From Labyrinthula sp. Ha (taxonomy: Eukaryota > Sar > Bigyra > Labyrinthulida > Labyrinthulaceae), in NCBI GenBank assembly GCA_015227615.1, contig JAALGZ010000012.1, positions 248,001 to 312,000 on the forward strand: DNA of 64,000 nucleotides. The letters are read 5' to 3'. The translations under genes were made by a program, and so were the position numbers. Positions 1 through 64,000 of the stretch are shown here, piece after piece. The notes beneath the pieces were generated by a model that was not told the DNA's origin, did not search any database, and saw only the letters and a list, made by a program, of their open reading frames with translations. Positions within the stretch are counted from its first letter, which is position 1, and every line of letters begins with the position of its first letter.

Positions 1-2035
1 AAAGGGGTGATAATATATATATGACATGGTCCTTTTACCTCATAATATATTTGAAAAGCAGAAAATAAACTTTTCTAGTTGTTTTCATACATCTTCTTGA
101 TAATTATATTGTATAATGGCGTTAAGAATAAAGTTTACTGCTTTTGTTACTGAAAAACTTCTGTTTTAATTTGTCTAGATCAAAGTTAATTACATCACTT
201 GTTTTAAGATTCAGTTGAGCATGGCACTTAATCGTTCTTACTTTCACACACCAGCAGTGAAACCCTTTAAGAGTTATAAATGGCTTCCGCAGATACATAT
301 TCCTAAGATCTTACCAAATTTGGAACCAATGCTAACAGAATAAGAAACTGAATATTCGGACATATACATTGTTTATATTTTATCTCCATTGATGCAGAAT
401 CAATTTGGTGATTTGATAATTGTAGTTAATTTCTTACTCTGAAGGATGAAAATAACAGTTGAGTAATTATTTCATTAAGGTGGACTGAAGTAATGAATAA
501 GTTTGTTGTACAAGTTCAACAGATTATTAGAAATTGCAAACGAGTCTGGCGTGGTAAAGGGGATAAGAATATGAGGGTCAATTAAAATATATTACTATGA
601 TTTGATCGTTATTCATAGCTACTAAAACTCAAATAGAAAGAGTATCATATATGTATATTCATATCTTAAGAAATACCTTTCTTTCTACTTTAACCTTAAG
701 AATATAATAACCCAATTACACACAATTTCATATGATTGCAGTAGAGCTATATTCATCTAAGAATATAGAAAAATAGAGGTAGTTGATCCATGAAGAGAAA
801 AAGAATTTTAACGTTCCGTACAGCGTTCAGTACAACGTTCAGTTTAAGATAAATCGGTAAAAGTATAGTTTTAATCGAAGAAAAGAATTTTTGTTGTAGC
901 AATATGCGAAAAAAAATGGCAGTGTATGTATGTATCTGAAATCTAAACAAACCTTAATGATAATTTTCTATTTAAGGATACTGATAGAGGGGAATATACA
1001 AGAGCACGATTTTCATTGTTGAACTCCCTAGAACGAAATTGAAATATGAACAATGTGCAATGTTAATCCCATCAGTAAACATTGTAACAGCTTCACTTTA
1101 TCATTATCACATTGTGCATATAATTAATCTTTTTCTTGGGTTTCGGATTACTATTTTTAACTTGTGTTTATTGCGATATCTGATGTTGATATTAATATGG
1201 TACCTAGAGATACTACGCGGCTTCTCAGCGAGAAATTAACTGAAGCTTCTGAAATATTGCTTCAGAAATCAATATTACTAATAAGTATCCCAAGAATCTT
1301 GAGCGTGAACAGAATAATTATGAGTTTCTCGTAGATAAATAGTCCACACGATTAATTACTAAACTCCTTTCGTTGCTCAGGCCTATTAGAGTATTATTAT
1401 TGTACCACTACCAAAATAGAACTAAATTCGGAAACAACCATTAGTTTTTGAGAGGCGCTCCTTTACCATAGAGTTCTATTCTGCAAAATGTTGCTAAAGG
1501 CACATACGCCTACATACAGTATGGATAATATGGCCCTGTGAGCAATACTCGAAATATTTCCTTTAAAATCTTTGAGTGATGTGTAATAAATATCAACAGA
1601 TAGTGTAATGTCTAAAAATTTCACAAATATGGTTCAAATTAAAATGAGAATGGGAAAGCCAATTTCTCAGTGTAAACTTTCCTCAGACTGCACTCCCAAT
1701 TGAGACTTCGACTATAGATAGGCTTAGTGTTTAAACTAGATTGTGAACCTTCCCAGTCCGGTCAAAAAATAAACTTGTTAATTTTTATTGATTGTCTCGG
1801 ACACTGTAGTAGAGAGAAAACAACACAGGTTAGAAATTAGCACTCTTTGTAATTCTCGAAGAGCACATTTACTCATAGTGCGCACCCTGTGTAGTAGACA
1901 AAGTCAGTTAGTGCTTCGGACATAGTTATGGTAAGCCAAGATCGTGTCTTTTGGTCTTTTAATCTTGAAAGATGGTATCTTGACTAGCAGTCTACATCTT
2001 TCGAACATGAAAATGCTTTAACTAAGTTATTCCAA
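1..2035. other. AT-rich spacer, nothing recognised
   Basis: Both strands were read. Short open frames here are rich in Phe, Ile, Leu and Tyr, as expected by chance in AT-rich DNA. No gene, RNA or repeat could be supported. Confidence 0.5.
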
Positions 2036-2125
2036 GTAGGCGTGTTTAGCGAGATAACAAAAGCTTCTCGTGAAGGATTTTACCAAAAGGTTTGTATTGT
2101 GAGGTAACGAGAGAAAATCTCTCGA
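2036..2125 (+). repeat. Dispersed CTCGAG-rich repeat, copy 1
   Basis: The core reads GCGAGATAAC, then GCTTCTCGTGAAGGATTTTA, then GGTAACGAGAG followed by CTCTCGAGA. It matches, with scattered differences, the inverted copy at 34976-35060 and a more diverged copy at 2571-2650. Internal palindromes suggest a small non-autonomous element or a foldback repeat. It lies 1.1 kb before receptor gene A. Confidence 0.7.
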
Positions 2126-2560
2126 GAAAAAATCATGTATGACCCAATATTGCCCAAAATTTTCACATTCCAATTCCATTAACACTGAGCAAAAACTAAG
2201 AGTCATAAAGCTTAAAATGCATTATGCAGAAGCTTTTCCTTTTTTAATTCCTATTATCTAATCTGTTTTGACTTTTTACTAAGTTAACTTGATGAAAAAC
2301 AAAAAATACTGCACAAGTTAGCATGATTAATGTATAATCATCATATGGAAATGACTCTATCTCTGTCCAAACTTTGTCTTAGAAAATTGTACACACATAT
2401 TTAAAGAGCTCTGTGCAAGAACAGCGAATAATTACATTATTTAGCGTTCAGTTTTCATATATTTCATCATTTTGTTGTATTTCTGTATTTTGTTTTGTAC
2501 CAAAATTTTGCATGAAGTGTTGGCATAGGGGACCAAATTCCAGTAGCCCAAAATATTTCT

Positions 2561-2650
2561 CTCGTTACTTCTCGCGAGATAACGAGGGCTTTTCAGGAAG
2601 AATTTCATCAAAATATCTCTAGTGCGAGATAACCAAAGAGCTCCTCTAGA
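2561..2650 (+). repeat. Dispersed CTCGAG-rich repeat, copy 2 (diverged)
   Basis: It starts with the inverted repeat CTCGTTA ... CTCGCGAG ... TAACGAG (2561-2586). It then follows copy 1 through GCGAGATAAC, GCTTTTC, GAAGAATTTCATCAAAA and GCGAGATAAC. It has the same orientation as copy 1, 0.5 kb away, and is clearly more diverged from copies 1 and 3 than they are from each other. Confidence 0.6.
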
Positions 2651-3157
2651 TAAGCCCTCGTTAAGACTCTCTCGTTAAAGACGTCTAATTCCAAGCCAAT
2701 ATTTTACATGATATGTACTCTTTTCTTTCACTTTTCTGGTCTTGTATTCAAAAGATTGTGTAAAGAACTATACCCAGGCTGTGTTTTTTATTAGGTTCCC
2801 AGTTCTTGCAGCTAATACTTGGTTTAAATTTATTGGCACCAAATAACCCAAGTGTCTTGTACGTTATGTTTGAAAAAAACTTCTGAAAATTTCCCGTTCT
2901 TTTAGTCGGGTACTTCTAATTTCTCCTTTCCCGGACTTCCCGGTCATTAGACAAGAACACAGTCAATCACGTAAGATAAAACGAAATTTTAAGAATATTC
3001 ACATTGTTTAACTGGGCCCCAGTGTTGTAAAATGACAGTGGTTCAACATATTTCCTTATCATGACCATTTTGAATTTCTGAAAAGTACTACTAATATATG
3101 TTCAGCTTCTCGTCTCACTTCTTATGGCTCAATAACTTCTAACGCCACGAGGAAACT

Positions 3158-3185
3158 GCAAACTGTAACGAAACAACTTCTAAGG
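3158..3185 (+). promoter_or_regulatory. Conserved leader block upstream of gene A
   Basis: GCAAACTGTAACGAAACAAC followed by TTCTAAGG lies 35-62 bp before the ATG. Nearly the same block with the same spacing lies before gene D, and weaker forms before B, C, E, F and G. It could be a transcription-start element or a factor-binding site. The similarity is seen directly; the role is inferred. Confidence 0.5.
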
Positions 3186-3219
3186 AAGGTTGCGGCTAGA
3201 TCTTTGCACAGAGAATATT

Positions 3220-4893
3220 ATGAAGCACGGTTACATGGTTTCTTTGCTATCCCTGATTCTTCCCTTTGTGCATTCAAGTGCTCAGGTGCCCCTTATAGCT
3301 GGCAGCTTTACGTTCTTAACTACAAGATACTCAAACTATATTGGCAATTTTGACAAAGACTGTTCCATCTCAGCCCCTATGGTGAAACTCGCACCAGGCG
3401 AGAATTTATGTGATTTGGATAGTATCGAAACAAATGTTACAGGAAGAGTTCTTATTACGTTTATTATTTTAAGGTTTGGTTGTTATGAAGAAACTGCTTA
3501 TGAGAATGCAATAGAGCTTGGTGCTGTTGCACTGATAGATTCTGTTTTCATGCCGCCTGGATCCTATCATAGTGTTCATAATTCTGGACAAAGTTTCAAC
3601 AAAAGGGAAGTTCCTTTCTTGCAAGTAGGAGACGAATTCTTTGAATTGTTTGGAGAAGAAGAATTTAGTCCTGGTTATGATTTATTAGATGGTACCCAAA
3701 TTAACATCAACGGGTGTGCAGATATAACACCAGTTATAGAATGTTATGAAATATACACCTATGTACAGATATTTTTTTCTTTCGTGGCCTTTTTTGGAGT
3801 ATTTCTAGCATATAAGGCAGTTCGAGACCTCAAATCTACACCTTCAACTCGTCCAAGACTTGTGCTGATTATTTATGAGTTACTGCTTTTAGTATTTAAC
3901 GCAGTAGTTCTTTTCTTTGGACTTAGTTTAAGACAAAACAAGAATTGGGTTAATGGAAGTATTATCTCTGCGCAAACAAAAGATATATTTGGAAACTTAC
4001 AAATTGTGGGTGTTCTTCAAGGTTCTCTTATGAATGCAATTTATTGGAATGCACTACGAAAGGGTTGCTTTCTAAAAGAGGCAATAACATCTGAATACTG
4101 GAACAAGAATTTTTTCCATTCTCCTTGGCAGCTGGTCACACTAACCTTTTCTATTTTCTTCTGCATAGAATATTCAATACTTCTTGTAAAATATTATCAA
4201 TGTGATTTAGTTGATTTTGAAATGTTTCTTCGAATCATTATATGGCTTGATATTCTAGTTGGATTAGTTCTTGTTTTAAGTATGATTCATTTTATTCATA
4301 CTTTGAGGAAAATAGTTCCGAACACAAAGAGCCAGAAATTTTTTTCAAATGGAGATGATAATTCGAACAAAGTAATTTTATTTTGGTCCAGTGTTAAAGG
4401 GATGTTTCACGCTAGAGTAAAGACATTCCGTAAAACTTCTCCGAGTAACAGAAATATTAGTGAGGTAAACACAAAGCTTATAATCTTATCTCTACATCTG
4501 TCCAAATGGCTGACATTAAATGTTATTCTTATGATAACAGCCTATTGTTTAATCTTGCTCGGATTCTTTGAAAACCTTGCCTACGGAATGGATCAAAATG
4601 ATCCAGATGGTTGTAAAATGTATTCTTTTTATTTTGCATATGTTTGTGTTAGAGTACTTTTATCACACTGTAAAATTATTGGACTCGCAGGACCTTCAGG
4701 GAAAACGAGTTCACAAAATAATTTTATACAAACAAAATGTAGAAATAAACAAATAGCGAGTAGCCAGCAGCAAGGAAACAACAGGAAGCTATCTTTAAGC
4801 GCTGGCCCAGAATCTATTCTAGGATACTCCACGACTGTCAGGCATATCCATTATAACAATCACAAGATAGACGATTTAGAGCTTAGTTTATAG
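3220..4893 (+). CDS. PA-domain seven-transmembrane receptor-like protein, paralog A
   Basis: The product has 557 residues. Residues 1-21 form a signal peptide ending SSA before QVP; this 21-residue length is shared by all seven paralogs and fixes the start at this ATG, although the frame is open for ten codons upstream. Residues about 30-175 form a PA-like ectodomain with cysteines at 48, 64, 88, 166 and 175 and the block GCYEETAYENAIELGAVALI (87-106). Seven hydrophobic segments follow near 178-200, 212-236, 255-279, 302-324, 335-360, 427-452 and 466-490, with a long loop between five and six. NDPDGC (460-465) precedes the last segment. The tail is polar and ends in Ser-Leu. This is receptor layout: N-terminus outside, tail in the cytoplasm. 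No ligand or partner can be named. A stands alone at the left end of the cluster. Confidence 0.9.
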   Translation: MKHGYMVSLLSLILPFVHSSAQVPLIAGSFTFLTTRYSNYIGNFDKDCSISAPMVKLAPGENLCDLDSIETNVTGRVLITFIILRFGCYEETAYENAIELGAVALIDSVFMPPGSYHSVHNSGQSFNKREVPFLQVGDEFFELFGEEEFSPGYDLLDGTQININGCADITPVIECYEIYTYVQIFFSFVAFFGVFLAYKAVRDLKSTPSTRPRLVLIIYELLLLVFNAVVLFFGLSLRQNKNWVNGSIISAQTKDIFGNLQIVGVLQGSLMNAIYWNALRKGCFLKEAITSEYWNKNFFHSPWQLVTLTFSIFFCIEYSILLVKYYQCDLVDFEMFLRIIIWLDILVGLVLVLSMIHFIHTLRKIVPNTKSQKFFSNGDDNSNKVILFWSSVKGMFHARVKTFRKTSPSNRNISEVNTKLIILSLHLSKWLTLNVILMITAYCLILLGFFENLAYGMDQNDPDGCKMYSFYFAYVCVRVLLSHCKIIGLAGPSGKTSSQNNFIQTKCRNKQIASSQQQGNNRKLSLSAGPESILGYSTTVRHIHYNNHKIDDLELSL

Positions 4894-5268
4894 CTACTGT
4901 CTCAAGGGCAAAGTGCGTTTTCAACTGATTCTAAGCATTTTCGGGGTTACACCAATCCAAAATAATAATTCTTGCTCCCGAATATAGTGATGCAGTGAAT
5001 GAAGTGGTTTCCTAATAAGAAATGATTTACCTGGAAACAGTGACCATGAAGAGAATGTGGAAGGCTATATGCGATGTATTATGTTGTCTTGAAGCCTTTA
5101 GTTCTTCTAAACCTTAATATAATAGTTTGTATTAAACAAGTATAAGTGTCTACAGTATTAGTTCTATGTTACAAAATTCACCAAGACACTTGAAAGTATC
5201 ATTCTAGATAGTAACTGAATTTGCTATGTTCTGGTTAAGACCCACCTTCCATCCCTGTTTTGAAATAA
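4894..5268. other. Spacer downstream of gene A
   Basis: AT-rich sequence with no convincing coding signal and no clear terminator. An AATAAA hexamer near 5264 could serve as a polyadenylation signal, though it is far from the stop. Confidence 0.4.
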
Positions 5269-5589
5269 ACACTAGTATTAACTACGCTAAATTTTGTGGC
5301 TACTATCTCTCTAATCATTGTTAGATATAAGATGTGGAAAGCAAATAGGAAACAAGCGCTAATACCACAAAGCAGTATCTTGTCTCAAGGCGATGTTTCA
5401 TATACAACCATTAAAAAAAAAATTTCGGAGAAAAAACTCACAGCAATTATTGGTTCGTCTCACCAAGTACAAGAGAAAAAGAACATTGAAGATCAATGTC
5501 AACAAAATGTCAAATACAACGAATACCCTCCTAATAGTTCACTCGAAAGGGATCTGGAGGAGTTCAAGCTCTCAGGGAGAAGAATGTAG
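5269..5589 (+). pseudogene. Orphan membrane-segment-plus-tail exon or gene fragment
   Basis: An open frame of 106 codons with no ATG at its head ends at TAG. It begins with a hydrophobic stretch (TLVLTTLNFVATISLIIV) directly followed by a basic run (RYKMWKANRKQ), then about 75 polar residues rich in Lys, Glu, Gln and Ser. That reads as a last membrane helix with a cytoplasmic tail, unlike the Phe/Ile/Tyr-rich chance frames nearby. A possible splice acceptor (AACACTAG) sits at its start. It does not align with the seventh segment or tails of the A-G receptors. It may be a terminal exon whose other exons I cannot find, or a leftover of another membrane protein. Confidence 0.4.
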
Positions 5590-5989
5590 AACAATCTTTT
5601 TGAATAGCGATGAAACTATTTTCTTTAAATTAAATTTTTTTCTCGAGGTTGCTAAGGATGCAAAGATCCTGATTTTACCAGCCATTTACAACTGAGTTCA
5701 CTATAAATTTCACTCACCGAACGATTTCGTGTCAGTATCCGAGAAGGTATGAAAACCGTGATACGAGATTTGTATATTATTACTTGCTGGTATTTGAGCA
5801 TAATTTAATTAGATGTACCTCATATGAGAATCGATAAGGCTTGAAAGCTTAAGAGCGAAAATTAAAAATTCTTTTTAAAACTGTTGGTTTATTAATAGAA
5901 ACATTTGGAATAAAATATAATTATAAAAATGTAAATTTTCTAACATTTTACTGAGCATATTCCTTTAGAATTAGTTCTTGTTCTATCTT

Positions 5990-6340
5990 TTCTAACTTAT
6001 TTTTGCTTCACCTCCAGCAAAATGGACATGAAATACTATACATCCAATCTTTGCACTGTGAAGATTCAGCTTTACTGGGAGCTTGGTTGAGGCTATTTTA
6101 TAAAAAGCGTCACCTCATTCCGTCCTCGCTACAAGTTCTTTTGTCTTTGACATGGTGCAACATCCAATTTGTTGATCATTTAAGATCTTAAATGTTTTTC
6201 GTGATATGACAGCTGCACATACTGGTGTAGCACTGCACTTGAACTCGATCCTCTTGCTTCAATTAACTGGCTATTGGTCGTGCACTTTGGGTTCAGGTTG
6301 GTCGTTGCTCCTAGCAGCAAATGGTTTAATTTCGCTTTGA
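5990..6340 (-). mobile_element. Decayed retroelement-like coding fossil
   Basis: On the minus strand, short blocks in more than one frame read as conserved protein and are GC-richer than the surroundings. One block, near IEFKCSATPVCAAVISRKTF, resembles the aspartic protease stretch of LTR-retrotransposon polyproteins. The fossil is small, broken in several places, and without visible terminal repeats. Its divergence suggests it is old. The family assignment is tentative. Confidence 0.35.
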
Positions 6341-9300
6341 GGTACCTCAAAGAAACTCAAAATTCAACCGTTTAACAACTGTTTTTATAATTATAAATCA
6401 TCCGGCAGTATTGTTTGCGTAGAGTGTTAGAGAAGCTATCGTAAAATTCTTCTAAAAAAAATTGACCTACAACTACAATTTACTATAACCAAAACTCACC
6501 AGACTTTTCATATAAACCATTGAACTCTATTCTAGCGCATTCAAAAGAGGATATCTAATTCAAGGATAACCCATGAACAGAACTGCAATTTGAAACCAGT
6601 TTCAGAGCTTAACTTGAAAATCTACCAACTGTGACAATAAAATATCATGTACTAACTTATCTTGATTTGCAAATACAGGTAAAGTTTATTCTTTTGGAAA
6701 ACCCTTATATAAAAAAAATAGAAAGTTCAGAGTGTAGTGTCGAGCTACTAACTCGAAAAGTGTTCTCATTAATCCTTAAATCTGTATAAGATCATTCAAA
6801 TATATCTATGAATTTTTTCTGAACCAGAAAACAATAAGCTAATTCAAAGTTTATCGAAGAAACTAAAGTATGAGTCCTTATGTAATGATAGAAGATTATT
6901 ATTTAAACAGATCAGTCTTTTGAAACCGTTGAATAAATATACATGTAATATACAACATTACATGTTACTGCCCATTAAGAACACTTAGGATTTGAGATTA
7001 AGAAAAAATCTACATAGTAAAGGCTTATGCTTTTCTAACATTGCGTTCAAATTTTACTAGAGGTAATGGTATATTTTATCAATCCAACTATGGTGTTCAA
7101 AGTATCTAGAAATATTGGTGTAGATGCCTACCCTTAGACATGCTTAATTAATTATTAGGGTTTTAAAAATTAAGAGAGACAGGTAGATATTGTGATTTTA
7201 TTTAACAAAAACTCTACATAGGTAGAAGAAACAGTATTAAGAGCAACCTAGGTCACCTTTAAAACTAGCTAGGTTTCAACTCGAACCAAGAATACATTAA
7301 GTATCAGAAGAAAAGAAACGATTACAAGAACAAAGGAGAACTAAAATTCTTATTAATCCTTCAGGAGATGCATTTGTTTCTTGAGCAAGTTTCAGGAAAT
7401 TTTCTGTCTAATATTAACAAAATGGATCAAAAGTTTTTACTGCGAAGAATCCATGAGACATCATTATAACTAATAATAGCTTCAGGGTTTCCAGTAATAC
7501 TCGAAACTGTTAAGTGCAAATTCATTCCCCCCTTTTTTTATAATAGTTCACTTACGAAGTGAATGATTTCTGTAAGAATTCAGGTTTCTGCATATAGCTA
7601 GTTATATTTATTTAACAGTCGCCGTCGAAGATATACGGTAAACATTTATTATACCTATACTAATAGTTTTACAATATTGACTTTAATAAAAGTACAAATT
7701 GAAAACTTATTAAAAGTTTACTATTAACAATTGCATTTACATTTGACAGCTTTATATTTTTCTTAAGACCCGAAATATGTAAAATTTCTCTAAAATCCAA
7801 CAATAGAGTAATAGAAGATGACGAGATTTACTCATGACAAAGTTCAAGTGTATATAAATATATAATTAAAATGATTTATTTACCTCATCTGTAACTAAGA
7901 AGATATTTTACTTTAATGAACATAAAAACATATCTCCCTGAAAAACATAGACAAAAAAGGTACATTCTTAGAATGTAGTAACCCAACATTTCAGGCTCTC
8001 ATTTCACAAGCTGCAGATGCAAATCTAAAATCATTATTATAGTAAACTCGCTTCTTCAGGACAAAGTAAAAAATGCGTTATATACTACTTAGTTTGATTA
8101 TCAATGATAAAATACCGATTAGGATATTGAGAGTCAATTAATTAATGTGAAGGATATGCTAAGCAAGGAAAGAGAAAGTTAAGAAATTAAAAAAGTAACC
8201 ATATGTTATTGGTTGGAGTACTCTTATAAAAATATAATAGCTGAACAAAGAATTTGACCTTATTTCCACAGTTCTTTCGAGATCTTTCTTTTCTCTTTAA
8301 TGCTAATCATATAGGGGAATGACTGGCTCCTTGGGATACTATATATATTGATTCGGAGCAAAATTTTATTTTACAAGACTCTTTCACAATCAGAAGCCAA
8401 ATACTAAGTGTTTTTTGGTAATATTGTGTAGTGTTCTCATCAATTCTTCTGGCTGGGTATTTAGATGCTAAGCAGTCTAAAAAACTCTTGTTGAAGCGAC
8501 CCATCTCATATTAAGCTACATATAGCTGATTTTTTTTCTGTTCAAAGAATTACATAATATACGTGGTGACCTTTACATAGACTTCACATAGGATTAATCT
8601 CGTGATTCCAAGCTTTCTAGGGGTTAATGTATTGATATTATTTACTATGGATAGATTAAAAATTCAACATTAACCCTTATTCATACGAGAGGCTGTTAAA
8701 CTTAATAAGAATGTCAATGCATAAGAATATTTGAGTTGTCTACACCAAGGATATTTAAAAATAATTTCTGTACCAATATCTACAGGAAAAAATAAAAATA
8801 ATTTTAATTGATAGCATAGCTTAAATTACAAATGGTAAAATATAGTGTTTTGCATATAAAAAATTTTCTAGTTTCTCTTATTTGATTAAGCAACTAATAT
8901 ACAAAACGGGTTGATTATCTAAATAGATGACAATCTATTAAAAAATAGCTTTTCTAATTAGTGTAACGATTTTTATGCATAGATCATACATTTGTTAAAT
9001 TGTTGTGCTTTTCTTTTGTATTTAAAGTAGCTACGTACAATAAACACTTTTGCCTTTGAATTGAGCCCCGAATGTTGATGAAGTCATATATAAATAGCTG
9101 ACTAAATAAAATTAATAGTGCAATGGCTGGTTTTCCTTCTTCATGGCTAATCAGTTCCATGTAAACAGCTACCTTGGGTATGAAAGCGTGCTATGTGATA
9201 CATTTTCTTCTGAAGATATGATCATTTTTTTTTCTGCAAAAATATTTCATCGAGCTATAAGAAAAAAATACATAAGCTTAAACCAGTAAATCACATGTTC

Positions 9301-11243
9301 AATTTTTTAATTTTTCTGCTAATTCACGTGCAAAATTTTCTGTGACAAATTTAAATTAATGACTACGAATAAATTTCTATCTAGGTAACCGCAGTAGGCC
9401 TTACTTCTGATAAATTTCGCAATATAATAAGTGGTAGAAAAGTTCCGATTGAAAGGTTTTAGTTCAACAACCATTAGCACATTTAACCAAAATCAACACA
9501 TACTGGGTTGAGTTTCAGTTATGCGATGGGTTTAGATCAACACCTACTTGTCACTCTAAGTTTTCATACCTTGCAAAAAATCAGTACCTAAAGACGTATG
9601 GTTTACATAATGTGTATTTGTTTCTGCAATGCTAGGGATCAGATGATTAGGCAACGATATGTTTAATTCATATTAGTTTCTACTCGTTAAAAAAAATTCA
9701 GCACATATTACTAAGCTAAGTTTCCTTTCCCAATACAAACAAAAACTGAAACTGATACTAAATAATAATTTTCATCAGATTTCAAGGTCCAGTGTTGTAA
9801 AAAAATAAAACAAAATAAATGACTATAAACTCTATTAAAGTTTATTATATGCGCAGAGAAAAGCCTGTACAAGGGGTTTTGGATATTTGACCCAACTACA
9901 ATGTATCTCTAAATTGTCACCAATATTGGACTGATTGATGGAACACTTAAATAATCTAAAACAATCAATAATCAAATAAAAGTTATACGTTCATAAACTA
10001 TCAAAAGCGGAAAGCTACGCTAAGTATGACTTCTCAATTTAAACAAGCATTACACTTGACTAACCACATATGAACACTAGCAGCTTAAGAATACGATAGC
10101 TTCTTTAAATCGCTCCATAACTTTTTCAACTTCAAACATCTTCTATTGCTTGGCATAAATTAATTGACGGATATATTAAGAAAATTGAGGTCAAAAAAAG
10201 ATCTATATTAGCATACATATTTTTAGTAACATTATATAGGACTTTATACTATTTGATATTCCTCATTGCTTATCAGTCTTTAATGTTGGACCACGTATAG
10301 TAGCACATTTATCCAATATCAGGGGAATGAAATAAGACCTAATACCTAGATCTATGCGATGCAATAAGTTGTAAGACCATAATTTAAGGGCTTAGAGAGA
10401 AGAATGTTATCACTGTTAAGGGATTTTAGATATTACTCTTAAAACTACAACTAACGATGGGGATATGAGTCGAAGAAAGGAATGAGTTATCAAGAAGTGA
10501 GTTTGTGACACAAGAGAAAAAATACTGAAGGTATTCTCGAGATGCAGCTTACAATACCAAATTTGGTGCTCAATATAATTCGGAAGAGTATTCAAATAAT
10601 AAGTGATTAACATGCTAGGAGATAAAAAAAAATATATTATGTCATGAGCAACGGTAGCAACATGAGTAATATTCATAGAGGGATAAATCTGACTCAAGCC
10701 TTGATATCGAAGACCAAACACAGCTTACTACGTCTACCCCATTAAGTATATAAACGAATAAATCACAGTATAAGTACATTTAATAGGAATTTGGTAGCCG
10801 TAAAGGGCAACACCTCACGGTTCTCAATGGGATTCAGTTCCAAACTTTTTTTCTCTCGGGGTTCACCATATGGATACCCTATCCCTATATCTATTATTTT
10901 GAGTTGTTGATAACACTAGAAAATAGCTTTAATTATTTAAATTTTTCGTTGTAATGTAACGGCATCAAGTTATAATGTAGCAAAATTCCATGTGCTTTTC
11001 CTACATGTATAAAAACATTTGGGCATGAAGACTAATCTGAAAAATAAGACTAAAACTTAGCATTAATACCAAAACATCTGTTTTTCAGTATATTGGAAGT
11101 TATTTAAAAATCTTATTAAATATTTGTGCTTTCTAAGAGTCTTGACTTACTCTTGTCCTGATTGAAACAGTGTGGAAACTTTGCCGAAGACTGACTCGAG
11201 GTACAGCAACTTTCTCCACTAGGATTGCGAGCTCTTGTGAGTT
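6341..11243. other. Long AT-rich spacer
   Basis: No gene supported. A minus-strand frame of 65 codons at 8307-8504 has a mildly protein-like composition in its first half. A 101-codon minus-strand frame at 10416-10721 is within chance length for this base composition. No repeats or RNA genes were recognised. Confidence 0.4.
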
Positions 11244-11470
11244 ATGAAGACGCCCAGTGATCAAGCTATCGAAGAACTTGTTCTTTCGGTTTTGGGAGGT
11301 AAGTTAATGTTAATTGATATATGTTACCGGTACTCTTTTACATTACCACTTCTCAGATTTATCAAGTGTAATCATGACTGATTGCCCAAAATCTACTTTA
11401 ACCAATGAGATTTGGTTGTATTAATTAATCTAGAATGACATAACAATGAAATATATTTCCCTGTTTCAAT
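11244..11470 (+). other. Possible short spliced exon pair upstream of gene B
   Basis: ATG at 11244 opens 18 codons reading MKTPSDQAIEELVLSVLG, with little of the AT-driven bias of the spacer, and runs into a strong donor GAG|GTAAGT at 11299. A CTCAG acceptor 58 bp on keeps the frame open for about 20 further codons. This could be a small gene, a 5' exon, or an upstream frame in the leader of gene B. No family recognised. Confidence 0.25.
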
Positions 11471-11641
11471 AAGCGAAACATCAACGGAAGTTATTATATT
11501 GCTGTGCTCTTGGTCGAGTAAATGACATTAAACTTTTTTTAACGCAGTTCTCCATTATATATGCTGAGAACAAAGGTTTTGCTACAAATATTCGTAACAT
11601 ATCTCGTTTCTCTTTCTTATTGGTTAGTTTTAGAACTTCTA

Positions 11642-11675
11642 GCAAACGAAAACTGTACTAAGAGATCTCCTAGCG
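11642..11675 (+). promoter_or_regulatory. Leader block upstream of gene B (weak match)
   Basis: GCAAACGAAAACTGTACTAA followed by GAGATCTCCTAG, 31-64 bp before the ATG. It keeps the GCAAAC, ACTGTA and CTCCTAG parts of the A/D block with an insertion. Confidence 0.35.
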
Positions 11676-11705
11676 ACCATATCTAATTAACTCCTTCTAA
11701 AAAGT

Positions 11706-13379
11706 ATGAATTGGATCTACATGATGACTCAACTAGCTCTTCTCCCTCTCGTTGTTCACTCGAGTGCCCAGATTCCTCTGGTCACAGGAGATTTTACTTT
11801 CTTAACTCCTAGATATTCCAACTATATAGGAGGTTTCGAAAAAGACTGCTCCATCACAGCTCCAATGGTTAAGCTCTCTGAAGAAGAAAATTTATGTGAG
11901 TTTGATACGATAAAAACAAATATAGTTGGAAAAGTTCTTGTAACTTTTGTTATCTTAAACTATGGATGTTATGAAGAGGTTGCATATGAGAATGCAATAA
12001 AACTTGGAGCTATTGCCCTTATAGATGCGGTTTTTATGCCAGCTGGATCCTTTCATAGTGTTCACAATACTGGACAATCATTTCAATACGGAGATATTCC
12101 TTTTCTACAAATAGGAAGTGAGTTCTTTGCGGTCTTCGAATCAGTTGATTCTAACTTTGGATCAGAGTTATCCAATGATACTCAAATTATAATCGAAGGG
12201 TGTGCAGATAAAACTCCATTACTAGAGTGTTATGATGTTTATCAAGCTGTAGTATTAGTTTTTGCTTTTGTTGCTTTCTTTGGAGTATTTCTTGCAATCA
12301 AGGCAGTTAGAAAACTAAAAATAACTCCTTCAATTCGACCAAGAGTTGCACTTCTTATCTATGAAGCAATATTTTTATTCTTTTACGGTGTTTTGTTATT
12401 TTTTGGACTTACTTTAAGACAAGCGAGAAATTTATTAGATGGGAGAGTTGTTTCTGCACAAGTTAAAGATATACTTGGAATACTTCAAATAGTTGGCGTC
12501 ATTCAAGGATCTCTTATGAACGCAATATATTGGAACGCATTGAGAAAAGGTTGTTTTTTGAAGGAGGCCATAACCCCAGAATACTGGAATAAGAACTTTT
12601 TCTTTTCTCCTTGGCAATTTGTCGCTTTGATCATATCAATAATATTCTTTGTTGAATGTAGAAATGTTCTTCAGAGTTATTATAGGTGTGAATTTGATGA
12701 TTTCGAAGTTTTTCTTCGTGTTGTTACATGGCTTGATGTACTTGGTGGTGTGATCCTATTTTTCAGCGTTTTGTATTTTATTCTAACTTTAAGAAGGATT
12801 TTTCATAACAGAAGAAACCAAGAAGTTTTTTCAGAGGAAGAAAATTGTTTGAAGAAATTTAACAGTTTTTGGAAATCTGTAAAAGGAGCAATGAAAACTA
12901 ATAAGATTATATTACAAAAGGATGAGCATAATAACTGTGAAGTTTCAGAAGTACACGCAAAGCTTGTTAACTTATCACTACACCTTTCCAAATGGCTAAC
13001 GCTCTATGTTATAATCTTAATTATATGTTCCTGCTTAATCCTTTTTGGTTTAACACTACACTTGCCATTTGAAATTGCCCAAGATGATCCCAAAGGATGT
13101 AAAGCGTTTTCTTTTTATTTCTCCTATATTTGCATACGTGTTTTTACTTCATACTGCAAAATTATTGGACTAGAAGGACCTTCGAAAAATAAGGTGCTTG
13201 AAGCTGAAGATGAAGCAAAATCCTTTGCTATAGACGAAAATACGAATAATCGCCCAGGAAATGATAACCTGAGTTCCATTTCAGAAACTCTTCAAACTCA
13301 TTACCTTACGGAATCAATATCTCATCAGAATGTGTACTGCAATAGACAAGAAAGAAACGATGAGGAGTGCAGTTTGTAG
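11706..13379 (+). CDS. PA-domain seven-transmembrane receptor-like protein, paralog B
   Basis: The product has 557 residues: signal peptide 1-21 (HSSA before QIP), PA-like ectodomain to about residue 176 with the block YGCYEEVAYENAIKLGAIAL, and seven hydrophobic segments. The third carries the family block GSLMNAIYWNALRKGCF. The fifth-sixth loop includes an acidic stretch (SEEEN). DDPKGC precedes the seventh segment. The tail of about 65 residues is acidic and ends EECSL. B is convergent with C, with a 728-bp spacer. It is closer to A, C and D than to E, F and G. No break or missing segment was seen. Confidence 0.9.
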   Translation: MNWIYMMTQLALLPLVVHSSAQIPLVTGDFTFLTPRYSNYIGGFEKDCSITAPMVKLSEEENLCEFDTIKTNIVGKVLVTFVILNYGCYEEVAYENAIKLGAIALIDAVFMPAGSFHSVHNTGQSFQYGDIPFLQIGSEFFAVFESVDSNFGSELSNDTQIIIEGCADKTPLLECYDVYQAVVLVFAFVAFFGVFLAIKAVRKLKITPSIRPRVALLIYEAIFLFFYGVLLFFGLTLRQARNLLDGRVVSAQVKDILGILQIVGVIQGSLMNAIYWNALRKGCFLKEAITPEYWNKNFFFSPWQFVALIISIIFFVECRNVLQSYYRCEFDDFEVFLRVVTWLDVLGGVILFFSVLYFILTLRRIFHNRRNQEVFSEEENCLKKFNSFWKSVKGAMKTNKIILQKDEHNNCEVSEVHAKLVNLSLHLSKWLTLYVIILIICSCLILFGLTLHLPFEIAQDDPKGCKAFSFYFSYICIRVFTSYCKIIGLEGPSKNKVLEAEDEAKSFAIDENTNNRPGNDNLSSISETLQTHYLTESISHQNVYCNRQERNDEECSL

Positions 13380-14107
13380 ACGATGTTATAAAAAGAAATC
13401 TTATTGCTAAACTTTCGAGGAAAGAGGTACAAAGCATGCAGAATTATCCAATAAATTAAAAAGTTGAACTCTAAGTAAATCTGAAGCACGAAGGTTTCTC
13501 ATTGACGAACAAATTGGCAGAAATCAACTTATCAAAACTATTGTAGGTGAAGAACTTTTGCAAGAAACGAAGTATTTTGCTTCAAACTATATATTTTTAC
13601 AATAGATTTCCCAATTCATTTCACGTAAATTATCTTATTGTACCAGTAGAGTCCCTACAGCGAACTCGGAAAAAAAAATATTGAGCACCTTAACTTATCT
13701 ATAGGAAAGAAACTTACTTCACTTGCTTACTATATCTGACTGCAAATGTATAACCTTAACCTTTCTAGTATACTATTAAGTCTTCTTGTTTGAGACTCCT
13801 ATAATGCAAATAAAAAATGTTCACCAAACAAGGCGCCTGTAAGATACTATTGGGGAATATTACAACATTAGATCTTACAATTTAGAGGAAGCATACATAG
13901 TCTTCAGATACTACACCCTATGCTATACAGTGCTTTACCAACTCTGGATGTTTTACAGTTATCTCACAGACCACAAGCTGATAGAAATATTAAGCTTGGT
14001 ATAAAATCCAATATGCCAAGGAAAAGTATGAACTATTCCCATATTTCTAGTATTTGTCAACACATTTTCTACACTACAAGAACATAAGATTTGTCAATAA
14101 TCTTTTA
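13380..14107. other. Spacer between convergent genes B and C
   Basis: AT-rich, no coding signal. It must hold both 3' ends; an ATAAATTAAA stretch near 13452 is a plausible polyadenylation region for B. Confidence 0.45.
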
Positions 14108-15748
14108 CTACAGACTATGATCCATTTCACTTCCCTCTCGTCTAGTATTCTCAACATTTTGGTCATCTGCAGCGTGGTTTAGATAAGCAGCAGCATGCAC
14201 TTTTGAATACTGTTTCTTCTTATTATTTCCAGTTGTTTGTTGTTCAGCTGGATTACCAGTCAAATTATCTCCCGCAGTTTCAACCTTTATCTCTTTTTTC
14301 TTTGAAGGTCCTCGAAGTCCAATTATTTTACAATATGAACTAAATACTCGCATACATATAACAGCATAATAAGAGGAGTATATTCTACAAGATTTTGGAT
14401 CATCTTGACTCATCACAAATGGGTAATGCATGAATAGTTGATTCAGAACTACACTACCAGAAAATACCATGATAAAACCATGGAATGTCAACCATTTTGA
14501 AAGGTGAATAGCTAATATAACAAGTTTTTCGTTTATTCCTGATAAGTTGGTACTTTTTAGACTATCCCCTTTAATAGTATTCCATACAAAATGTAAATGG
14601 CTTCTACAAGTTTTAGTAGTAGAGAAAGTTTCCCGATCAGTTGAATCAACTAATATTTTTCTTAAAGCAACCAAAAAATGCGTTATACTAATGAACAGAA
14701 TAACTCCTGCAAACATATCTAACCAGATAACAACTCGAAGATATGTTTCAAAAACCTTAAAATCATATTGGTGATAGTTTTCAACAACAGTTGTAACTGC
14801 AAAAAAATAAAATATGGATAACCCTAGAGTAACCAATTGCCATGGCGAAAGAAAAAAATTCTTTTTCCAATATTCCGCTGTCATAGACTGTACAAGAAAA
14901 CATCCTTTTCGTAACGCATTCCAATAAATTGCGTTCATAAGAGATCCATGAATTGCTCCAACTATTTGAAGTATCCCAAATATATCTTTAGCTTGTGCAG
15001 AAATAACTCTTCCATCTAATAGGTTTTTGCCCTGTCTGAACGTAAGCCCAAAGAAAAGAATAAACGCATTAAGTAACAAGAATATTGATTCATATAAAAT
15101 AAGAGCAAGACGTGGGCGACTTGCTGGCGTCCATTTTAGTTTTTTGATTGCTCTATAACCAAGAAATACTCCAAACAAAGCAATAAGGGAAAAAGCAATT
15201 AGTATTACCTGGTAGGTGTCAAAACATTCTATAATGCGACTTCTGTCAGCACATCCTTCAATCTTTATTTCTGCTTCGTTAAAAAACTCAAAATATGTTC
15301 TCCAATACTCGCCTGCAAAGAAAAAATAAAACTCAGTTCCTACTTGCAAGAAAGGAATATTACCTTTTTTAAAACTTTGTTTTGCATTGTGAACACTATG
15401 ATAAGAACCAGGTGGTATAAAGACAGAATCTATCAGTGCAATTGCTCCAAGTTCCATGGCATTCTCATAAGCAATCTCTTCATAACAACCATACTCAAGT
15501 AATGAAAAAATAATAAGAACATGACCAGAAATATTGGCCTCAATTGAGTCTAGATCACATAAATTTTCATTTTGTTCAAGTCTTACCATAGGAGCTGTGA
15601 TCGAGCAGTTCTCATCAAAATCCCCGATAAAGTTTGAGTATCTTGTAGTGATGAATGTAAAGTTTCCAGTGATATCAGGCACCTGAGCACTTGAATGAGC
15701 CATACGAAGAAACAAAGCTAGTAATACAAAACTGAGAAGATAGGTCAT
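14108..15748 (-). CDS. PA-domain seven-transmembrane receptor-like protein, paralog C
   Basis: The product has 546 residues, the shortest of the family. The signal peptide is 1-21 (HSSA before QVP). The PA-like domain has GCYEEIAYENAMELGAIAL, and seven hydrophobic segments follow, with NAIYWNALRKGCF at the end of the third. The loop between segments five and six is shorter than in A, B and D. The motif before segment seven reads DDPKSC, where most paralogs have DPDGC. The tail ends EMDHSL, keeping the terminal Ser-Leu. The gene is divergent from D across 4.75 kb and convergent with B. Confidence 0.9.
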   Translation of the reverse strand: MTYLLSFVLLALFLRMAHSSAQVPDITGNFTFITTRYSNFIGDFDENCSITAPMVRLEQNENLCDLDSIEANISGHVLIIFSLLEYGCYEEIAYENAMELGAIALIDSVFIPPGSYHSVHNAKQSFKKGNIPFLQVGTEFYFFFAGEYWRTYFEFFNEAEIKIEGCADRSRIIECFDTYQVILIAFSLIALFGVFLGYRAIKKLKWTPASRPRLALILYESIFLLLNAFILFFGLTFRQGKNLLDGRVISAQAKDIFGILQIVGAIHGSLMNAIYWNALRKGCFLVQSMTAEYWKKNFFLSPWQLVTLGLSIFYFFAVTTVVENYHQYDFKVFETYLRVVIWLDMFAGVILFISITHFLVALRKILVDSTDRETFSTTKTCRSHLHFVWNTIKGDSLKSTNLSGINEKLVILAIHLSKWLTFHGFIMVFSGSVVLNQLFMHYPFVMSQDDPKSCRIYSSYYAVICMRVFSSYCKIIGLRGPSKKKEIKVETAGDNLTGNPAEQQTTGNNKKKQYSKVHAAAYLNHAADDQNVENTRREGSEMDHSL

Positions 15749-15788
15749 ATTATTCTGTTTTTAATATGACAGTTGAAAGAATCCCCAG

Positions 15789-15812
15789 CTTCTATATAGT
15801 TACAGCTTGTGC
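15789..15812 (-). promoter_or_regulatory. Leader block upstream of gene C
   Basis: On the minus strand, GCACAAGCTGTAACTATATA followed by GAAG, 41-64 bp before the ATG. It matches the GCA-AA-CTGTAAC part of the A and D blocks at the same spacing. Confidence 0.4.
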
Positions 15813-18309
15813 CTGGTTTAAAATGAAGAAGTTACAGAGGAACTCAAGCAAAACGAAGACCTTTAAGCAAAAAGTAAAACTGGTGACGACCTACAAGTTT
15901 ATCCCAGCAATGTACACAACTTAGGTAATTGAGCCTAACCCCTATCTTAATTCTACTAACAAGCGGCAAATATTAATAGAAGTAATTCCAAACCTTTGTT
16001 TCTACACTGGGATTAACTATTATCTCATATTGGGTATGAGAAATCGAATTAACGGAAAGGAGTGCCCGGTATGGAGAATTGGGAATAGATGAGAGTTTTG
16101 ATTGGAGGAATGAGAACAAGTAATACTATTGGTTTTAATCATTAGGCGAAGAGCAGAGAATTCTTACATAGTAACTCCTTAGGGAGAAAGCTATATAAAA
16201 TACTGAAATATATATAACACGTTCCACAATATACACAGAATAAAGGGGAAAGATCTAACACAGATGAATCTCCTTCAATAGAGATATTAAGGCATTAACG
16301 GCATATGTTTTACCTTTGAGATACAACTTAGACATTGATAACTTGGAGTTAATATTACTTGCCTGATAAGCTTTACCTGTAATGGATAAGTAGTTTATAG
16401 TTAGAATAGTGATATGTTGTATTGTTAGACTAATAAAATGGTTCAGTAATCATAACATCATGTGCAAAAATATATATCATTTCTGCAGTAAGACTTTTAT
16501 TTACTTTTAAAAAGAACTGCGAATGTTGTGAATCAAGAATATATCTACTCGAGAAAAATAAAATTAACCTAATTTTATGGCCTAAAGGAAACTACCGTAC
16601 CCTTGTCCCAGATGGTGTAAGTTTTTTTTCTAAAACTCTTGCTAAGAAGTATAAGAAAGCATATGGAGTTTCTTAAGAACGATTTCTTCCTTGATAATTA
16701 CTTGTTAATTACTACTCCTGTTAATTAATCATGCATACATTGTTCCTAGGGAACACATATAAAAAACTCATATGTCACAAGAACAGCGCAGAATGGCAAA
16801 GATAAAATCCGTGCGATGTAGCAACTGATCTAAACTTCCATAACTCTTGCACGGCATCGAGTAAATATTTAAATTAAAAGTGTGCTAGCTACAAGATCTG
16901 AAAGAAAGGAAACTTTGGGCCTCTTAAGTCATTCATGCCATACATGATTTGATCAAATAGAGAATTTTCAACTTCTCTCTCTAACACTAAATAAGGTAAA
17001 TATCATTAAATTTCGTATTAATTCCTAAATTGTTGCTGTAAGGTACTTCTTGATTTCAACAACTGTTTTTCTACCAAATCGTGGGGAATATTCATAATAA
17101 TTATTTTGGAAATGTTGAAACAAAGCCTCTACTCAGCTTCTATACAACAAATATAACGTCAACTAATTTTCTCATAGGTCAAAGGCAAACTATCTCTGGA
17201 ACTATGTGCGCAAATAGAGGGGAATTTGCCTAGGTCACCTACGAAATTTCGTAGCCATGGATATATATAGCACCTACCCTAACAATATCTTTTTACGTAT
17301 GTTTGCCGTCAAGCACATCGCTATACCCTGTGCAGCTTTGACTTGACCAATTTTACTGTCACAACAAAGGCGGTGTGAGAATCTTGAGAACTAGCTGCTT
17401 TACCTAAGTATGAAACAAATCATTTTTCTAATAAATATAAGGAGCAGACTTCAGGAGCGTTTCCTGATATTTAGGGATAGATTTGGCAGTCTTATTACCA
17501 CAGTGGTAGACACCGAATGGGGGTTATTATGCAAAGTGTCAGATATTTATTAGGTTTGGATTCACTTTTTGGAATTTCTAGGTTTTAATTTCTACTCTCT
17601 CTGAGATCAGACAAGCCTTCCTAGCCCCATGTTGCTGAATCAGTAAGAACTTTTCTATTCATAAAATTATGGGAACCCCTAGAGTAATCAACTTAAAATC
17701 TGTTATGATTGTCGAGGTTAAATAATTATGATGTCGGCATTGGTCCAGAAGTAATCATGCGAAAGGGTCATTACATTTAAAAGACCTTAGGGAACCTTCA
17801 ATTCTCTTAGATACCTGGCCTGCAATAACCAGAAAGCTTTTAACATGTGCAGTACACCGAAAGAAAGACCAAAGGCAAGAGACTATGAACAGTTATTTAG
17901 GGATTACAAATAGTAGATTTTTTACGTTCTTATCTAGTCAAATATATATTCTGGTAAAATTTCGGTAGCTTACTTGGAAGTTAGCAGTAGGCAGTAGATT
18001 GCTCTTGTCGCATTTCTTATTACAAACTTCATTTTCCATTCAATTATACCCATGTTGATGAAGTAACTCAGATCATATGCAAAATCAAAAGGCAGCATTT
18101 TTTTGCTGCTTTCTAGTATAGTTTCACCTCTTCAGAAATAGATAAGTTTTGACATGTCTAGAGTGATGACCATGTCTTCAGTCAGTTTGGCTTTGTAATT
18201 CTGTATAACAAGCAAAACTTATCCTGAATTAATCAAATACTCAAGGCATATTAGATGTTTCTAATTCTCATCATTGTTCAACACAGTCCATTAAATATCT
18301 ACTCGCTCA
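15813..18309. other. AT-rich spacer with decayed coding islands
   Basis: Mostly featureless. On the minus strand at about 17290-17400 a stretch reads as protein-like sequence (with AFVVTVKLVKSKLHRV), and near 17460-17540 another short stretch has raised GC and protein-like frames. They look like remnants of an old element or gene. No family assigned. Confidence 0.35.
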
Positions 18310-18564
18310 ATGAAAAAAAGCCACTTAACCTTATACTTAAAGTGTGTAAGTACTGAACTTAAAAGAGTTCATAGCATCATGAACCGACGCAAGATCCTAA
18401 CAAGCTTGAGCAAGGCAGCTGCACAGCACGAACTCGCCATTTTATGTGAATTAGTTTCTAGATTGATCTTCAGCGTATTCATCAGAGAGAGTACCAACCT
18501 CCAAATACAGAAAAATTATACATTAGCAAAGGAACCTGATGGAATGATGCGAATGAATGACTAA
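18310..18564 (+). CDS. Possible small gene or coding relic (84 codons)
   Basis: ATG to TAA frame. From the internal MNRRKILTSLSKAAAQHELA onward, GC content and residue composition (Ala, Glu, Arg, Ser) differ from the chance frames of the spacer. No signal peptide, membrane segment or recognisable motif. A second protein-like stretch on the same strand follows at 18830-18956. They may be exons of one gene or pieces of a dead element. Function unknown. Confidence 0.3.
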   Translation: MKKSHLTLYLKCVSTELKRVHSIMNRRKILTSLSKAAAQHELAILCELVSRLIFSVFIRESTNLQIQKNYTLAKEPDGMMRMND

Positions 18565-18829
18565 ACCCGTTTGATTCAGAAGCTTTTTCTCTTTCACCAA
18601 TAACAAAAAATTCTCATACTGAAATATTTCAAGAAACACAATACGTAATAATAAATTTTCAATTGAAATCCTGAATTTAATTATTATTTGGAAGGGTCAC
18701 TTATTCAGAACATTATAGCAAGTATAAAAAGCTTATAGTACTGAATTAAGACATTATATATGCCTTTAATGTTGACAGCAAATATAAAATGAGCTGCCGT
18801 ATACCAAGAAGACAAAATTATTTTAGATT

Positions 18830-18956
18830 AAGTAACTCTGTCTCAGTTTTCAAGGGCTGTAGAGGATGTTTCAACTTTATTCCCTTCCTTCCAAATGAAA
18901 CTTCAATCCAATATCATTGAAACTGTTCTCGGTTTTTGGGTTGCTCAGCCCTGAAG
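18830..18956 (+). pseudogene. Coding-like island (unknown)
   Basis: A plus-strand frame of about 41 codons contains AVEDVSTLFPSFQMKLQSNI, clearly protein-like, and has no ATG at its head. A GTAACT sequence and AT-rich DNA precede it. Possibly an exon or relic linked with 18310-18564. Confidence 0.3.
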
Positions 18957-20438
18957 TTTCCACGGTTTAATCCATATGACTGAATGAAGAACATGAAGAA
19001 TCCTAATGTTGTTCCAAACCATTTGTATTCTTATAGCAGCTGCTTGGTCCCAAGAAGGAGTAAAGTATAAAAGAGCTCTTTAGCGCAACAGTTGCTGGCG
19101 CTATATGTGACTCTTTGCTGACCCCCCCCCTTTCCTGTTGATTGTAGAATGGTTCCCGTAACTCACATGTTTCAATTCTCTTTGGGGAATGTATTTGGCA
19201 GAAAATTAAAGTGATTAAATGATGTTAACCTTGGATGGAGTTAACATATTTTTATTGTCTTTGAGCAACTACAAGGTTGATAACGGTTAATACACTGTGA
19301 CTGATGTCGTTAAATTGTTATAACTCCTTGATGTTACTCTTGAACGGTGTCCAAAGCTACCTTTATAACAAGTATTTATCAGAAAAATTTGCCTAACTCT
19401 TAATGGAATAACTAACTCATTTATGTTTTCGACAATATTCCGGAATTTTGCCAAGAATTCTTCTTACTGGAAATTAGAAATGCAAGACATTAGTTAATAT
19501 TTAGTGCAAAGGATGTTGCTTCTGGTAACCACAGACTAAAAGTATACTTCCCCCTAATTTATCATTTTATACATATTACATAACACTCATATATCTGGAG
19601 ACTCTTTCAGCCTTACTTCTTTTTGTTTGACCTTTAGTGCAGAAGAAACTATGAGAGGTTTCTCCAAATATTCAAGTCTTGAAATATGTTTCTATTAAAT
19701 ATATACAAAACACTTTGAAAACTATATTGAAGCATGTTACGGTATGATTAGAAACATCTTCCCACCGCATATGAAATATCCTGACCCTTCATTGTTTATC
19801 TTAGTCTCTCAAGTAATATATATATATATTTATCCTTGTACAACTCTAATATACTTTACTTGACCCAGAGCTCGCCCAACAAATTGAAGAAAAATTCGTG
19901 AATTTGCCACACACAAGAATATGTTGCATTACTTAACGAAGTTTATGAATCACAGGATATGGCTAAGGTGATTTCCTAATCCTCTGCCACATTAACAATC
20001 CTAGGTAACTAAAACAATGGGAAATCCTATTCTAATAACGAAATTCACATTATGATAGAACTTTTTTTTTCGGAGTGTTATGTAGTTCCGATAAGAAATC
20101 TTTTTTTCTTTTGTTATGACGATACCATACTCTATTTTCTATTATATACAAAGAACTCCCGAGTTCGCAGTATTCTAGCTAGTAAGTTGGGTACTTCTGG
20201 TTTATACTTTCCGGGATATTCTCTTCTATACTAAAGAATAAGTTAAATCCCAACTGGTACAGAAAACTTGAAGGAAGCAATATTCTTTATATATGCTTAA
20301 GTTCAATAATATCATAACATTGGCTCTTTCTTCAATTGAATGTGCACAAAATACTGGGCTCAGCCAATAGCTGGTATTACGGTTCGTACAACTCTTCGTT
20401 TTATTCTTACCTGTATCTTCTATAATTCTGAACTATGT
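18957..20438. other. AT-rich spacer upstream of gene D
   Basis: Contains a run of nine C bases near 19124 and a short TA run near 19818. No coding or RNA feature supported. Confidence 0.45.
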
Positions 20439-20465
20439 GCAAACTGTAACTCAAGAACTCCTTAG
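20439..20465 (+). promoter_or_regulatory. Conserved leader block upstream of gene D
   Basis: GCAAACTGTAACTCAAGAAC followed by TCCTTAG lies 36-62 bp before the ATG, the same sequence type and spacing as the block before gene A although the surrounding sequences have diverged. Confidence 0.5.
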
Positions 20466-20500
20466 TATCTAAAGGTTACTTTTGTTGTATAAAGAATACC

Positions 20501-22168
20501 ATGATGCACATATATATCATCCCTGTACTAGCTCTGTTGCTACCTCATCTTCATGCATCTGCTCAAGTTCCTCTCATCACAGGAAACTTTACTTTCTTAA
20601 CTCCAAGGTATTCTAACTACATTGGAGGATTTGATGAAGAATGTTCAATTACAGCTCCAATGGTTAAACTGTCACCTGATGAAGACTTGTGTGATTTAGA
20701 TACTATAAGAACAAATGTTTCGGAGCGAGTTCTAATTACTTTTGTTATTCTTGAATATGGTTGCTATGAGGAAGTGGCTTATGAGAATGCAATTAAGCTT
20801 GGTGCTCTTGCAGTGATAGATTCTGTAGGTATACCACCTGGTTTTTATTTTAGTGTACATAATGCAAGACAAAGTTTTAAGAAAGGAGATATTCCCTTCG
20901 TTCAAGTTGGTTATGAGTTTTACGAAGCCTTTGCATTGGAAGAGTTCAGCCCTGGTTTTGAATACTTAGATGGAACACTAATTAACATTGAAGGTTGTGC
21001 TGATACTAGTCAAATTCTCGAATGTTATGACTCATATCAAGTTATACTGATAGTTTTCTCTTTTATTTCTTTATTTGGAGTATTTCTTGCTTATAAATCA
21101 GTTACAAAACTCAAAATAACCCCATCAACTCGACCTAGAATTGCACTCATTGCTTATGAAGCAATATTTTTATTGCTTAATGCATTCTTGCTATTTTTTG
21201 GTCTTACTTTAAGACAAGCAAAAAATTTGTTAGATGGAAGTTTTGTTTCTGCACAAGCTAAAGATATACTTGGAACACTTCAAGTTGTAGCGGTAATTTA
21301 TGGTTGTTTTATGAATGCTATTTATTGGAGTGCACTACGTAAAGGTTGCTTTTTAAAGGAGGCAACCACAATTGAATATTGGAAAAAGAATTTTTTTCTT
21401 TCTCCGTATCAGTTTATAGCATTTGGTTTATGTACTTTCTTTTTTATACAATTTTTGACTTTGCTTGAAAACTATTATAGATGTGATATTGATGAATTTG
21501 AAAGGTTTCTTCAGATAGCTATATGGATTGATATTATTGGAGGAGTAGCTCTTTTGTGTAGCATGACGTACTTTATTCTCACTTTAAGAAAAATATCTGA
21601 CAAATCAAGTAGACAAGAAGTTTTTTCTAATGAAAAAGGCTGCTGGAATAAACTCAATTTTGTATGGCTTACGATTAAAGGAATTGTCAACGGTGAAAAC
21701 TTTGTAGTAAAACAAGATACTGTAAATACAGAGATTGGTTCAACCATCAATACAAAGCTTATCAACTTAGCTCTTCATCTTACAAAATGGTTGACTCTGT
21801 ATATTCTCCTTATGATTCTATCATGCTGTTTAATTCTATATGGATTATTTGCGCATTTTCCTTTTGGTATTGCTCAAGATGATCCAGATGGATGTAAAAT
21901 ATTTTCTTTCTACTTTGGCTTTATTTGTGTAAGAGTTCTTACATCATATTGTAAAATACTTGGATTAAGAGGTCCTTCTATAAAAAAAGAAGAAAACACT
22001 AAAAATATAGAACAATATATTACAAACAACCAAGAGCAACAAACCCAACCTCGGTTATACAGCGCAAATCCATTTTTGACAACCCAAATAAAGCCTAATC
22101 TCAATCACCTCGTACTCGAAAAAAAAACTTATAAAATAAGAACAAGTGCGGGCGAGATAAGCTTATAA
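20501..22168 (+). CDS. PA-domain seven-transmembrane receptor-like protein, paralog D
   Basis: The product has 555 residues: signal peptide 1-21 (HASA before QVP), PA-like ectodomain with GCYEEVAYENAIKLGALAVI, and seven hydrophobic segments. The third-segment block is altered to GCFMNAIYWSALRKGCF. DDPDGC precedes the seventh segment. The tail of about 70 residues is rich in Asn, Gln and Lys and ends GEISL. The gene is convergent with E across a 530-bp spacer. A second Met at position 2 is an equally possible start. Confidence 0.9.
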   Translation: MMHIYIIPVLALLLPHLHASAQVPLITGNFTFLTPRYSNYIGGFDEECSITAPMVKLSPDEDLCDLDTIRTNVSERVLITFVILEYGCYEEVAYENAIKLGALAVIDSVGIPPGFYFSVHNARQSFKKGDIPFVQVGYEFYEAFALEEFSPGFEYLDGTLINIEGCADTSQILECYDSYQVILIVFSFISLFGVFLAYKSVTKLKITPSTRPRIALIAYEAIFLLLNAFLLFFGLTLRQAKNLLDGSFVSAQAKDILGTLQVVAVIYGCFMNAIYWSALRKGCFLKEATTIEYWKKNFFLSPYQFIAFGLCTFFFIQFLTLLENYYRCDIDEFERFLQIAIWIDIIGGVALLCSMTYFILTLRKISDKSSRQEVFSNEKGCWNKLNFVWLTIKGIVNGENFVVKQDTVNTEIGSTINTKLINLALHLTKWLTLYILLMILSCCLILYGLFAHFPFGIAQDDPDGCKIFSFYFGFICVRVLTSYCKILGLRGPSIKKEENTKNIEQYITNNQEQQTQPRLYSANPFLTTQIKPNLNHLVLEKKTYKIRTSAGEISL

Positions 22169-22698
22169 ATAAGATTTAACTATTTCATGTTTCTATTCAT
22201 TAAGCACACAAGTTCATCCGCTTGAGAAGAATGTAACTCTCGTGCTACTTGAAGAGCACTAGCTAATTTTTAACATGCCATTGATGCTTGAGATTATTGT
22301 TTTGTAGCTCTAACTTTAGAACTCTGCGCACAAAGACTATTTTTTTCTGTATTGTTACTACAGGAGAAGAAAACTGCGGTATGCTGAAAATACCAAATGA
22401 TTATAGTTCCTGCTAAAGAATTAAAAAATATTGCGTTTATCTAGGTTTTTTAGCGCCTGTAAATAAGGAGCCTATTATCAATCTTCTGCGTAATGTCATA
22501 GAAGAACTGTAGTATTGTAAGTACCAAATGCAAAGAGTACTATAGAAACTCTACTGAAAGAATTTTAGCTGGAACCTCATTGGTTGATAAAAGGTTTTAG
22601 TTTTGTTGACTATTGATATAAATATTTTATAAGACCGTGATAAAAATAAACTGTTATTCTACTCTATACATAAAATTAGATATGAAAATACTCAAGAT
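22169..22698. other. Spacer between convergent genes D and E
   Basis: AT-rich 3' region of both genes. AAAATAAACTG at 22644-22654 (plus strand) lies well placed as a 3'-processing region. No coding signal. Confidence 0.45.
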
Positions 22699-24612
22699 CT
22701 ATATCGATAACTTATCAATACTAGAAACCTTTCTAGAACACCTCTTCTCGCCTAATGTTTCTATTGACACATTTTCAGAAATACTTTCTAAGGGAGACAA
22801 AGCATAATTTTGAAATTTTGATGCATTTTCCACGATATCTTTATAAAAGATCGAAATTTGTCTCAATTTTGATACTTTCCTACCTTCAAGATTCGCTCCT
22901 AGAGACTCATTGAAGCTAAGTTTTTTCATGATAGATGTTGCTTTCTCTTCTACTGGTTTTTCTCTACGTTTATTCTCACATTGATGCCCTATATCAGCTG
23001 CTGAAGTTAATGGTTTAGACTCATGAGTCATAAGGGTATTAGAACTTAGTCTAGTTAGTCTCAAGGTATTCTCATCATGATCTTGCTGACTGATTCTTCT
23101 ATTCGTACCCTGTAGTTCTATTTCTGTTGCATTATTTGGACCTGCAAGTCCAACTATTTTACAATGGGAAGTAAAAATTTTAACACCGACATAAGAAAAG
23201 AAAAAAGTATATGCCTTACAACCATCTGGATCATGTTGAAGAACTCCAAAGGGTAAATTTTCAAAAAAGCCATAAAGAAGTACACAAGAAGAAATAACCA
23301 TCAATATAACATAAAGTGTCAACCATTTAGCAAGATGAAGAGATAAATTAATGAGCTTCGAGTTAATACTGGAGAGATTGGCAGTATTTGGATCGTTTCG
23401 TTTCAAAGAAAGAGTTTCTCCACGAATGACATCTCTAATAGTATTCCTCACAAAAAGAAGATTTTTTTTCCATCTTTGTTCTTTGGAAGAAACAGTTTGG
23501 ATTCGTGAATTAGGTGCGATTTTTCTTAAAGTAAGAATGAAATGCATCATACTGACAAATAAAATTAAACCACAAATAATATCTATCCAAATAACAACCC
23601 GTAAGAGTGTTTCAAAATCATCAACATCACCACGATAAAAGTTCTCTAGAGTAAAAGAAAGCTCAAAAAAAAAGAATACAGATGTTCCAAGAGCAATAAA
23701 CTGCCAAGGAGAAAGAAAGAAGTGTTTTCTCCAATATTCTGAAGTTTGAGATTCTTTATCAAAACACCCTTTTTGCAATGCATACCAATATATAGCACTC
23801 ATTAGAGATCCATGAATTGTACCGCCAATTTGAAGTATTCCAAGAACATCTTTAACTTGTGCAGAAACAACATTTCCTTTTAATAAATTTATCATTTGCT
23901 TAAAATCAAGTCCGAAAAAAAATATCATTGACGTAAGAAATAAAACTAGACCTTCATATGCGATGAGTATAACTCTAGGACAGCAAGCTGGTGTCCACAT
24001 TAACTTTCTGATAGCTTTGTATGCAAGCTTCAAACCAAATAAAGCAGGAAAAGATAACATCATAAGTGTGAATTGGTATATATCATAACATCCTATAATT
24101 GGACTTATGTCTGCACAACCTTCTATGTTAATGAGTGTTCCATTTAGTGAATCAAAAGCAGTACTAGAGCCTTGTATTGCAAAGGTTCTAAAAAATTCAG
24201 TTCCTACTTGAACAAAAGGAATATCTCCGCTTTTAAATCTTTCATTTTCATTATGAACACTATGAAAAGATCCAGGAGGCATAAAAACAGCATCAAGTAC
24301 TGCAATAGCTCCAAGTATTATTGCATTTTCGTAAGCAGCTTCTTCATGGCAGCCATATCTTATTATACCGAAAGTAACCAAGACTTTACCAGAAATATTT
24401 GTGTCTATTGATTCCACGTAACATAAATTCTCACCTTGATTGAGTTTTACCATAGGAGCTGTTATTGAGCATTCTTCATCAAAATCACCTATAAAGTTGG
24501 AGTACCTCGTAGAAATATAAGTAAAGTTTCCAGTGATATCAGGAACTTTGGCCCATGAATGGACAATACTAAAAAATGCAAATATTCTTGACAGGGTGTA
24601 CATACTTATCAT
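22699..24612 (-). CDS. PA-domain seven-transmembrane receptor-like protein, paralog E (long tail)
   Basis: The product has 637 residues from the ATG at 24612, chosen because it gives the family's 21-residue signal peptide (VHSWA before KVP); the open frame extends 20 codons further without an ATG. The PA-like domain has the variant GCHEEAAYENAIILGAIAVL. Segment three ends MSAIYWYALQKGCF. Before segment seven it reads HDPDGC. The tail is about 150 residues, polar, with KKLSFNESLGANLEGR matching the tail box of F and G, and ends DKLSI. E groups with F and G by ENLPFGVLQ, KIFTSHCKI and this box. A long Ser/Thr- and Lys/Arg-rich tail fits regulation by phosphorylation, which is inference. Confidence 0.9.
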   Translation of the reverse strand: MISMYTLSRIFAFFSIVHSWAKVPDITGNFTYISTRYSNFIGDFDEECSITAPMVKLNQGENLCYVESIDTNISGKVLVTFGIIRYGCHEEAAYENAIILGAIAVLDAVFMPPGSFHSVHNENERFKSGDIPFVQVGTEFFRTFAIQGSSTAFDSLNGTLINIEGCADISPIIGCYDIYQFTLMMLSFPALFGLKLAYKAIRKLMWTPACCPRVILIAYEGLVLFLTSMIFFFGLDFKQMINLLKGNVVSAQVKDVLGILQIGGTIHGSLMSAIYWYALQKGCFDKESQTSEYWRKHFFLSPWQFIALGTSVFFFFELSFTLENFYRGDVDDFETLLRVVIWIDIICGLILFVSMMHFILTLRKIAPNSRIQTVSSKEQRWKKNLLFVRNTIRDVIRGETLSLKRNDPNTANLSSINSKLINLSLHLAKWLTLYVILMVISSCVLLYGFFENLPFGVLQHDPDGCKAYTFFFSYVGVKIFTSHCKIVGLAGPNNATEIELQGTNRRISQQDHDENTLRLTRLSSNTLMTHESKPLTSAADIGHQCENKRREKPVEEKATSIMKKLSFNESLGANLEGRKVSKLRQISIFYKDIVENASKFQNYALSPLESISENVSIETLGEKRCSRKVSSIDKLSI

Positions 24613-24639
24613 TGTCTTTTTGCAAATAAAAAAGATTTG

Positions 24640-24670
24640 GTAGTTCTTGAAATTACAGTGAAAGCTTTGC
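24640..24670 (-). promoter_or_regulatory. Leader block upstream of gene E
   Basis: On the minus strand GCAAAGCTTTCACTGTAATT followed by TCAAGAACTACC lies 28-58 bp before the ATG. It shares ACTGTAA and TCAAGAACT with the block of gene D. Confidence 0.4.
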
Positions 24671-26600
24671 ACTTGATCTTCAACTCTATGAATAATAAAA
24701 GCAATAGTACATCGAATGCTAAAAGTAAGGTATATATAACTAGGAAAACAATATATAGAATAATGGCTATGGGGTTATTAATGGGAAATACTTGTAGTAT
24801 AGCGGATTATCATTCATTATTGTATTTTGAGATAGAGATACGACACTGTATCATTTCTAATGGGACATAATTTGCAGAGTTGAATTAATGCTACGTCATT
24901 AAGGATTAGAATAAAGTTTCGTGTCGAAAATAAAGTGTCAGGGGATTGGAGCATAAGTTGATAAAAACTCTTCTTTTAGGAATAGTTATTAACTTTTAAG
25001 ATTTAAGAGGAACCATATGCTATCACTAATACTAAATGACTCCCATTTGAAACAGGAGAAAGGACACTACTATCAAGCTTGTTTGAGATTTCTCGTCTTA
25101 TGAATCTGCAACCATTAGAACCTATTAGATTCGTTAGAAACAACAAATCCGACTGTAATAGGTTGTAAAAGAGAAATAAAGATCAAATAAATGAATTTTC
25201 CTGCTTGAGATCAGAACCTGGTTTATATAGGTTGTTTAGAATGGAACTTGTTGACTGTACGTATTGCCTTAAGTGGTGTGTACGTTACTTGAGAGAAGTA
25301 TGAAAAAGAACCATTCCGAGGTTTCTCAATTAGAATTAGTATTATTTTATAAAATTTATTTTCTTAATACTTTATTTTTAGTAAATATGTCACCTATTTT
25401 GAAGTAATATTCTTTTGCTTAGGTTAATACTCTATGTAGTGAGGCAGGAAAAATAGCTGTGGATATTTCATGTATTATATGGATATGGTGTCATCGTAAA
25501 TAGAGGAATTTAGGGTTGATTCTAAGAAATTAGTACTTAGGTTGCTTTTAAAATACTGCTGTGACTTACTTTTCAGCCTTTGAGTTTATTGCATTCATTA
25601 TTTTTACTTCGGATGTGTATTCTAAAGCACCTGCCGTGAAAAGCAATGAAAATATTATTCTTAAGCTTTATTGTATTGCTAGAATAATAGTAATCTAGTT
25701 TTAGTTATTCCTGGATATTTTGTATTTTTTTTCTAATCGGGAAGTTTGATTGATGAATGTCAACTTGTTTATTAGAGCCATTTCGCTTCTCTGCTTCTAT
25801 TTTTCAAATCAGCATTTAGTGATCCTAGAGCCGAGATTCATGAAGCTCATATAATACGATCTTGAAAAGGCTACAAAATTATTAATATTTTGTTACTATT
25901 TTTTTTGTACAATTTTCAATAGCGCTAGTACTGACCCCGGTTTCGCCAAGTAAGAAATACTGAATTATGGAGTATGGAACTCTTAATTTCTTGAAAATAT
26001 CAGTAGAAAACTATGAATTTAGTAGCCCAGCAAGTTTAAAGTGTCTTTGTTAGGTTTTCATATGTCTTAAAAAAATGAAAAAAAATAATACAACCACAAA
26101 TTTCGCGTTTTTTGAAGTAAGCTACTTGGTATTACCAGAGCTTAACCTAAGTTTTCTTCAAACTTGAGATAGAAAAGTTTCAGTAAAAGTAATCGACAAG
26201 AGGCTTCAACCACATCAAATACCAAATAGAAAACTATTAATAATTCTTAGTGCTCGAATCCTTTCCCCATAAAAAATAGCTTTTGGTCAAAAATTTAGGT
26301 GAATTTTGAGTACCGCTCTGATTTGATAAAATTAAAGATAAACAAGTTAAAAATAAATTTTATCTCGATTAACAAAAGTCATATTAGAAATTTGATTCTT
26401 GTCCAATGATACAATATTTAATTTGGTATTTCAATTGTTATCGTAACGAAACTTAGACACGTAAACTTAGATCAAGTACTCAAGAAACTTGCGACTTCAT
26501 ATTTGTATCATAAACGTTAATAGATTAATAACTTGCCATGTAGTGCAACGGTATACTGGTCTCAAAATTAAACATGACATTTATTCATGTAATAAATATT
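24671..26600. other. AT-rich spacer
   Basis: No feature supported on either strand. Confidence 0.45.
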
Positions 26601-26604
26601 TATA

Positions 26605-26605
26605 C

Positions 26606-26641
<36 letters not shown>

Positions 26642-26657
26642 GAAGAGATAGATAGAT
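26605..26657. repeat. Compound microsatellite (TA)n-(GA)n-(GATA)n
   Basis: A run of TA repeats passes into about ten GA repeats (26621-26641) and then a few GATA units. It lies in the 10.7-kb space between receptor genes E and F. Confidence 0.95.
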
Positions 26658-29600
26658 TTTGAAAAAGTGAAAACATTAAGTTGCAATTCTTCAGTCTTCT
26701 TACTCAAGTTCATACGACACTATAAAGGATTTCCGACTAATTGTTATGAATTTTTTATTAAAATGTTTAAAATATATCAATTAATGTCAAAAAGGAAGGT
26801 AAAACAAGAAAAAATTATTTATATATCATAAAATCAGGCCTGATCTCTATTTCTAAACATGGATTTCATTGAATATTCTTTAAAAACAAAAGGTAAAGTT
26901 ATTTAAACCAGTATCTCGAGTCCCTTTTTCTTGAAAAACATATCCATGATTTGTCTAGTTAGTACTGCTAAATAAGTACTTTTGCACGACATGATTGCAT
27001 AAAATATATAAATGATAAGATCTAAACATTTAATGTATGAATATATACCCATTTGATACGGTTCAGTTACTAAAAACTTTTAATGTAGTAATTTTTTAGG
27101 CCAATATTATTCTTTATAGATATAAGGAATGGATCACAAGACGACATTGGTTTTTTCCTTGACCTCAATAGTCGGCACTGTAGAGATGAAAGAAAGGAAT
27201 CAAATTTCTAGATCAACCAATGCAGTGGAAATTGAATTTGAGATATCTTTCTGTACTTGAAGCCTTGATACAAACTAATAACAGAAAAAAGAATGAAAGG
27301 GCACAGATCAGCCAAGTTGAACCAATAAACTATATTTCTATAAGCTTTGAAACTGAAGATATAAAGGCAACAGCGCTCAATTAATTAATCATAAACTTAA
27401 TATTATTTGGAAAATAATAAAAAAAAAACAAAATTTGCAGTGAAAATAAAGGGGCAAGAATGTTTGTTACATAATCTCTACATGACTCCATGCCTATTCG
27501 TCATCACGCGTTCGATTATCACTCGACTATAGGAAAGAGCTTTTGGAAGTAAATAGCAATACATTGGGTTACTTGTATTGAAAAGATGAAGACATTTTGA
27601 ATATAGATAAAATTAAAGCTAAGAATATATCGATAAAATGTCTGAGCATCTGTACTGATGGTGTAAAATACCAATCGATTACTGCAATATGCTGTGATTT
27701 CCAAAAAACGACAAGTGAAGTTTAGAAATACAGTACATAATGCAACGAAATATTGTAACTGAAATAAAGAATTTTTTCCTCGCAATAGCTGAGATAATTA
27801 AGTTTGTAGTTTTCTTCCTGGTAAGAAATAGGGGTAGTTCTTGTAATATTACTACGTTATGATTCCCAACAGCAGTTATAGAAACTAAGATACGAAATTG
27901 CAAAACAAAGAACAAAGGATACGGAATTTGCTGCAAATTTTCGCGATGGAAAAAATAAAACCATTTTAAGAAAAGCTGATACAAATTGTGAAGCTGAAAA
28001 AAATACTAATGTTTTGGATTGATCTGGAATGAAGAAAACGACAATTCAGATTAAACTAAATTTCCTTTACTCTGAGAAAAAAACATAATTCTTAGATGTC
28101 GTTATAGGTTGAAAAAACAATTTGTTTTATAATGATAGAAGCTAGTTCAGTCTCCATTGGATACAAATAAATAAATCTTAATAAGAAAATAATTAGAATT
28201 GAACGTTGTAAGTAGACTTCATTTCATCAACTTGACTTGAAAATAAAGTAGAAAACCTTTTGTGAGAAAAGATTACCTAAATATAGTTTATTAAAAATTA
28301 TTTTTTTAGCAGAAACTAATTAAACATTATTTTATTCTAAGAAGATAAAAAAAATAATATATATATGTTTCATGTTATGATTATTTTAATATTCCAATCA
28401 TTATTGTGATATTTTTGAGTTCTTAGTTTTCTTTTACATTTTTTAGTGAATACAGCCTATTATATTCGAGTAAAAGACATGTCGTATTTTCTTATTAGCT
28501 TTAATCCCTATAGGATTTTATATTAGATTTATTAATAATCTTTTTTTAACAAGAGACCGGGGCGGGGCTCTTAATAGTTATAAAAGATAAGGCCCTGGTT
28601 AAAAAATATAAGATAGAGAACAGTAACGCTCAAGTAGTTGTTTGAAAAATCCATTCAAAACTTACATCTAACTCCCCGTACCACTCTTATTCTTGAATAT
28701 GAAGATGGTGATGTTTCCATACATGTTCCGTAAGAGCTTCTATTACCCATAAAAGACCACCTCTTGTGCTTTGGGTATTCACCTTGGACCATTGAGTCAT
28801 GAATGAAGCGGAGAAACACATATGTGGAGGTTTAAGTCGAAAACAGATGAACGTTATCCACTACTTAATCTTTTATTGCAACAGAGGTTTGGTTCTTAAG
28901 AAAATGTGCTTACAATTGCACCAGTTTAGATAAAACAATTCCATTTCATTAAATTTTGGACAGAGGAAACAAAAAGTTACTGAGTTTTTTTCCGTAAAAT
29001 TAAACCAAAACTTCATTTAAAATGCACTGAGGATAATTCGGCCTTAAATACAGATATCTGAGGTCAAGTCCATCTGCATTAGCAAAATTTTTCTAATCAT
29101 TTAGTATTTGAGTAAGCTTTTGCAATAGAGTGAGTAATAACGCTATAATAAGACTATATCCCAGTAAAACAGGGGTTTTACATATATCAAACCCCATATG
29201 TGGATCTCCTAACTATATTGTGATAAGAAAAGTTAAGAACATATATATACCATTTGCATTGTTTCTCTTATTGATCAAGAAATGAGTCTAAGATGCATTC
29301 GAAATAGAAAAATTTGGAAAATATATATCCTTTTCTGTAAGTATTATCAAGGAAGTTAATATTAAAATCAGCAAAACATGACAAAATGGTAGTGTTACCC
29401 CTTGACATCTAATAGTAAGGAAATAGCACACGAGCATCCTATTAAATCCATAAAGTCAACAAAAATGTAACATAAAGAGAAAAAATACATTACAAAAAGT
29501 GACAATAATTTAAGTTTAAGACTTGAAATAACATGATTTTTAATGTTTAATATGCATAGTAGCATCAGTTAATGCAATGTTAAATGGGAATAAAACTAAG

Positions 29601-30690
29601 CTCCAATTTTCTATTACCATATTTTCTTGTTCACATTATGAACGTTCTTTCCTAGCAGAAAAATTGGGATAAACTAGTTTCTCAAAATGTTTGGAATGCG
29701 GTTTATTGACATAGTTGCACAAGTCTCCTGGTATAGTATGTTTGAGATACACAGCTTTGACTCTGATTGAATGAAATTTTAAAGATATTAATATAACCTT
29801 GAGATATGTCGAGTAAGGTAAATGGTAGCACATGCAATATATATATATATAGCATTTTTTCACTGGATAATTATTACTTTGACTAAAACGACTCATAATT
29901 AGAAAAAATTCTGGATTTTTGTTCATAGAGCCATAAATTTTCGATACAGCTGAAAAACATTTGTTCCAAATATTCGCACTTTTCTTTTCCTCAGTGTATA
30001 ATCATCTTTATATTAAAAACACTTAAAGTCGCTTTTTAAATGGTTTAGGTTATGTTTTCAACATGCTGAATCATTGAAGCTTAATCTTGAGCTATAATCC
30101 CACTCTTTCGGGAGTTCTATTCTCATAAACCATAACTGAGTTGGGTTATATAATGAATATCTTAGAAAATTTCATCTATGAAGCAGACTTGACATAAAAA
30201 TATATTCTCATTACTTTTCTCAGGAAATATACAAATTTTTCCTTCGAGACAAATTTAAGTTAAGTGAATGGGAGAATAAAATGCTGAACCTATAATCCTT
30301 GTCAAGTACACGGGCTTGAAGAATGAGTTCAACAGTTCTTCTACCAATTTCTTTGCAATAACGTTTACCCACCTTTCTTAATCAAGGTTATATGCAATCC
30401 ATAAATATTTTTTTAATATTTTCACATTCAAATTACTACTTACCATAAATTTATGCTTCTCTTATGATGAGATCCTTCGTTTTTACACGGTGTAATTGTG
30501 CTATATTTCTACCGTTTGACAGTGATATGCCAGAATTAAGTCTATAATTTTACATTTCGATCTCTATTTCAGTTTACCTTTGTTTCAACTTTAAATGAAC
30601 GAGGTCGATTCTATAATAAAAATAAAATAACGTTATACTAGATCCATTACTAATATTTTTTTTTCACTTTCTCATAAATTGGGGTAATTT
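26658..30690. other. AT-rich spacer
   Basis: Apart from the GC-rich hairpin at 28551-28572, no gene, RNA or repeat could be supported. Minus-strand frames of 88-101 codons at 27519-27785, 27679-27984 and 29636-29926 are of chance length and composition. Confidence 0.4.
28551..28572. promoter_or_regulatory. Isolated GC-rich hairpin
   Basis: AAGAG and CTCTT flank a run of almost only G and C (ACCGGGGCGGGG) inside very AT-rich DNA. The GCGGGG core resembles binding sites of C2H2 zinc-finger repressors of the Mig1/CreA type, but no target gene is close. A chance cluster is possible. Confidence 0.25.
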
Positions 30691-31920
30691 TTAAGGTAGT
30701 TTTGCTGGTGTTCCTGTTGCTGGTTATTTTGATAAGTTTGAAGATGTGTTTCAAGAGCTTGTGCTATATAATAGCAATGGCAGAGAGATTCTTGAGGTTG
30801 GTATTATAAAGGCAAAGCTCTTTATCTGAAACTACCGTTGAAACAGAGCCATTGTAGTATAGAAGTGCTTGGTACATCATACCTTGGTAGATTTAAACTC
30901 TGCAGCATCTTTATCATGAGCTGAGATTCAATCACTCATAACTACTGAAGGACAAGTCATACTAAGATCTTTGACACCATTGAATACTTCAAGAAAATTT
31001 CTTTTAATTAAACTATAGTTGAAATTAACAGTGCGTAAAAAAAGCCTTTGCCTATAGGAAATATCGCCAGCAGTTGGTATCTTAAAAGGTCATTCGTCGT
31101 ATTCGTCTGAATTTAGTCCTGATAGGTTTTTACCTATTCTTTTTGTAGTGTTTCTCTAAGTGTTAGATCTTTTGCTTTATGTTTGTCCCTTTTTATTAAT
31201 ATATAGTTTAAAGCTACCTCCTCCACTGAGAATACTTGTTCCGCGTTTCACAAATCTACTCATACCGGTATCTTCGGGTAACTTTTCTTCATCTAGTTTT
31301 TTTCACAACTCCTCTGACATGATTTTTTTTAAAATAAAAATATCTTTAAAGAAGTGTTTAAACGGTAAAATTAATTGAATTTTCTGCCAAACCATGTATA
31401 TCAATAACTTTAAATTGATCATCAGTTACGCCGTCTCAATATTTTCTTAGTTTTAAGCTAAATTTTATGTCATATTCTTCATTTTTGGTACTTGTAGCCT
31501 GGAAAATGTCCTTAGAAAGTTTAGAATCAAACCCAATATTAATACCAAATTTACAATTAGCACGCTAAGTGCACTGAATCTTAGATTTCCTTAATATTTA
31601 TTTTTTTGCACCAAGCTTTTTAACGCTTTTGTCTGCTGCAAAGTAGTGGGGTATATTTTCTCCGTCTATGTCAACCTCTATAAAAACATACAACGGTTGG
31701 CTGATTTTGATAGATCTAATACTTCTGGTTAAGTTATATATAATTATCGATTGTTGTTTTTGTGATTTTCTATATTTTTGAAGTAGTTTGATTCTCCCCT
31801 TTACATTTTTTATTGTTTTTGGTTTTGTTGAAATATAAATCGTGATCGTTATACTAGGTTCCCCGTTCATCCAGTCAAAATTGAAAGCTAGTACTCGGAA
31901 ATATGAAGGACACATCTGCT
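30691..31920 (-). pseudogene. Decayed coding region of unknown origin
   Basis: Several blocks on the minus strand read as real protein. An open frame of 105 codons at 31598-31915 is basic, with FIEVDIDGENIPHYFAADKS near its end. Further blocks at about 31390-31560 (with IGFDSKLSKDIFQATSTKNE), 31170-31320 (with EEKLPEDTGMSRFVKRGTSI) and 30900-31110 (with IPTAGDISYRQRLFLRTVNF) follow in order. Near 30695-30828 the plus strand also reads as protein (VAGYFDKFEDVFQELVLYNS). The blocks cannot be read as one intact gene. It may be a dead transposable element, a piece of organellar DNA in the nucleus, or an intron-rich gene I cannot resolve. No family recognised. Confidence 0.4.
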
Positions 31921-34900
31921 AAACCGAAAACTAACCATTAAAGCTTAAAACTACCTTCTTACTGACGTTTGCATCTTACAAAGTTACACAACAATGTTAC
32001 AATAGCACGGATTTGAGCCCAGTTCTACATAATATTACTTTGCTGATACACAAGTATCGGGAACAAGAAATCGTAAAATTTAATCTCTAATAACCTATGT
32101 TATATTAGGTGATGAAACTCGCATTATTTTTTTTCACGCCACTCCGCATTCCTTACTCAAATATCGATATACTCAAATTAATTAACATTGGGTCGCTTTT
32201 CATAGTCTCATTTCCTATAATATGATATGTATTAAACATAGAATAGAAACTGTTTCATTTTTTTCATAAAGAGATACGAGAAAAATCATGAAAAGTAAAA
32301 AAAATGCTATGATTTTGGAAGAGGCATTTGTAGAATATCTTTCCAGGTTAAACTATTAGTAATTGTTGCTTCCTGATGAAGCACTGGATAGAGGTTTTTA
32401 GATAGAATATTCTCAATTCAGTGTATATAAAAAATGGCAAGTACTGAGATTGACACGGTATTTTTTTTGTAAAGAAATTAAAGAAAAAATAACAACATTA
32501 TGATTTCTAAATACAAGAAATTGCTTTGATAGCTACAGATACCAATGGACGGTGGAGTATGATGACTAAATCAAAACTGTACACAAAGACTTTGTTCATT
32601 TTGAAATCTCCTAAACTAGAAACAAGAAAAAGAGCTGAAATTTAACAAACGATATTCATTTAAACTAAATAATAGGTATTAATAACTTTATTCGTTATCA
32701 TAGCCTGCATTTTGTCACCTCGCAAAAACAATACGTTCAACAATCTACCGATATTATATATTTGTGAAGTTTAATTTTAGACTCTTGGTTACGATTGTAA
32801 GCAACGTAACAAATTCTTAAACTAAAGGTTTTCAAAGTTTTTTAAAAGAAAAAAAACAAGAAAAGATTAAGACCAGAGAACAAAGATATGACAAGCTATT
32901 TCATCTACATCGATTAGACACAAGGCTTAGCGTTAATGTTAAATCCTCTATGAGTACATTGGCTACTCATGTGGAAACTAGTATAAGAAGTTTTAAGTCT
33001 ATAAATAGTTAATTCACTATTTACTGGAGAAACAGTCATTAACCGCTGCAATATTTATTTTAGGCAATTGACATTGACTATTGCATCAAGACTGTGTGTT
33101 TCCATATGTAAGTAATAGACTGTCAATAAATCAAATAAAATTAATAAGCTGAGAAATAAAAATTAGAACAAATAAGTGTAATGGCAAGTTATAAATGACA
33201 ATGTGTTATGTAACTAAAAATCTATTTAGCTATTAAGCCAGATAGATAGTTTTGCTGTATGAAGAGAAGGGCTTAGCTACCTAGGAGATAAAACTTCTGT
33301 ACATAAATATTACCCAAATGTCTTGGCAATGGAGGATTAATAGACCTATGAGTTATTATAGGTAAAGATTCAACATTAAATACACTGTTTTCTATAGTAT
33401 CAAACTATCAGATTGAGGAAGATATGGACGAGAAGATACACTAAACTGAATCAAATTCTACATAGTATTAATTAGTTTCACCATAGCTAGTAAAGTGCAG
33501 AGCTTACCTACGCTCAATCAACTAATGGGCCAGGGCAATATTACCTTATAATAAAACTTCAATAGCTGGATAATTTGGAACAGCCTACTTTTAGTATTTT
33601 TTTTGTTTATGGGTAGTTGCTAATGTTGCCACATATTGCAGTTCGGTCATTGGAGGAGAGCATACTTATTGCCAAAACGGATTAGACTCAAGTTAGCTTG
33701 AATTGTTAGTAGGAATCAAAACTGATTTTTTGATAATTTATTGCAATTTTTTTTAAAGAATTATTGTTTTCAATGTTCATTAATATTTGCAAAATCTGTT
33801 TGTCTAAATATTGATATAATTGGTGAACTAAGTAAAGTGCGAAATATTTGTTCTTACAATTCATTCTAAACTGCATGCAGGTTATCCCTGCCAGAATTCC
33901 TGCTACCAAAATTCTAGATAGTACAACTGAAGTCTTAAGGGATAAGATTAGCTAATTCAAAATGAATTTATGGCTCATATGTCCCAAATGTGGTGCACCA
34001 ACTCTGCAGTACCTATAGAATGGTTTCTATGGGAAGGAAACTAGTCTGATTCAGATAAGTTTAAATTCAATACTTAAACCTGTTCCGGGTGGGTATTGCC
34101 TTAAGTACTTAAATTCAATTTCGCAAAAACTAAAGAATTCATATTATTTATATGAAGACATTGCAGACCAAATGCTTCTACTCTGTAATGATAATTCAGA
34201 GCAATAGCGAAAGTTGTTCGTTTCAGGTGTTCAGTTTGCTCTTAAAATGCTTGTTCTGCAGCCAGCTTGAGCGGTTATTTTGTTGATTTAAGACTGTAGT
34301 AGATAAGCTCTTTTATATTTTAATATTTAGTTAACTTAATTTCAAGTTTGTGATCTGTAAAATTTACGAAATTTTCAGCTATGAAAAGCTTGTTTCACCG
34401 TTTACTGCAAGGAACTTCTTAAGTGATTAAATCACGGAGCTTCTAGAAATCGACTAAAACACCAAAGGCATGAAGGTAAAGTAAACAACTATGGAAAGTA
34501 TAAAACTATGAATGATGATTCAGTACAAATCTTAGCAACTTTTGGTGTTCCCTAGGGTATTTATTAGTGGTGAGAAAACTTGAAATACATTTTTCCTAAA
34601 TTAATGAAATGAATTCTGTCTTAAAGCATCATAGTCAACATAAAACCAGAAGTTCAATTTCTAGCATAGTCTTTCGACACAATTTTAATTCTTCCATTTT
34701 TCCACAATCTTTGTGTTATATCATGCAGCAGAGTGAAAATCTGATCCCAAGGTAGTGGATAAAGCAAACTAAATGCAATAGAAAGAGAACAGAGCATGAA
34801 CTCAATTAAAGTTTGTGTAACACTTACACATCATGAGTTTACTAAGTGTAATAAGTAAGACACATCAAAGATTATAGTTTATTAGAAGCAAGGATCTCAA

Positions 34901-34935
34901 ATTTGACTCACTTGCCTTTACATCTCATTATTGTA
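31921..34935. other. AT-rich spacer
   Basis: No coding, RNA or repeat feature supported on either strand. Confidence 0.4.
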
Positions 34936-34950
34936 GTCATGTTTAGCGAG

Positions 34951-35060
34951 AGAGTCTTGACGAGATCTTCTCGAGAAGAGTTCTCTCGTTATCTTGCAAT
35001 ACAAATGTTTTGATAAAATCCTTCTCGAAAAGCTTTATTTTCTCGATAAACACGCCTACA
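34951..35060 (-). repeat. Dispersed CTCGAG-rich repeat, copy 3 (inverted)
   Basis: The reverse complement of 34976-35060 follows copy 1 (2036-2125) closely, from TAGGCGTGTTTA through AAGGATTTTA to GATAACGAGAG. The left part holds a perfect 14-bp palindrome TCTTCTCGAGAAGA (34966-34979). It ends about 290 bp before receptor gene F. Confidence 0.7.
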
Positions 35061-35290
35061 TTACTGTGTACCGGTTTCATAATTCGCTTTCCGGGAACCA
35101 AGTTCAATATTTTCTCGAGTGGTTTACAAGTACCGTTATTTTTCTTTCGTTACAAAGAAAATGTACTACAAAATAACAATTTCCTACAACTGATAATAGT
35201 AGACCATATCACCAATGTTAATTTAATTTCCATGACGAGATCTTCTTAGATGTATCATAAAGTTTATATTTAGAGTTATAGTCAAGGAAC

Positions 35291-35314
35291 AGAGTGTAAG
35301 AACAGAACTCTCAG
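35291..35314 (+). promoter_or_regulatory. Leader block upstream of gene F (weak match)
   Basis: AGAGTGTAAGAACAGAACTC followed by TCAG, 33-56 bp before the ATG. It resembles the TGTAA and AGAACTC parts of the gene D block. Confidence 0.3.
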
Positions 35315-35346
35315 TGGAAAAAAGTCATATTTCCTACAACAAGAAA

Positions 35347-37089
35347 ATGAAAAAACTCTTTGTATTATGGATATTGAAATCTATTTTCATCGGCGTCTAT
35401 TCATGGGCACAAGTTCCTCTTATCACAGGAAACTTTACTTATAAAACCACACGTTATTCAAACTTCATTGGAGATTTTGACGAAGATTGTTCGATCACAG
35501 CACCAATGGTTAAACTCGGCCCATTTGAAACCTTATGTGACTTGGAAACAATAGAAACTAATATTTCTGGATATGTTCTTGTTACTTTTGGTATTCTAAA
35601 TTATGGATGCTATGAAGAAAATGCATACGAGAACGCAATAAAACTTGGTGCAGTTGCTTTAATAGATGCAGTTGGAATACCACCTGGATCTTTTCATAGC
35701 GTCCATAATGCTCGACAGTGTTATAAAAAAGGAAGCATTCCTTTTCTTCAAGTTGGAACAGAGTTTTTTGGTACTTTTGGAATAGAAGGCATCAGTCCTG
35801 CTTTTGACTTATTAACTGGAACCCCAATACATACTGAAGGATGTGCGGATAAAACTCCAATTATAAAGTGTTATAATGTGTATCAAGTATTACTAATTCT
35901 GTTTTCCTTTACTGCTGTGTTTGGTTTATATATTGCTTATAAAGCATTGAGAAGACTAAGAGTGACACCTTCAAGTCGTCCAAGAGTTACTCTGATAGTA
36001 TATGAAGCTCTTGTTTTATTTCTTACGTCGATTTTATTCTTTTTTGGACTTGACTTAAGACAAGCGAAAAATCTATTAGATGGAAGTATTGTTTCTGCTC
36101 AAGGTAAAGATACACTTGGTACACTTCAATTAGTATGTAGTGTTCACACTTCTCTTGTTAGTGCTATTTACTGGAATGCTTTGCGAAAAGGTTGTTTCAT
36201 AAAAGAATCTAAAACGCCAGAATATTGGAGAAGACACTTTTTTCTTTCTCCTTGGCAGTTTATAGCTTTTGGAGTATCTATTTTTCTTTTTCTTGAACTT
36301 TCAACTACTTTGGATAACTTTTATAAAGGCGATATTGATGATTTTGAAACACTTCTTCGATTACTAATATGGAGTGATGTACTCTGTGGTGTAATTTTAT
36401 TTTTTAGTATGATATATTTTATTCTTACTTTAAGAAAAATTATTCCAAATTCAAAATATGAAAGTGTTTCTTCCACTCCTGAAAACTTTAAAAGTAAGCT
36501 TAATTTTATATGGAATACTGTTCAGACTCTCCTTAGAGGACAAACAATTTCCTTAAAAAAAGAAAATCCTGGAAGCTCAAGTTTCTCAGGAGTAAATGCA
36601 AAGCTCTTGCAGTTATCTTTTCACCTTTCAAAGTGGTTAACATTCTATGTTATTATTATGATAATTTCCTCATGCTTAATACTTTTTGGCTTCTTTAATA
36701 ATTTACCTTTTGGAGTACTTCAAGATGATCCTGATGGGTGTAAAGCTTATTCTTTTTACTATGCATATATCTGTGTGAAACTTTTTACATCACATTGTAA
36801 AATTATTGGACTTGGGGGTCCATCATCATCAGAGAAAAAACAACCGGAAAGTAAGCTGAGAAGTCTAAATCCAGTAGTTAGAGAAGAAGATGAATTGAAG
36901 GGAACTAAGTTGAGTTCAATTGAGAAGGATCCAAATAATACTAAGCACTCGAGTATTCTTGATAAACCTAGTCAATATGCTGAAAGGTCTGCTATAGGAG
37001 GAAATCTAACTAAGAGGTTTGAGCCTGTTTCTAGGAAAGTAAGTTTTGATGAATCAATTCTTAGACCAAGTGAAGGAAGAGGGCTGTAA
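35347..37089 (+). CDS. PA-domain seven-transmembrane receptor-like protein, paralog F
   Basis: The product has 580 residues. The ATG at 35347 gives the family's 21-residue signal peptide (YSWA before QVP); the frame is open for 11 codons upstream but without ATG. The PA-like domain has GCYEENAYENAIKLGAVALI. The third segment ends VSAIYWNALRKGCF, with a Ser-Ala in place of Asn-Ala as in E. DDPDGC precedes segment seven. The tail of about 85 residues reaches the box RKVSFDESILRPSEGRG and stops one residue later (GRGL), where E and G continue for 50-60 more residues. It is therefore the only paralog without a terminal Ser-hydrophobic pair. An AATAAA lies 33 bp after the stop. Convergent with G across 4 kb. 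Confidence 0.9.
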   Translation: MKKLFVLWILKSIFIGVYSWAQVPLITGNFTYKTTRYSNFIGDFDEDCSITAPMVKLGPFETLCDLETIETNISGYVLVTFGILNYGCYEENAYENAIKLGAVALIDAVGIPPGSFHSVHNARQCYKKGSIPFLQVGTEFFGTFGIEGISPAFDLLTGTPIHTEGCADKTPIIKCYNVYQVLLILFSFTAVFGLYIAYKALRRLRVTPSSRPRVTLIVYEALVLFLTSILFFFGLDLRQAKNLLDGSIVSAQGKDTLGTLQLVCSVHTSLVSAIYWNALRKGCFIKESKTPEYWRRHFFLSPWQFIAFGVSIFLFLELSTTLDNFYKGDIDDFETLLRLLIWSDVLCGVILFFSMIYFILTLRKIIPNSKYESVSSTPENFKSKLNFIWNTVQTLLRGQTISLKKENPGSSSFSGVNAKLLQLSFHLSKWLTFYVIIMIISSCLILFGFFNNLPFGVLQDDPDGCKAYSFYYAYICVKLFTSHCKIIGLGGPSSSEKKQPESKLRSLNPVVREEDELKGTKLSSIEKDPNNTKHSSILDKPSQYAERSAIGGNLTKRFEPVSRKVSFDESILRPSEGRGL

Positions 37090-38381
37090 AGTTAGGAGTA
37101 TACACTTACTTTAGTGCATAGAATAAAATTTGGATATGCTTTGTATAAAAAAGTTCAAGTTTTCTTTAAGTATTATATTTGTTTATTATAGAACAGGCGA
37201 GAGTACTGAGTTTTAAAAATGAATCTTCCATTGGTCTCAACATATCAATACTGCTAATCTCTACAATCGTTTCGAACTAGTAGATATCTTTAAAGCTGTA
37301 AACAAACTGAAAACTAATGCTATATATATTAACATATTCTCGTATTATTGTATACCCTTTCTCAGTTATTTGTCGCTGAGATAACTGAGGAATATTATGT
37401 TTTAAATGAGGTAGAAAATATGTATTGATAAACCCAGAATGAAGTAGAGCAGATAAAAAACAAGACTAATAGATATTTGAGATCTGTGAGAACTAAAGAA
37501 AACTTGAAATTAACGAAGTAGAGGCTAAGTATTTGCAAGCATTTTGGGAAAGGGTAAAACGTTAATCTTAAGTACCAGTAAGCACTCATTCTAATTTTCA
37601 ACCATCTGTTTATCCTCACTTTGGTTATAATTTTGTATAATAAAACTGGGATTTCTTAATTTTTTCTATGGTTTATGCATTTGCCCTGAATATTCTTGAA
37701 CAGTAAGAATCGATAGGTATAAATGGGGATTTATTAGAATCAATTAACAATGGAAATATAGGTCAAAGGTTTATCATCACATACTTAGCCATTTGCAGGT
37801 CTGAAAGCCTCAACTGACTTAATTTTAAAAAACTTATAGTTAAAGAGAAAATATAAGAAGAAATGTTTTGCGATGAGATTATTAGTAGGGACCAAGAGAA
37901 TAGTTCATGAAATGATCTTATGCAAAGAAATGAAACTCCAAATCTGCACAGTTCTTCTTTAACTAAAATTAGCCATCCTTTGGTGCAGAATACTTAATCA
38001 AGGAAGATATGCCGAGTATCTCTACTTAAGGGTATATTTTGATGTTTGAGCTGATCTAACAAATAGGTTACCTGGAAGAATGAAGCACTTGATATCTCAT
38101 GATTCTCAACTTGCTCACCTCAGTTGCTTCTACAACTTGCATTATATCTTTTGTTGAGAGCGGTTCTGCCTTCTCATTAGTTATTCGTGCAATTATATAA
38201 CTATTTATCACTTTATTATCAAGATCAACACATATCATTACATAAATATGGTGACTGCTTTAGATTGTGAAGTCAAGATACTTTTAATTAGGGACATGGC
38301 GATATGACCACTCTAAAGTCCTAGGGAAAACAAGTAGACAGAAGTAATTGGTACTACTGAAAGAATGAAAAACAAGCTCTT
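37090..38381. other. Spacer downstream of gene F
   Basis: AATAAA at 37122 is a likely polyadenylation signal for F. The rest is AT-rich without a supported feature. Confidence 0.45.
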
Positions 38382-38600
38382 TTAGCAAGGAAAGGGTAGG
38401 CAACGAAAAATATGTGCAACTTTAAGAAAAAGATGAAAACAGTTGCTGAGTGTAGTAATGAATGAACCAAGCGCAAAAATTATGTTTCTGCGTAACATAA
38501 AGTGTTTATTCGTTAATGGCAGGTTGACTTGTAGCTGAAGAGATTCAATATCAGTAGTTAAGCCATGATAAAAAAATTTAAAGTACTCATCTGTTGACAT
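38382..38600 (-). pseudogene. Coding-like island, minus strand
   Basis: A 72-codon frame whose middle (LPLTNKHFMLRRNIIFALGS) looks like conserved protein. It lies 300 bp downstream, on the same strand, of the islands at 38926-39439 and may belong with them. No family recognised. Confidence 0.25.
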
Positions 38601-38925
38601 GCAATAAGAGCGGAACTCCAGTAAAAGAGTTACATAAGGGAAACGGCTTTGTAAGGCTATGTTATGTGTATATTCAATCAGCTATCGATTAGGATGTTAA
38701 TATCAATTGAAAGAATAGAAATAGAAAATAGAGGTTTTAGAAAGCTACGACTTAACCAGTCTTTCGAGCTCATTACAGATAACACAAAAGCAACGCTAAC
38801 CACAAGTTTGAAAATAGAATAACAAATAACTCCATACAAGTGAGCTGCCTTGGCAAAATATAAATACTTACTATGAACGCCTTTTAAAGTAGAAACAACT
38901 TTTCATGATTTTTTATCTTGCCTCA

Positions 38926-39439
38926 CTAGAGTTCTAGACTTTGGATCGACATCCAAAGTACCTGATTGACTTCAGGATAAATGTCTAACATTCTTTTTAG
39001 TAACTTCGCCCCAGCTTTCAGCATCTGGCCGATCGATAGTTCATTTCGAGCAGTAAATCTGCCACTAGTGTCGCAGAATAGTTCAGAGAAAATTGCACGG
39101 ATCATTTTTAACCTGTTAATTAGGGAAAGAGCGTCACTGTTGTATAAAAAAAGATTCCAACAAGGAAAAAATAACAACACGCAAGTCACTTCATTCTAAA
39201 TGGAAATATTTTTTTTCAAAATTGCTAGAGATGAACTGAAAATTTTAGGTTTTGAGATTGAGCTGGAACTCGCATGCTAAAGTTTCGGCTCGAGGAAGTA
39301 TATTTCGCATCCCCCAGCCGTAAATAATCTGAAAAACCTTGAGTTTGATGTCGTGACCAAGCTGAGGATCTGATACCAGTTCTAATGATAGAATCACAGT
39401 CGAATATTTCATGTCCAGAGCTGTTTCATGTACCCTCAT
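38926..39439 (-). pseudogene. Two-part coding island, possible spliced gene or relic
   Basis: The upstream part (39439-39245) opens with ATG and contains ILSLELVSDPQLGHDIKLKV. The downstream part (39113-38926) starts after a good acceptor (CCTAATTAACAG), contains RFTARNELSIGQMLKAGAKL and ends at TAG. Both are GC-richer than the spacer and protein-like. An intron from within the first part to the acceptor could join them in frame, but I cannot fix the donor. A small gene of about 110-125 residues, or a dead element. The last part carries an 8-bp-stem hairpin at 38938-38957. Confidence 0.35.
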
Positions 39440-41136
39440 TCTTCTAAAGAGCTAGAAAGAGAATTGATTCTGTAATAATGAAAAATTAAAGGCATCAAGC
39501 AGATAAATTGCAAAATATGCTTAAAATGTATGTTATATTTCTTAGCCGTGGTCTATATTATATTGCATGAATTTATAGTGGAGCCTTGAATCCCTTGATA
39601 AATTGTTTTCTCTTATGTTGTTTTAAAGCTAAGAACTACTTTTGAGCAGTATATATCTTTCAACCCTAATCTTCACACACCTGTAGTTAACTATTTTTTT
39701 ATAAAAACTAATGTAAGAAAAATATTTTTGCTTCCTAAAATTTTTTGAATAAATGCTCTCTCAATCATGTGTCATAAAGAAAGGCCTCTTGCTATAAGAA
39801 AAATATACCTAGCGTGTTCTCATGTAGTTAGTTAGACAAGTAATTGTCCGTATCGTCTATATATGTATGAGGATACGTATATTAAATTAAATAAACTGAA
39901 AGAGCTTGAAAAGAGCTTTAAAATGATATAAGTAACGTTTTCTAACTCCCAGTAGTTGTTGAGATATTAAGGTTTTACGATCTGTTGTTTCCGGTGCTTA
40001 TGTATTAGTAAGAATGTATTATGTAAAGTTGCACCAATTGTGCAGTAATGTAATATTGTATTATAACTATGTAAAGTGTAAACAGTCAGTATGGAGAGAG
40101 TCGTACACTCGACTGCTTAGTGTCTGACTTAGTTGGGCAACATGTTTCATTTATTGATATATTTTCTTTTTTCCATCATAGTTTTCGTATTTACAAATTC
40201 TAATATTTCCGCAACCGTTTTTATTGATTATTTATTATCACTTGATAACCAGAATATAATCAGAAATAGTTCATATGAATGAAAGTACTATTTACCTTAC
40301 TAATATTCTGAGCTAGAACAATTAAAAGATAATAATTCAAAAAATTAGTTGAATCTGGTGCCAAAGTATAGCACTAAGACACTATACCAAACAAGTTCAA
40401 GTAGCTAACTTTAACATAATTTAAGGATTTGCGCATTTAATCAGTAAACAAGAATCTAATTCTATTTTCAAAGAAGGAATTTAACCCACTAATCAACTAT
40501 TGAGCAGAGGATAATCATTAATGCACTTAGACTTTGTCAGCCCCACTTCAGCTGGTAAAACTAAAACTAAACCGTTTAAAATGAGATCCTTCATTTTTTG
40601 ACATCAATTCAACTGAAATGTTTTAAAAAAGAAACAATGCTAACTAATTTGTTTTTATATGTGATGCTCAACCCAGAAAATATAAAAAAAATAATACATC
40701 TTCTTCTGGGGAACTCAAATCACCATAATTAACTGAGCAGGTAAGAGGTCCATAAGGAGGTTTAACACTGGAACTATACTTAGTTATGAATGCTCAAGAT
40801 AACTTTCCATGACTTAAGCCAAGCCATACTTGGTAAACTAAGAACAAATGCCCAAGCGAGTTACCAGATTTAATAACTCTCTGAATGGCACAGCTGCTCT
40901 ATCCAAATACCAATGAGCCAAAATCTAAAGAAGCAATGCCTAAGAACACCAAAATCCCCTTGAAATATTTATCCTAGGTACACTAATATCCCTATCATAG
41001 TGTAACTTGTTTTTTCTATACTCTAAAATCGTAAGCCATGAAATAAATTGGGATAGTAATATTATCAGACAACGAAGCAAAAAACTTACTTCTATAAATA
41101 ACCCATATCTATTCAAACAAACAGAAACTACTAAAA
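39440..41136. other. Spacer between the 39-kb island and gene G
   Basis: AT-rich; no feature supported. Confidence 0.45.
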
Positions 41137-43050
41137 CTAAACAGATATCTTCCGATCACTAGAAAACTTTCTTGTGTACTTCATCATATCTGTTTTCTCT
41201 AGTCTCAATCTACCTGAACTATTACCTTGAGAAAAAGTGCTACCTAAACCAACAGCAGATCCTTTTTTTTTACTACTAACAAAAGATGCAGTTGGCTTAC
41301 GTAAAATAGAAACACCTCTTCCTTCCGTAGGAATCAAAATTGACTCATCCACACTAGATTTTCGTACAATTGGTTCAAATGTTCTAGCCATTCTTTTCTC
41401 TCTTTTTGGTACTTCATACTGTAAACTATGTTCTGCAACTGGAGATGCTGGTCGAGGTTCATTGGGGACTGTTGCAACTGAACTCATTTTACTTACTTTC
41501 CAACCAGTACTAGTTTCAAGTCTAGGGCTATATTTTCTATTGCTTATTTCAGTATCTGTTACTCTTCTTCCTGGTGGACCTGCTAATCCAATAATTTTAC
41601 AGTGAGATGTAAATATTTTAACACAAACATACGCAAAGAAAAAAGAAAAAGCTTTACAACCATCAGGATCATCTTGAAGTACTCCAAAAGGTAAATTTTC
41701 AAAGAATCCAAGTAGAAGTAAGGATGAAGAGATTATCATAATTACAACATAAAGAGACAACCATTTTAGTAGATGTAGAGATAAATTCAACAGCTTGGAG
41801 TTTACAGCAGAGACATTTGGACTATTAGGACTCCCTTTTCGCAAAGAAAAAGTTTCACCTTTTACTACACCTTTAATTGTAACCCACATAAAATGAAGTC
41901 TATTTGTACAACTTTCACCATTAGAAAAAACAGATTGGTTTCTTGAATTTGGTAAAATTTTTCGTAAAGTAAAAATAAAATATACCATACTAAGAAATAG
42001 AATAACTCCACAAAGAACATCTATCCAGATAACAATTCTCAAAAAAACTTCAAAATCATCAACATCTCCGCTGTAAAAATTATCAAATAGTCTCGTTAAT
42101 TCATAGAAAAAGAAAATTGATGAACCAAGTGCAACAAGTTGCCAAGGTGAGAGAAAAAACTGTTTTCTCCAATATGCTGCCGTTTTTGACTCTTTCACAA
42201 AACACCCTTTTCTTAACGCATTCCAATAAATTGCGTTCATAAGAGATCCGTGAACATTTCCCACGATTTGAAGTGTACCCAAAACATCTTTCGCTTGAGC
42301 AGAAACAATACTTCCATCCGCCCAGTTTTTTGCTTGTCGTAAAGTAAGTCCAAAAAATAACAAAACAGCAGTAAAAAATAAAAATATAGCTTCATAAATG
42401 ATAAGTACGACTCTTGGACGACTTGTTGCTGTCCATCTAACTTTTTTAACCGCCCTGTAAGCTAAAAATACTCCAGAAAACGCAGCGAAGGAAAATACAA
42501 TAAGGATCCCTTGGTAAACATCATAACATTCGATGATTTTGCTTGAATCACCACATCCGTCTATTGAAATTGGAGTTCCCACCAAGAAATCAAACGCTGG
42601 GCTAAACCCTTGTATCCCAAACGTTGCAAAAAACTCAGTTCCAACTTGAAGAAAAGGAATATCACCTTGTTTAAACTTCTGTCCGACATTGTGAACACTA
42701 TGAAAAGATCCAGGCGGTATTCCAACAGCATCTATAACTGCTACAGCACCAAGTTGTATTGCGTTTTCATACGCAATTTCTTCGAAACAATCAAAGTTTA
42801 GGATAATAAAAGTAATAAGAACTTGTCCAGAAATATCAGTTTGAATTGAGTCCAAGTCGCATAAGTTCTCACCTGGTGCCAGTTTAACCATAGGAGCTGT
42901 TATGGAGCAATCTTCGTCAAAACCACCCATGAAATTTGAATACCTTGTAGTTATAAATGTAAAATCTTCTGTAATAAATGGAACTTGAGCACTTGAAAAA
43001 ACACCATTGAAAAGTGTGTAAAGCAGCGTGAGAATATAAAAGTGTTTCAT
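41137..43050 (-). CDS. PA-domain seven-transmembrane receptor-like protein, paralog G (long tail)
   Basis: The product has 637 residues: signal peptide 1-21 (FSSA before QVP), PA-like domain with the variant FDCFEEIAYENAIQLGAVAV, and seven hydrophobic segments with GSLMNAIYWNALRKGCF. DDPDGC precedes segment seven. The tail of about 145 residues is basic and Ser-rich and contains RKSSVDESILIPTEGRG, then a Lys/Ser-rich stretch, ending RKISV. It is closest to E and F. The two RKxS sites in the tail match the consensus of basophilic kinases such as PKA; that they are used is inference. The gene is the right end of the receptor cluster. Confidence 0.9.
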   Translation of the reverse strand: MKHFYILTLLYTLFNGVFSSAQVPFITEDFTFITTRYSNFMGGFDEDCSITAPMVKLAPGENLCDLDSIQTDISGQVLITFIILNFDCFEEIAYENAIQLGAVAVIDAVGIPPGSFHSVHNVGQKFKQGDIPFLQVGTEFFATFGIQGFSPAFDFLVGTPISIDGCGDSSKIIECYDVYQGILIVFSFAAFSGVFLAYRAVKKVRWTATSRPRVVLIIYEAIFLFFTAVLLFFGLTLRQAKNWADGSIVSAQAKDVLGTLQIVGNVHGSLMNAIYWNALRKGCFVKESKTAAYWRKQFFLSPWQLVALGSSIFFFYELTRLFDNFYSGDVDDFEVFLRIVIWIDVLCGVILFLSMVYFIFTLRKILPNSRNQSVFSNGESCTNRLHFMWVTIKGVVKGETFSLRKGSPNSPNVSAVNSKLLNLSLHLLKWLSLYVVIMIISSSLLLLGFFENLPFGVLQDDPDGCKAFSFFFAYVCVKIFTSHCKIIGLAGPPGRRVTDTEISNRKYSPRLETSTGWKVSKMSSVATVPNEPRPASPVAEHSLQYEVPKREKRMARTFEPIVRKSSVDESILIPTEGRGVSILRKPTASFVSSKKKGSAVGLGSTFSQGNSSGRLRLEKTDMMKYTRKFSSDRKISV

Positions 43051-43087
43051 TTTTTTGGTTGACTAAAAGTATTTAAATAATGTACTG

Positions 43088-43115
43088 CTAAAGACGGAAT
43101 TTGTTCAGATACACT
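43088..43115 (-). promoter_or_regulatory. Leader block upstream of gene G (very weak match)
   Basis: On the minus strand AGTGTATCTGAACAAATTCC followed by GTCTTTAG, 38-65 bp before the ATG. Only spacing and a TGTA..GAAC core agree with the other blocks. Confidence 0.2.
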
Positions 43116-43252
43116 ATGTATTCATTCAAAGGCCCAACCAGCAACACGAGATAGTATAAGAAAATCGTGTGCATTAGGTCCAGCGAATGACTGAACTTTT
43201 GCGTGTCATATACCCAAACCGTACTAAAATTTATCTGATTGCTGTATAATTA

Positions 43253-43386
43253 GGGCTTCTTAACAAAACGGTATGACCGTTAGTTAACGGTAAAGATTTT
43301 GGTAACTCTGCTTACCGTTATTACCAACAAGCAAAATTTGGATATTTTGTTTACCGTTAGTTACCGTTTAAACCGTTAAGAAGCTC
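43253..43386. mobile_element. 134-bp MITE with TA target duplication
   Basis: The ends are inverted repeats: GGGCTTCTTAAC on the left and GTTAAGAAGCTC on the right (one mismatch). The element is flanked by TA on both sides, as left by Tc1/mariner-type transposases. Inside, ACGGTA/TACCGT words recur in both orientations, so the whole element can fold back. It has no coding capacity. It lies about 200 bp before the start of receptor gene G, so it could touch that promoter. Confidence 0.75.
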
Positions 43387-43388
43387 TA

Positions 43389-46300
43389 TGTATGATCGGC
43401 AGAATGTCTCTAAATTCGGATTGTTCCGTTAAAAAAATGTGCTGTATTTTCTGAATAGTTGTGGAATTGTGAACGAATAATTTATTGTGGTCTGAAATTT
43501 ACCTGATATCATATCGGCTTATTCGTTTATATTTGAAAAAGAGAATTTTGTAGAAAGGATTGAAAGTTTGTATTCTTACAAGTATGGTGTTGATTTCTTC
43601 ATTTATACTGAATAGACACACCTTGCTGTAATATAAAATATTTGATATAATATTTTAGAATAGAGTGTGCTCTAGAAAAAAGGAATATGGTTACAAGCCT
43701 TATCATAGACAAGTACGAATTGGATTTGATGCAATCAAAAGTTATTAATAAATTTATTGCACATAATTTTCTTATTGAGTGATCCTGATTATTCTCCAAC
43801 CGTTTAAAATCATTATTGATGATCGACTTTAGCTCTTAATCTCTTCATATCAAACAAAATAAACATAATCTTCATTAATAAACAGAATCAAAACAAGTAT
43901 CAAATGTTTATTGCTAAATTCTAACAAATACGATCCTTACACTTAACTAAGGTTACCAATTCGATCTTTGTAAATGGTAAGTACTGTTCCGTTTATGGTT
44001 AAAATCTTCAGTTGTAAGATCAGTAATTAACGCAAAACACGAAAATCAAGATAAGTGCCAACGCGCTCCAGTATATTGGGAGTACCACACTCAGAATTCT
44101 TGCTTCCAAATTTAACCCAAACTAAAAGGTAGATCTAAAATTAATGTACTTTCTACATGTTAAATACCGGATCAAATATTATAATTGAGAAAGAGCTTAG
44201 TACAAAAATTAATGAAGATTTTACTGCTTTAACGTCACAAGTATTTTTTTGGTACATTGTGTAACAGTTTCTTATCGAAACTAAATGTCTAATATGTTCG
44301 CCTTTGAGAACATATTTTAACTTGTATTTTAGCTTGAATGATACTAAGTATCATGATAACGTCAAGAAATTATCCTTGAACATATGTCTAATAAGAGAAG
44401 TGGTATGAGACCTCAAAGTGTAACAAAGTTACCGTAAAAATTAGCATTGCCGTTAATTTAAGGGAATTCAAGCCATTAAAAAATAAAAAAATACAAATAA
44501 AAAACCATTCAAGAGTCAGTTCTAATCGTTGCAATTAAATGCACTAAAAAATCTCACGGCCAATAATTCTAGTTCAAAATTATTTCCAAGAGCAATTATC
44601 CCAGCTCTGGATCTAGTTTTTTACACATGTTATTATATCAATCTTCAATAAACTGGTCAATCTTAGAACCTTATGCGCCTATACTTTTGCTACTTTAAAA
44701 TGTGAATGAAACTTTTCAAACAATAATACTCAACTCATTACATTCGTGATACCCTGCATGTTTAACTCATTTAGTTGATGCCTTTGTTTGATATGTTCCT
44801 GTCTTAAATAATATAAAAATGTGAAATTTAAATTTTAGATTTTTTAGTGTGGCCTCAAAGCCCAATGTATGAATTTTCAAGTGTAAAGCGTGCCAAAGAA
44901 TTACTTTTTCATGACATCTGATTTGTAGGCCTTCATTAGCTTAATCGGAAATTCCATTACTCTTAAAACCTTTCTATGATGTTTCTTTGTTTTTCACATA
45001 CAGTCTCCGGCTAAGGTAAGATCTGTAATGATGCATCCAGTTCAAATGTTGATCTCACTGAAACCAAGAACTTCAAGGTATCAAATACTACCTCAATATT
45101 ACAAGAATTACCCATTATCAAAAATGTTTTCTCAATGCGCTTCTTGCACAAATACCATAAGATAAGACAAAATTCAAGAGATAGTGATTTTAATTAGTTA
45201 AACACGCAATTTTAGTAAGGTCAATAATGAAAATGAACTGCTTAGAAGTTTTAATTCTCATTAGAATTAAATTCATATTTTGCGCGAAGGTTTTGGTTGC
45301 CGCTGTACAAATCTTCTCTTATTTTCATATTTTCGATGATTTCTGAGAGTGTATATATAGTGCTAGTAATACAGTAATCCAGTATTTCTCTAACACTCGC
45401 GAATTAAGTGCACATCTGAATTTGGCTCTTGTTTTTAATGCTTAGTTACATAATGAATTCCATGAAAAGTCTAGTCAATAAACAACTTTTAGAAAAATAT
45501 AGAATCGAGACTCATGTTCTCTTCATTACCTTTTGCTAATAGATTAATATATTCCTTAGGAAAATAGTAGCAAGTGGTAATTCTGCTATTAACACAAAGA
45601 TTTCATTGAGCCGTGGTAGGACTGCAGAATCTTAAGAAATTCAATAGGTGATAAAAAAATCTACGAGTTTCATCAACATCACATCCAAACTCCATGACCT
45701 GCCATTTCACAGAGATGAAAATAATCAAATGTTTCTTTCTTTGAGTTTGGTTACTAACAAGAAACTTTGGATATTAAATCATATCAAATGATTTTGGTTT
45801 ATTTTTGATTATAAACTGACTAACAATAATCTTTCAGAATTCTGTTGAAATCATTAATGAGGAGTGACAAGACATGCACCCAACATGCTACTCCATTAAT
45901 TACATTAAACGTTTAGAAATTTTCTGTAAACCAAATTGATTTTGTATGCATGGGAATGTTTGAATAGAAATATATATATAGCTAATTTTGGTTTATAATG
46001 GCTTTTTGCAGGGAAAACTCACGTTAGCTATACAGTAGGAACTATAAATATTTTGCAAATAGCAAGAGCTCAACTTAGATATCCGATGAAATATGGTACA
46101 GAAAACGTACGAAACTCCCTGCGTATAAATAGACCCAAAGCAGCTTTTGAAAGGAAAATTAAATTGAAACTAGAAGTTTGTTATAAGTTTTCTCTTCTAT
46201 AGATCATAGAATCAGCTGAAAACTATATAAGTAATGAATAGAAGGATTCAAACCCCCAAGAAAGATGTGAAAGTTGGTCAACATTTTAAATGAAACCACA

Positions 46301-46868
46301 ATTTTGGATCAAACTATGAATCAGCGAGAGAAAAAATAATTTTCGATTATTGTGTTCTTCTTTTGTTTCTTATTAACAATAAGTTGCTTTCATTTTTATT
46401 TTATACTGAGTTGGCTAAGTTTATTCTGGTTATAGTTGATTTTCAAGAACCACTGGGGCCACATAGCCTGTTTTCTTATTTATAAGTCTCTCGCAAGTCT
46501 CAGATAACTAGGTCTTCTTAATTAAAAAAAAATAAATTATTTTGCTTACAAATTAGGACACCTTTCAAAACATTCCTTGTATATCATAATGCATCAAAAG
46601 ACATTGGGCTACATGGTCCAATGCTTATATATTCTAAATTGTATTATTTCCCATCTGATATATAAAGTAAGACTCAATATTAATGGAGGAATGTCAAAAT
46701 TAAAGAAAACGTGAAGAACCTGTTCTTTAACAGTGTTTTATTATTGACAATTTCTTGTCAAATGTTATTCCTATACACCCCAAGACTAACGAATTAGCAC
46801 TTGTGCTCCATACTCAATGTTGTATTACCACAAACTCTTGAATTCGAAATTTCGTCTACCAAAACACA
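43389..46868. other. AT-rich spacer between receptor cluster and dehydrogenases
   Basis: No gene supported. A minus-strand stretch near 45005-45080 reads as protein (FDTLKFLVSVRSTFELDASL) over about 25 codons and may be a relic. Confidence 0.4.
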
Positions 46869-47750
46869 ATGCAAACAAGATCACTAGCATTTAAACAGGG
46901 CTTCTCTATCAAAGACAAGGTTTGTATAGTTACAGGAGGTGCCTCTGGTATTGGTGAAGCGTATGCAGAAGCATTTTGCAAATCTGAAGCTAAAGCAGTG
47001 GTTATTTCCGATCTCAATAGTTCAAGAGGCAAAAAAGTCGCTGAAACACTTCAAGAAAGATATAAAACAACAAAAGTTTCGTTTACAGTTTGTGATGTAT
47101 CCAAAAGGTATGAAATCAATAATCTAATTTCAGAAACAAGAAGAATACACTCTCAAGTTGATCTCTTTGCTGCGAATGCTGGAATTGCAGGACCTCAAAC
47201 AGGGTTTCAAAATTGGAAAGAAGAAGAGTTCAACAAAATGCTTTCCATCAACACTATGCAGATTATGTATGCTGCGAGTATATTAACCCCATATTTCCTG
47301 GAGTGCAAAAGTGGATGTTTCTTAATCACTGCTTCAGCTGCTGGCTTAATGACGCAACTAGACAATATAAATTATGCACTAACAAAAGCAGCAGCTGTTT
47401 CTATTGCTGAGTTCTTAGCTATACAATACGGAGAAAGAGGAATAAACACAGTATGTTTTTGTCCTCAAGCAGTAAAGAGTGGTATGACTATGAAGGACGG
47501 TAAACCATTAGGTGGTCCAGCTTTTGCAGATGGAGTTCTCGAATCAGATTTTGTCGCTGGAAAAGTTGTGGATGCAATTCAAGAAGGTAGATTTTTAGTT
47601 GTTGAACCTGAGGAGAGGATGAAGTTGTATTTAAAAAGAAAATCAGGTGATTATGATAAATGGGTTTCTGGAATGCAAAAGTTTAGAGATAGGTTGGCAG
47701 AAGTTCAGCCGATTAATGAAACTTATCCTGTTCCAATGAGTAAAATTTAA
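46869..47750 (+). CDS. Short-chain dehydrogenase/reductase, complete active site
   Basis: A 293-residue classical SDR. The Rossmann glycine motif is TGGASGIG (22-29). Asp48 at the end of the second strand favours NAD(H) over NADP(H). NAG is at 103-105, and the catalytic tetrad is Asn128, Ser156, Tyr169 and Lys173 (YALTK), with the usual Ser-Tyr spacing of 13. No signal peptide or membrane helix, so it is probably cytosolic or in an organelle without a visible signal. The substrate cannot be read from sequence. A tandem relative follows at 48310, and a convergent flavin monooxygenase lies beyond that. Its stop codon lies 6 bp from the stop of a small minus-strand gene. Confidence 0.93.
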   Translation: MQTRSLAFKQGFSIKDKVCIVTGGASGIGEAYAEAFCKSEAKAVVISDLNSSRGKKVAETLQERYKTTKVSFTVCDVSKRYEINNLISETRRIHSQVDLFAANAGIAGPQTGFQNWKEEEFNKMLSINTMQIMYAASILTPYFLECKSGCFLITASAAGLMTQLDNINYALTKAAAVSIAEFLAIQYGERGINTVCFCPQAVKSGMTMKDGKPLGGPAFADGVLESDFVAGKVVDAIQEGRFLVVEPEERMKLYLKRKSGDYDKWVSGMQKFRDRLAEVQPINETYPVPMSKI

Positions 47751-47756
47751 GTTCAT

Positions 47757-48090
47757 TTATTCATTCTTGAGTGGATGTATTGCTTTTACTCTTGGATTTG
47801 GGTGTAGTAATTGATCTCTATAGTTTAGTCTTGAAGCTTCCTTTTCCACTACAGAAACAAAGCTTATTATTTTTTCAACTTTAGGTTTTAACTTTTGGAT
47901 ATTTTCAGGAACATTTTCATCTCTTTTCTTGAAGCCACTTATTTCACACAGATGTTCAAAGTCCCGTTGACTTAATGAACTTCTAGTCTCAGGAATGTTT
48001 GCAAAGATTTTATCATATTCTTTCTACAGTTAAACACAGACAAAATTATACTCTTATCGATGTTTTTGCCTTTGGTAACATTCTCTTCAT
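47757..48090 (-). CDS. Small spliced gene, possibly GatC-like
   Basis: The main exon (48023-47757) has 88 sense codons and ends in TAA. It is strongly protein-like, with RDFEHLCEISGFKKRDENVP, then a hydrophobic-heptad stretch with KVEKIISFVSVVEKEAS, then RDQLLHPNPR. It begins right after an acceptor (TTTAACTGTAG). A 28-bp GTATAA...GTAG intron (48024-48051) would join it in frame to 13 codons starting at ATG 48090 (MKRMLPKAKTSIR), giving 101 residues with a basic, mitochondria-like start. Size and pattern recall the small GatC subunit of the mitochondrial glutamyl-tRNA(Gln) amidotransferase, but this is a resemblance only. A longer intron to another first exon is possible. It is squeezed between the two dehydrogenases and convergent with the first. 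Confidence 0.5.
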
Positions 48091-48309
48091 ATTTTTTTCT
48101 TTTTTTAGGCTCGGCCAGGTTATCAATTGTAATAACAAGAAATTTTTCTACCAGAACACTATTAACCTATTTGTGATCCCTATTATTAAGTGTTATGGCA
48201 GGAATATTCAGAAAACTGACAAAACTATTACCGTTAAGTACCATGGGAGACAGCATTTTTTTACTCTGAAAAAAGATTAGGATAAGACTCATTGAGGGAA
48301 AGGAAAACG

Positions 48310-49179
48310 ATGAAAGAGAAAAAGTTATCACTCCTAAAAGGATTTCAGATAAAAAATAAGGTTTGTGTTGTTACAGGTGGTGGTTCAGGAATAGGAGAAG
48401 CATATTGTGAAGAGTTTTGCGCTCATAACGCAAAAGTTGTGATAGTTGCAGATACAAACTCTCTTAATGGAAAAATAGTTGCAAAATCTTTGCGAAAAAA
48501 GTATTCCAAAACAAAAGTTGTATTCCAATACTGTAATTTAGCTGATAAAGCTCAACTTAAGATATTGATTGATGAAACAATTCAAAGATTTGGGGGATTA
48601 GATCTCTTCGCTATAACGTCAGGCGTATTACACCCATCAATTGGATTGCAAAATTGGGATGAGGAACAGTATAATGGAATTCTTGAAGCTAATACACAAC
48701 ATATTGTAAACTTATCCAACAATTTAACCCCGTACTTTCTCAAACAGAAAAGTGGTTGTTTCTTAATCACTGTTTCTGCAGCTGGTTTACCATTTGTTCT
48801 TGATAAAATAAATTGTACAGCTTCTAAAACAGCCGCTGTTGCTATTGCTGAGTTTCTCAGTGTTCAGTATGGACATAGAGGAATAAATACAGTTTGTTTC
48901 TGTCCGAAAGTTATACAGAAAAGTATGCCATATGAGGCATATAGGGAGGCAGCTGAGAAATTAAGTGTGAAGGCTGTTGCAAGAAAAGTTATGGATGCAA
49001 TTGAGGAAGGTACGTTTCTAGTTGTTAACCCTATAGAAGCAGAGGACTTGTATGTAAATAGAGGAGCTGGTAGTAATAAGAAGTGGATACTTGGCACACA
49101 GAAATTTAGAGAAAATTTGACGAAAAAGTGTGGTAGATGGGATAAAAGTGTTTTTTCATTGGTTATGGGAAAGATTTAA
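48310..49179 (+). CDS. Short-chain dehydrogenase/reductase paralog lacking catalytic Tyr
   Basis: A 289-residue protein that aligns without gaps to the SDR at 46869 through the core when started at the ATG at 48310; the frame is open six codons further without ATG. TGGGSGIG (22-29) and Asp48 are kept, so the cofactor is probably still bound. NAG at 103-105 is replaced by TSG, and the catalytic Tyr169 by Cys (NCTASK), while Asn128, Ser156 and Lys173 remain. It is therefore likely not an ordinary dehydrogenase, but a pseudoenzyme, a regulator or partner of its neighbour, or an enzyme with changed chemistry. The intact long frame argues that it is under selection. It ends 163 bp from the convergent monooxygenase. 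Confidence 0.9.
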   Translation: MKEKKLSLLKGFQIKNKVCVVTGGGSGIGEAYCEEFCAHNAKVVIVADTNSLNGKIVAKSLRKKYSKTKVVFQYCNLADKAQLKILIDETIQRFGGLDLFAITSGVLHPSIGLQNWDEEQYNGILEANTQHIVNLSNNLTPYFLKQKSGCFLITVSAAGLPFVLDKINCTASKTAAVAIAEFLSVQYGHRGINTVCFCPKVIQKSMPYEAYREAAEKLSVKAVARKVMDAIEEGTFLVVNPIEAEDLYVNRGAGSNKKWILGTQKFRENLTKKCGRWDKSVFSLVMGKI

Positions 49180-49341
49180 GTTTTTATTTTAATATTTGTA
49201 TGTTGACTAACTATTTTAATAGAGGAAATTTTAACTAGTTTTCAATATGGGTTTACAAACTCTTTAATTTAGAGTATATAAGGCATACTTCTAGCTAATT
49301 TGCAGTAATAGTACGGAGAAAGCAAAATCAGATAGGCAGTA

Positions 49342-51027
49342 TTATCCTAACCGAGCAATATGCTGATCTGGACGAACCCATATTTCTGACACTTTGTTCA
49401 TTTCAAATATTTTGTTTAATTCACCAGAGAAATCATCGACGACAACCTCATTTTCAAGCATCTCATCCGGTCCTAGTATAACAAATTTAAGGTTCACACT
49501 ATTTCCAACTTCTGTTTTTATTCTTCGAATATCTTTCTTGCTCATCAAGAAAACAGTTATTCTTGGTTCAAATTTGATCAAATCAAGAGTTGAAATCAAT
49601 TTTCCTTTGTACGTTTTTATATAGACGTGAGGAAACATTGAACCAACCTCCAGCTTCTTGTTTCGTTCTTCCCATCCTCTATTTTCTCCGTAAGTATACC
49701 CAAAATTAACTTGTGGAAATACCATAGGCAACGCTTTTCCACTCATTACAAAACTATTTAGTTTACTGATGTTCTTCTTCCAGTTAGTGTTCAACAAGAA
49801 ACCTCGTCCAATCTCTAGAATTTTGTCTTTAGAATCTAAGCCCAAGTAACCACCAAATAATTTTAGAATAGAAAGATACCCTTTTTCTAATCCTAACTGC
49901 TTAGCAGCCTCTAATCCTCTTCTATAATTTTCCAAACTTACTTTCAAAGTTTCTTCTATGACCGGTTTTCTTTCTTTTTCATAGCACTCTAATCCAGAAC
50001 CATATTCTCGAAAATTACTTTTCTGAAAAATTATTTTCGAACATAAGTTATGAGCAGAAATTAGGCCCATATTCAACCCAAAACCACCGGAGGGGGGAAA
50101 CTGATGAGCACTATCACCAACGAAAAATATTTCATTATCTATAGCGTATTCTTCAGAGTTTAATGCACTCATAGTCCAAAACCTACTGCTTAACAACTCG
50201 TACTCTAAATCAACCTCATTTTCACCACAGAGTGTATATTGTATGGCGCTATTAGAAAATTTATTTAACTTATACTTTGAAGCTAAAGATTGGTTAATAA
50301 GTTTCTCATCAAAAACAGGAACTTGAATTACAAAATCTCCTTTTTCTAAATCATGAGAAACGAGAACTGATATTATCTTCTTATTAAATACAAAATTCAA
50401 CATACTTTCCCTGCTCTCCCTCAAAATCTTTTCTCCCAACTCTTTACTCTTAAAATGAATACTTGCGAATACCTCCAAGCGCTTTGAACCTTGCGTTTCT
50501 ACTCCATAACCTTTTCTCAACATACTATTTGCTCCATCACAAACTAGAATATAGTCGTGATCCCTTTTCAACTCGTTTAAGCCATTTTTGGATATTTCAA
50601 AGCCGTAGTTGATATCGTGATCTATTGCCTCAAGCAAAGTTTTTTCTAGTATTGGTTGAGATAATTGAGTTATTTGCTCAGGTGATAAAGTACTACTTCG
50701 CTTAGCTTCATCAGTTTCCAAATGGTTCATTTTCGTAAAAACATTTCCAAGCACAGAGCTGCCATAGCTAAAATTAGACCAGTTCGATTGAGCTGGAACA
50801 TATTTCTTTACTTCTTCTGAAAGATTAACCTGTCGAAGTATTTCCATTGTTCGGGGATGCAAGACGTGAGACTTGGGATGCGACAAGGTAAAGTTTGTTG
50901 CTACATTTCTCACATTTTTTTCATATATTTTGGTCTTAATATTGGATCTATTTAATAAAATTGAACTGAATAATCCAACTGGACCTCCACCAATTATAGC
51001 AACAGAAATATCTTTCAATGGCTTCAT
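49342..51027 (-). CDS. FAD-dependent aromatic-type monooxygenase (PHBH/phenol hydroxylase family)
   Basis: The product has 561 residues. The FAD-binding GGGPVG is at 13-18, the DG motif at 164-165 (VCDGANSMLRKG), and the GD motif with the family signature GDSAHQFPPSGGFGLNMG at 304-321. The C-terminal 100 residues fit the thioredoxin-like domain of phenol hydroxylases. Members hydroxylate phenolic rings with NAD(P)H and O2, or act on polyketide and other ring compounds. The closest named type by motif is the MhpA/phenol hydroxylase group. No signal peptide. It is convergent with the tandem dehydrogenases, and shared use in ring-compound catabolism or secondary metabolism is inferred. Confidence 0.92.
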   Translation of the reverse strand: MKPLKDISVAIIGGGPVGLFSSILLNRSNIKTKIYEKNVRNVATNFTLSHPKSHVLHPRTMEILRQVNLSEEVKKYVPAQSNWSNFSYGSSVLGNVFTKMNHLETDEAKRSSTLSPEQITQLSQPILEKTLLEAIDHDINYGFEISKNGLNELKRDHDYILVCDGANSMLRKGYGVETQGSKRLEVFASIHFKSKELGEKILRESRESMLNFVFNKKIISVLVSHDLEKGDFVIQVPVFDEKLINQSLASKYKLNKFSNSAIQYTLCGENEVDLEYELLSSRFWTMSALNSEEYAIDNEIFFVGDSAHQFPPSGGFGLNMGLISAHNLCSKIIFQKSNFREYGSGLECYEKERKPVIEETLKVSLENYRRGLEAAKQLGLEKGYLSILKLFGGYLGLDSKDKILEIGRGFLLNTNWKKNISKLNSFVMSGKALPMVFPQVNFGYTYGENRGWEERNKKLEVGSMFPHVYIKTYKGKLISTLDLIKFEPRITVFLMSKKDIRRIKTEVGNSVNLKFVILGPDEMLENEVVVDDFSGELNKIFEMNKVSEIWVRPDQHIARLG

Positions 51028-51085
51028 TTCCTTTTCATTGTTCTGTTGAAATAATCAGGCCAGATGGCCAAATGAGTTGAACTGT

Positions 51086-51108
51086 TGATTGGTTGGATAG
51101 ACCAATCA
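51086..51108 (-). promoter_or_regulatory. Inverted CCAAT-box pair upstream of the monooxygenase
   Basis: TGATTGGT and ACCAATCA form an 8-bp inverted repeat around 7 bp, 59-81 bp before the ATG at 51027. It therefore carries a CCAAT box on each strand, a usual site for the NF-Y/HAP complex. Confidence 0.4.
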
Positions 51109-54061
51109 CAACGAGAGATGGGTCATACTTCCATTCGACGATTAAGTGTTGCATTGAGAACACTTTCCTTAGCAATATAGAACAAATTACTACCATAATT
51201 CGTCCTTATTATACTGCTAGAAGTATGCTACGTAAAAGTTAAATTTTAATATCATTCAGGATAAAGATTAGAAATACTCATCCATCGGCCTGTTCTATAG
51301 TTTCTGGGGAGAAATAACTAGAAGATGATATTTTTTTCTAAAGTTGTCTAGCCTTTGCACATGCTATCTATTTCTGATACCAAAGCAGAGAAATACTTGT
51401 GACGTTTGCAAATTCTATAGAACAGGCTTCAGAGTAGTCGATGTTGAAAACAAACGTGCGCAAGACCAAGTAACTCGCCATAATTCAAAGAATGAAGCTC
51501 TTGGGAACATTTCTTAAGGCTAAAATACACTCATTGAATTGCAACTTCGTCTATGAAAAGTGTAACAGAAGGTCAGGGTCAAAACTAGCCCTGTTTGGAT
51601 ATCAGCTGCACTGCTTAGGAGGATGAACTGTAATGGTCAGAAGCCTAGCTGATATAAAATCCATAGAAGAAGCTGTAAAAAAACCAATCTTTGATCAAAT
51701 TAAACCTGAAATGGAAACAAATCTATGAAAAATGAGTGATGGGAATATCCTTAAGTACCTACTAGCCGATATAGGAGTACCCGGTACCATTTGACAAAAG
51801 CCTGAACTGAAAATCAAAAAAGTGAAGAACATTAAGTTGAACAACAGACATATCTCCCCAGCAGACACCAAGGAGAGTCAAGAAAAATCGAAAATTATGA
51901 ACTTATTTTGTTAAGAACACTAAATACCAAAATATCAAATCCCTGAATTTTTAATTTTAAATGGAGGTTGATATTTCCCATCAGAAATTGACTGAAGCTC
52001 CCAGCGTCCTCGAAAATTCAGTTCTAAAACAAGAAATTATTGGATCAAAATAAAAGCTAGACTTAGTAAACTATAGTTCTATTAACTGAACCACTACTAA
52101 AGATGGAGCTTAGACACCCTCCCTCTCCAAATAAAGACCCCAGTAGCTTTTCCTCAGATCGTACATCCCACACGCGCTATCGCAATCCCAAACCTGCAGT
52201 AGCTAAACCAAACTAGTCTCAGTTTAACCTCCATAGTTTAATCTGCAGACAAATACAACACACCCCCTTCAAAACTATGTTAGAAATAGTACAGCAAGCT
52301 TTATATGAGTTCAGTCACACCTCAAAATTTTTATAGTCTTAAGTGCTGCAATTTCAACAAGCAGATATAGCACAGCATCTTATTTTGAGCACGGTTAACA
52401 CCTGAGTAACAAAGCGGAAATGTGATTAAGAATTGGATTAAGATAACTCAGCATGAAAGTCAAGGATGTATGAAAGAGAGTATAAAGAGCTAAAGAACAT
52501 CGGATTCATGTTTAGACCATATTTGCTGCTTTGAAACTATTCTAGATACACATAATACAACATCAAAAAAATCCAAAGTCTCTTAAAGGATAAGAAGTCC
52601 AGTGGCTTTTATACCAATTGCATTAATGTGTTCTGTATAAATTGCAGTTTTTGCATTTTGAGCTTGACTACACAATGGTAAATCAATAATGATGCGAAGC
52701 GGATATGCGCAGTGAAAGTAAGTGATGTGTTTTATGTAGATACAAGAACCATAGAGAAAATCAATCAAGTTAGTGTAGTAACTCTATAAGATAGAGAAAC
52801 TCTACATCAAAGGAGTGGTATATAGGGCACTGTGGGGAGACTCGGAAATATTATGTTAACCATCCAGTCCCATTGATAATATGACATCCTGTAACCACAA
52901 TGATAGCTCTAAGAGTTTTTTCTTGATGGTGATTTAAATCATTAACGGATAGTTTCTATATCATTAAACCAGTAGATTTGCAGCCTATGTCAAATATATT
53001 ACAAAGTATTGCAACTAAATAAGAGAGCACGTAGACATTCAAGAATCAAGAACCCAGTCCGGGAGTGCACGGAAAAATATAACGCTTGGAGCTTAACCAC
53101 CATCTTATTATTTTCTTAAGTTTCTAAAGCACTGATACATTATACCCATTTTGTGTTTTTGCTATACTACCCATTTTTCAGTATGCTGTTCTGGTGTTAT
53201 GAATACTATTAATAAGACGTTTCTTCTTATCAGGAGCACAACATAAAAGTGCAGGGCTATTATTGTTCTTTATTAAGATATTGATATGAAACAAGGCTTC
53301 TAGCATATATAACCTCAAAGCTAAGCCAGTTATGTAAGCTCATGTTGGTTACTTTGTTTTCACACAAAACCTTTATATGAATATTATGTACTATGTTACG
53401 TTCTCTGTTTAAAGGCGATAGATACACGAACTTGTTTTACTTAATTAAAATTTTAGTTCTATTCCTCTCTGCCATAAAGCTAAAAAATTCAATATTTCTA
53501 AATATTTGAGCCTCTTCATTCATTTTAACAAAGCCACTCTAGTGCTCATTCTCAGAATTATTACTAAATATGCTCCAACGATGTCTGAGACGAACATTGG
53601 GTCTGAAGGAACATATATTCGTGTCTTTCGAGGGCAATATCAATAATCACTAAATAAGATAATACGTATCTATGCCTTAAATTCTGGAGTTTACAGCAAC
53701 CAATTGCTTTCATATTGTATAGCTGACATTCTTCAATGTTTGAAGCTCTTTATTATATAATAACATCATTTCTTAGATGATGTGCTCCTACAAAAAAGGC
53801 TAGCAAGTTTTTTATTTTCTCAAAGAAATACTCTATGAATCTATTGTTTCAATAATTTCTTCAGTGAACCCTATTTTTTTCTGCTTGTGGTTTTGAAGAT
53901 TGAGCCTTTGTAGAATAAAACCTAGTAAGACAAACTCCTAATCGAAGCAGGCTAACATTGTCTTCCACTAAGTGATAAAGGAGAAACAAAAACTAATCCA
54001 CCATCATTAGTCAGAACTGATTCTCTAGTATTGTTGCGGTGACGCTAAATACTTTATTCCA
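51109..54061. other. Spacer with weak coding relics
   Basis: A plus-strand stretch near 51630-51728 (with VRSLADIKSIEEAVKKPIFD) and a minus-strand frame at 52583-52768 (with LCSQAQNAKTAIYTEHINAI) look like remnants of old coding DNA. No family could be assigned and no terminal repeats were seen. Confidence 0.35.
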
Positions 54062-54373
54062 ATGTTAAGACTGTACTGCAGGGACTATAATTTCCAACAT
54101 CAAGTTTACAATGGTAGAACATTTCCATTGGAACTCAACTTGAGATTGCCTTTTTTTTGTATCAAAAAACCAAATATATATTTAATCCAGCTTCAATGTC
54201 TCAAGGGGGTCAACGCTCTCACTCCTGTAGTTATCATTTTACATCCGGGCTTGTTTCGTATGATTAATGAAGATTCAGAAATTAGTTTCAGGAGCAAAAT
54301 CTATCTACTAATAGATAAAACCTGTGTGGATGGAACACCAACATCAGGAATGGCTCTTGTTTCTTGTCATTAG
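54062..54373 (+). CDS. Hypothetical small frame (103 codons), doubtful
   Basis: ATG to TAG. The second half (with NEDSEISFRSKIYLLIDKTC) has a fair protein-like composition, and the length is at the upper edge of chance for this base composition. No motif, signal peptide or splice site. It points toward the minus-strand gene at 54614. Could be a relic. Confidence 0.25.
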   Translation: MLRLYCRDYNFQHQVYNGRTFPLELNLRLPFFCIKKPNIYLIQLQCLKGVNALTPVVIILHPGLFRMINEDSEISFRSKIYLLIDKTCVDGTPTSGMALVSCH

Positions 54374-54613
54374 CTCTAGTCAATCACAAATAAGTGTGGC
54401 TTTCCTTCAGGTCTGAAGTGTACCGGTCCTTACTTGATAGAGAGCCTAATTCTTTTTATACAATAAAACAGTGCCATGGAATACTTAAGCAGTTCACTAA
54501 TATTCTGCATAACCTAATATTAAAGTATTATTTTATTAAACATTCAATCTACACAATAAATTTTAAAATCTATCTTAAACTCAAAATAATCCAAGAATTT
54601 TCAATTTAAAAGA

Positions 54614-55431
54614 TTATTCCTCCCTATCGAAAAGTTCCGAAAGCGCTTGAACATCAAAGCGCACAAAATAATCTTCACAAACCATTCTAGCAAGTACAAC
54701 CAAGTATTTATTCTGTCGTTTGACCTTAATACATTGACGAAGCCAAACGTTCTGATTTGCAAGTACAAAAGGTAAAATTGCCTTTCCTACAGCTGCATAT
54801 TCTTCTGGATCTTTAAAGTTTGAAACTTGGGGATCTCCAACAAGAATACCGAAATCATTAAGCAGATTTATACTTTGATAAAAAACACAATCTGTATGTT
54901 TACTTACAGAAACTGAAGAAATTGGTCCTAGATATAAAAACAATGAGAATAAAGTACGTGTTGGATCAAAGTGTGTTGTAAACTGATCTGGAAAAAGAAA
55001 TTCATTTGTAAGATACTGGTTCCCAGGGTGATAGTCAGAAGAAATAGGAGATGGGATTAAAGAAGCTGAACCTACTTGACGATTTGTTGATGACTTTATC
55101 CTCTTTAAAAATTCCCATGCGAGTGGATCTTCACGAAGATTTTCTTGGAGAGATTTTTCAACATGTTTTGGAAAGTGTCGTCTTCCATCGCTACCTCTTA
55201 CGTGAGCAAGTAAAGCTCTTCGAAACGAGTCAGCAGGATGCATTATTGCTCTTTTTCTTGTATCTATCCACCGTTGAAAACATTCCGTAGATAAAATTCG
55301 TTTTGTGTTCACTTTCTATATTGTAAATAAAAATCAGAAAATACCCCTGTATTTTTGTCTACGTCAATAAACTCTAGAAATACTGCATAGGAAGTCTTCG
55401 ACTCTTTTATACTAAGTTTCATAGTCAACAT
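54614..55431 (-). CDS. Unknown soluble protein, two exons
   Basis: Exon 2 (55315-54614) is open for 233 codons to TAA. Its upstream limit is an acceptor (ACAATATAG). A 29-bp intron (55344-55316, GTATTTTCTGAT...TATAG) joins it in frame to exon 1 (55431-55345, MLTMKLSIKESKTSYAVFLE and nine more codons), giving 262 residues; the second Met (55422) is also possible. If no splice occurs, the first ATG of exon 2 is at 55243. The product has no signal peptide or membrane helix. It contains a basic N-terminal third (ADSFRRALLAHVRGSDGRRH), a Ser/Pro-rich middle, and a hydrophobic C-terminal half. I do not recognise the family. Its neighbours give no clue. Confidence 0.65.
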
Positions 55432-55815
55432 ACTTCTTCTTATTCTACCAATTATTTATCTGTACTTACACTGGTTCTGTTTTATTCACCTTACTGTTCT
55501 ATTTTGTTTCTTTTGCGTTCGTAATATCCGAGAAATTTGATTCCGACTCTCTAATAGTTAGTTTTTGTTCCTTGTATAGTTCTTACCTTTTCTGTCGTTT
55601 ATCGTTCAAAGTACAAATTGTGATTATTTATATAGGGATCAATAAACTGTATCAATTAAATCCGGTTTCTCGAGAATGTCTCTTTTTGAGACAATATATT
55701 TGGAATTCTCATGTCTCGTTTACGTGGTATAAGATATTAATACCATAGATGTAAATACTTAACAAATAACTAACCTCGATAAGATCAATTATTAAAGAAC
55801 TTATGCTACTCATAC

Positions 55816-56330
55816 TTAATTCTCCATTGTTCTTGGAGATAACTTTGTTTTGCAGCTGGCATAAAGTACAAAGTCCTTTGTTGAAGTTTTCTTTAACCTA
55901 GTAGGTGTTCTACTTGTACCTGTAGCAGATACATATCGCAAGAAAGCATACATGTGTTGAAAGAACTCCACTAGTTCTGAAACCTAAGAGTTACAAGTTT
56001 TTGGGAGGAAACATAATAAAACTGAAGTCACAGTTTGGATTATATGAACTTACAATATCAAATTTCGCTAAGAATGGAACAAGTCTTTTAGATCTTCTTC
56101 CAACACGGGTACCATAACTATGTTGAAGCACTTAACTACCACTACCTCTAATACCCTGTGGTATGGGAAAGAAAACAGATATATATTAAGTCATGTTGTT
56201 AGCTAACTTTCTTGCGCAGTAATGACTTGCCAAAAAATCGCTTTGGAGAAACATCTTTTGGTGTAAAACCAATATTGAACCTACCGGTTCTTGGCATATT
56301 TGGCTCCAGTTGCGAACATATGAAAGGCAG
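55816..56330 (-). CDS. Small unknown basic protein, spliced
   Basis: The last exon (55983-55816) has 55 codons and TAA, with VEFFQHMYAFLRYVSATGTS. A 70-bp intron (56053-55984) with donor ATT|GTAAGT and acceptor CTCTTAG joins it in frame to an upstream exon (about 56116-56054) reading YGTRVGRRSKRLVPFLAKFD. The first exon is uncertain. One option starts at an ATG near 56315 (MFATGAKYAKNR, donor CCG|GTAGGT); another ATG at 56297 opens 30 protein-like codons (MPRTGRFNIGFTPKDVSPKR) in a different frame. The product would be about 90-110 residues and very basic, as in small ribosomal or nucleic-acid-binding proteins, but no family is recognised. Confidence 0.45.
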
Positions 56331-57180
56331 AAACGATTAGGAAAGTCAGATATTTATATACCATATAAAGCGTTGAAAAACGACTTTCTCAATCTTTTTC
56401 TTTCTGTTTATAATTATATTTGTCTTCAAACTCAAGGCCGTCACTTGATTAGTCTTAACGACCAACGAGTAAGATATTGTGAAAACGCAGTGTTTTGTCT
56501 CGTTGTGCTCTCCAATTTCTCATTTGTCTCATGATGAGTGCAAAAACCAGGTTCTGAAGAATAGAAATGCATGCGAGAGAAACCTTCAATGCTATCTTGG
56601 AGGCTTTATCTACATCCTACCGGTAAGGTAAAACATCAAACTCATGAAACTCTAATTTGAAAGTGATACAACATATATATATCGCCAAAGGTTCGTGAAT
56701 ATAAAACAATTATGCAATATAATATATACAAAGATATCATATATGTATCCAAATCGTTGTTTTGTTTCGCTTGTGAAGAGAAAATTTCTTACCGGTATAT
56801 ATGCCTAACTTTGATAGCGATTGCTGTTGGCAAATAATCCTATTCACCCGGCAGGAGGAAGAACTCCGATTATTGTGAGTAATATGGTAAACTGGTGCAA
56901 TAAGATATAATTGTCTCAAGCGGTTTGAAAATAGTTTATTTGTTTTAACTCTAGAGAAATATCATTAGTTGCAATAGAAACAGTACAACACTTCGGTTTA
57001 CTCCATTACCAAGATCCGTCTCTGTTGCTTGACCTGAGAGGATTGGAGTTTACCACTCTGATATTCTACAGAACGTTGACCAAAGCATGGAAGTTAAACC
57101 CAGATTAAGTTCCAAAAGGACTTCTTCTATAGAAAGATGATACGGTACACTACTACAAACATACTGTTACCTAATAGGAA
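56331..57180. other. AT-rich spacer
   Basis: No feature supported. Confidence 0.4.
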
Positions 57181-57570
57181 ATAACTGACCACATCACCGT
57201 CCTACCAATCTTCCCTATTCTGGTTTGATCGTGACTATATTCAAAATACATCTCTATCATGTTATATAGCAATGTGGGGCTTACCCTACCACAAAACTCC
57301 TGTCACATGCATTATCTTTGACACAAACTGCCCCAAAGCAGGAACTAAGATGCAATTAGCAAACAACAAAGTAAATCGCTTTCAGCGGGATCAGCCAACA
57401 CCTTATTCACATTTAATACTCTTGTTTTTCTAGGTGTGTGCCTAGAAAAACTAAAGTTTTGAGGGATTTTGGGCATTAAAAACCATAATTAAACCTTTCT
57501 GGGCATCTGATTTTGATTGTGCCAAGCGATTGTTTGATGCATCACTTAGAGTGGCACGATATAGGATATG
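57181..57570 (+). pseudogene. Coding-like islands, plus strand
   Basis: A stretch of about 80 codons without ATG at its head contains IAMWGLPYHKTPVTCIIFDT and is markedly protein-like. A second stretch near 57480-57566 contains IKPFWASDFDCAKRLFDASL. They look like parts of a decayed element or gene. No family assigned. Confidence 0.35.
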
Positions 57571-58700
57571 ACTGTGCAGCATTTTGAAGGGAAGCAATCT
57601 TTTAGGCAGTTATGGTAATAGCCATATTAGATATCTTGTTAAAACCAATAGTTAATGAACAATTTGCAACTGACCGCAATATAAAAATCATTTCAATGAT
57701 TAACCAAAAACTGCTGATGCTCGAAAAGCTTCATAGCACTTCCTCAATGCTGGACATTGACCAAAACGCTGAGATTAGAATGTTGAACTAGCACTTCAAA
57801 TTCAAACATGACATAATCTGGAACGAGAGACTTGTATATGATGAGTTTGAAAGAAAACAAATACTTTCAGATAGTAGCGAACAGAGTATTTAGACTTTTG
57901 ATAACAGTCTTAAGTGTTCTAAAATATACCCCTTAAAACACCAAGTTATTGCAAAAGGGTTATTACTGATAGTTGTTGTAGTAAATCAAACATGCTCCTT
58001 AAAAGAGATTTGATTAATAAACCAGAAAATTGAATTCGAGTGATACCAACTTAGTGTTTTCCTGGAGAAAATGGTAGAAGCTACGCAACAAAAATAAGGT
58101 ATATGACTACCTGTTGATGTTATCGAGCTCTCGTTGAATTCAATGTTAGAAATTTTATGCAGATGGTATCATTATGAATGACTGCAACTACATATTAGGT
58201 TCCACTTCCCATTTCATCATTACTTGTCCACGTTTTTCTTCAAGCTAAGCACTTGCATGGTTTTCTGGGACAGCTTGTCTAGTTAGTTTATTCTTGGGAA
58301 AAGGAGCTGGATTGCAATTGCCCTCATCCTAACCGTTCACTGCAACTTCTGTGCATAGGCTCACTATTGTGCTTTGAAGGAACAATTTGATAGAAACTTA
58401 TTTGTTACTCTAACCTGTCTTGTTCAGTTGCTCCAAGTATTTCTTCAGAAAAAGTTTAGATCACCCAAGTTTTCTTATTTGAAGAAATAAGAACTTGTCT
58501 TAACCAGGTAAAATGCTTTGCGAGTAAAATACTTTGTGAGTATTTGAAACTTAATATTGTAGTATTTTCAGATCAAATTTATTATGTTCAACAGTTTGCC
58601 ATTAAAATATTCTCTTTATAGGCAATTAAACAGAAACCCTGTATAATATTTTCAAGAAGCAATCTGATTCGACAATGAACAGAAAGGACTTCGCAGTGTT
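57571..58700. other. Spacer
   Basis: Slightly less AT-rich than elsewhere, with scattered short protein-like stretches on the minus strand (near 58300-58460), none long enough to call. Confidence 0.3.
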
Positions 58701-58720
58701 AATCAATACAAGAATTATCC

Positions 58721-59070
58721 CTATCTACCGAAATCGCTTCCCAACAACAAAAATTTATTGCTGACTCTGGAAATAATTTGCATGAAAAGTTTTGTTTCAT
58801 GCATTTCATGAGCCTTGTCATATACTCTTTCAATACACATACCTTGCAGAATTTGGAAGAATGCAACTAAGCTTTGTACTCTGAGACATTCATACTTTTT
58901 CAACACAAACTCAGGATTATATTGATTAACTTTATCAAACTCAGCAATAACCATAAAACTCTATTATAAAGCTTGATTGTCTATCCTTCAAGCACCTGCT
59001 TTGTCCTATCTCTGCCGTATATACCCTCACATCTGAAGTTGCATAAATTCTCTGAGTCTGATAATAATTG
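58721..59070 (-). pseudogene. Coding-like island, minus strand
   Basis: A frame of 77 codons at 58954-58721 contains VIAEFDKVNQYNPEFVLKKY and is protein-like throughout; just upstream to about 59070 another stretch is protein-like too. It may be a remnant of a mobile element. A GTATGT donor inside also allows a spliced-gene reading. Undecided; no family recognised. Confidence 0.3.
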
Positions 59071-62000
59071 CAATCTTTATCACTTGGTACAACTCCTTTT
59101 CAACAAATCTTTGTCTGTCCTTTGTATACTTATTCAAACTATTTTTACTTTGTGGGCATTTTCTAATTCAACACAGCTAAATAAGAAAATCGGACTCAAT
59201 GGCCTGTTCAAATTCGAAACCTGTGACCCTAATACCTAGTTATGGATTATTGCTATACTCTTAGCTTTAATGTTAATCCTGCCAAATTCCAATGTTCCTA
59301 CTTCATAATTATGATGCCAGTGATGAATACATCTGAGATGAGCAACAAAGGTCCAAGTTACCAATAAAAAACAATTAGAAACTTTACAATAGCAACAGAT
59401 GAACTTCAATATGCTTGAACCAGATCTCAGAATATATTCGAAAATTATTTGATACATAGTATGAAGTTTTTGAAACGATAGGAAACATCTTTGCACAACC
59501 TTGGTTTTTTACTGTTTTCTTCATTCTAAGCGTTTCTTACCTTGTTCCTGTTCAGAAAAGTCCAGTTAACTTGCACGTCCATCATATGTTGATCATAATA
59601 AATATGAATTTGTCAGGTACAACGGGTAACAGCGGTAAATGGGGTTATTCTTGAACTATTTCTTGGCTTTTTACCTTGAGATGGGGATCTTGCTCAGCTC
59701 ATAATTATTCCACAAGGTATCCTATCTATCTTCCTACCATGTACAATGTAGGGATTTAGCGAATAGTTTGGTTTTATATACTCCGTTATCGCAATTGCTG
59801 ACTACTCTCTATGGTTTCTTCAATATTGTATATTATTTTCAGAAAGTTTACATGAATTATTTGTTTAATAAGTATTGTCAATTGAAATGTCATCCCGATT
59901 ATTTTAGGAGTTGATCTTCTACAGCAAGTTCTATTTCAACTTAAGGGTCTAAAGAGTGAGCATAAACATGCACAAATAGATGTTTAGAAAGAATATGAGC
60001 TGAGGCCGGTTATAGACGAGTTTTGAAAATCTTTTTTTGTCGTTTTGATACTCTGTTATATCTTCGAGTGTTTACTTTAGCTGCTAATCGTCTTTACGCT
60101 TCTACTTCCGGCTGCAGAGCCATGAATCTTCAGGGGAGTAGCTATTTAAGTGGTGACTTTCTATGGTTAAAATTATATTTTGAGCCTTATCTGGTGCTCT
60201 TGGATATACATTATACTGTTGCTAGTGGACTCCTCATGTGCACCATAGTATGTAATTTATCTTGTTATAACTATTTTCATGGTACTAAATTTAAATTCTT
60301 GAAGATTAACTTTGACACTAGATGATTTTCTGTTGCGGTTTTTATTTTACGAAATATTCGGCTCTATAATTTTATTATATCATTTAAATAGTCCGAGACC
60401 CCGTTCCGTAAGAATATGAAACATTATTACCTCTCTTACAATCTCATTTTTGGTCTTTATTCTAAGATCCTGTGATGCAAACAGTACTATTTGCTTTGAA
60501 ACCTTTGAACTAGATGAACACGTCTATGAAACTTTCACCGACACTATTATGTCTCGATAGCGTATTGTAATACCCTGATATTTTCATTACTTGATTCTCT
60601 GGAGATTGTACTCCTAAATTCAAATTTTTCTGTATATGGCTTTAGTTGTTATTGAGCGAGATATTTGAGGTGTCTCACAACCAAAGTTCAAGCTCTGCTT
60701 ATGTTAATTGCTATATTTAATCAATCCATTGTATCACACTTCATGGATATAAGTATGTTCAAATATAGGTTATCCCTTTTCTGGGAATGACATCAATAAA
60801 GTTATTGGTACTCTGGTGTGATATTACTAACATGAGGCCCAGACTATAGTCTGTCAATAGGACTTTTGTGGTTTTATGTTTATTTCTACGCATGTGATGC
60901 ACTGAAGTTTGGTAAGGTTATATACGAATCTCTTAAGGTTTACCTCCTTTTAAAAACTGAGGTATCACCAAGAAATGCAATTACTTATAACGAGTTAAAT
61001 AAAAAACACCTGTTATTTTCAGTAGGTGTAGTCTCCCTTTAATAAAGATCGGAGCTTGAAAGAACATCGAATGTGTAATGAGGTCTCCTTGAACTACATC
61101 TCTGAAATAATTTCCTGGTCTTATTCTCTCTTAGTATATGTTTCTTAGGGTTCCTCCTTATTATATTATGTAACTTTTATATACCTTGTGTTTTTAGCAA
61201 TACAATGTTTTATTCTTGAGAGTTCCATAGACTTGAATTAAATATTGTCAAATACCTTCTAGAACCCCATAACAAGATCTTTCAACTTTATCCCTTGTTC
61301 TAGGTATCAATTAATCATATTATCCAAATAATTTTAATTAAAATAATTAGATATATCTCAATAAAGCAAGATCTACTTATCTAACTAGGCCTAGATACTT
61401 GTTCTTAATATTTAGTTGATTATGTGCTTAATAGATTAAAGGTTCTGCAAAACAGGATTATTGGTTTGAATAAGCTCTATTATTGCTCCTGGGCAATTTC
61501 TTATTGGATTGAATGGATTTTTGACGACAGTTTTTATGTAGGGTCTTAGATATAAAAATCTCTATATTTAACATATACTAATATTCCTGCATTCTGTTGA
61601 TCATTGTTTTATTGATTTTAAGAGTTACTCCTAGAACACCATTCTGGATAATGTCATATCAAGTAGTCCAATATTCTCAGGTTTTTATAGTTTCAATAAC
61701 TTATCTAATTTTGATTGCTTAATTTTTATTCTGTTCTACATTTTCGGTTCTTGAATAGGTCTACAATCATATTCTTTTTCTTGACTTGATATATCGGAAA
61801 TTAGTATCGGATTCTGTTTCTGGCGTATAGGATAAGTTGAAATTATTCTACATTTTCGTATTATATTAATCTTGTTTTAAGTTTTTATTCCACTTTTTTA
61901 AGGGGTTTTCTGTTTTCGCTTAAAATTTCAGTGGTAATTGAAATGTAGCTGCTCCATCATTGTTGTCAAAGCAGTTTTTTATCCTTTCAGCGGCCATTTC

Positions 62001-63926
62001 CATTCAAATATTACAGTACTTTGTTTCAGATTACTCGAGGATAGCTCTAGCTTCTCTTTCTTCTTCAAAGTTTGGCAAATGTTGCGTTCATTTTTTTCTT
62101 GGAGGAGTTTTGTACGTACTCGCAGGTGGTTCTTGCTTTCAGTTGGGTCTTCTGGACTGATAAACGCTTTTGAAGAATTGGTTAAAATTCATCGGCTATA
62201 AATAATCTTAAAGGTTTTTAAATACTTCTTCTACTTCATTACGGAATTTTCTAATATTCAAAGTTACTGCAATATCTCTTGTAATCCATCTATTCTTTCT
62301 TATGAACTGCTTCGCATCCAGTGTGCGAGGATACTCATTCGCAGGGCATTGTGGCTGTACCGTAATAATATTGGAAGTTTATCTAAAATACCCCCTTCTA
62401 TTATAAAAGCTTTTAATTCAAGATTACATTGCAAATATATGGTTCATTTATAGAAGCCTCAACCGATTATCTAGAAACGTGTATGATATATTGTCACTCA
62501 CCCTACTATGCAGTGGCAATTTTTTAACTCATAAAAACTAGTCCATAATTGTAAATAATACTGATGATTATTTTTTTATTTAATTCTTAATCCCTCGAGA
62601 ATAAATATTTTCTTTTAAGCTCTTGCATATTTGTTATGAATTGAGGTTTAAAATCGCAACCAGTGCTGGCAATCATCTTTTGCTCTCCATTTTAATTTTA
62701 TGTGAAAGCTGTACTAGATATGTTTCAAAAAAATCTAGTCGTTTGCAATGCGTGATGTGCAGTAATTAACTTGAACAAAAGCTTACCTACCAATCAGTTT
62801 AATTATGGGTAAGATGACTATAATATCCCAAGCTTGGTTATCTACAACCAACATATATAGTTCCTTCTATAGGAAGCAAGTTAGATCTTCAATTATAGAA
62901 GGTAGATCTGGAGAAAACAAAAATTTTCCGGCTAGATCAAGTTTCTCACCTTTATTGCAATGTATTTAACACGATGTCATGCATCTCCTGGGTAATAAGT
63001 ATCTATCTTCTTCAAGTGTTTGACAGTATATATACACAACTTTTTTAGCACTAAGATTACATCAGTTAATAATAAACTAGGGTTAATCAATATATAACAG
63101 CAATTAAAGTCTACAGGGGCCCCTTTGAGGATATATTGGAAATATATTCTTGAAATTTAGCAGCTCATCTCGTCCATATGTCTTTTAGACACCTTCAAGT
63201 ATAGTTCTTTGTAAAACATTCATTGAGTAGAGGTTTTCTGGGAGATGCCTAAAAGGTCGTAGCTTGTTATCACTGAGAAGTTGCTACAGGTTTCAACGAT
63301 TATTATGTAATTGTTTTAGTGGCCATGCCGGATGGTGGTTGATGCTTCGTTTCTTCGATCTAAAACGGGTGCTTGGGTTTTATGAATGACTATTGGGTGT
63401 TTCTTATCTTGCTTTAAACTCACTCTAAATATTTCTAGCTACGATAGAGTTTCTGGAAAATTACTCCTATTAATAGTACATAATACTTTCTTGACATTAC
63501 ATGTTGCATAAATTCACTCTTCCTTTTAGCAAATATGTTCTTTGAACTTGGTGGAGATAAACCTGAAACTGGGAAGGAGTTCTAGCAGCAAGACACCAGA
63601 AAATGAAGTTAGATAGCTTTGAGAACTTGGTTATTTTGGTTTTAATATCTTATTCTCAGAAGTAAATGATTTCATTGTTTCTTTACTTAATGGAGCATGG
63701 GATATCTATGATATGTATGAATTTTGTCCTCAAATGTAAGTTGTTTATTTCTAGGTGGAAAGAAAGACTAAGATCTATTCTTCATCTTTAAGTATTTTTG
63801 ATTTTTTAACTCATTTATACCAATGTAATAGACAGAGTCGTATTGGGCCATGATACTATTTTGAATCTTGGACACTAACAAATTTTGGGCACGAAGCAAG
63901 AAAAACAGTTAAATACCCTTGCCTCA
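59071..63926. other. AT-rich spacer
   Basis: Open frames at 60023-60325 and 61938-62201 (plus) reach 87-100 codons but have the hydrophobic, Phe/Leu/Tyr-rich composition of chance frames. The middle of the first (AANRLYASTSGCRAMNLQGS) is the most protein-like part. Nothing else supported. Confidence 0.35.
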
Positions 63927-64000
63927 ATGGAGCTGCTTGACTTCGACATCCACGGAGGGCCTAGAGTGTGCGAGCCAACACGAACAGAGGCTACTTGTAG
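63927..64000. other. GC-rich segment running off the window edge
   Basis: The last 75-80 bases are over half G+C, a sharp change from the AT-rich DNA before it. On the plus strand ATG at 63927 opens 24 codons to the edge (MELLDFDIHGGPRVCEPTRT). On the minus strand the same bases are also open (with VGSHTLGPPWMSKSSSSIEA). Either a gene or an inserted element begins here; strand and identity cannot be decided from this window. Confidence 0.35.

Follow-up and report, generated by a model that had tools for sequence, protein, structure and literature searches.

A tandemly expanded family of GPCR-like seven-helix proteins with a probably PA-like ectodomain

Seven related genes lie in the window, the stretch of 64,000 nucleotides analysed here (C24:248001-312000 of a genome with 50,840,425 bases in 153 contigs), and the question they raise is what kind of membrane protein they encode. 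An earlier note had described them as receptor-like, with an ectodomain resembling the protease-associated (PA) domain, seven hydrophobic segments and variable polar tails. All seven are present in the ORF list as intact ATG-to-stop frames (Table 1). They can be aligned over their full length up to the tails, with 50-61% identity to the copy at 35347. Since seven long frames can be aligned in this way, a chance origin is excluded. Residue numbers are those of gene 6, the reference copy.

Table 1. Coordinates of the family genes in the window and of the parts of the reference copy
Feature	Position	Strand	Length, basis or remarks
PA-7TM receptor-like gene 1	3220..4893	+	557 aa; ORF and alignment
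PA-7TM receptor-like gene 2	11706..13379	+	557 aa; ORF and alignment
PA-7TM receptor-like gene 3	14108..15748	-	546 aa; ORF and alignment
PA-7TM receptor-like gene 4	20501..22168	+	555 aa; ORF and alignment
PA-7TM receptor-like gene 5	22699..24612	-	637 aa; ORF and alignment
PA-7TM receptor-like gene 6	35347..37089	+	580 aa; ORF, alignment and model
PA-7TM receptor-like gene 7	41137..43050	-	637 aa; ORF and alignment
Ectodomain of gene 6, residues 22-168	35410..35850	+	conserved Cys 48, 64, 88 and 166, then 175 in the linker
PA-like core of gene 6, residues 45-110	35479..35676	+	hhalign against the genome's own PA domains
Seven-helix region of gene 6, residues 171-490	35857..36816	+	hydropathy, model and structure matches
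Tail of gene 6, residues 491-580	36817..37086	+	I-L-R-P-S motif at 37057-37071

The size of the family was estimated by comparing the gene 6 protein with its own genome, which gave 44 matches. A distant member (L032) produced 44 matches and an outlier (L047) 41, all at loci already found with the gene 6 protein. After pieces were merged by hand, 39 loci were counted, and these counts are lower bounds. Thirty are intact frames of 499-639 aa, seven of them being the window genes, and eight are stop-broken or fragmentary (C101:75 kb; C65:363, 368 and 568 kb; C24:661 kb; C143:430 kb; C35:1094 kb; C62:553 kb). The remaining locus, C104:171 kb, is uncertain, as its match region is open but its longest ATG frame has 398 aa. 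The seven genes of the earlier note are, therefore, all real and intact but an undercount, with at least 30 intact members in the genome. A single array at 206-291 kb of C24, with genes on both strands, holds 11 intact copies: the seven window genes and four upstream of the window. The tree of the 30 intact members, midpoint-rooted for drawing only, divides into two halves, one of 16 rows and one of 14, with 100/100 at the join between them; three long-branch rows are of unsure placement and joins among them are possibly false. Members from the same contig often group together (C24, C65, C35 and C88), which indicates tandem duplication and supports expansion of the family in tandem within this genome. 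On viral contigs, none of the 64 stretches that fit a pattern encodes a relative.

The membrane layout was examined by hydropathy in the 30 intact members, using a lenient cut-off for segments (mean Kyte-Doolittle of at least 1.0 over 19 residues), and helix positions were taken from a structure model. The mean hydropathy curve has eight peaks, with heights of 1.39-2.18, which are an N-terminal start and seven segments, and the widest gap between segments is that between five and six. Member by member, the hydrophobic N-terminal peak and all seven segments are found in 30/30, with segment seven the weakest in several. Both the signal-peptide-like start and the seven segments with a long five-six loop, as claimed earlier, are thus borne out across the family. 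The model also contains seven helices, at residues 171-203, 211-233, 252-282, 302-326, 330-365, 415-452 and 464-490. Net charge is positive in the predicted inner parts (ICL1 +0.30, ICL2 +0.11, ICL3 +0.05 and the stretch after helix 7 +0.07) and, apart from ECL1 (+0.03), negative in the predicted outer parts (ECL2 -0.08, ECL3 -0.12 and ectodomain -0.09). Taken together, hydropathy, model helices and the positive-inside balance point to seven transmembrane helices with the N-terminus outside.

The full-length model itself is poor, with a mean pLDDT of 41.5, helix blocks mostly at 50-72 and helix ends lower. Foldseek searches with it gave a best E of 0.014 and no match at or below 0.001; for this low-confidence model, class A GPCR structures made up most of the top structure matches. 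The model thus lends tentative support to a GPCR-like bundle. Likeness to the GPCR fold extends to the seven helices, to a conserved inner face and to an N-terminus that the hydrophobic start and the charge suggest to be outside. In contrast, no relation could be detected between the sequences of the family and any 7tm family in Pfam, and there is no conserved TM3-ECL2 cysteine pair, its place being taken by a conserved cysteine in outer loop 3. The receptor reading of the earlier note gains from the modelled bundle and not from Pfam, in which no GPCR family matched the 30 members. With seven helices, a GPCR-like if low-confidence model and no confident match to a described family, the layout proposed in that note still stands.

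In the Pfam scan of the 30 members, no GPCR, enzyme or transporter family reached an E-value of any meaning. This included 7tm_1 (PF00001), the class C layout of Venus flytrap and 7tm_3, and the RGS domain (no match in 30/30). GOST proteins (GPR107/TMEM87 type), which consist of a GOLD ectodomain and their own seven-helix family, likewise gave no Pfam match in the 30 members. The class A motifs DRY, NPxxY and CWxP have no equivalents in the expected places in these members, and the ERF strings present in 2/30 lie outside TM3. Class C receptors of the same genome (ANF_receptor plus 7tm_3, read for L064 only) likewise carry a large outer ligand-type domain before seven helices, but theirs is a Venus flytrap, whereas that of the family is a PA-like domain of ~150 residues; compared by hhalign, the two seven-helix parts scored at background. 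Another kind of multi-helix membrane sensor in this genome is the 7TM-RGS protein (plant AtRGS1 type), of which L075 is a probable example. Its membrane part showed no likeness to that of the family beyond a reversed control, in a single-sequence comparison of low power. Weak Pfam matches to JmjC, Baculo_11_kDa (E 0.011), DYNC2H1_AAA_dom, Fer2_2 and YMF19 were judged spurious, as were light-harvesting chains in a PDB profile search (16 sequences, best E 0.0067, ~40 residues).

PA domains occur on proteases, single-pass sorting receptors, RING ligases and nine-helix SPPLs, and, to our knowledge, not on GPCR-like bundles. The proteins could be seven-helix membrane enzymes or transporters, for example a shortened PA-domain intramembrane aspartyl protease of the SPPL type, since SPPL proteases combine a PA domain with a membrane part of several helices. 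However, SPPLs have nine helices with YD, GxGD and PAL motifs, whereas the family has seven, with PAL in 0/30 members and a GxGD string in 1/30. These differences, along with the lack of a Pfam enzyme or transporter match, make such a function very improbable. The explanation that we favor, and consider fairly probable, is a family of tandemly expanded, GPCR-like cell-surface receptors with a PA-like ectodomain that would act through G-protein signalling, perhaps in chemosensing.

How firmly can the ectodomain be called PA-like? The Pfam PA model (PF02225) finds 10 places in the genome, with the family genes not among them, and none of the 30 members scores over its gathering threshold. The ectodomain columns of A2, the alignment of the 30 intact members, were compared by hhalign with a genome PA alignment made from 7 of the 10 places (L001-L007, with L001 and L002 almost the same; the partial L008 and two weak places were left out). 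The result was a score of 33.9 (P 6e-5, probability 65%) over 61 columns, compared to 21.4 for the best of 300 column shuffles, 12.1 for the reversed profile and 10.3 for the seven-helix part. When the clades were used separately, the far clade scored 31.9 (53%) and the near clade, which includes the window genes, 24.3 (10%). The aligned block surrounds the conserved cysteine and the A-x-x-x-G-A pattern of PA domains, and the core strand-helix-strand pattern is shared with PF02225 proteins. At the profile level, the ectodomain core is, therefore, probably though not certainly homologous to PA; the earlier claim of a PA-like ectodomain holds for this core above shuffled controls and falls under the Pfam threshold.

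A variant of the favored explanation, with odds that overlap its own, keeps the GPCR-like receptor and gives it a distinct cysteine-rich ectodomain whose PA likeness is a coincidence of a short strand-helix-strand unit. The small number of aligned columns, the modest probability, the low value for the near clade and the failure of Pfam PA to find the genes would all fit this idea, as would an ectodomain-only model made from seven sequences, which had a mean pLDDT of 33.4. We regard it as rather unlikely because the score lies well over the shuffled and reversed controls, the far clade retains it when used alone, and the block falls on the part around the conserved cysteine and A-x-x-x-G-A. A window-only profile and an ectodomain profile were each without a PDB sequence match.

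Outside the membrane, the conserved cysteines are 48 (29/30), 64 (30/30), 88 (30/30), 166 (29/30) and 175 (30/30), and all five occur together in 29/30 members, the exception being L047. Others are 283 at the inner end of helix 3 (30/30), 465 in outer loop 3 (30/30) and 484 in helix 7 (28/30). The D-P-(D/K)-G-C motif that the earlier note placed before segment seven was found in 6/7 window genes (the gene at 14108 has D-P-K-S-C) and in 6/30 family members, so it is no family hallmark; its invariant part is C465 only. Together with the five cysteines of the ectodomain and linker, this outer-loop-3 cysteine makes an even set of six, from which three disulphides could form. Since the set is even, one of these bonds may link the ectodomain with the seven-helix bundle. 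A signal peptide, presumably cleaved, would place the ~150-residue PA-like ectodomain outside the cell.

Within the helices, column entropy was lower in the inner halves than in the outer halves (1.83 vs 2.30 bits; 106 and 103 columns, Mann-Whitney P 8e-7), a P value that is indicative because the columns share one phylogeny and the halves were defined from a weak model. TM4 runs slightly the opposite way, with 2.38 bits inside and 2.33 outside. In the conserved inner face, loops 1 and 2 carry P-R and F-F, respectively, helix 3 has Y-W and C-F at its inner end, helix 6 has H-L-x-x-W, and G-x-x-G lies at the end of helix 7. With a mean of 1.63 bits, the ectodomain varies less on average than the helices do, and this speaks against simply placing ligand diversity there. 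A ligand, perhaps a peptide or nutrient as the earlier note proposed, would be bound by the ectodomain, by the outer half of the bundle, which varies more, or by both, and the conserved inner face could pass the signal to heterotrimeric G proteins.

The same data bear on another possibility, that the proteins serve the secretory or endocytic pathway as seven-helix receptors for cargo or sorting, in which the PA-like domain binds cargo and the GPCR-like scaffold does not couple to G proteins. Plant vacuolar sorting receptors bind cargo by PA domains, and the trafficking proteins GPR107/TMEM87 have a GPCR-like seven-helix scaffold. A PA-like ectodomain that is rather conserved across the family and the missing class A activation motifs are consistent with such a role, and GPCR-like structure alone is no proof of coupling. 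However, 30 intact, diverged tandem copies with broken relics, and outer helix halves that vary more than inner ones, look like sensing of varied ligands, and matches to G-alpha and RGS are abundant in the genome. We therefore judge sorting receptors to be quite unlikely.

The G-protein setting was surveyed in the whole genome. Matches to G-alpha numbered 37, with 27 above the cut-off; some are interrupted or are separate parts of a single gene, and among the 13 best, 11 are free of internal stops. Heterotrimeric G proteins thus appear to be many. RGS matches numbered 93, all above the cut-off and many in frames of 440-500 aa. In L075, the single RGS frame that was read, several hydrophobic stretches lie ahead of the RGS region. 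There were six class C receptor matches, among which L064 was confirmed to combine ANF_receptor with 7tm_3; the single class A match was under the cut-off. The EF1A of this genome (L071, 445 aa) is without the insertion characteristic of opisthokonts. An early-diverging fungus, which GC content and genome size had suggested as the source, was rejected on this ground. The EF1A wording and the ANF-type class C receptor lean tentatively towards a stramenopile, while enolase did not separate stramenopile, heterolobosean and amoebozoan placements. Given its numerous matches to G-alpha and RGS as well as its class C receptors, the genome is a candidate for the study of receptor-driven G-protein signalling in a protist.

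Naegleria fowleri is reported to have 13 G-alpha, 28 7TM-RGS and 79 further RGS proteins, and one candidate GPCR by homology (PMC9283941). The same paper hypothesizes, with qualification, that self-activating G-alpha together with 7TM-RGS is the dominant arrangement among bikonts (PMC9283941). No description of a GPCR with a PA ectodomain was found in the literature searched, which was mostly outside subscription journals. The main text of a fungal GPCR classification contains neither 'protease-associated' nor PF02225 (PMC12842992), and that of a choanoflagellate GPCR study contains neither 'protease-associated' nor 'PA domain' (PMC12716839).

Many GPCR classes are distinguished by their outer domains. 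What we have here is a real, sizeable family of GPCR-like proteins, and a bolder step would be to see in it a new GPCR class, a large chemoreceptor family of a non-opisthokont protist in which a PA-like ectodomain, tied by a disulphide to outer loop 3, would be the ligand module. This is plausible, with chances that we put somewhat short of even. If the receptor reading is confirmed, it would add a receptor layout and give PA domains a signalling role, and the roughly thirty paralogues, whose inner face is conserved and whose outer helix halves vary more, would be suited to tests of ligand recognition. If the organism is a bikont, the new class would represent an expanded receptor-driven G-protein system in a group whose signalling has been proposed to depend mainly on self-activating G-alpha and 7TM-RGS proteins (PMC9283941).

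The polar tails are as variable as the earlier note had stated, though not always long: past residue 490, they extend for 65-149 residues in 26/30 members and for 19-20 in four members outside the window. A tail motif, [ILV][LIV]xP[ST], occurs in 12/26 tails compared to a mean of 0.78 and a maximum of 6 in 1000 shuffles, an enrichment that is overstated because the pattern was picked after viewing the tails and paralogues are not independent. The last residue is hydrophobic (L, V, I or F) in 23/30 members; a hydrophobic C-terminal residue recalls PDZ ligands.

A short motif, [ILV][LIV]xP[ST], was found in 12 of 26 tails of the PA-like seven-helix family, with both clades represented, although the pattern was chosen after viewing the tails and the paralogues are not independent. 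The last residue is hydrophobic in 23 of the 30 family members. The motif or the hydrophobic end may dock a shared partner. Two members on contig C65, L031 and L032, are 99% identical, lie inverted relative to each other and are the product of a recent duplication.

Matches to G-alpha were numerous in the genome (37 places, 27 above the cut-off), and 11 of the top 13 lacked an internal stop. Class C receptor matches numbered six (L064-L069), and L064 carries both ANF_receptor and 7tm_3. RGS-domain matches formed a very large set (93 places genome-wide), many with frames of 440-500 aa. The only one read, L075, has hydrophobic stretches N-terminal to the RGS region and, judged by eye, looks like a 7TM-RGS-type protein.

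In the window, no Pfam match was found for the 209-aa open frame. Compared with human gamma-enolase, the enolase on L073 has about 20 extra residues, inserted ahead of Y-D-L-D-F-K.

Features located in the window and elsewhere in the genome
Feature	Stretch	Positions	Strand
I-L-R-P-S tail motif	window	37057-37071	+
Short-chain dehydrogenase, first of tandem pair	window	46869-47750	+
Short-chain dehydrogenase, second of tandem pair	window	48310-49179	+
Monooxygenase-type, FAD-binding (PF01494)	window	49342-51027	-
Open frame, 209 aa	window	54614-55243	-
Family member L031	C65	353657-355363	-
Family member L032	C65	366071-367780	+
RGS protein	L075	508-1899	-
Enolase	L073	1471-2880	-
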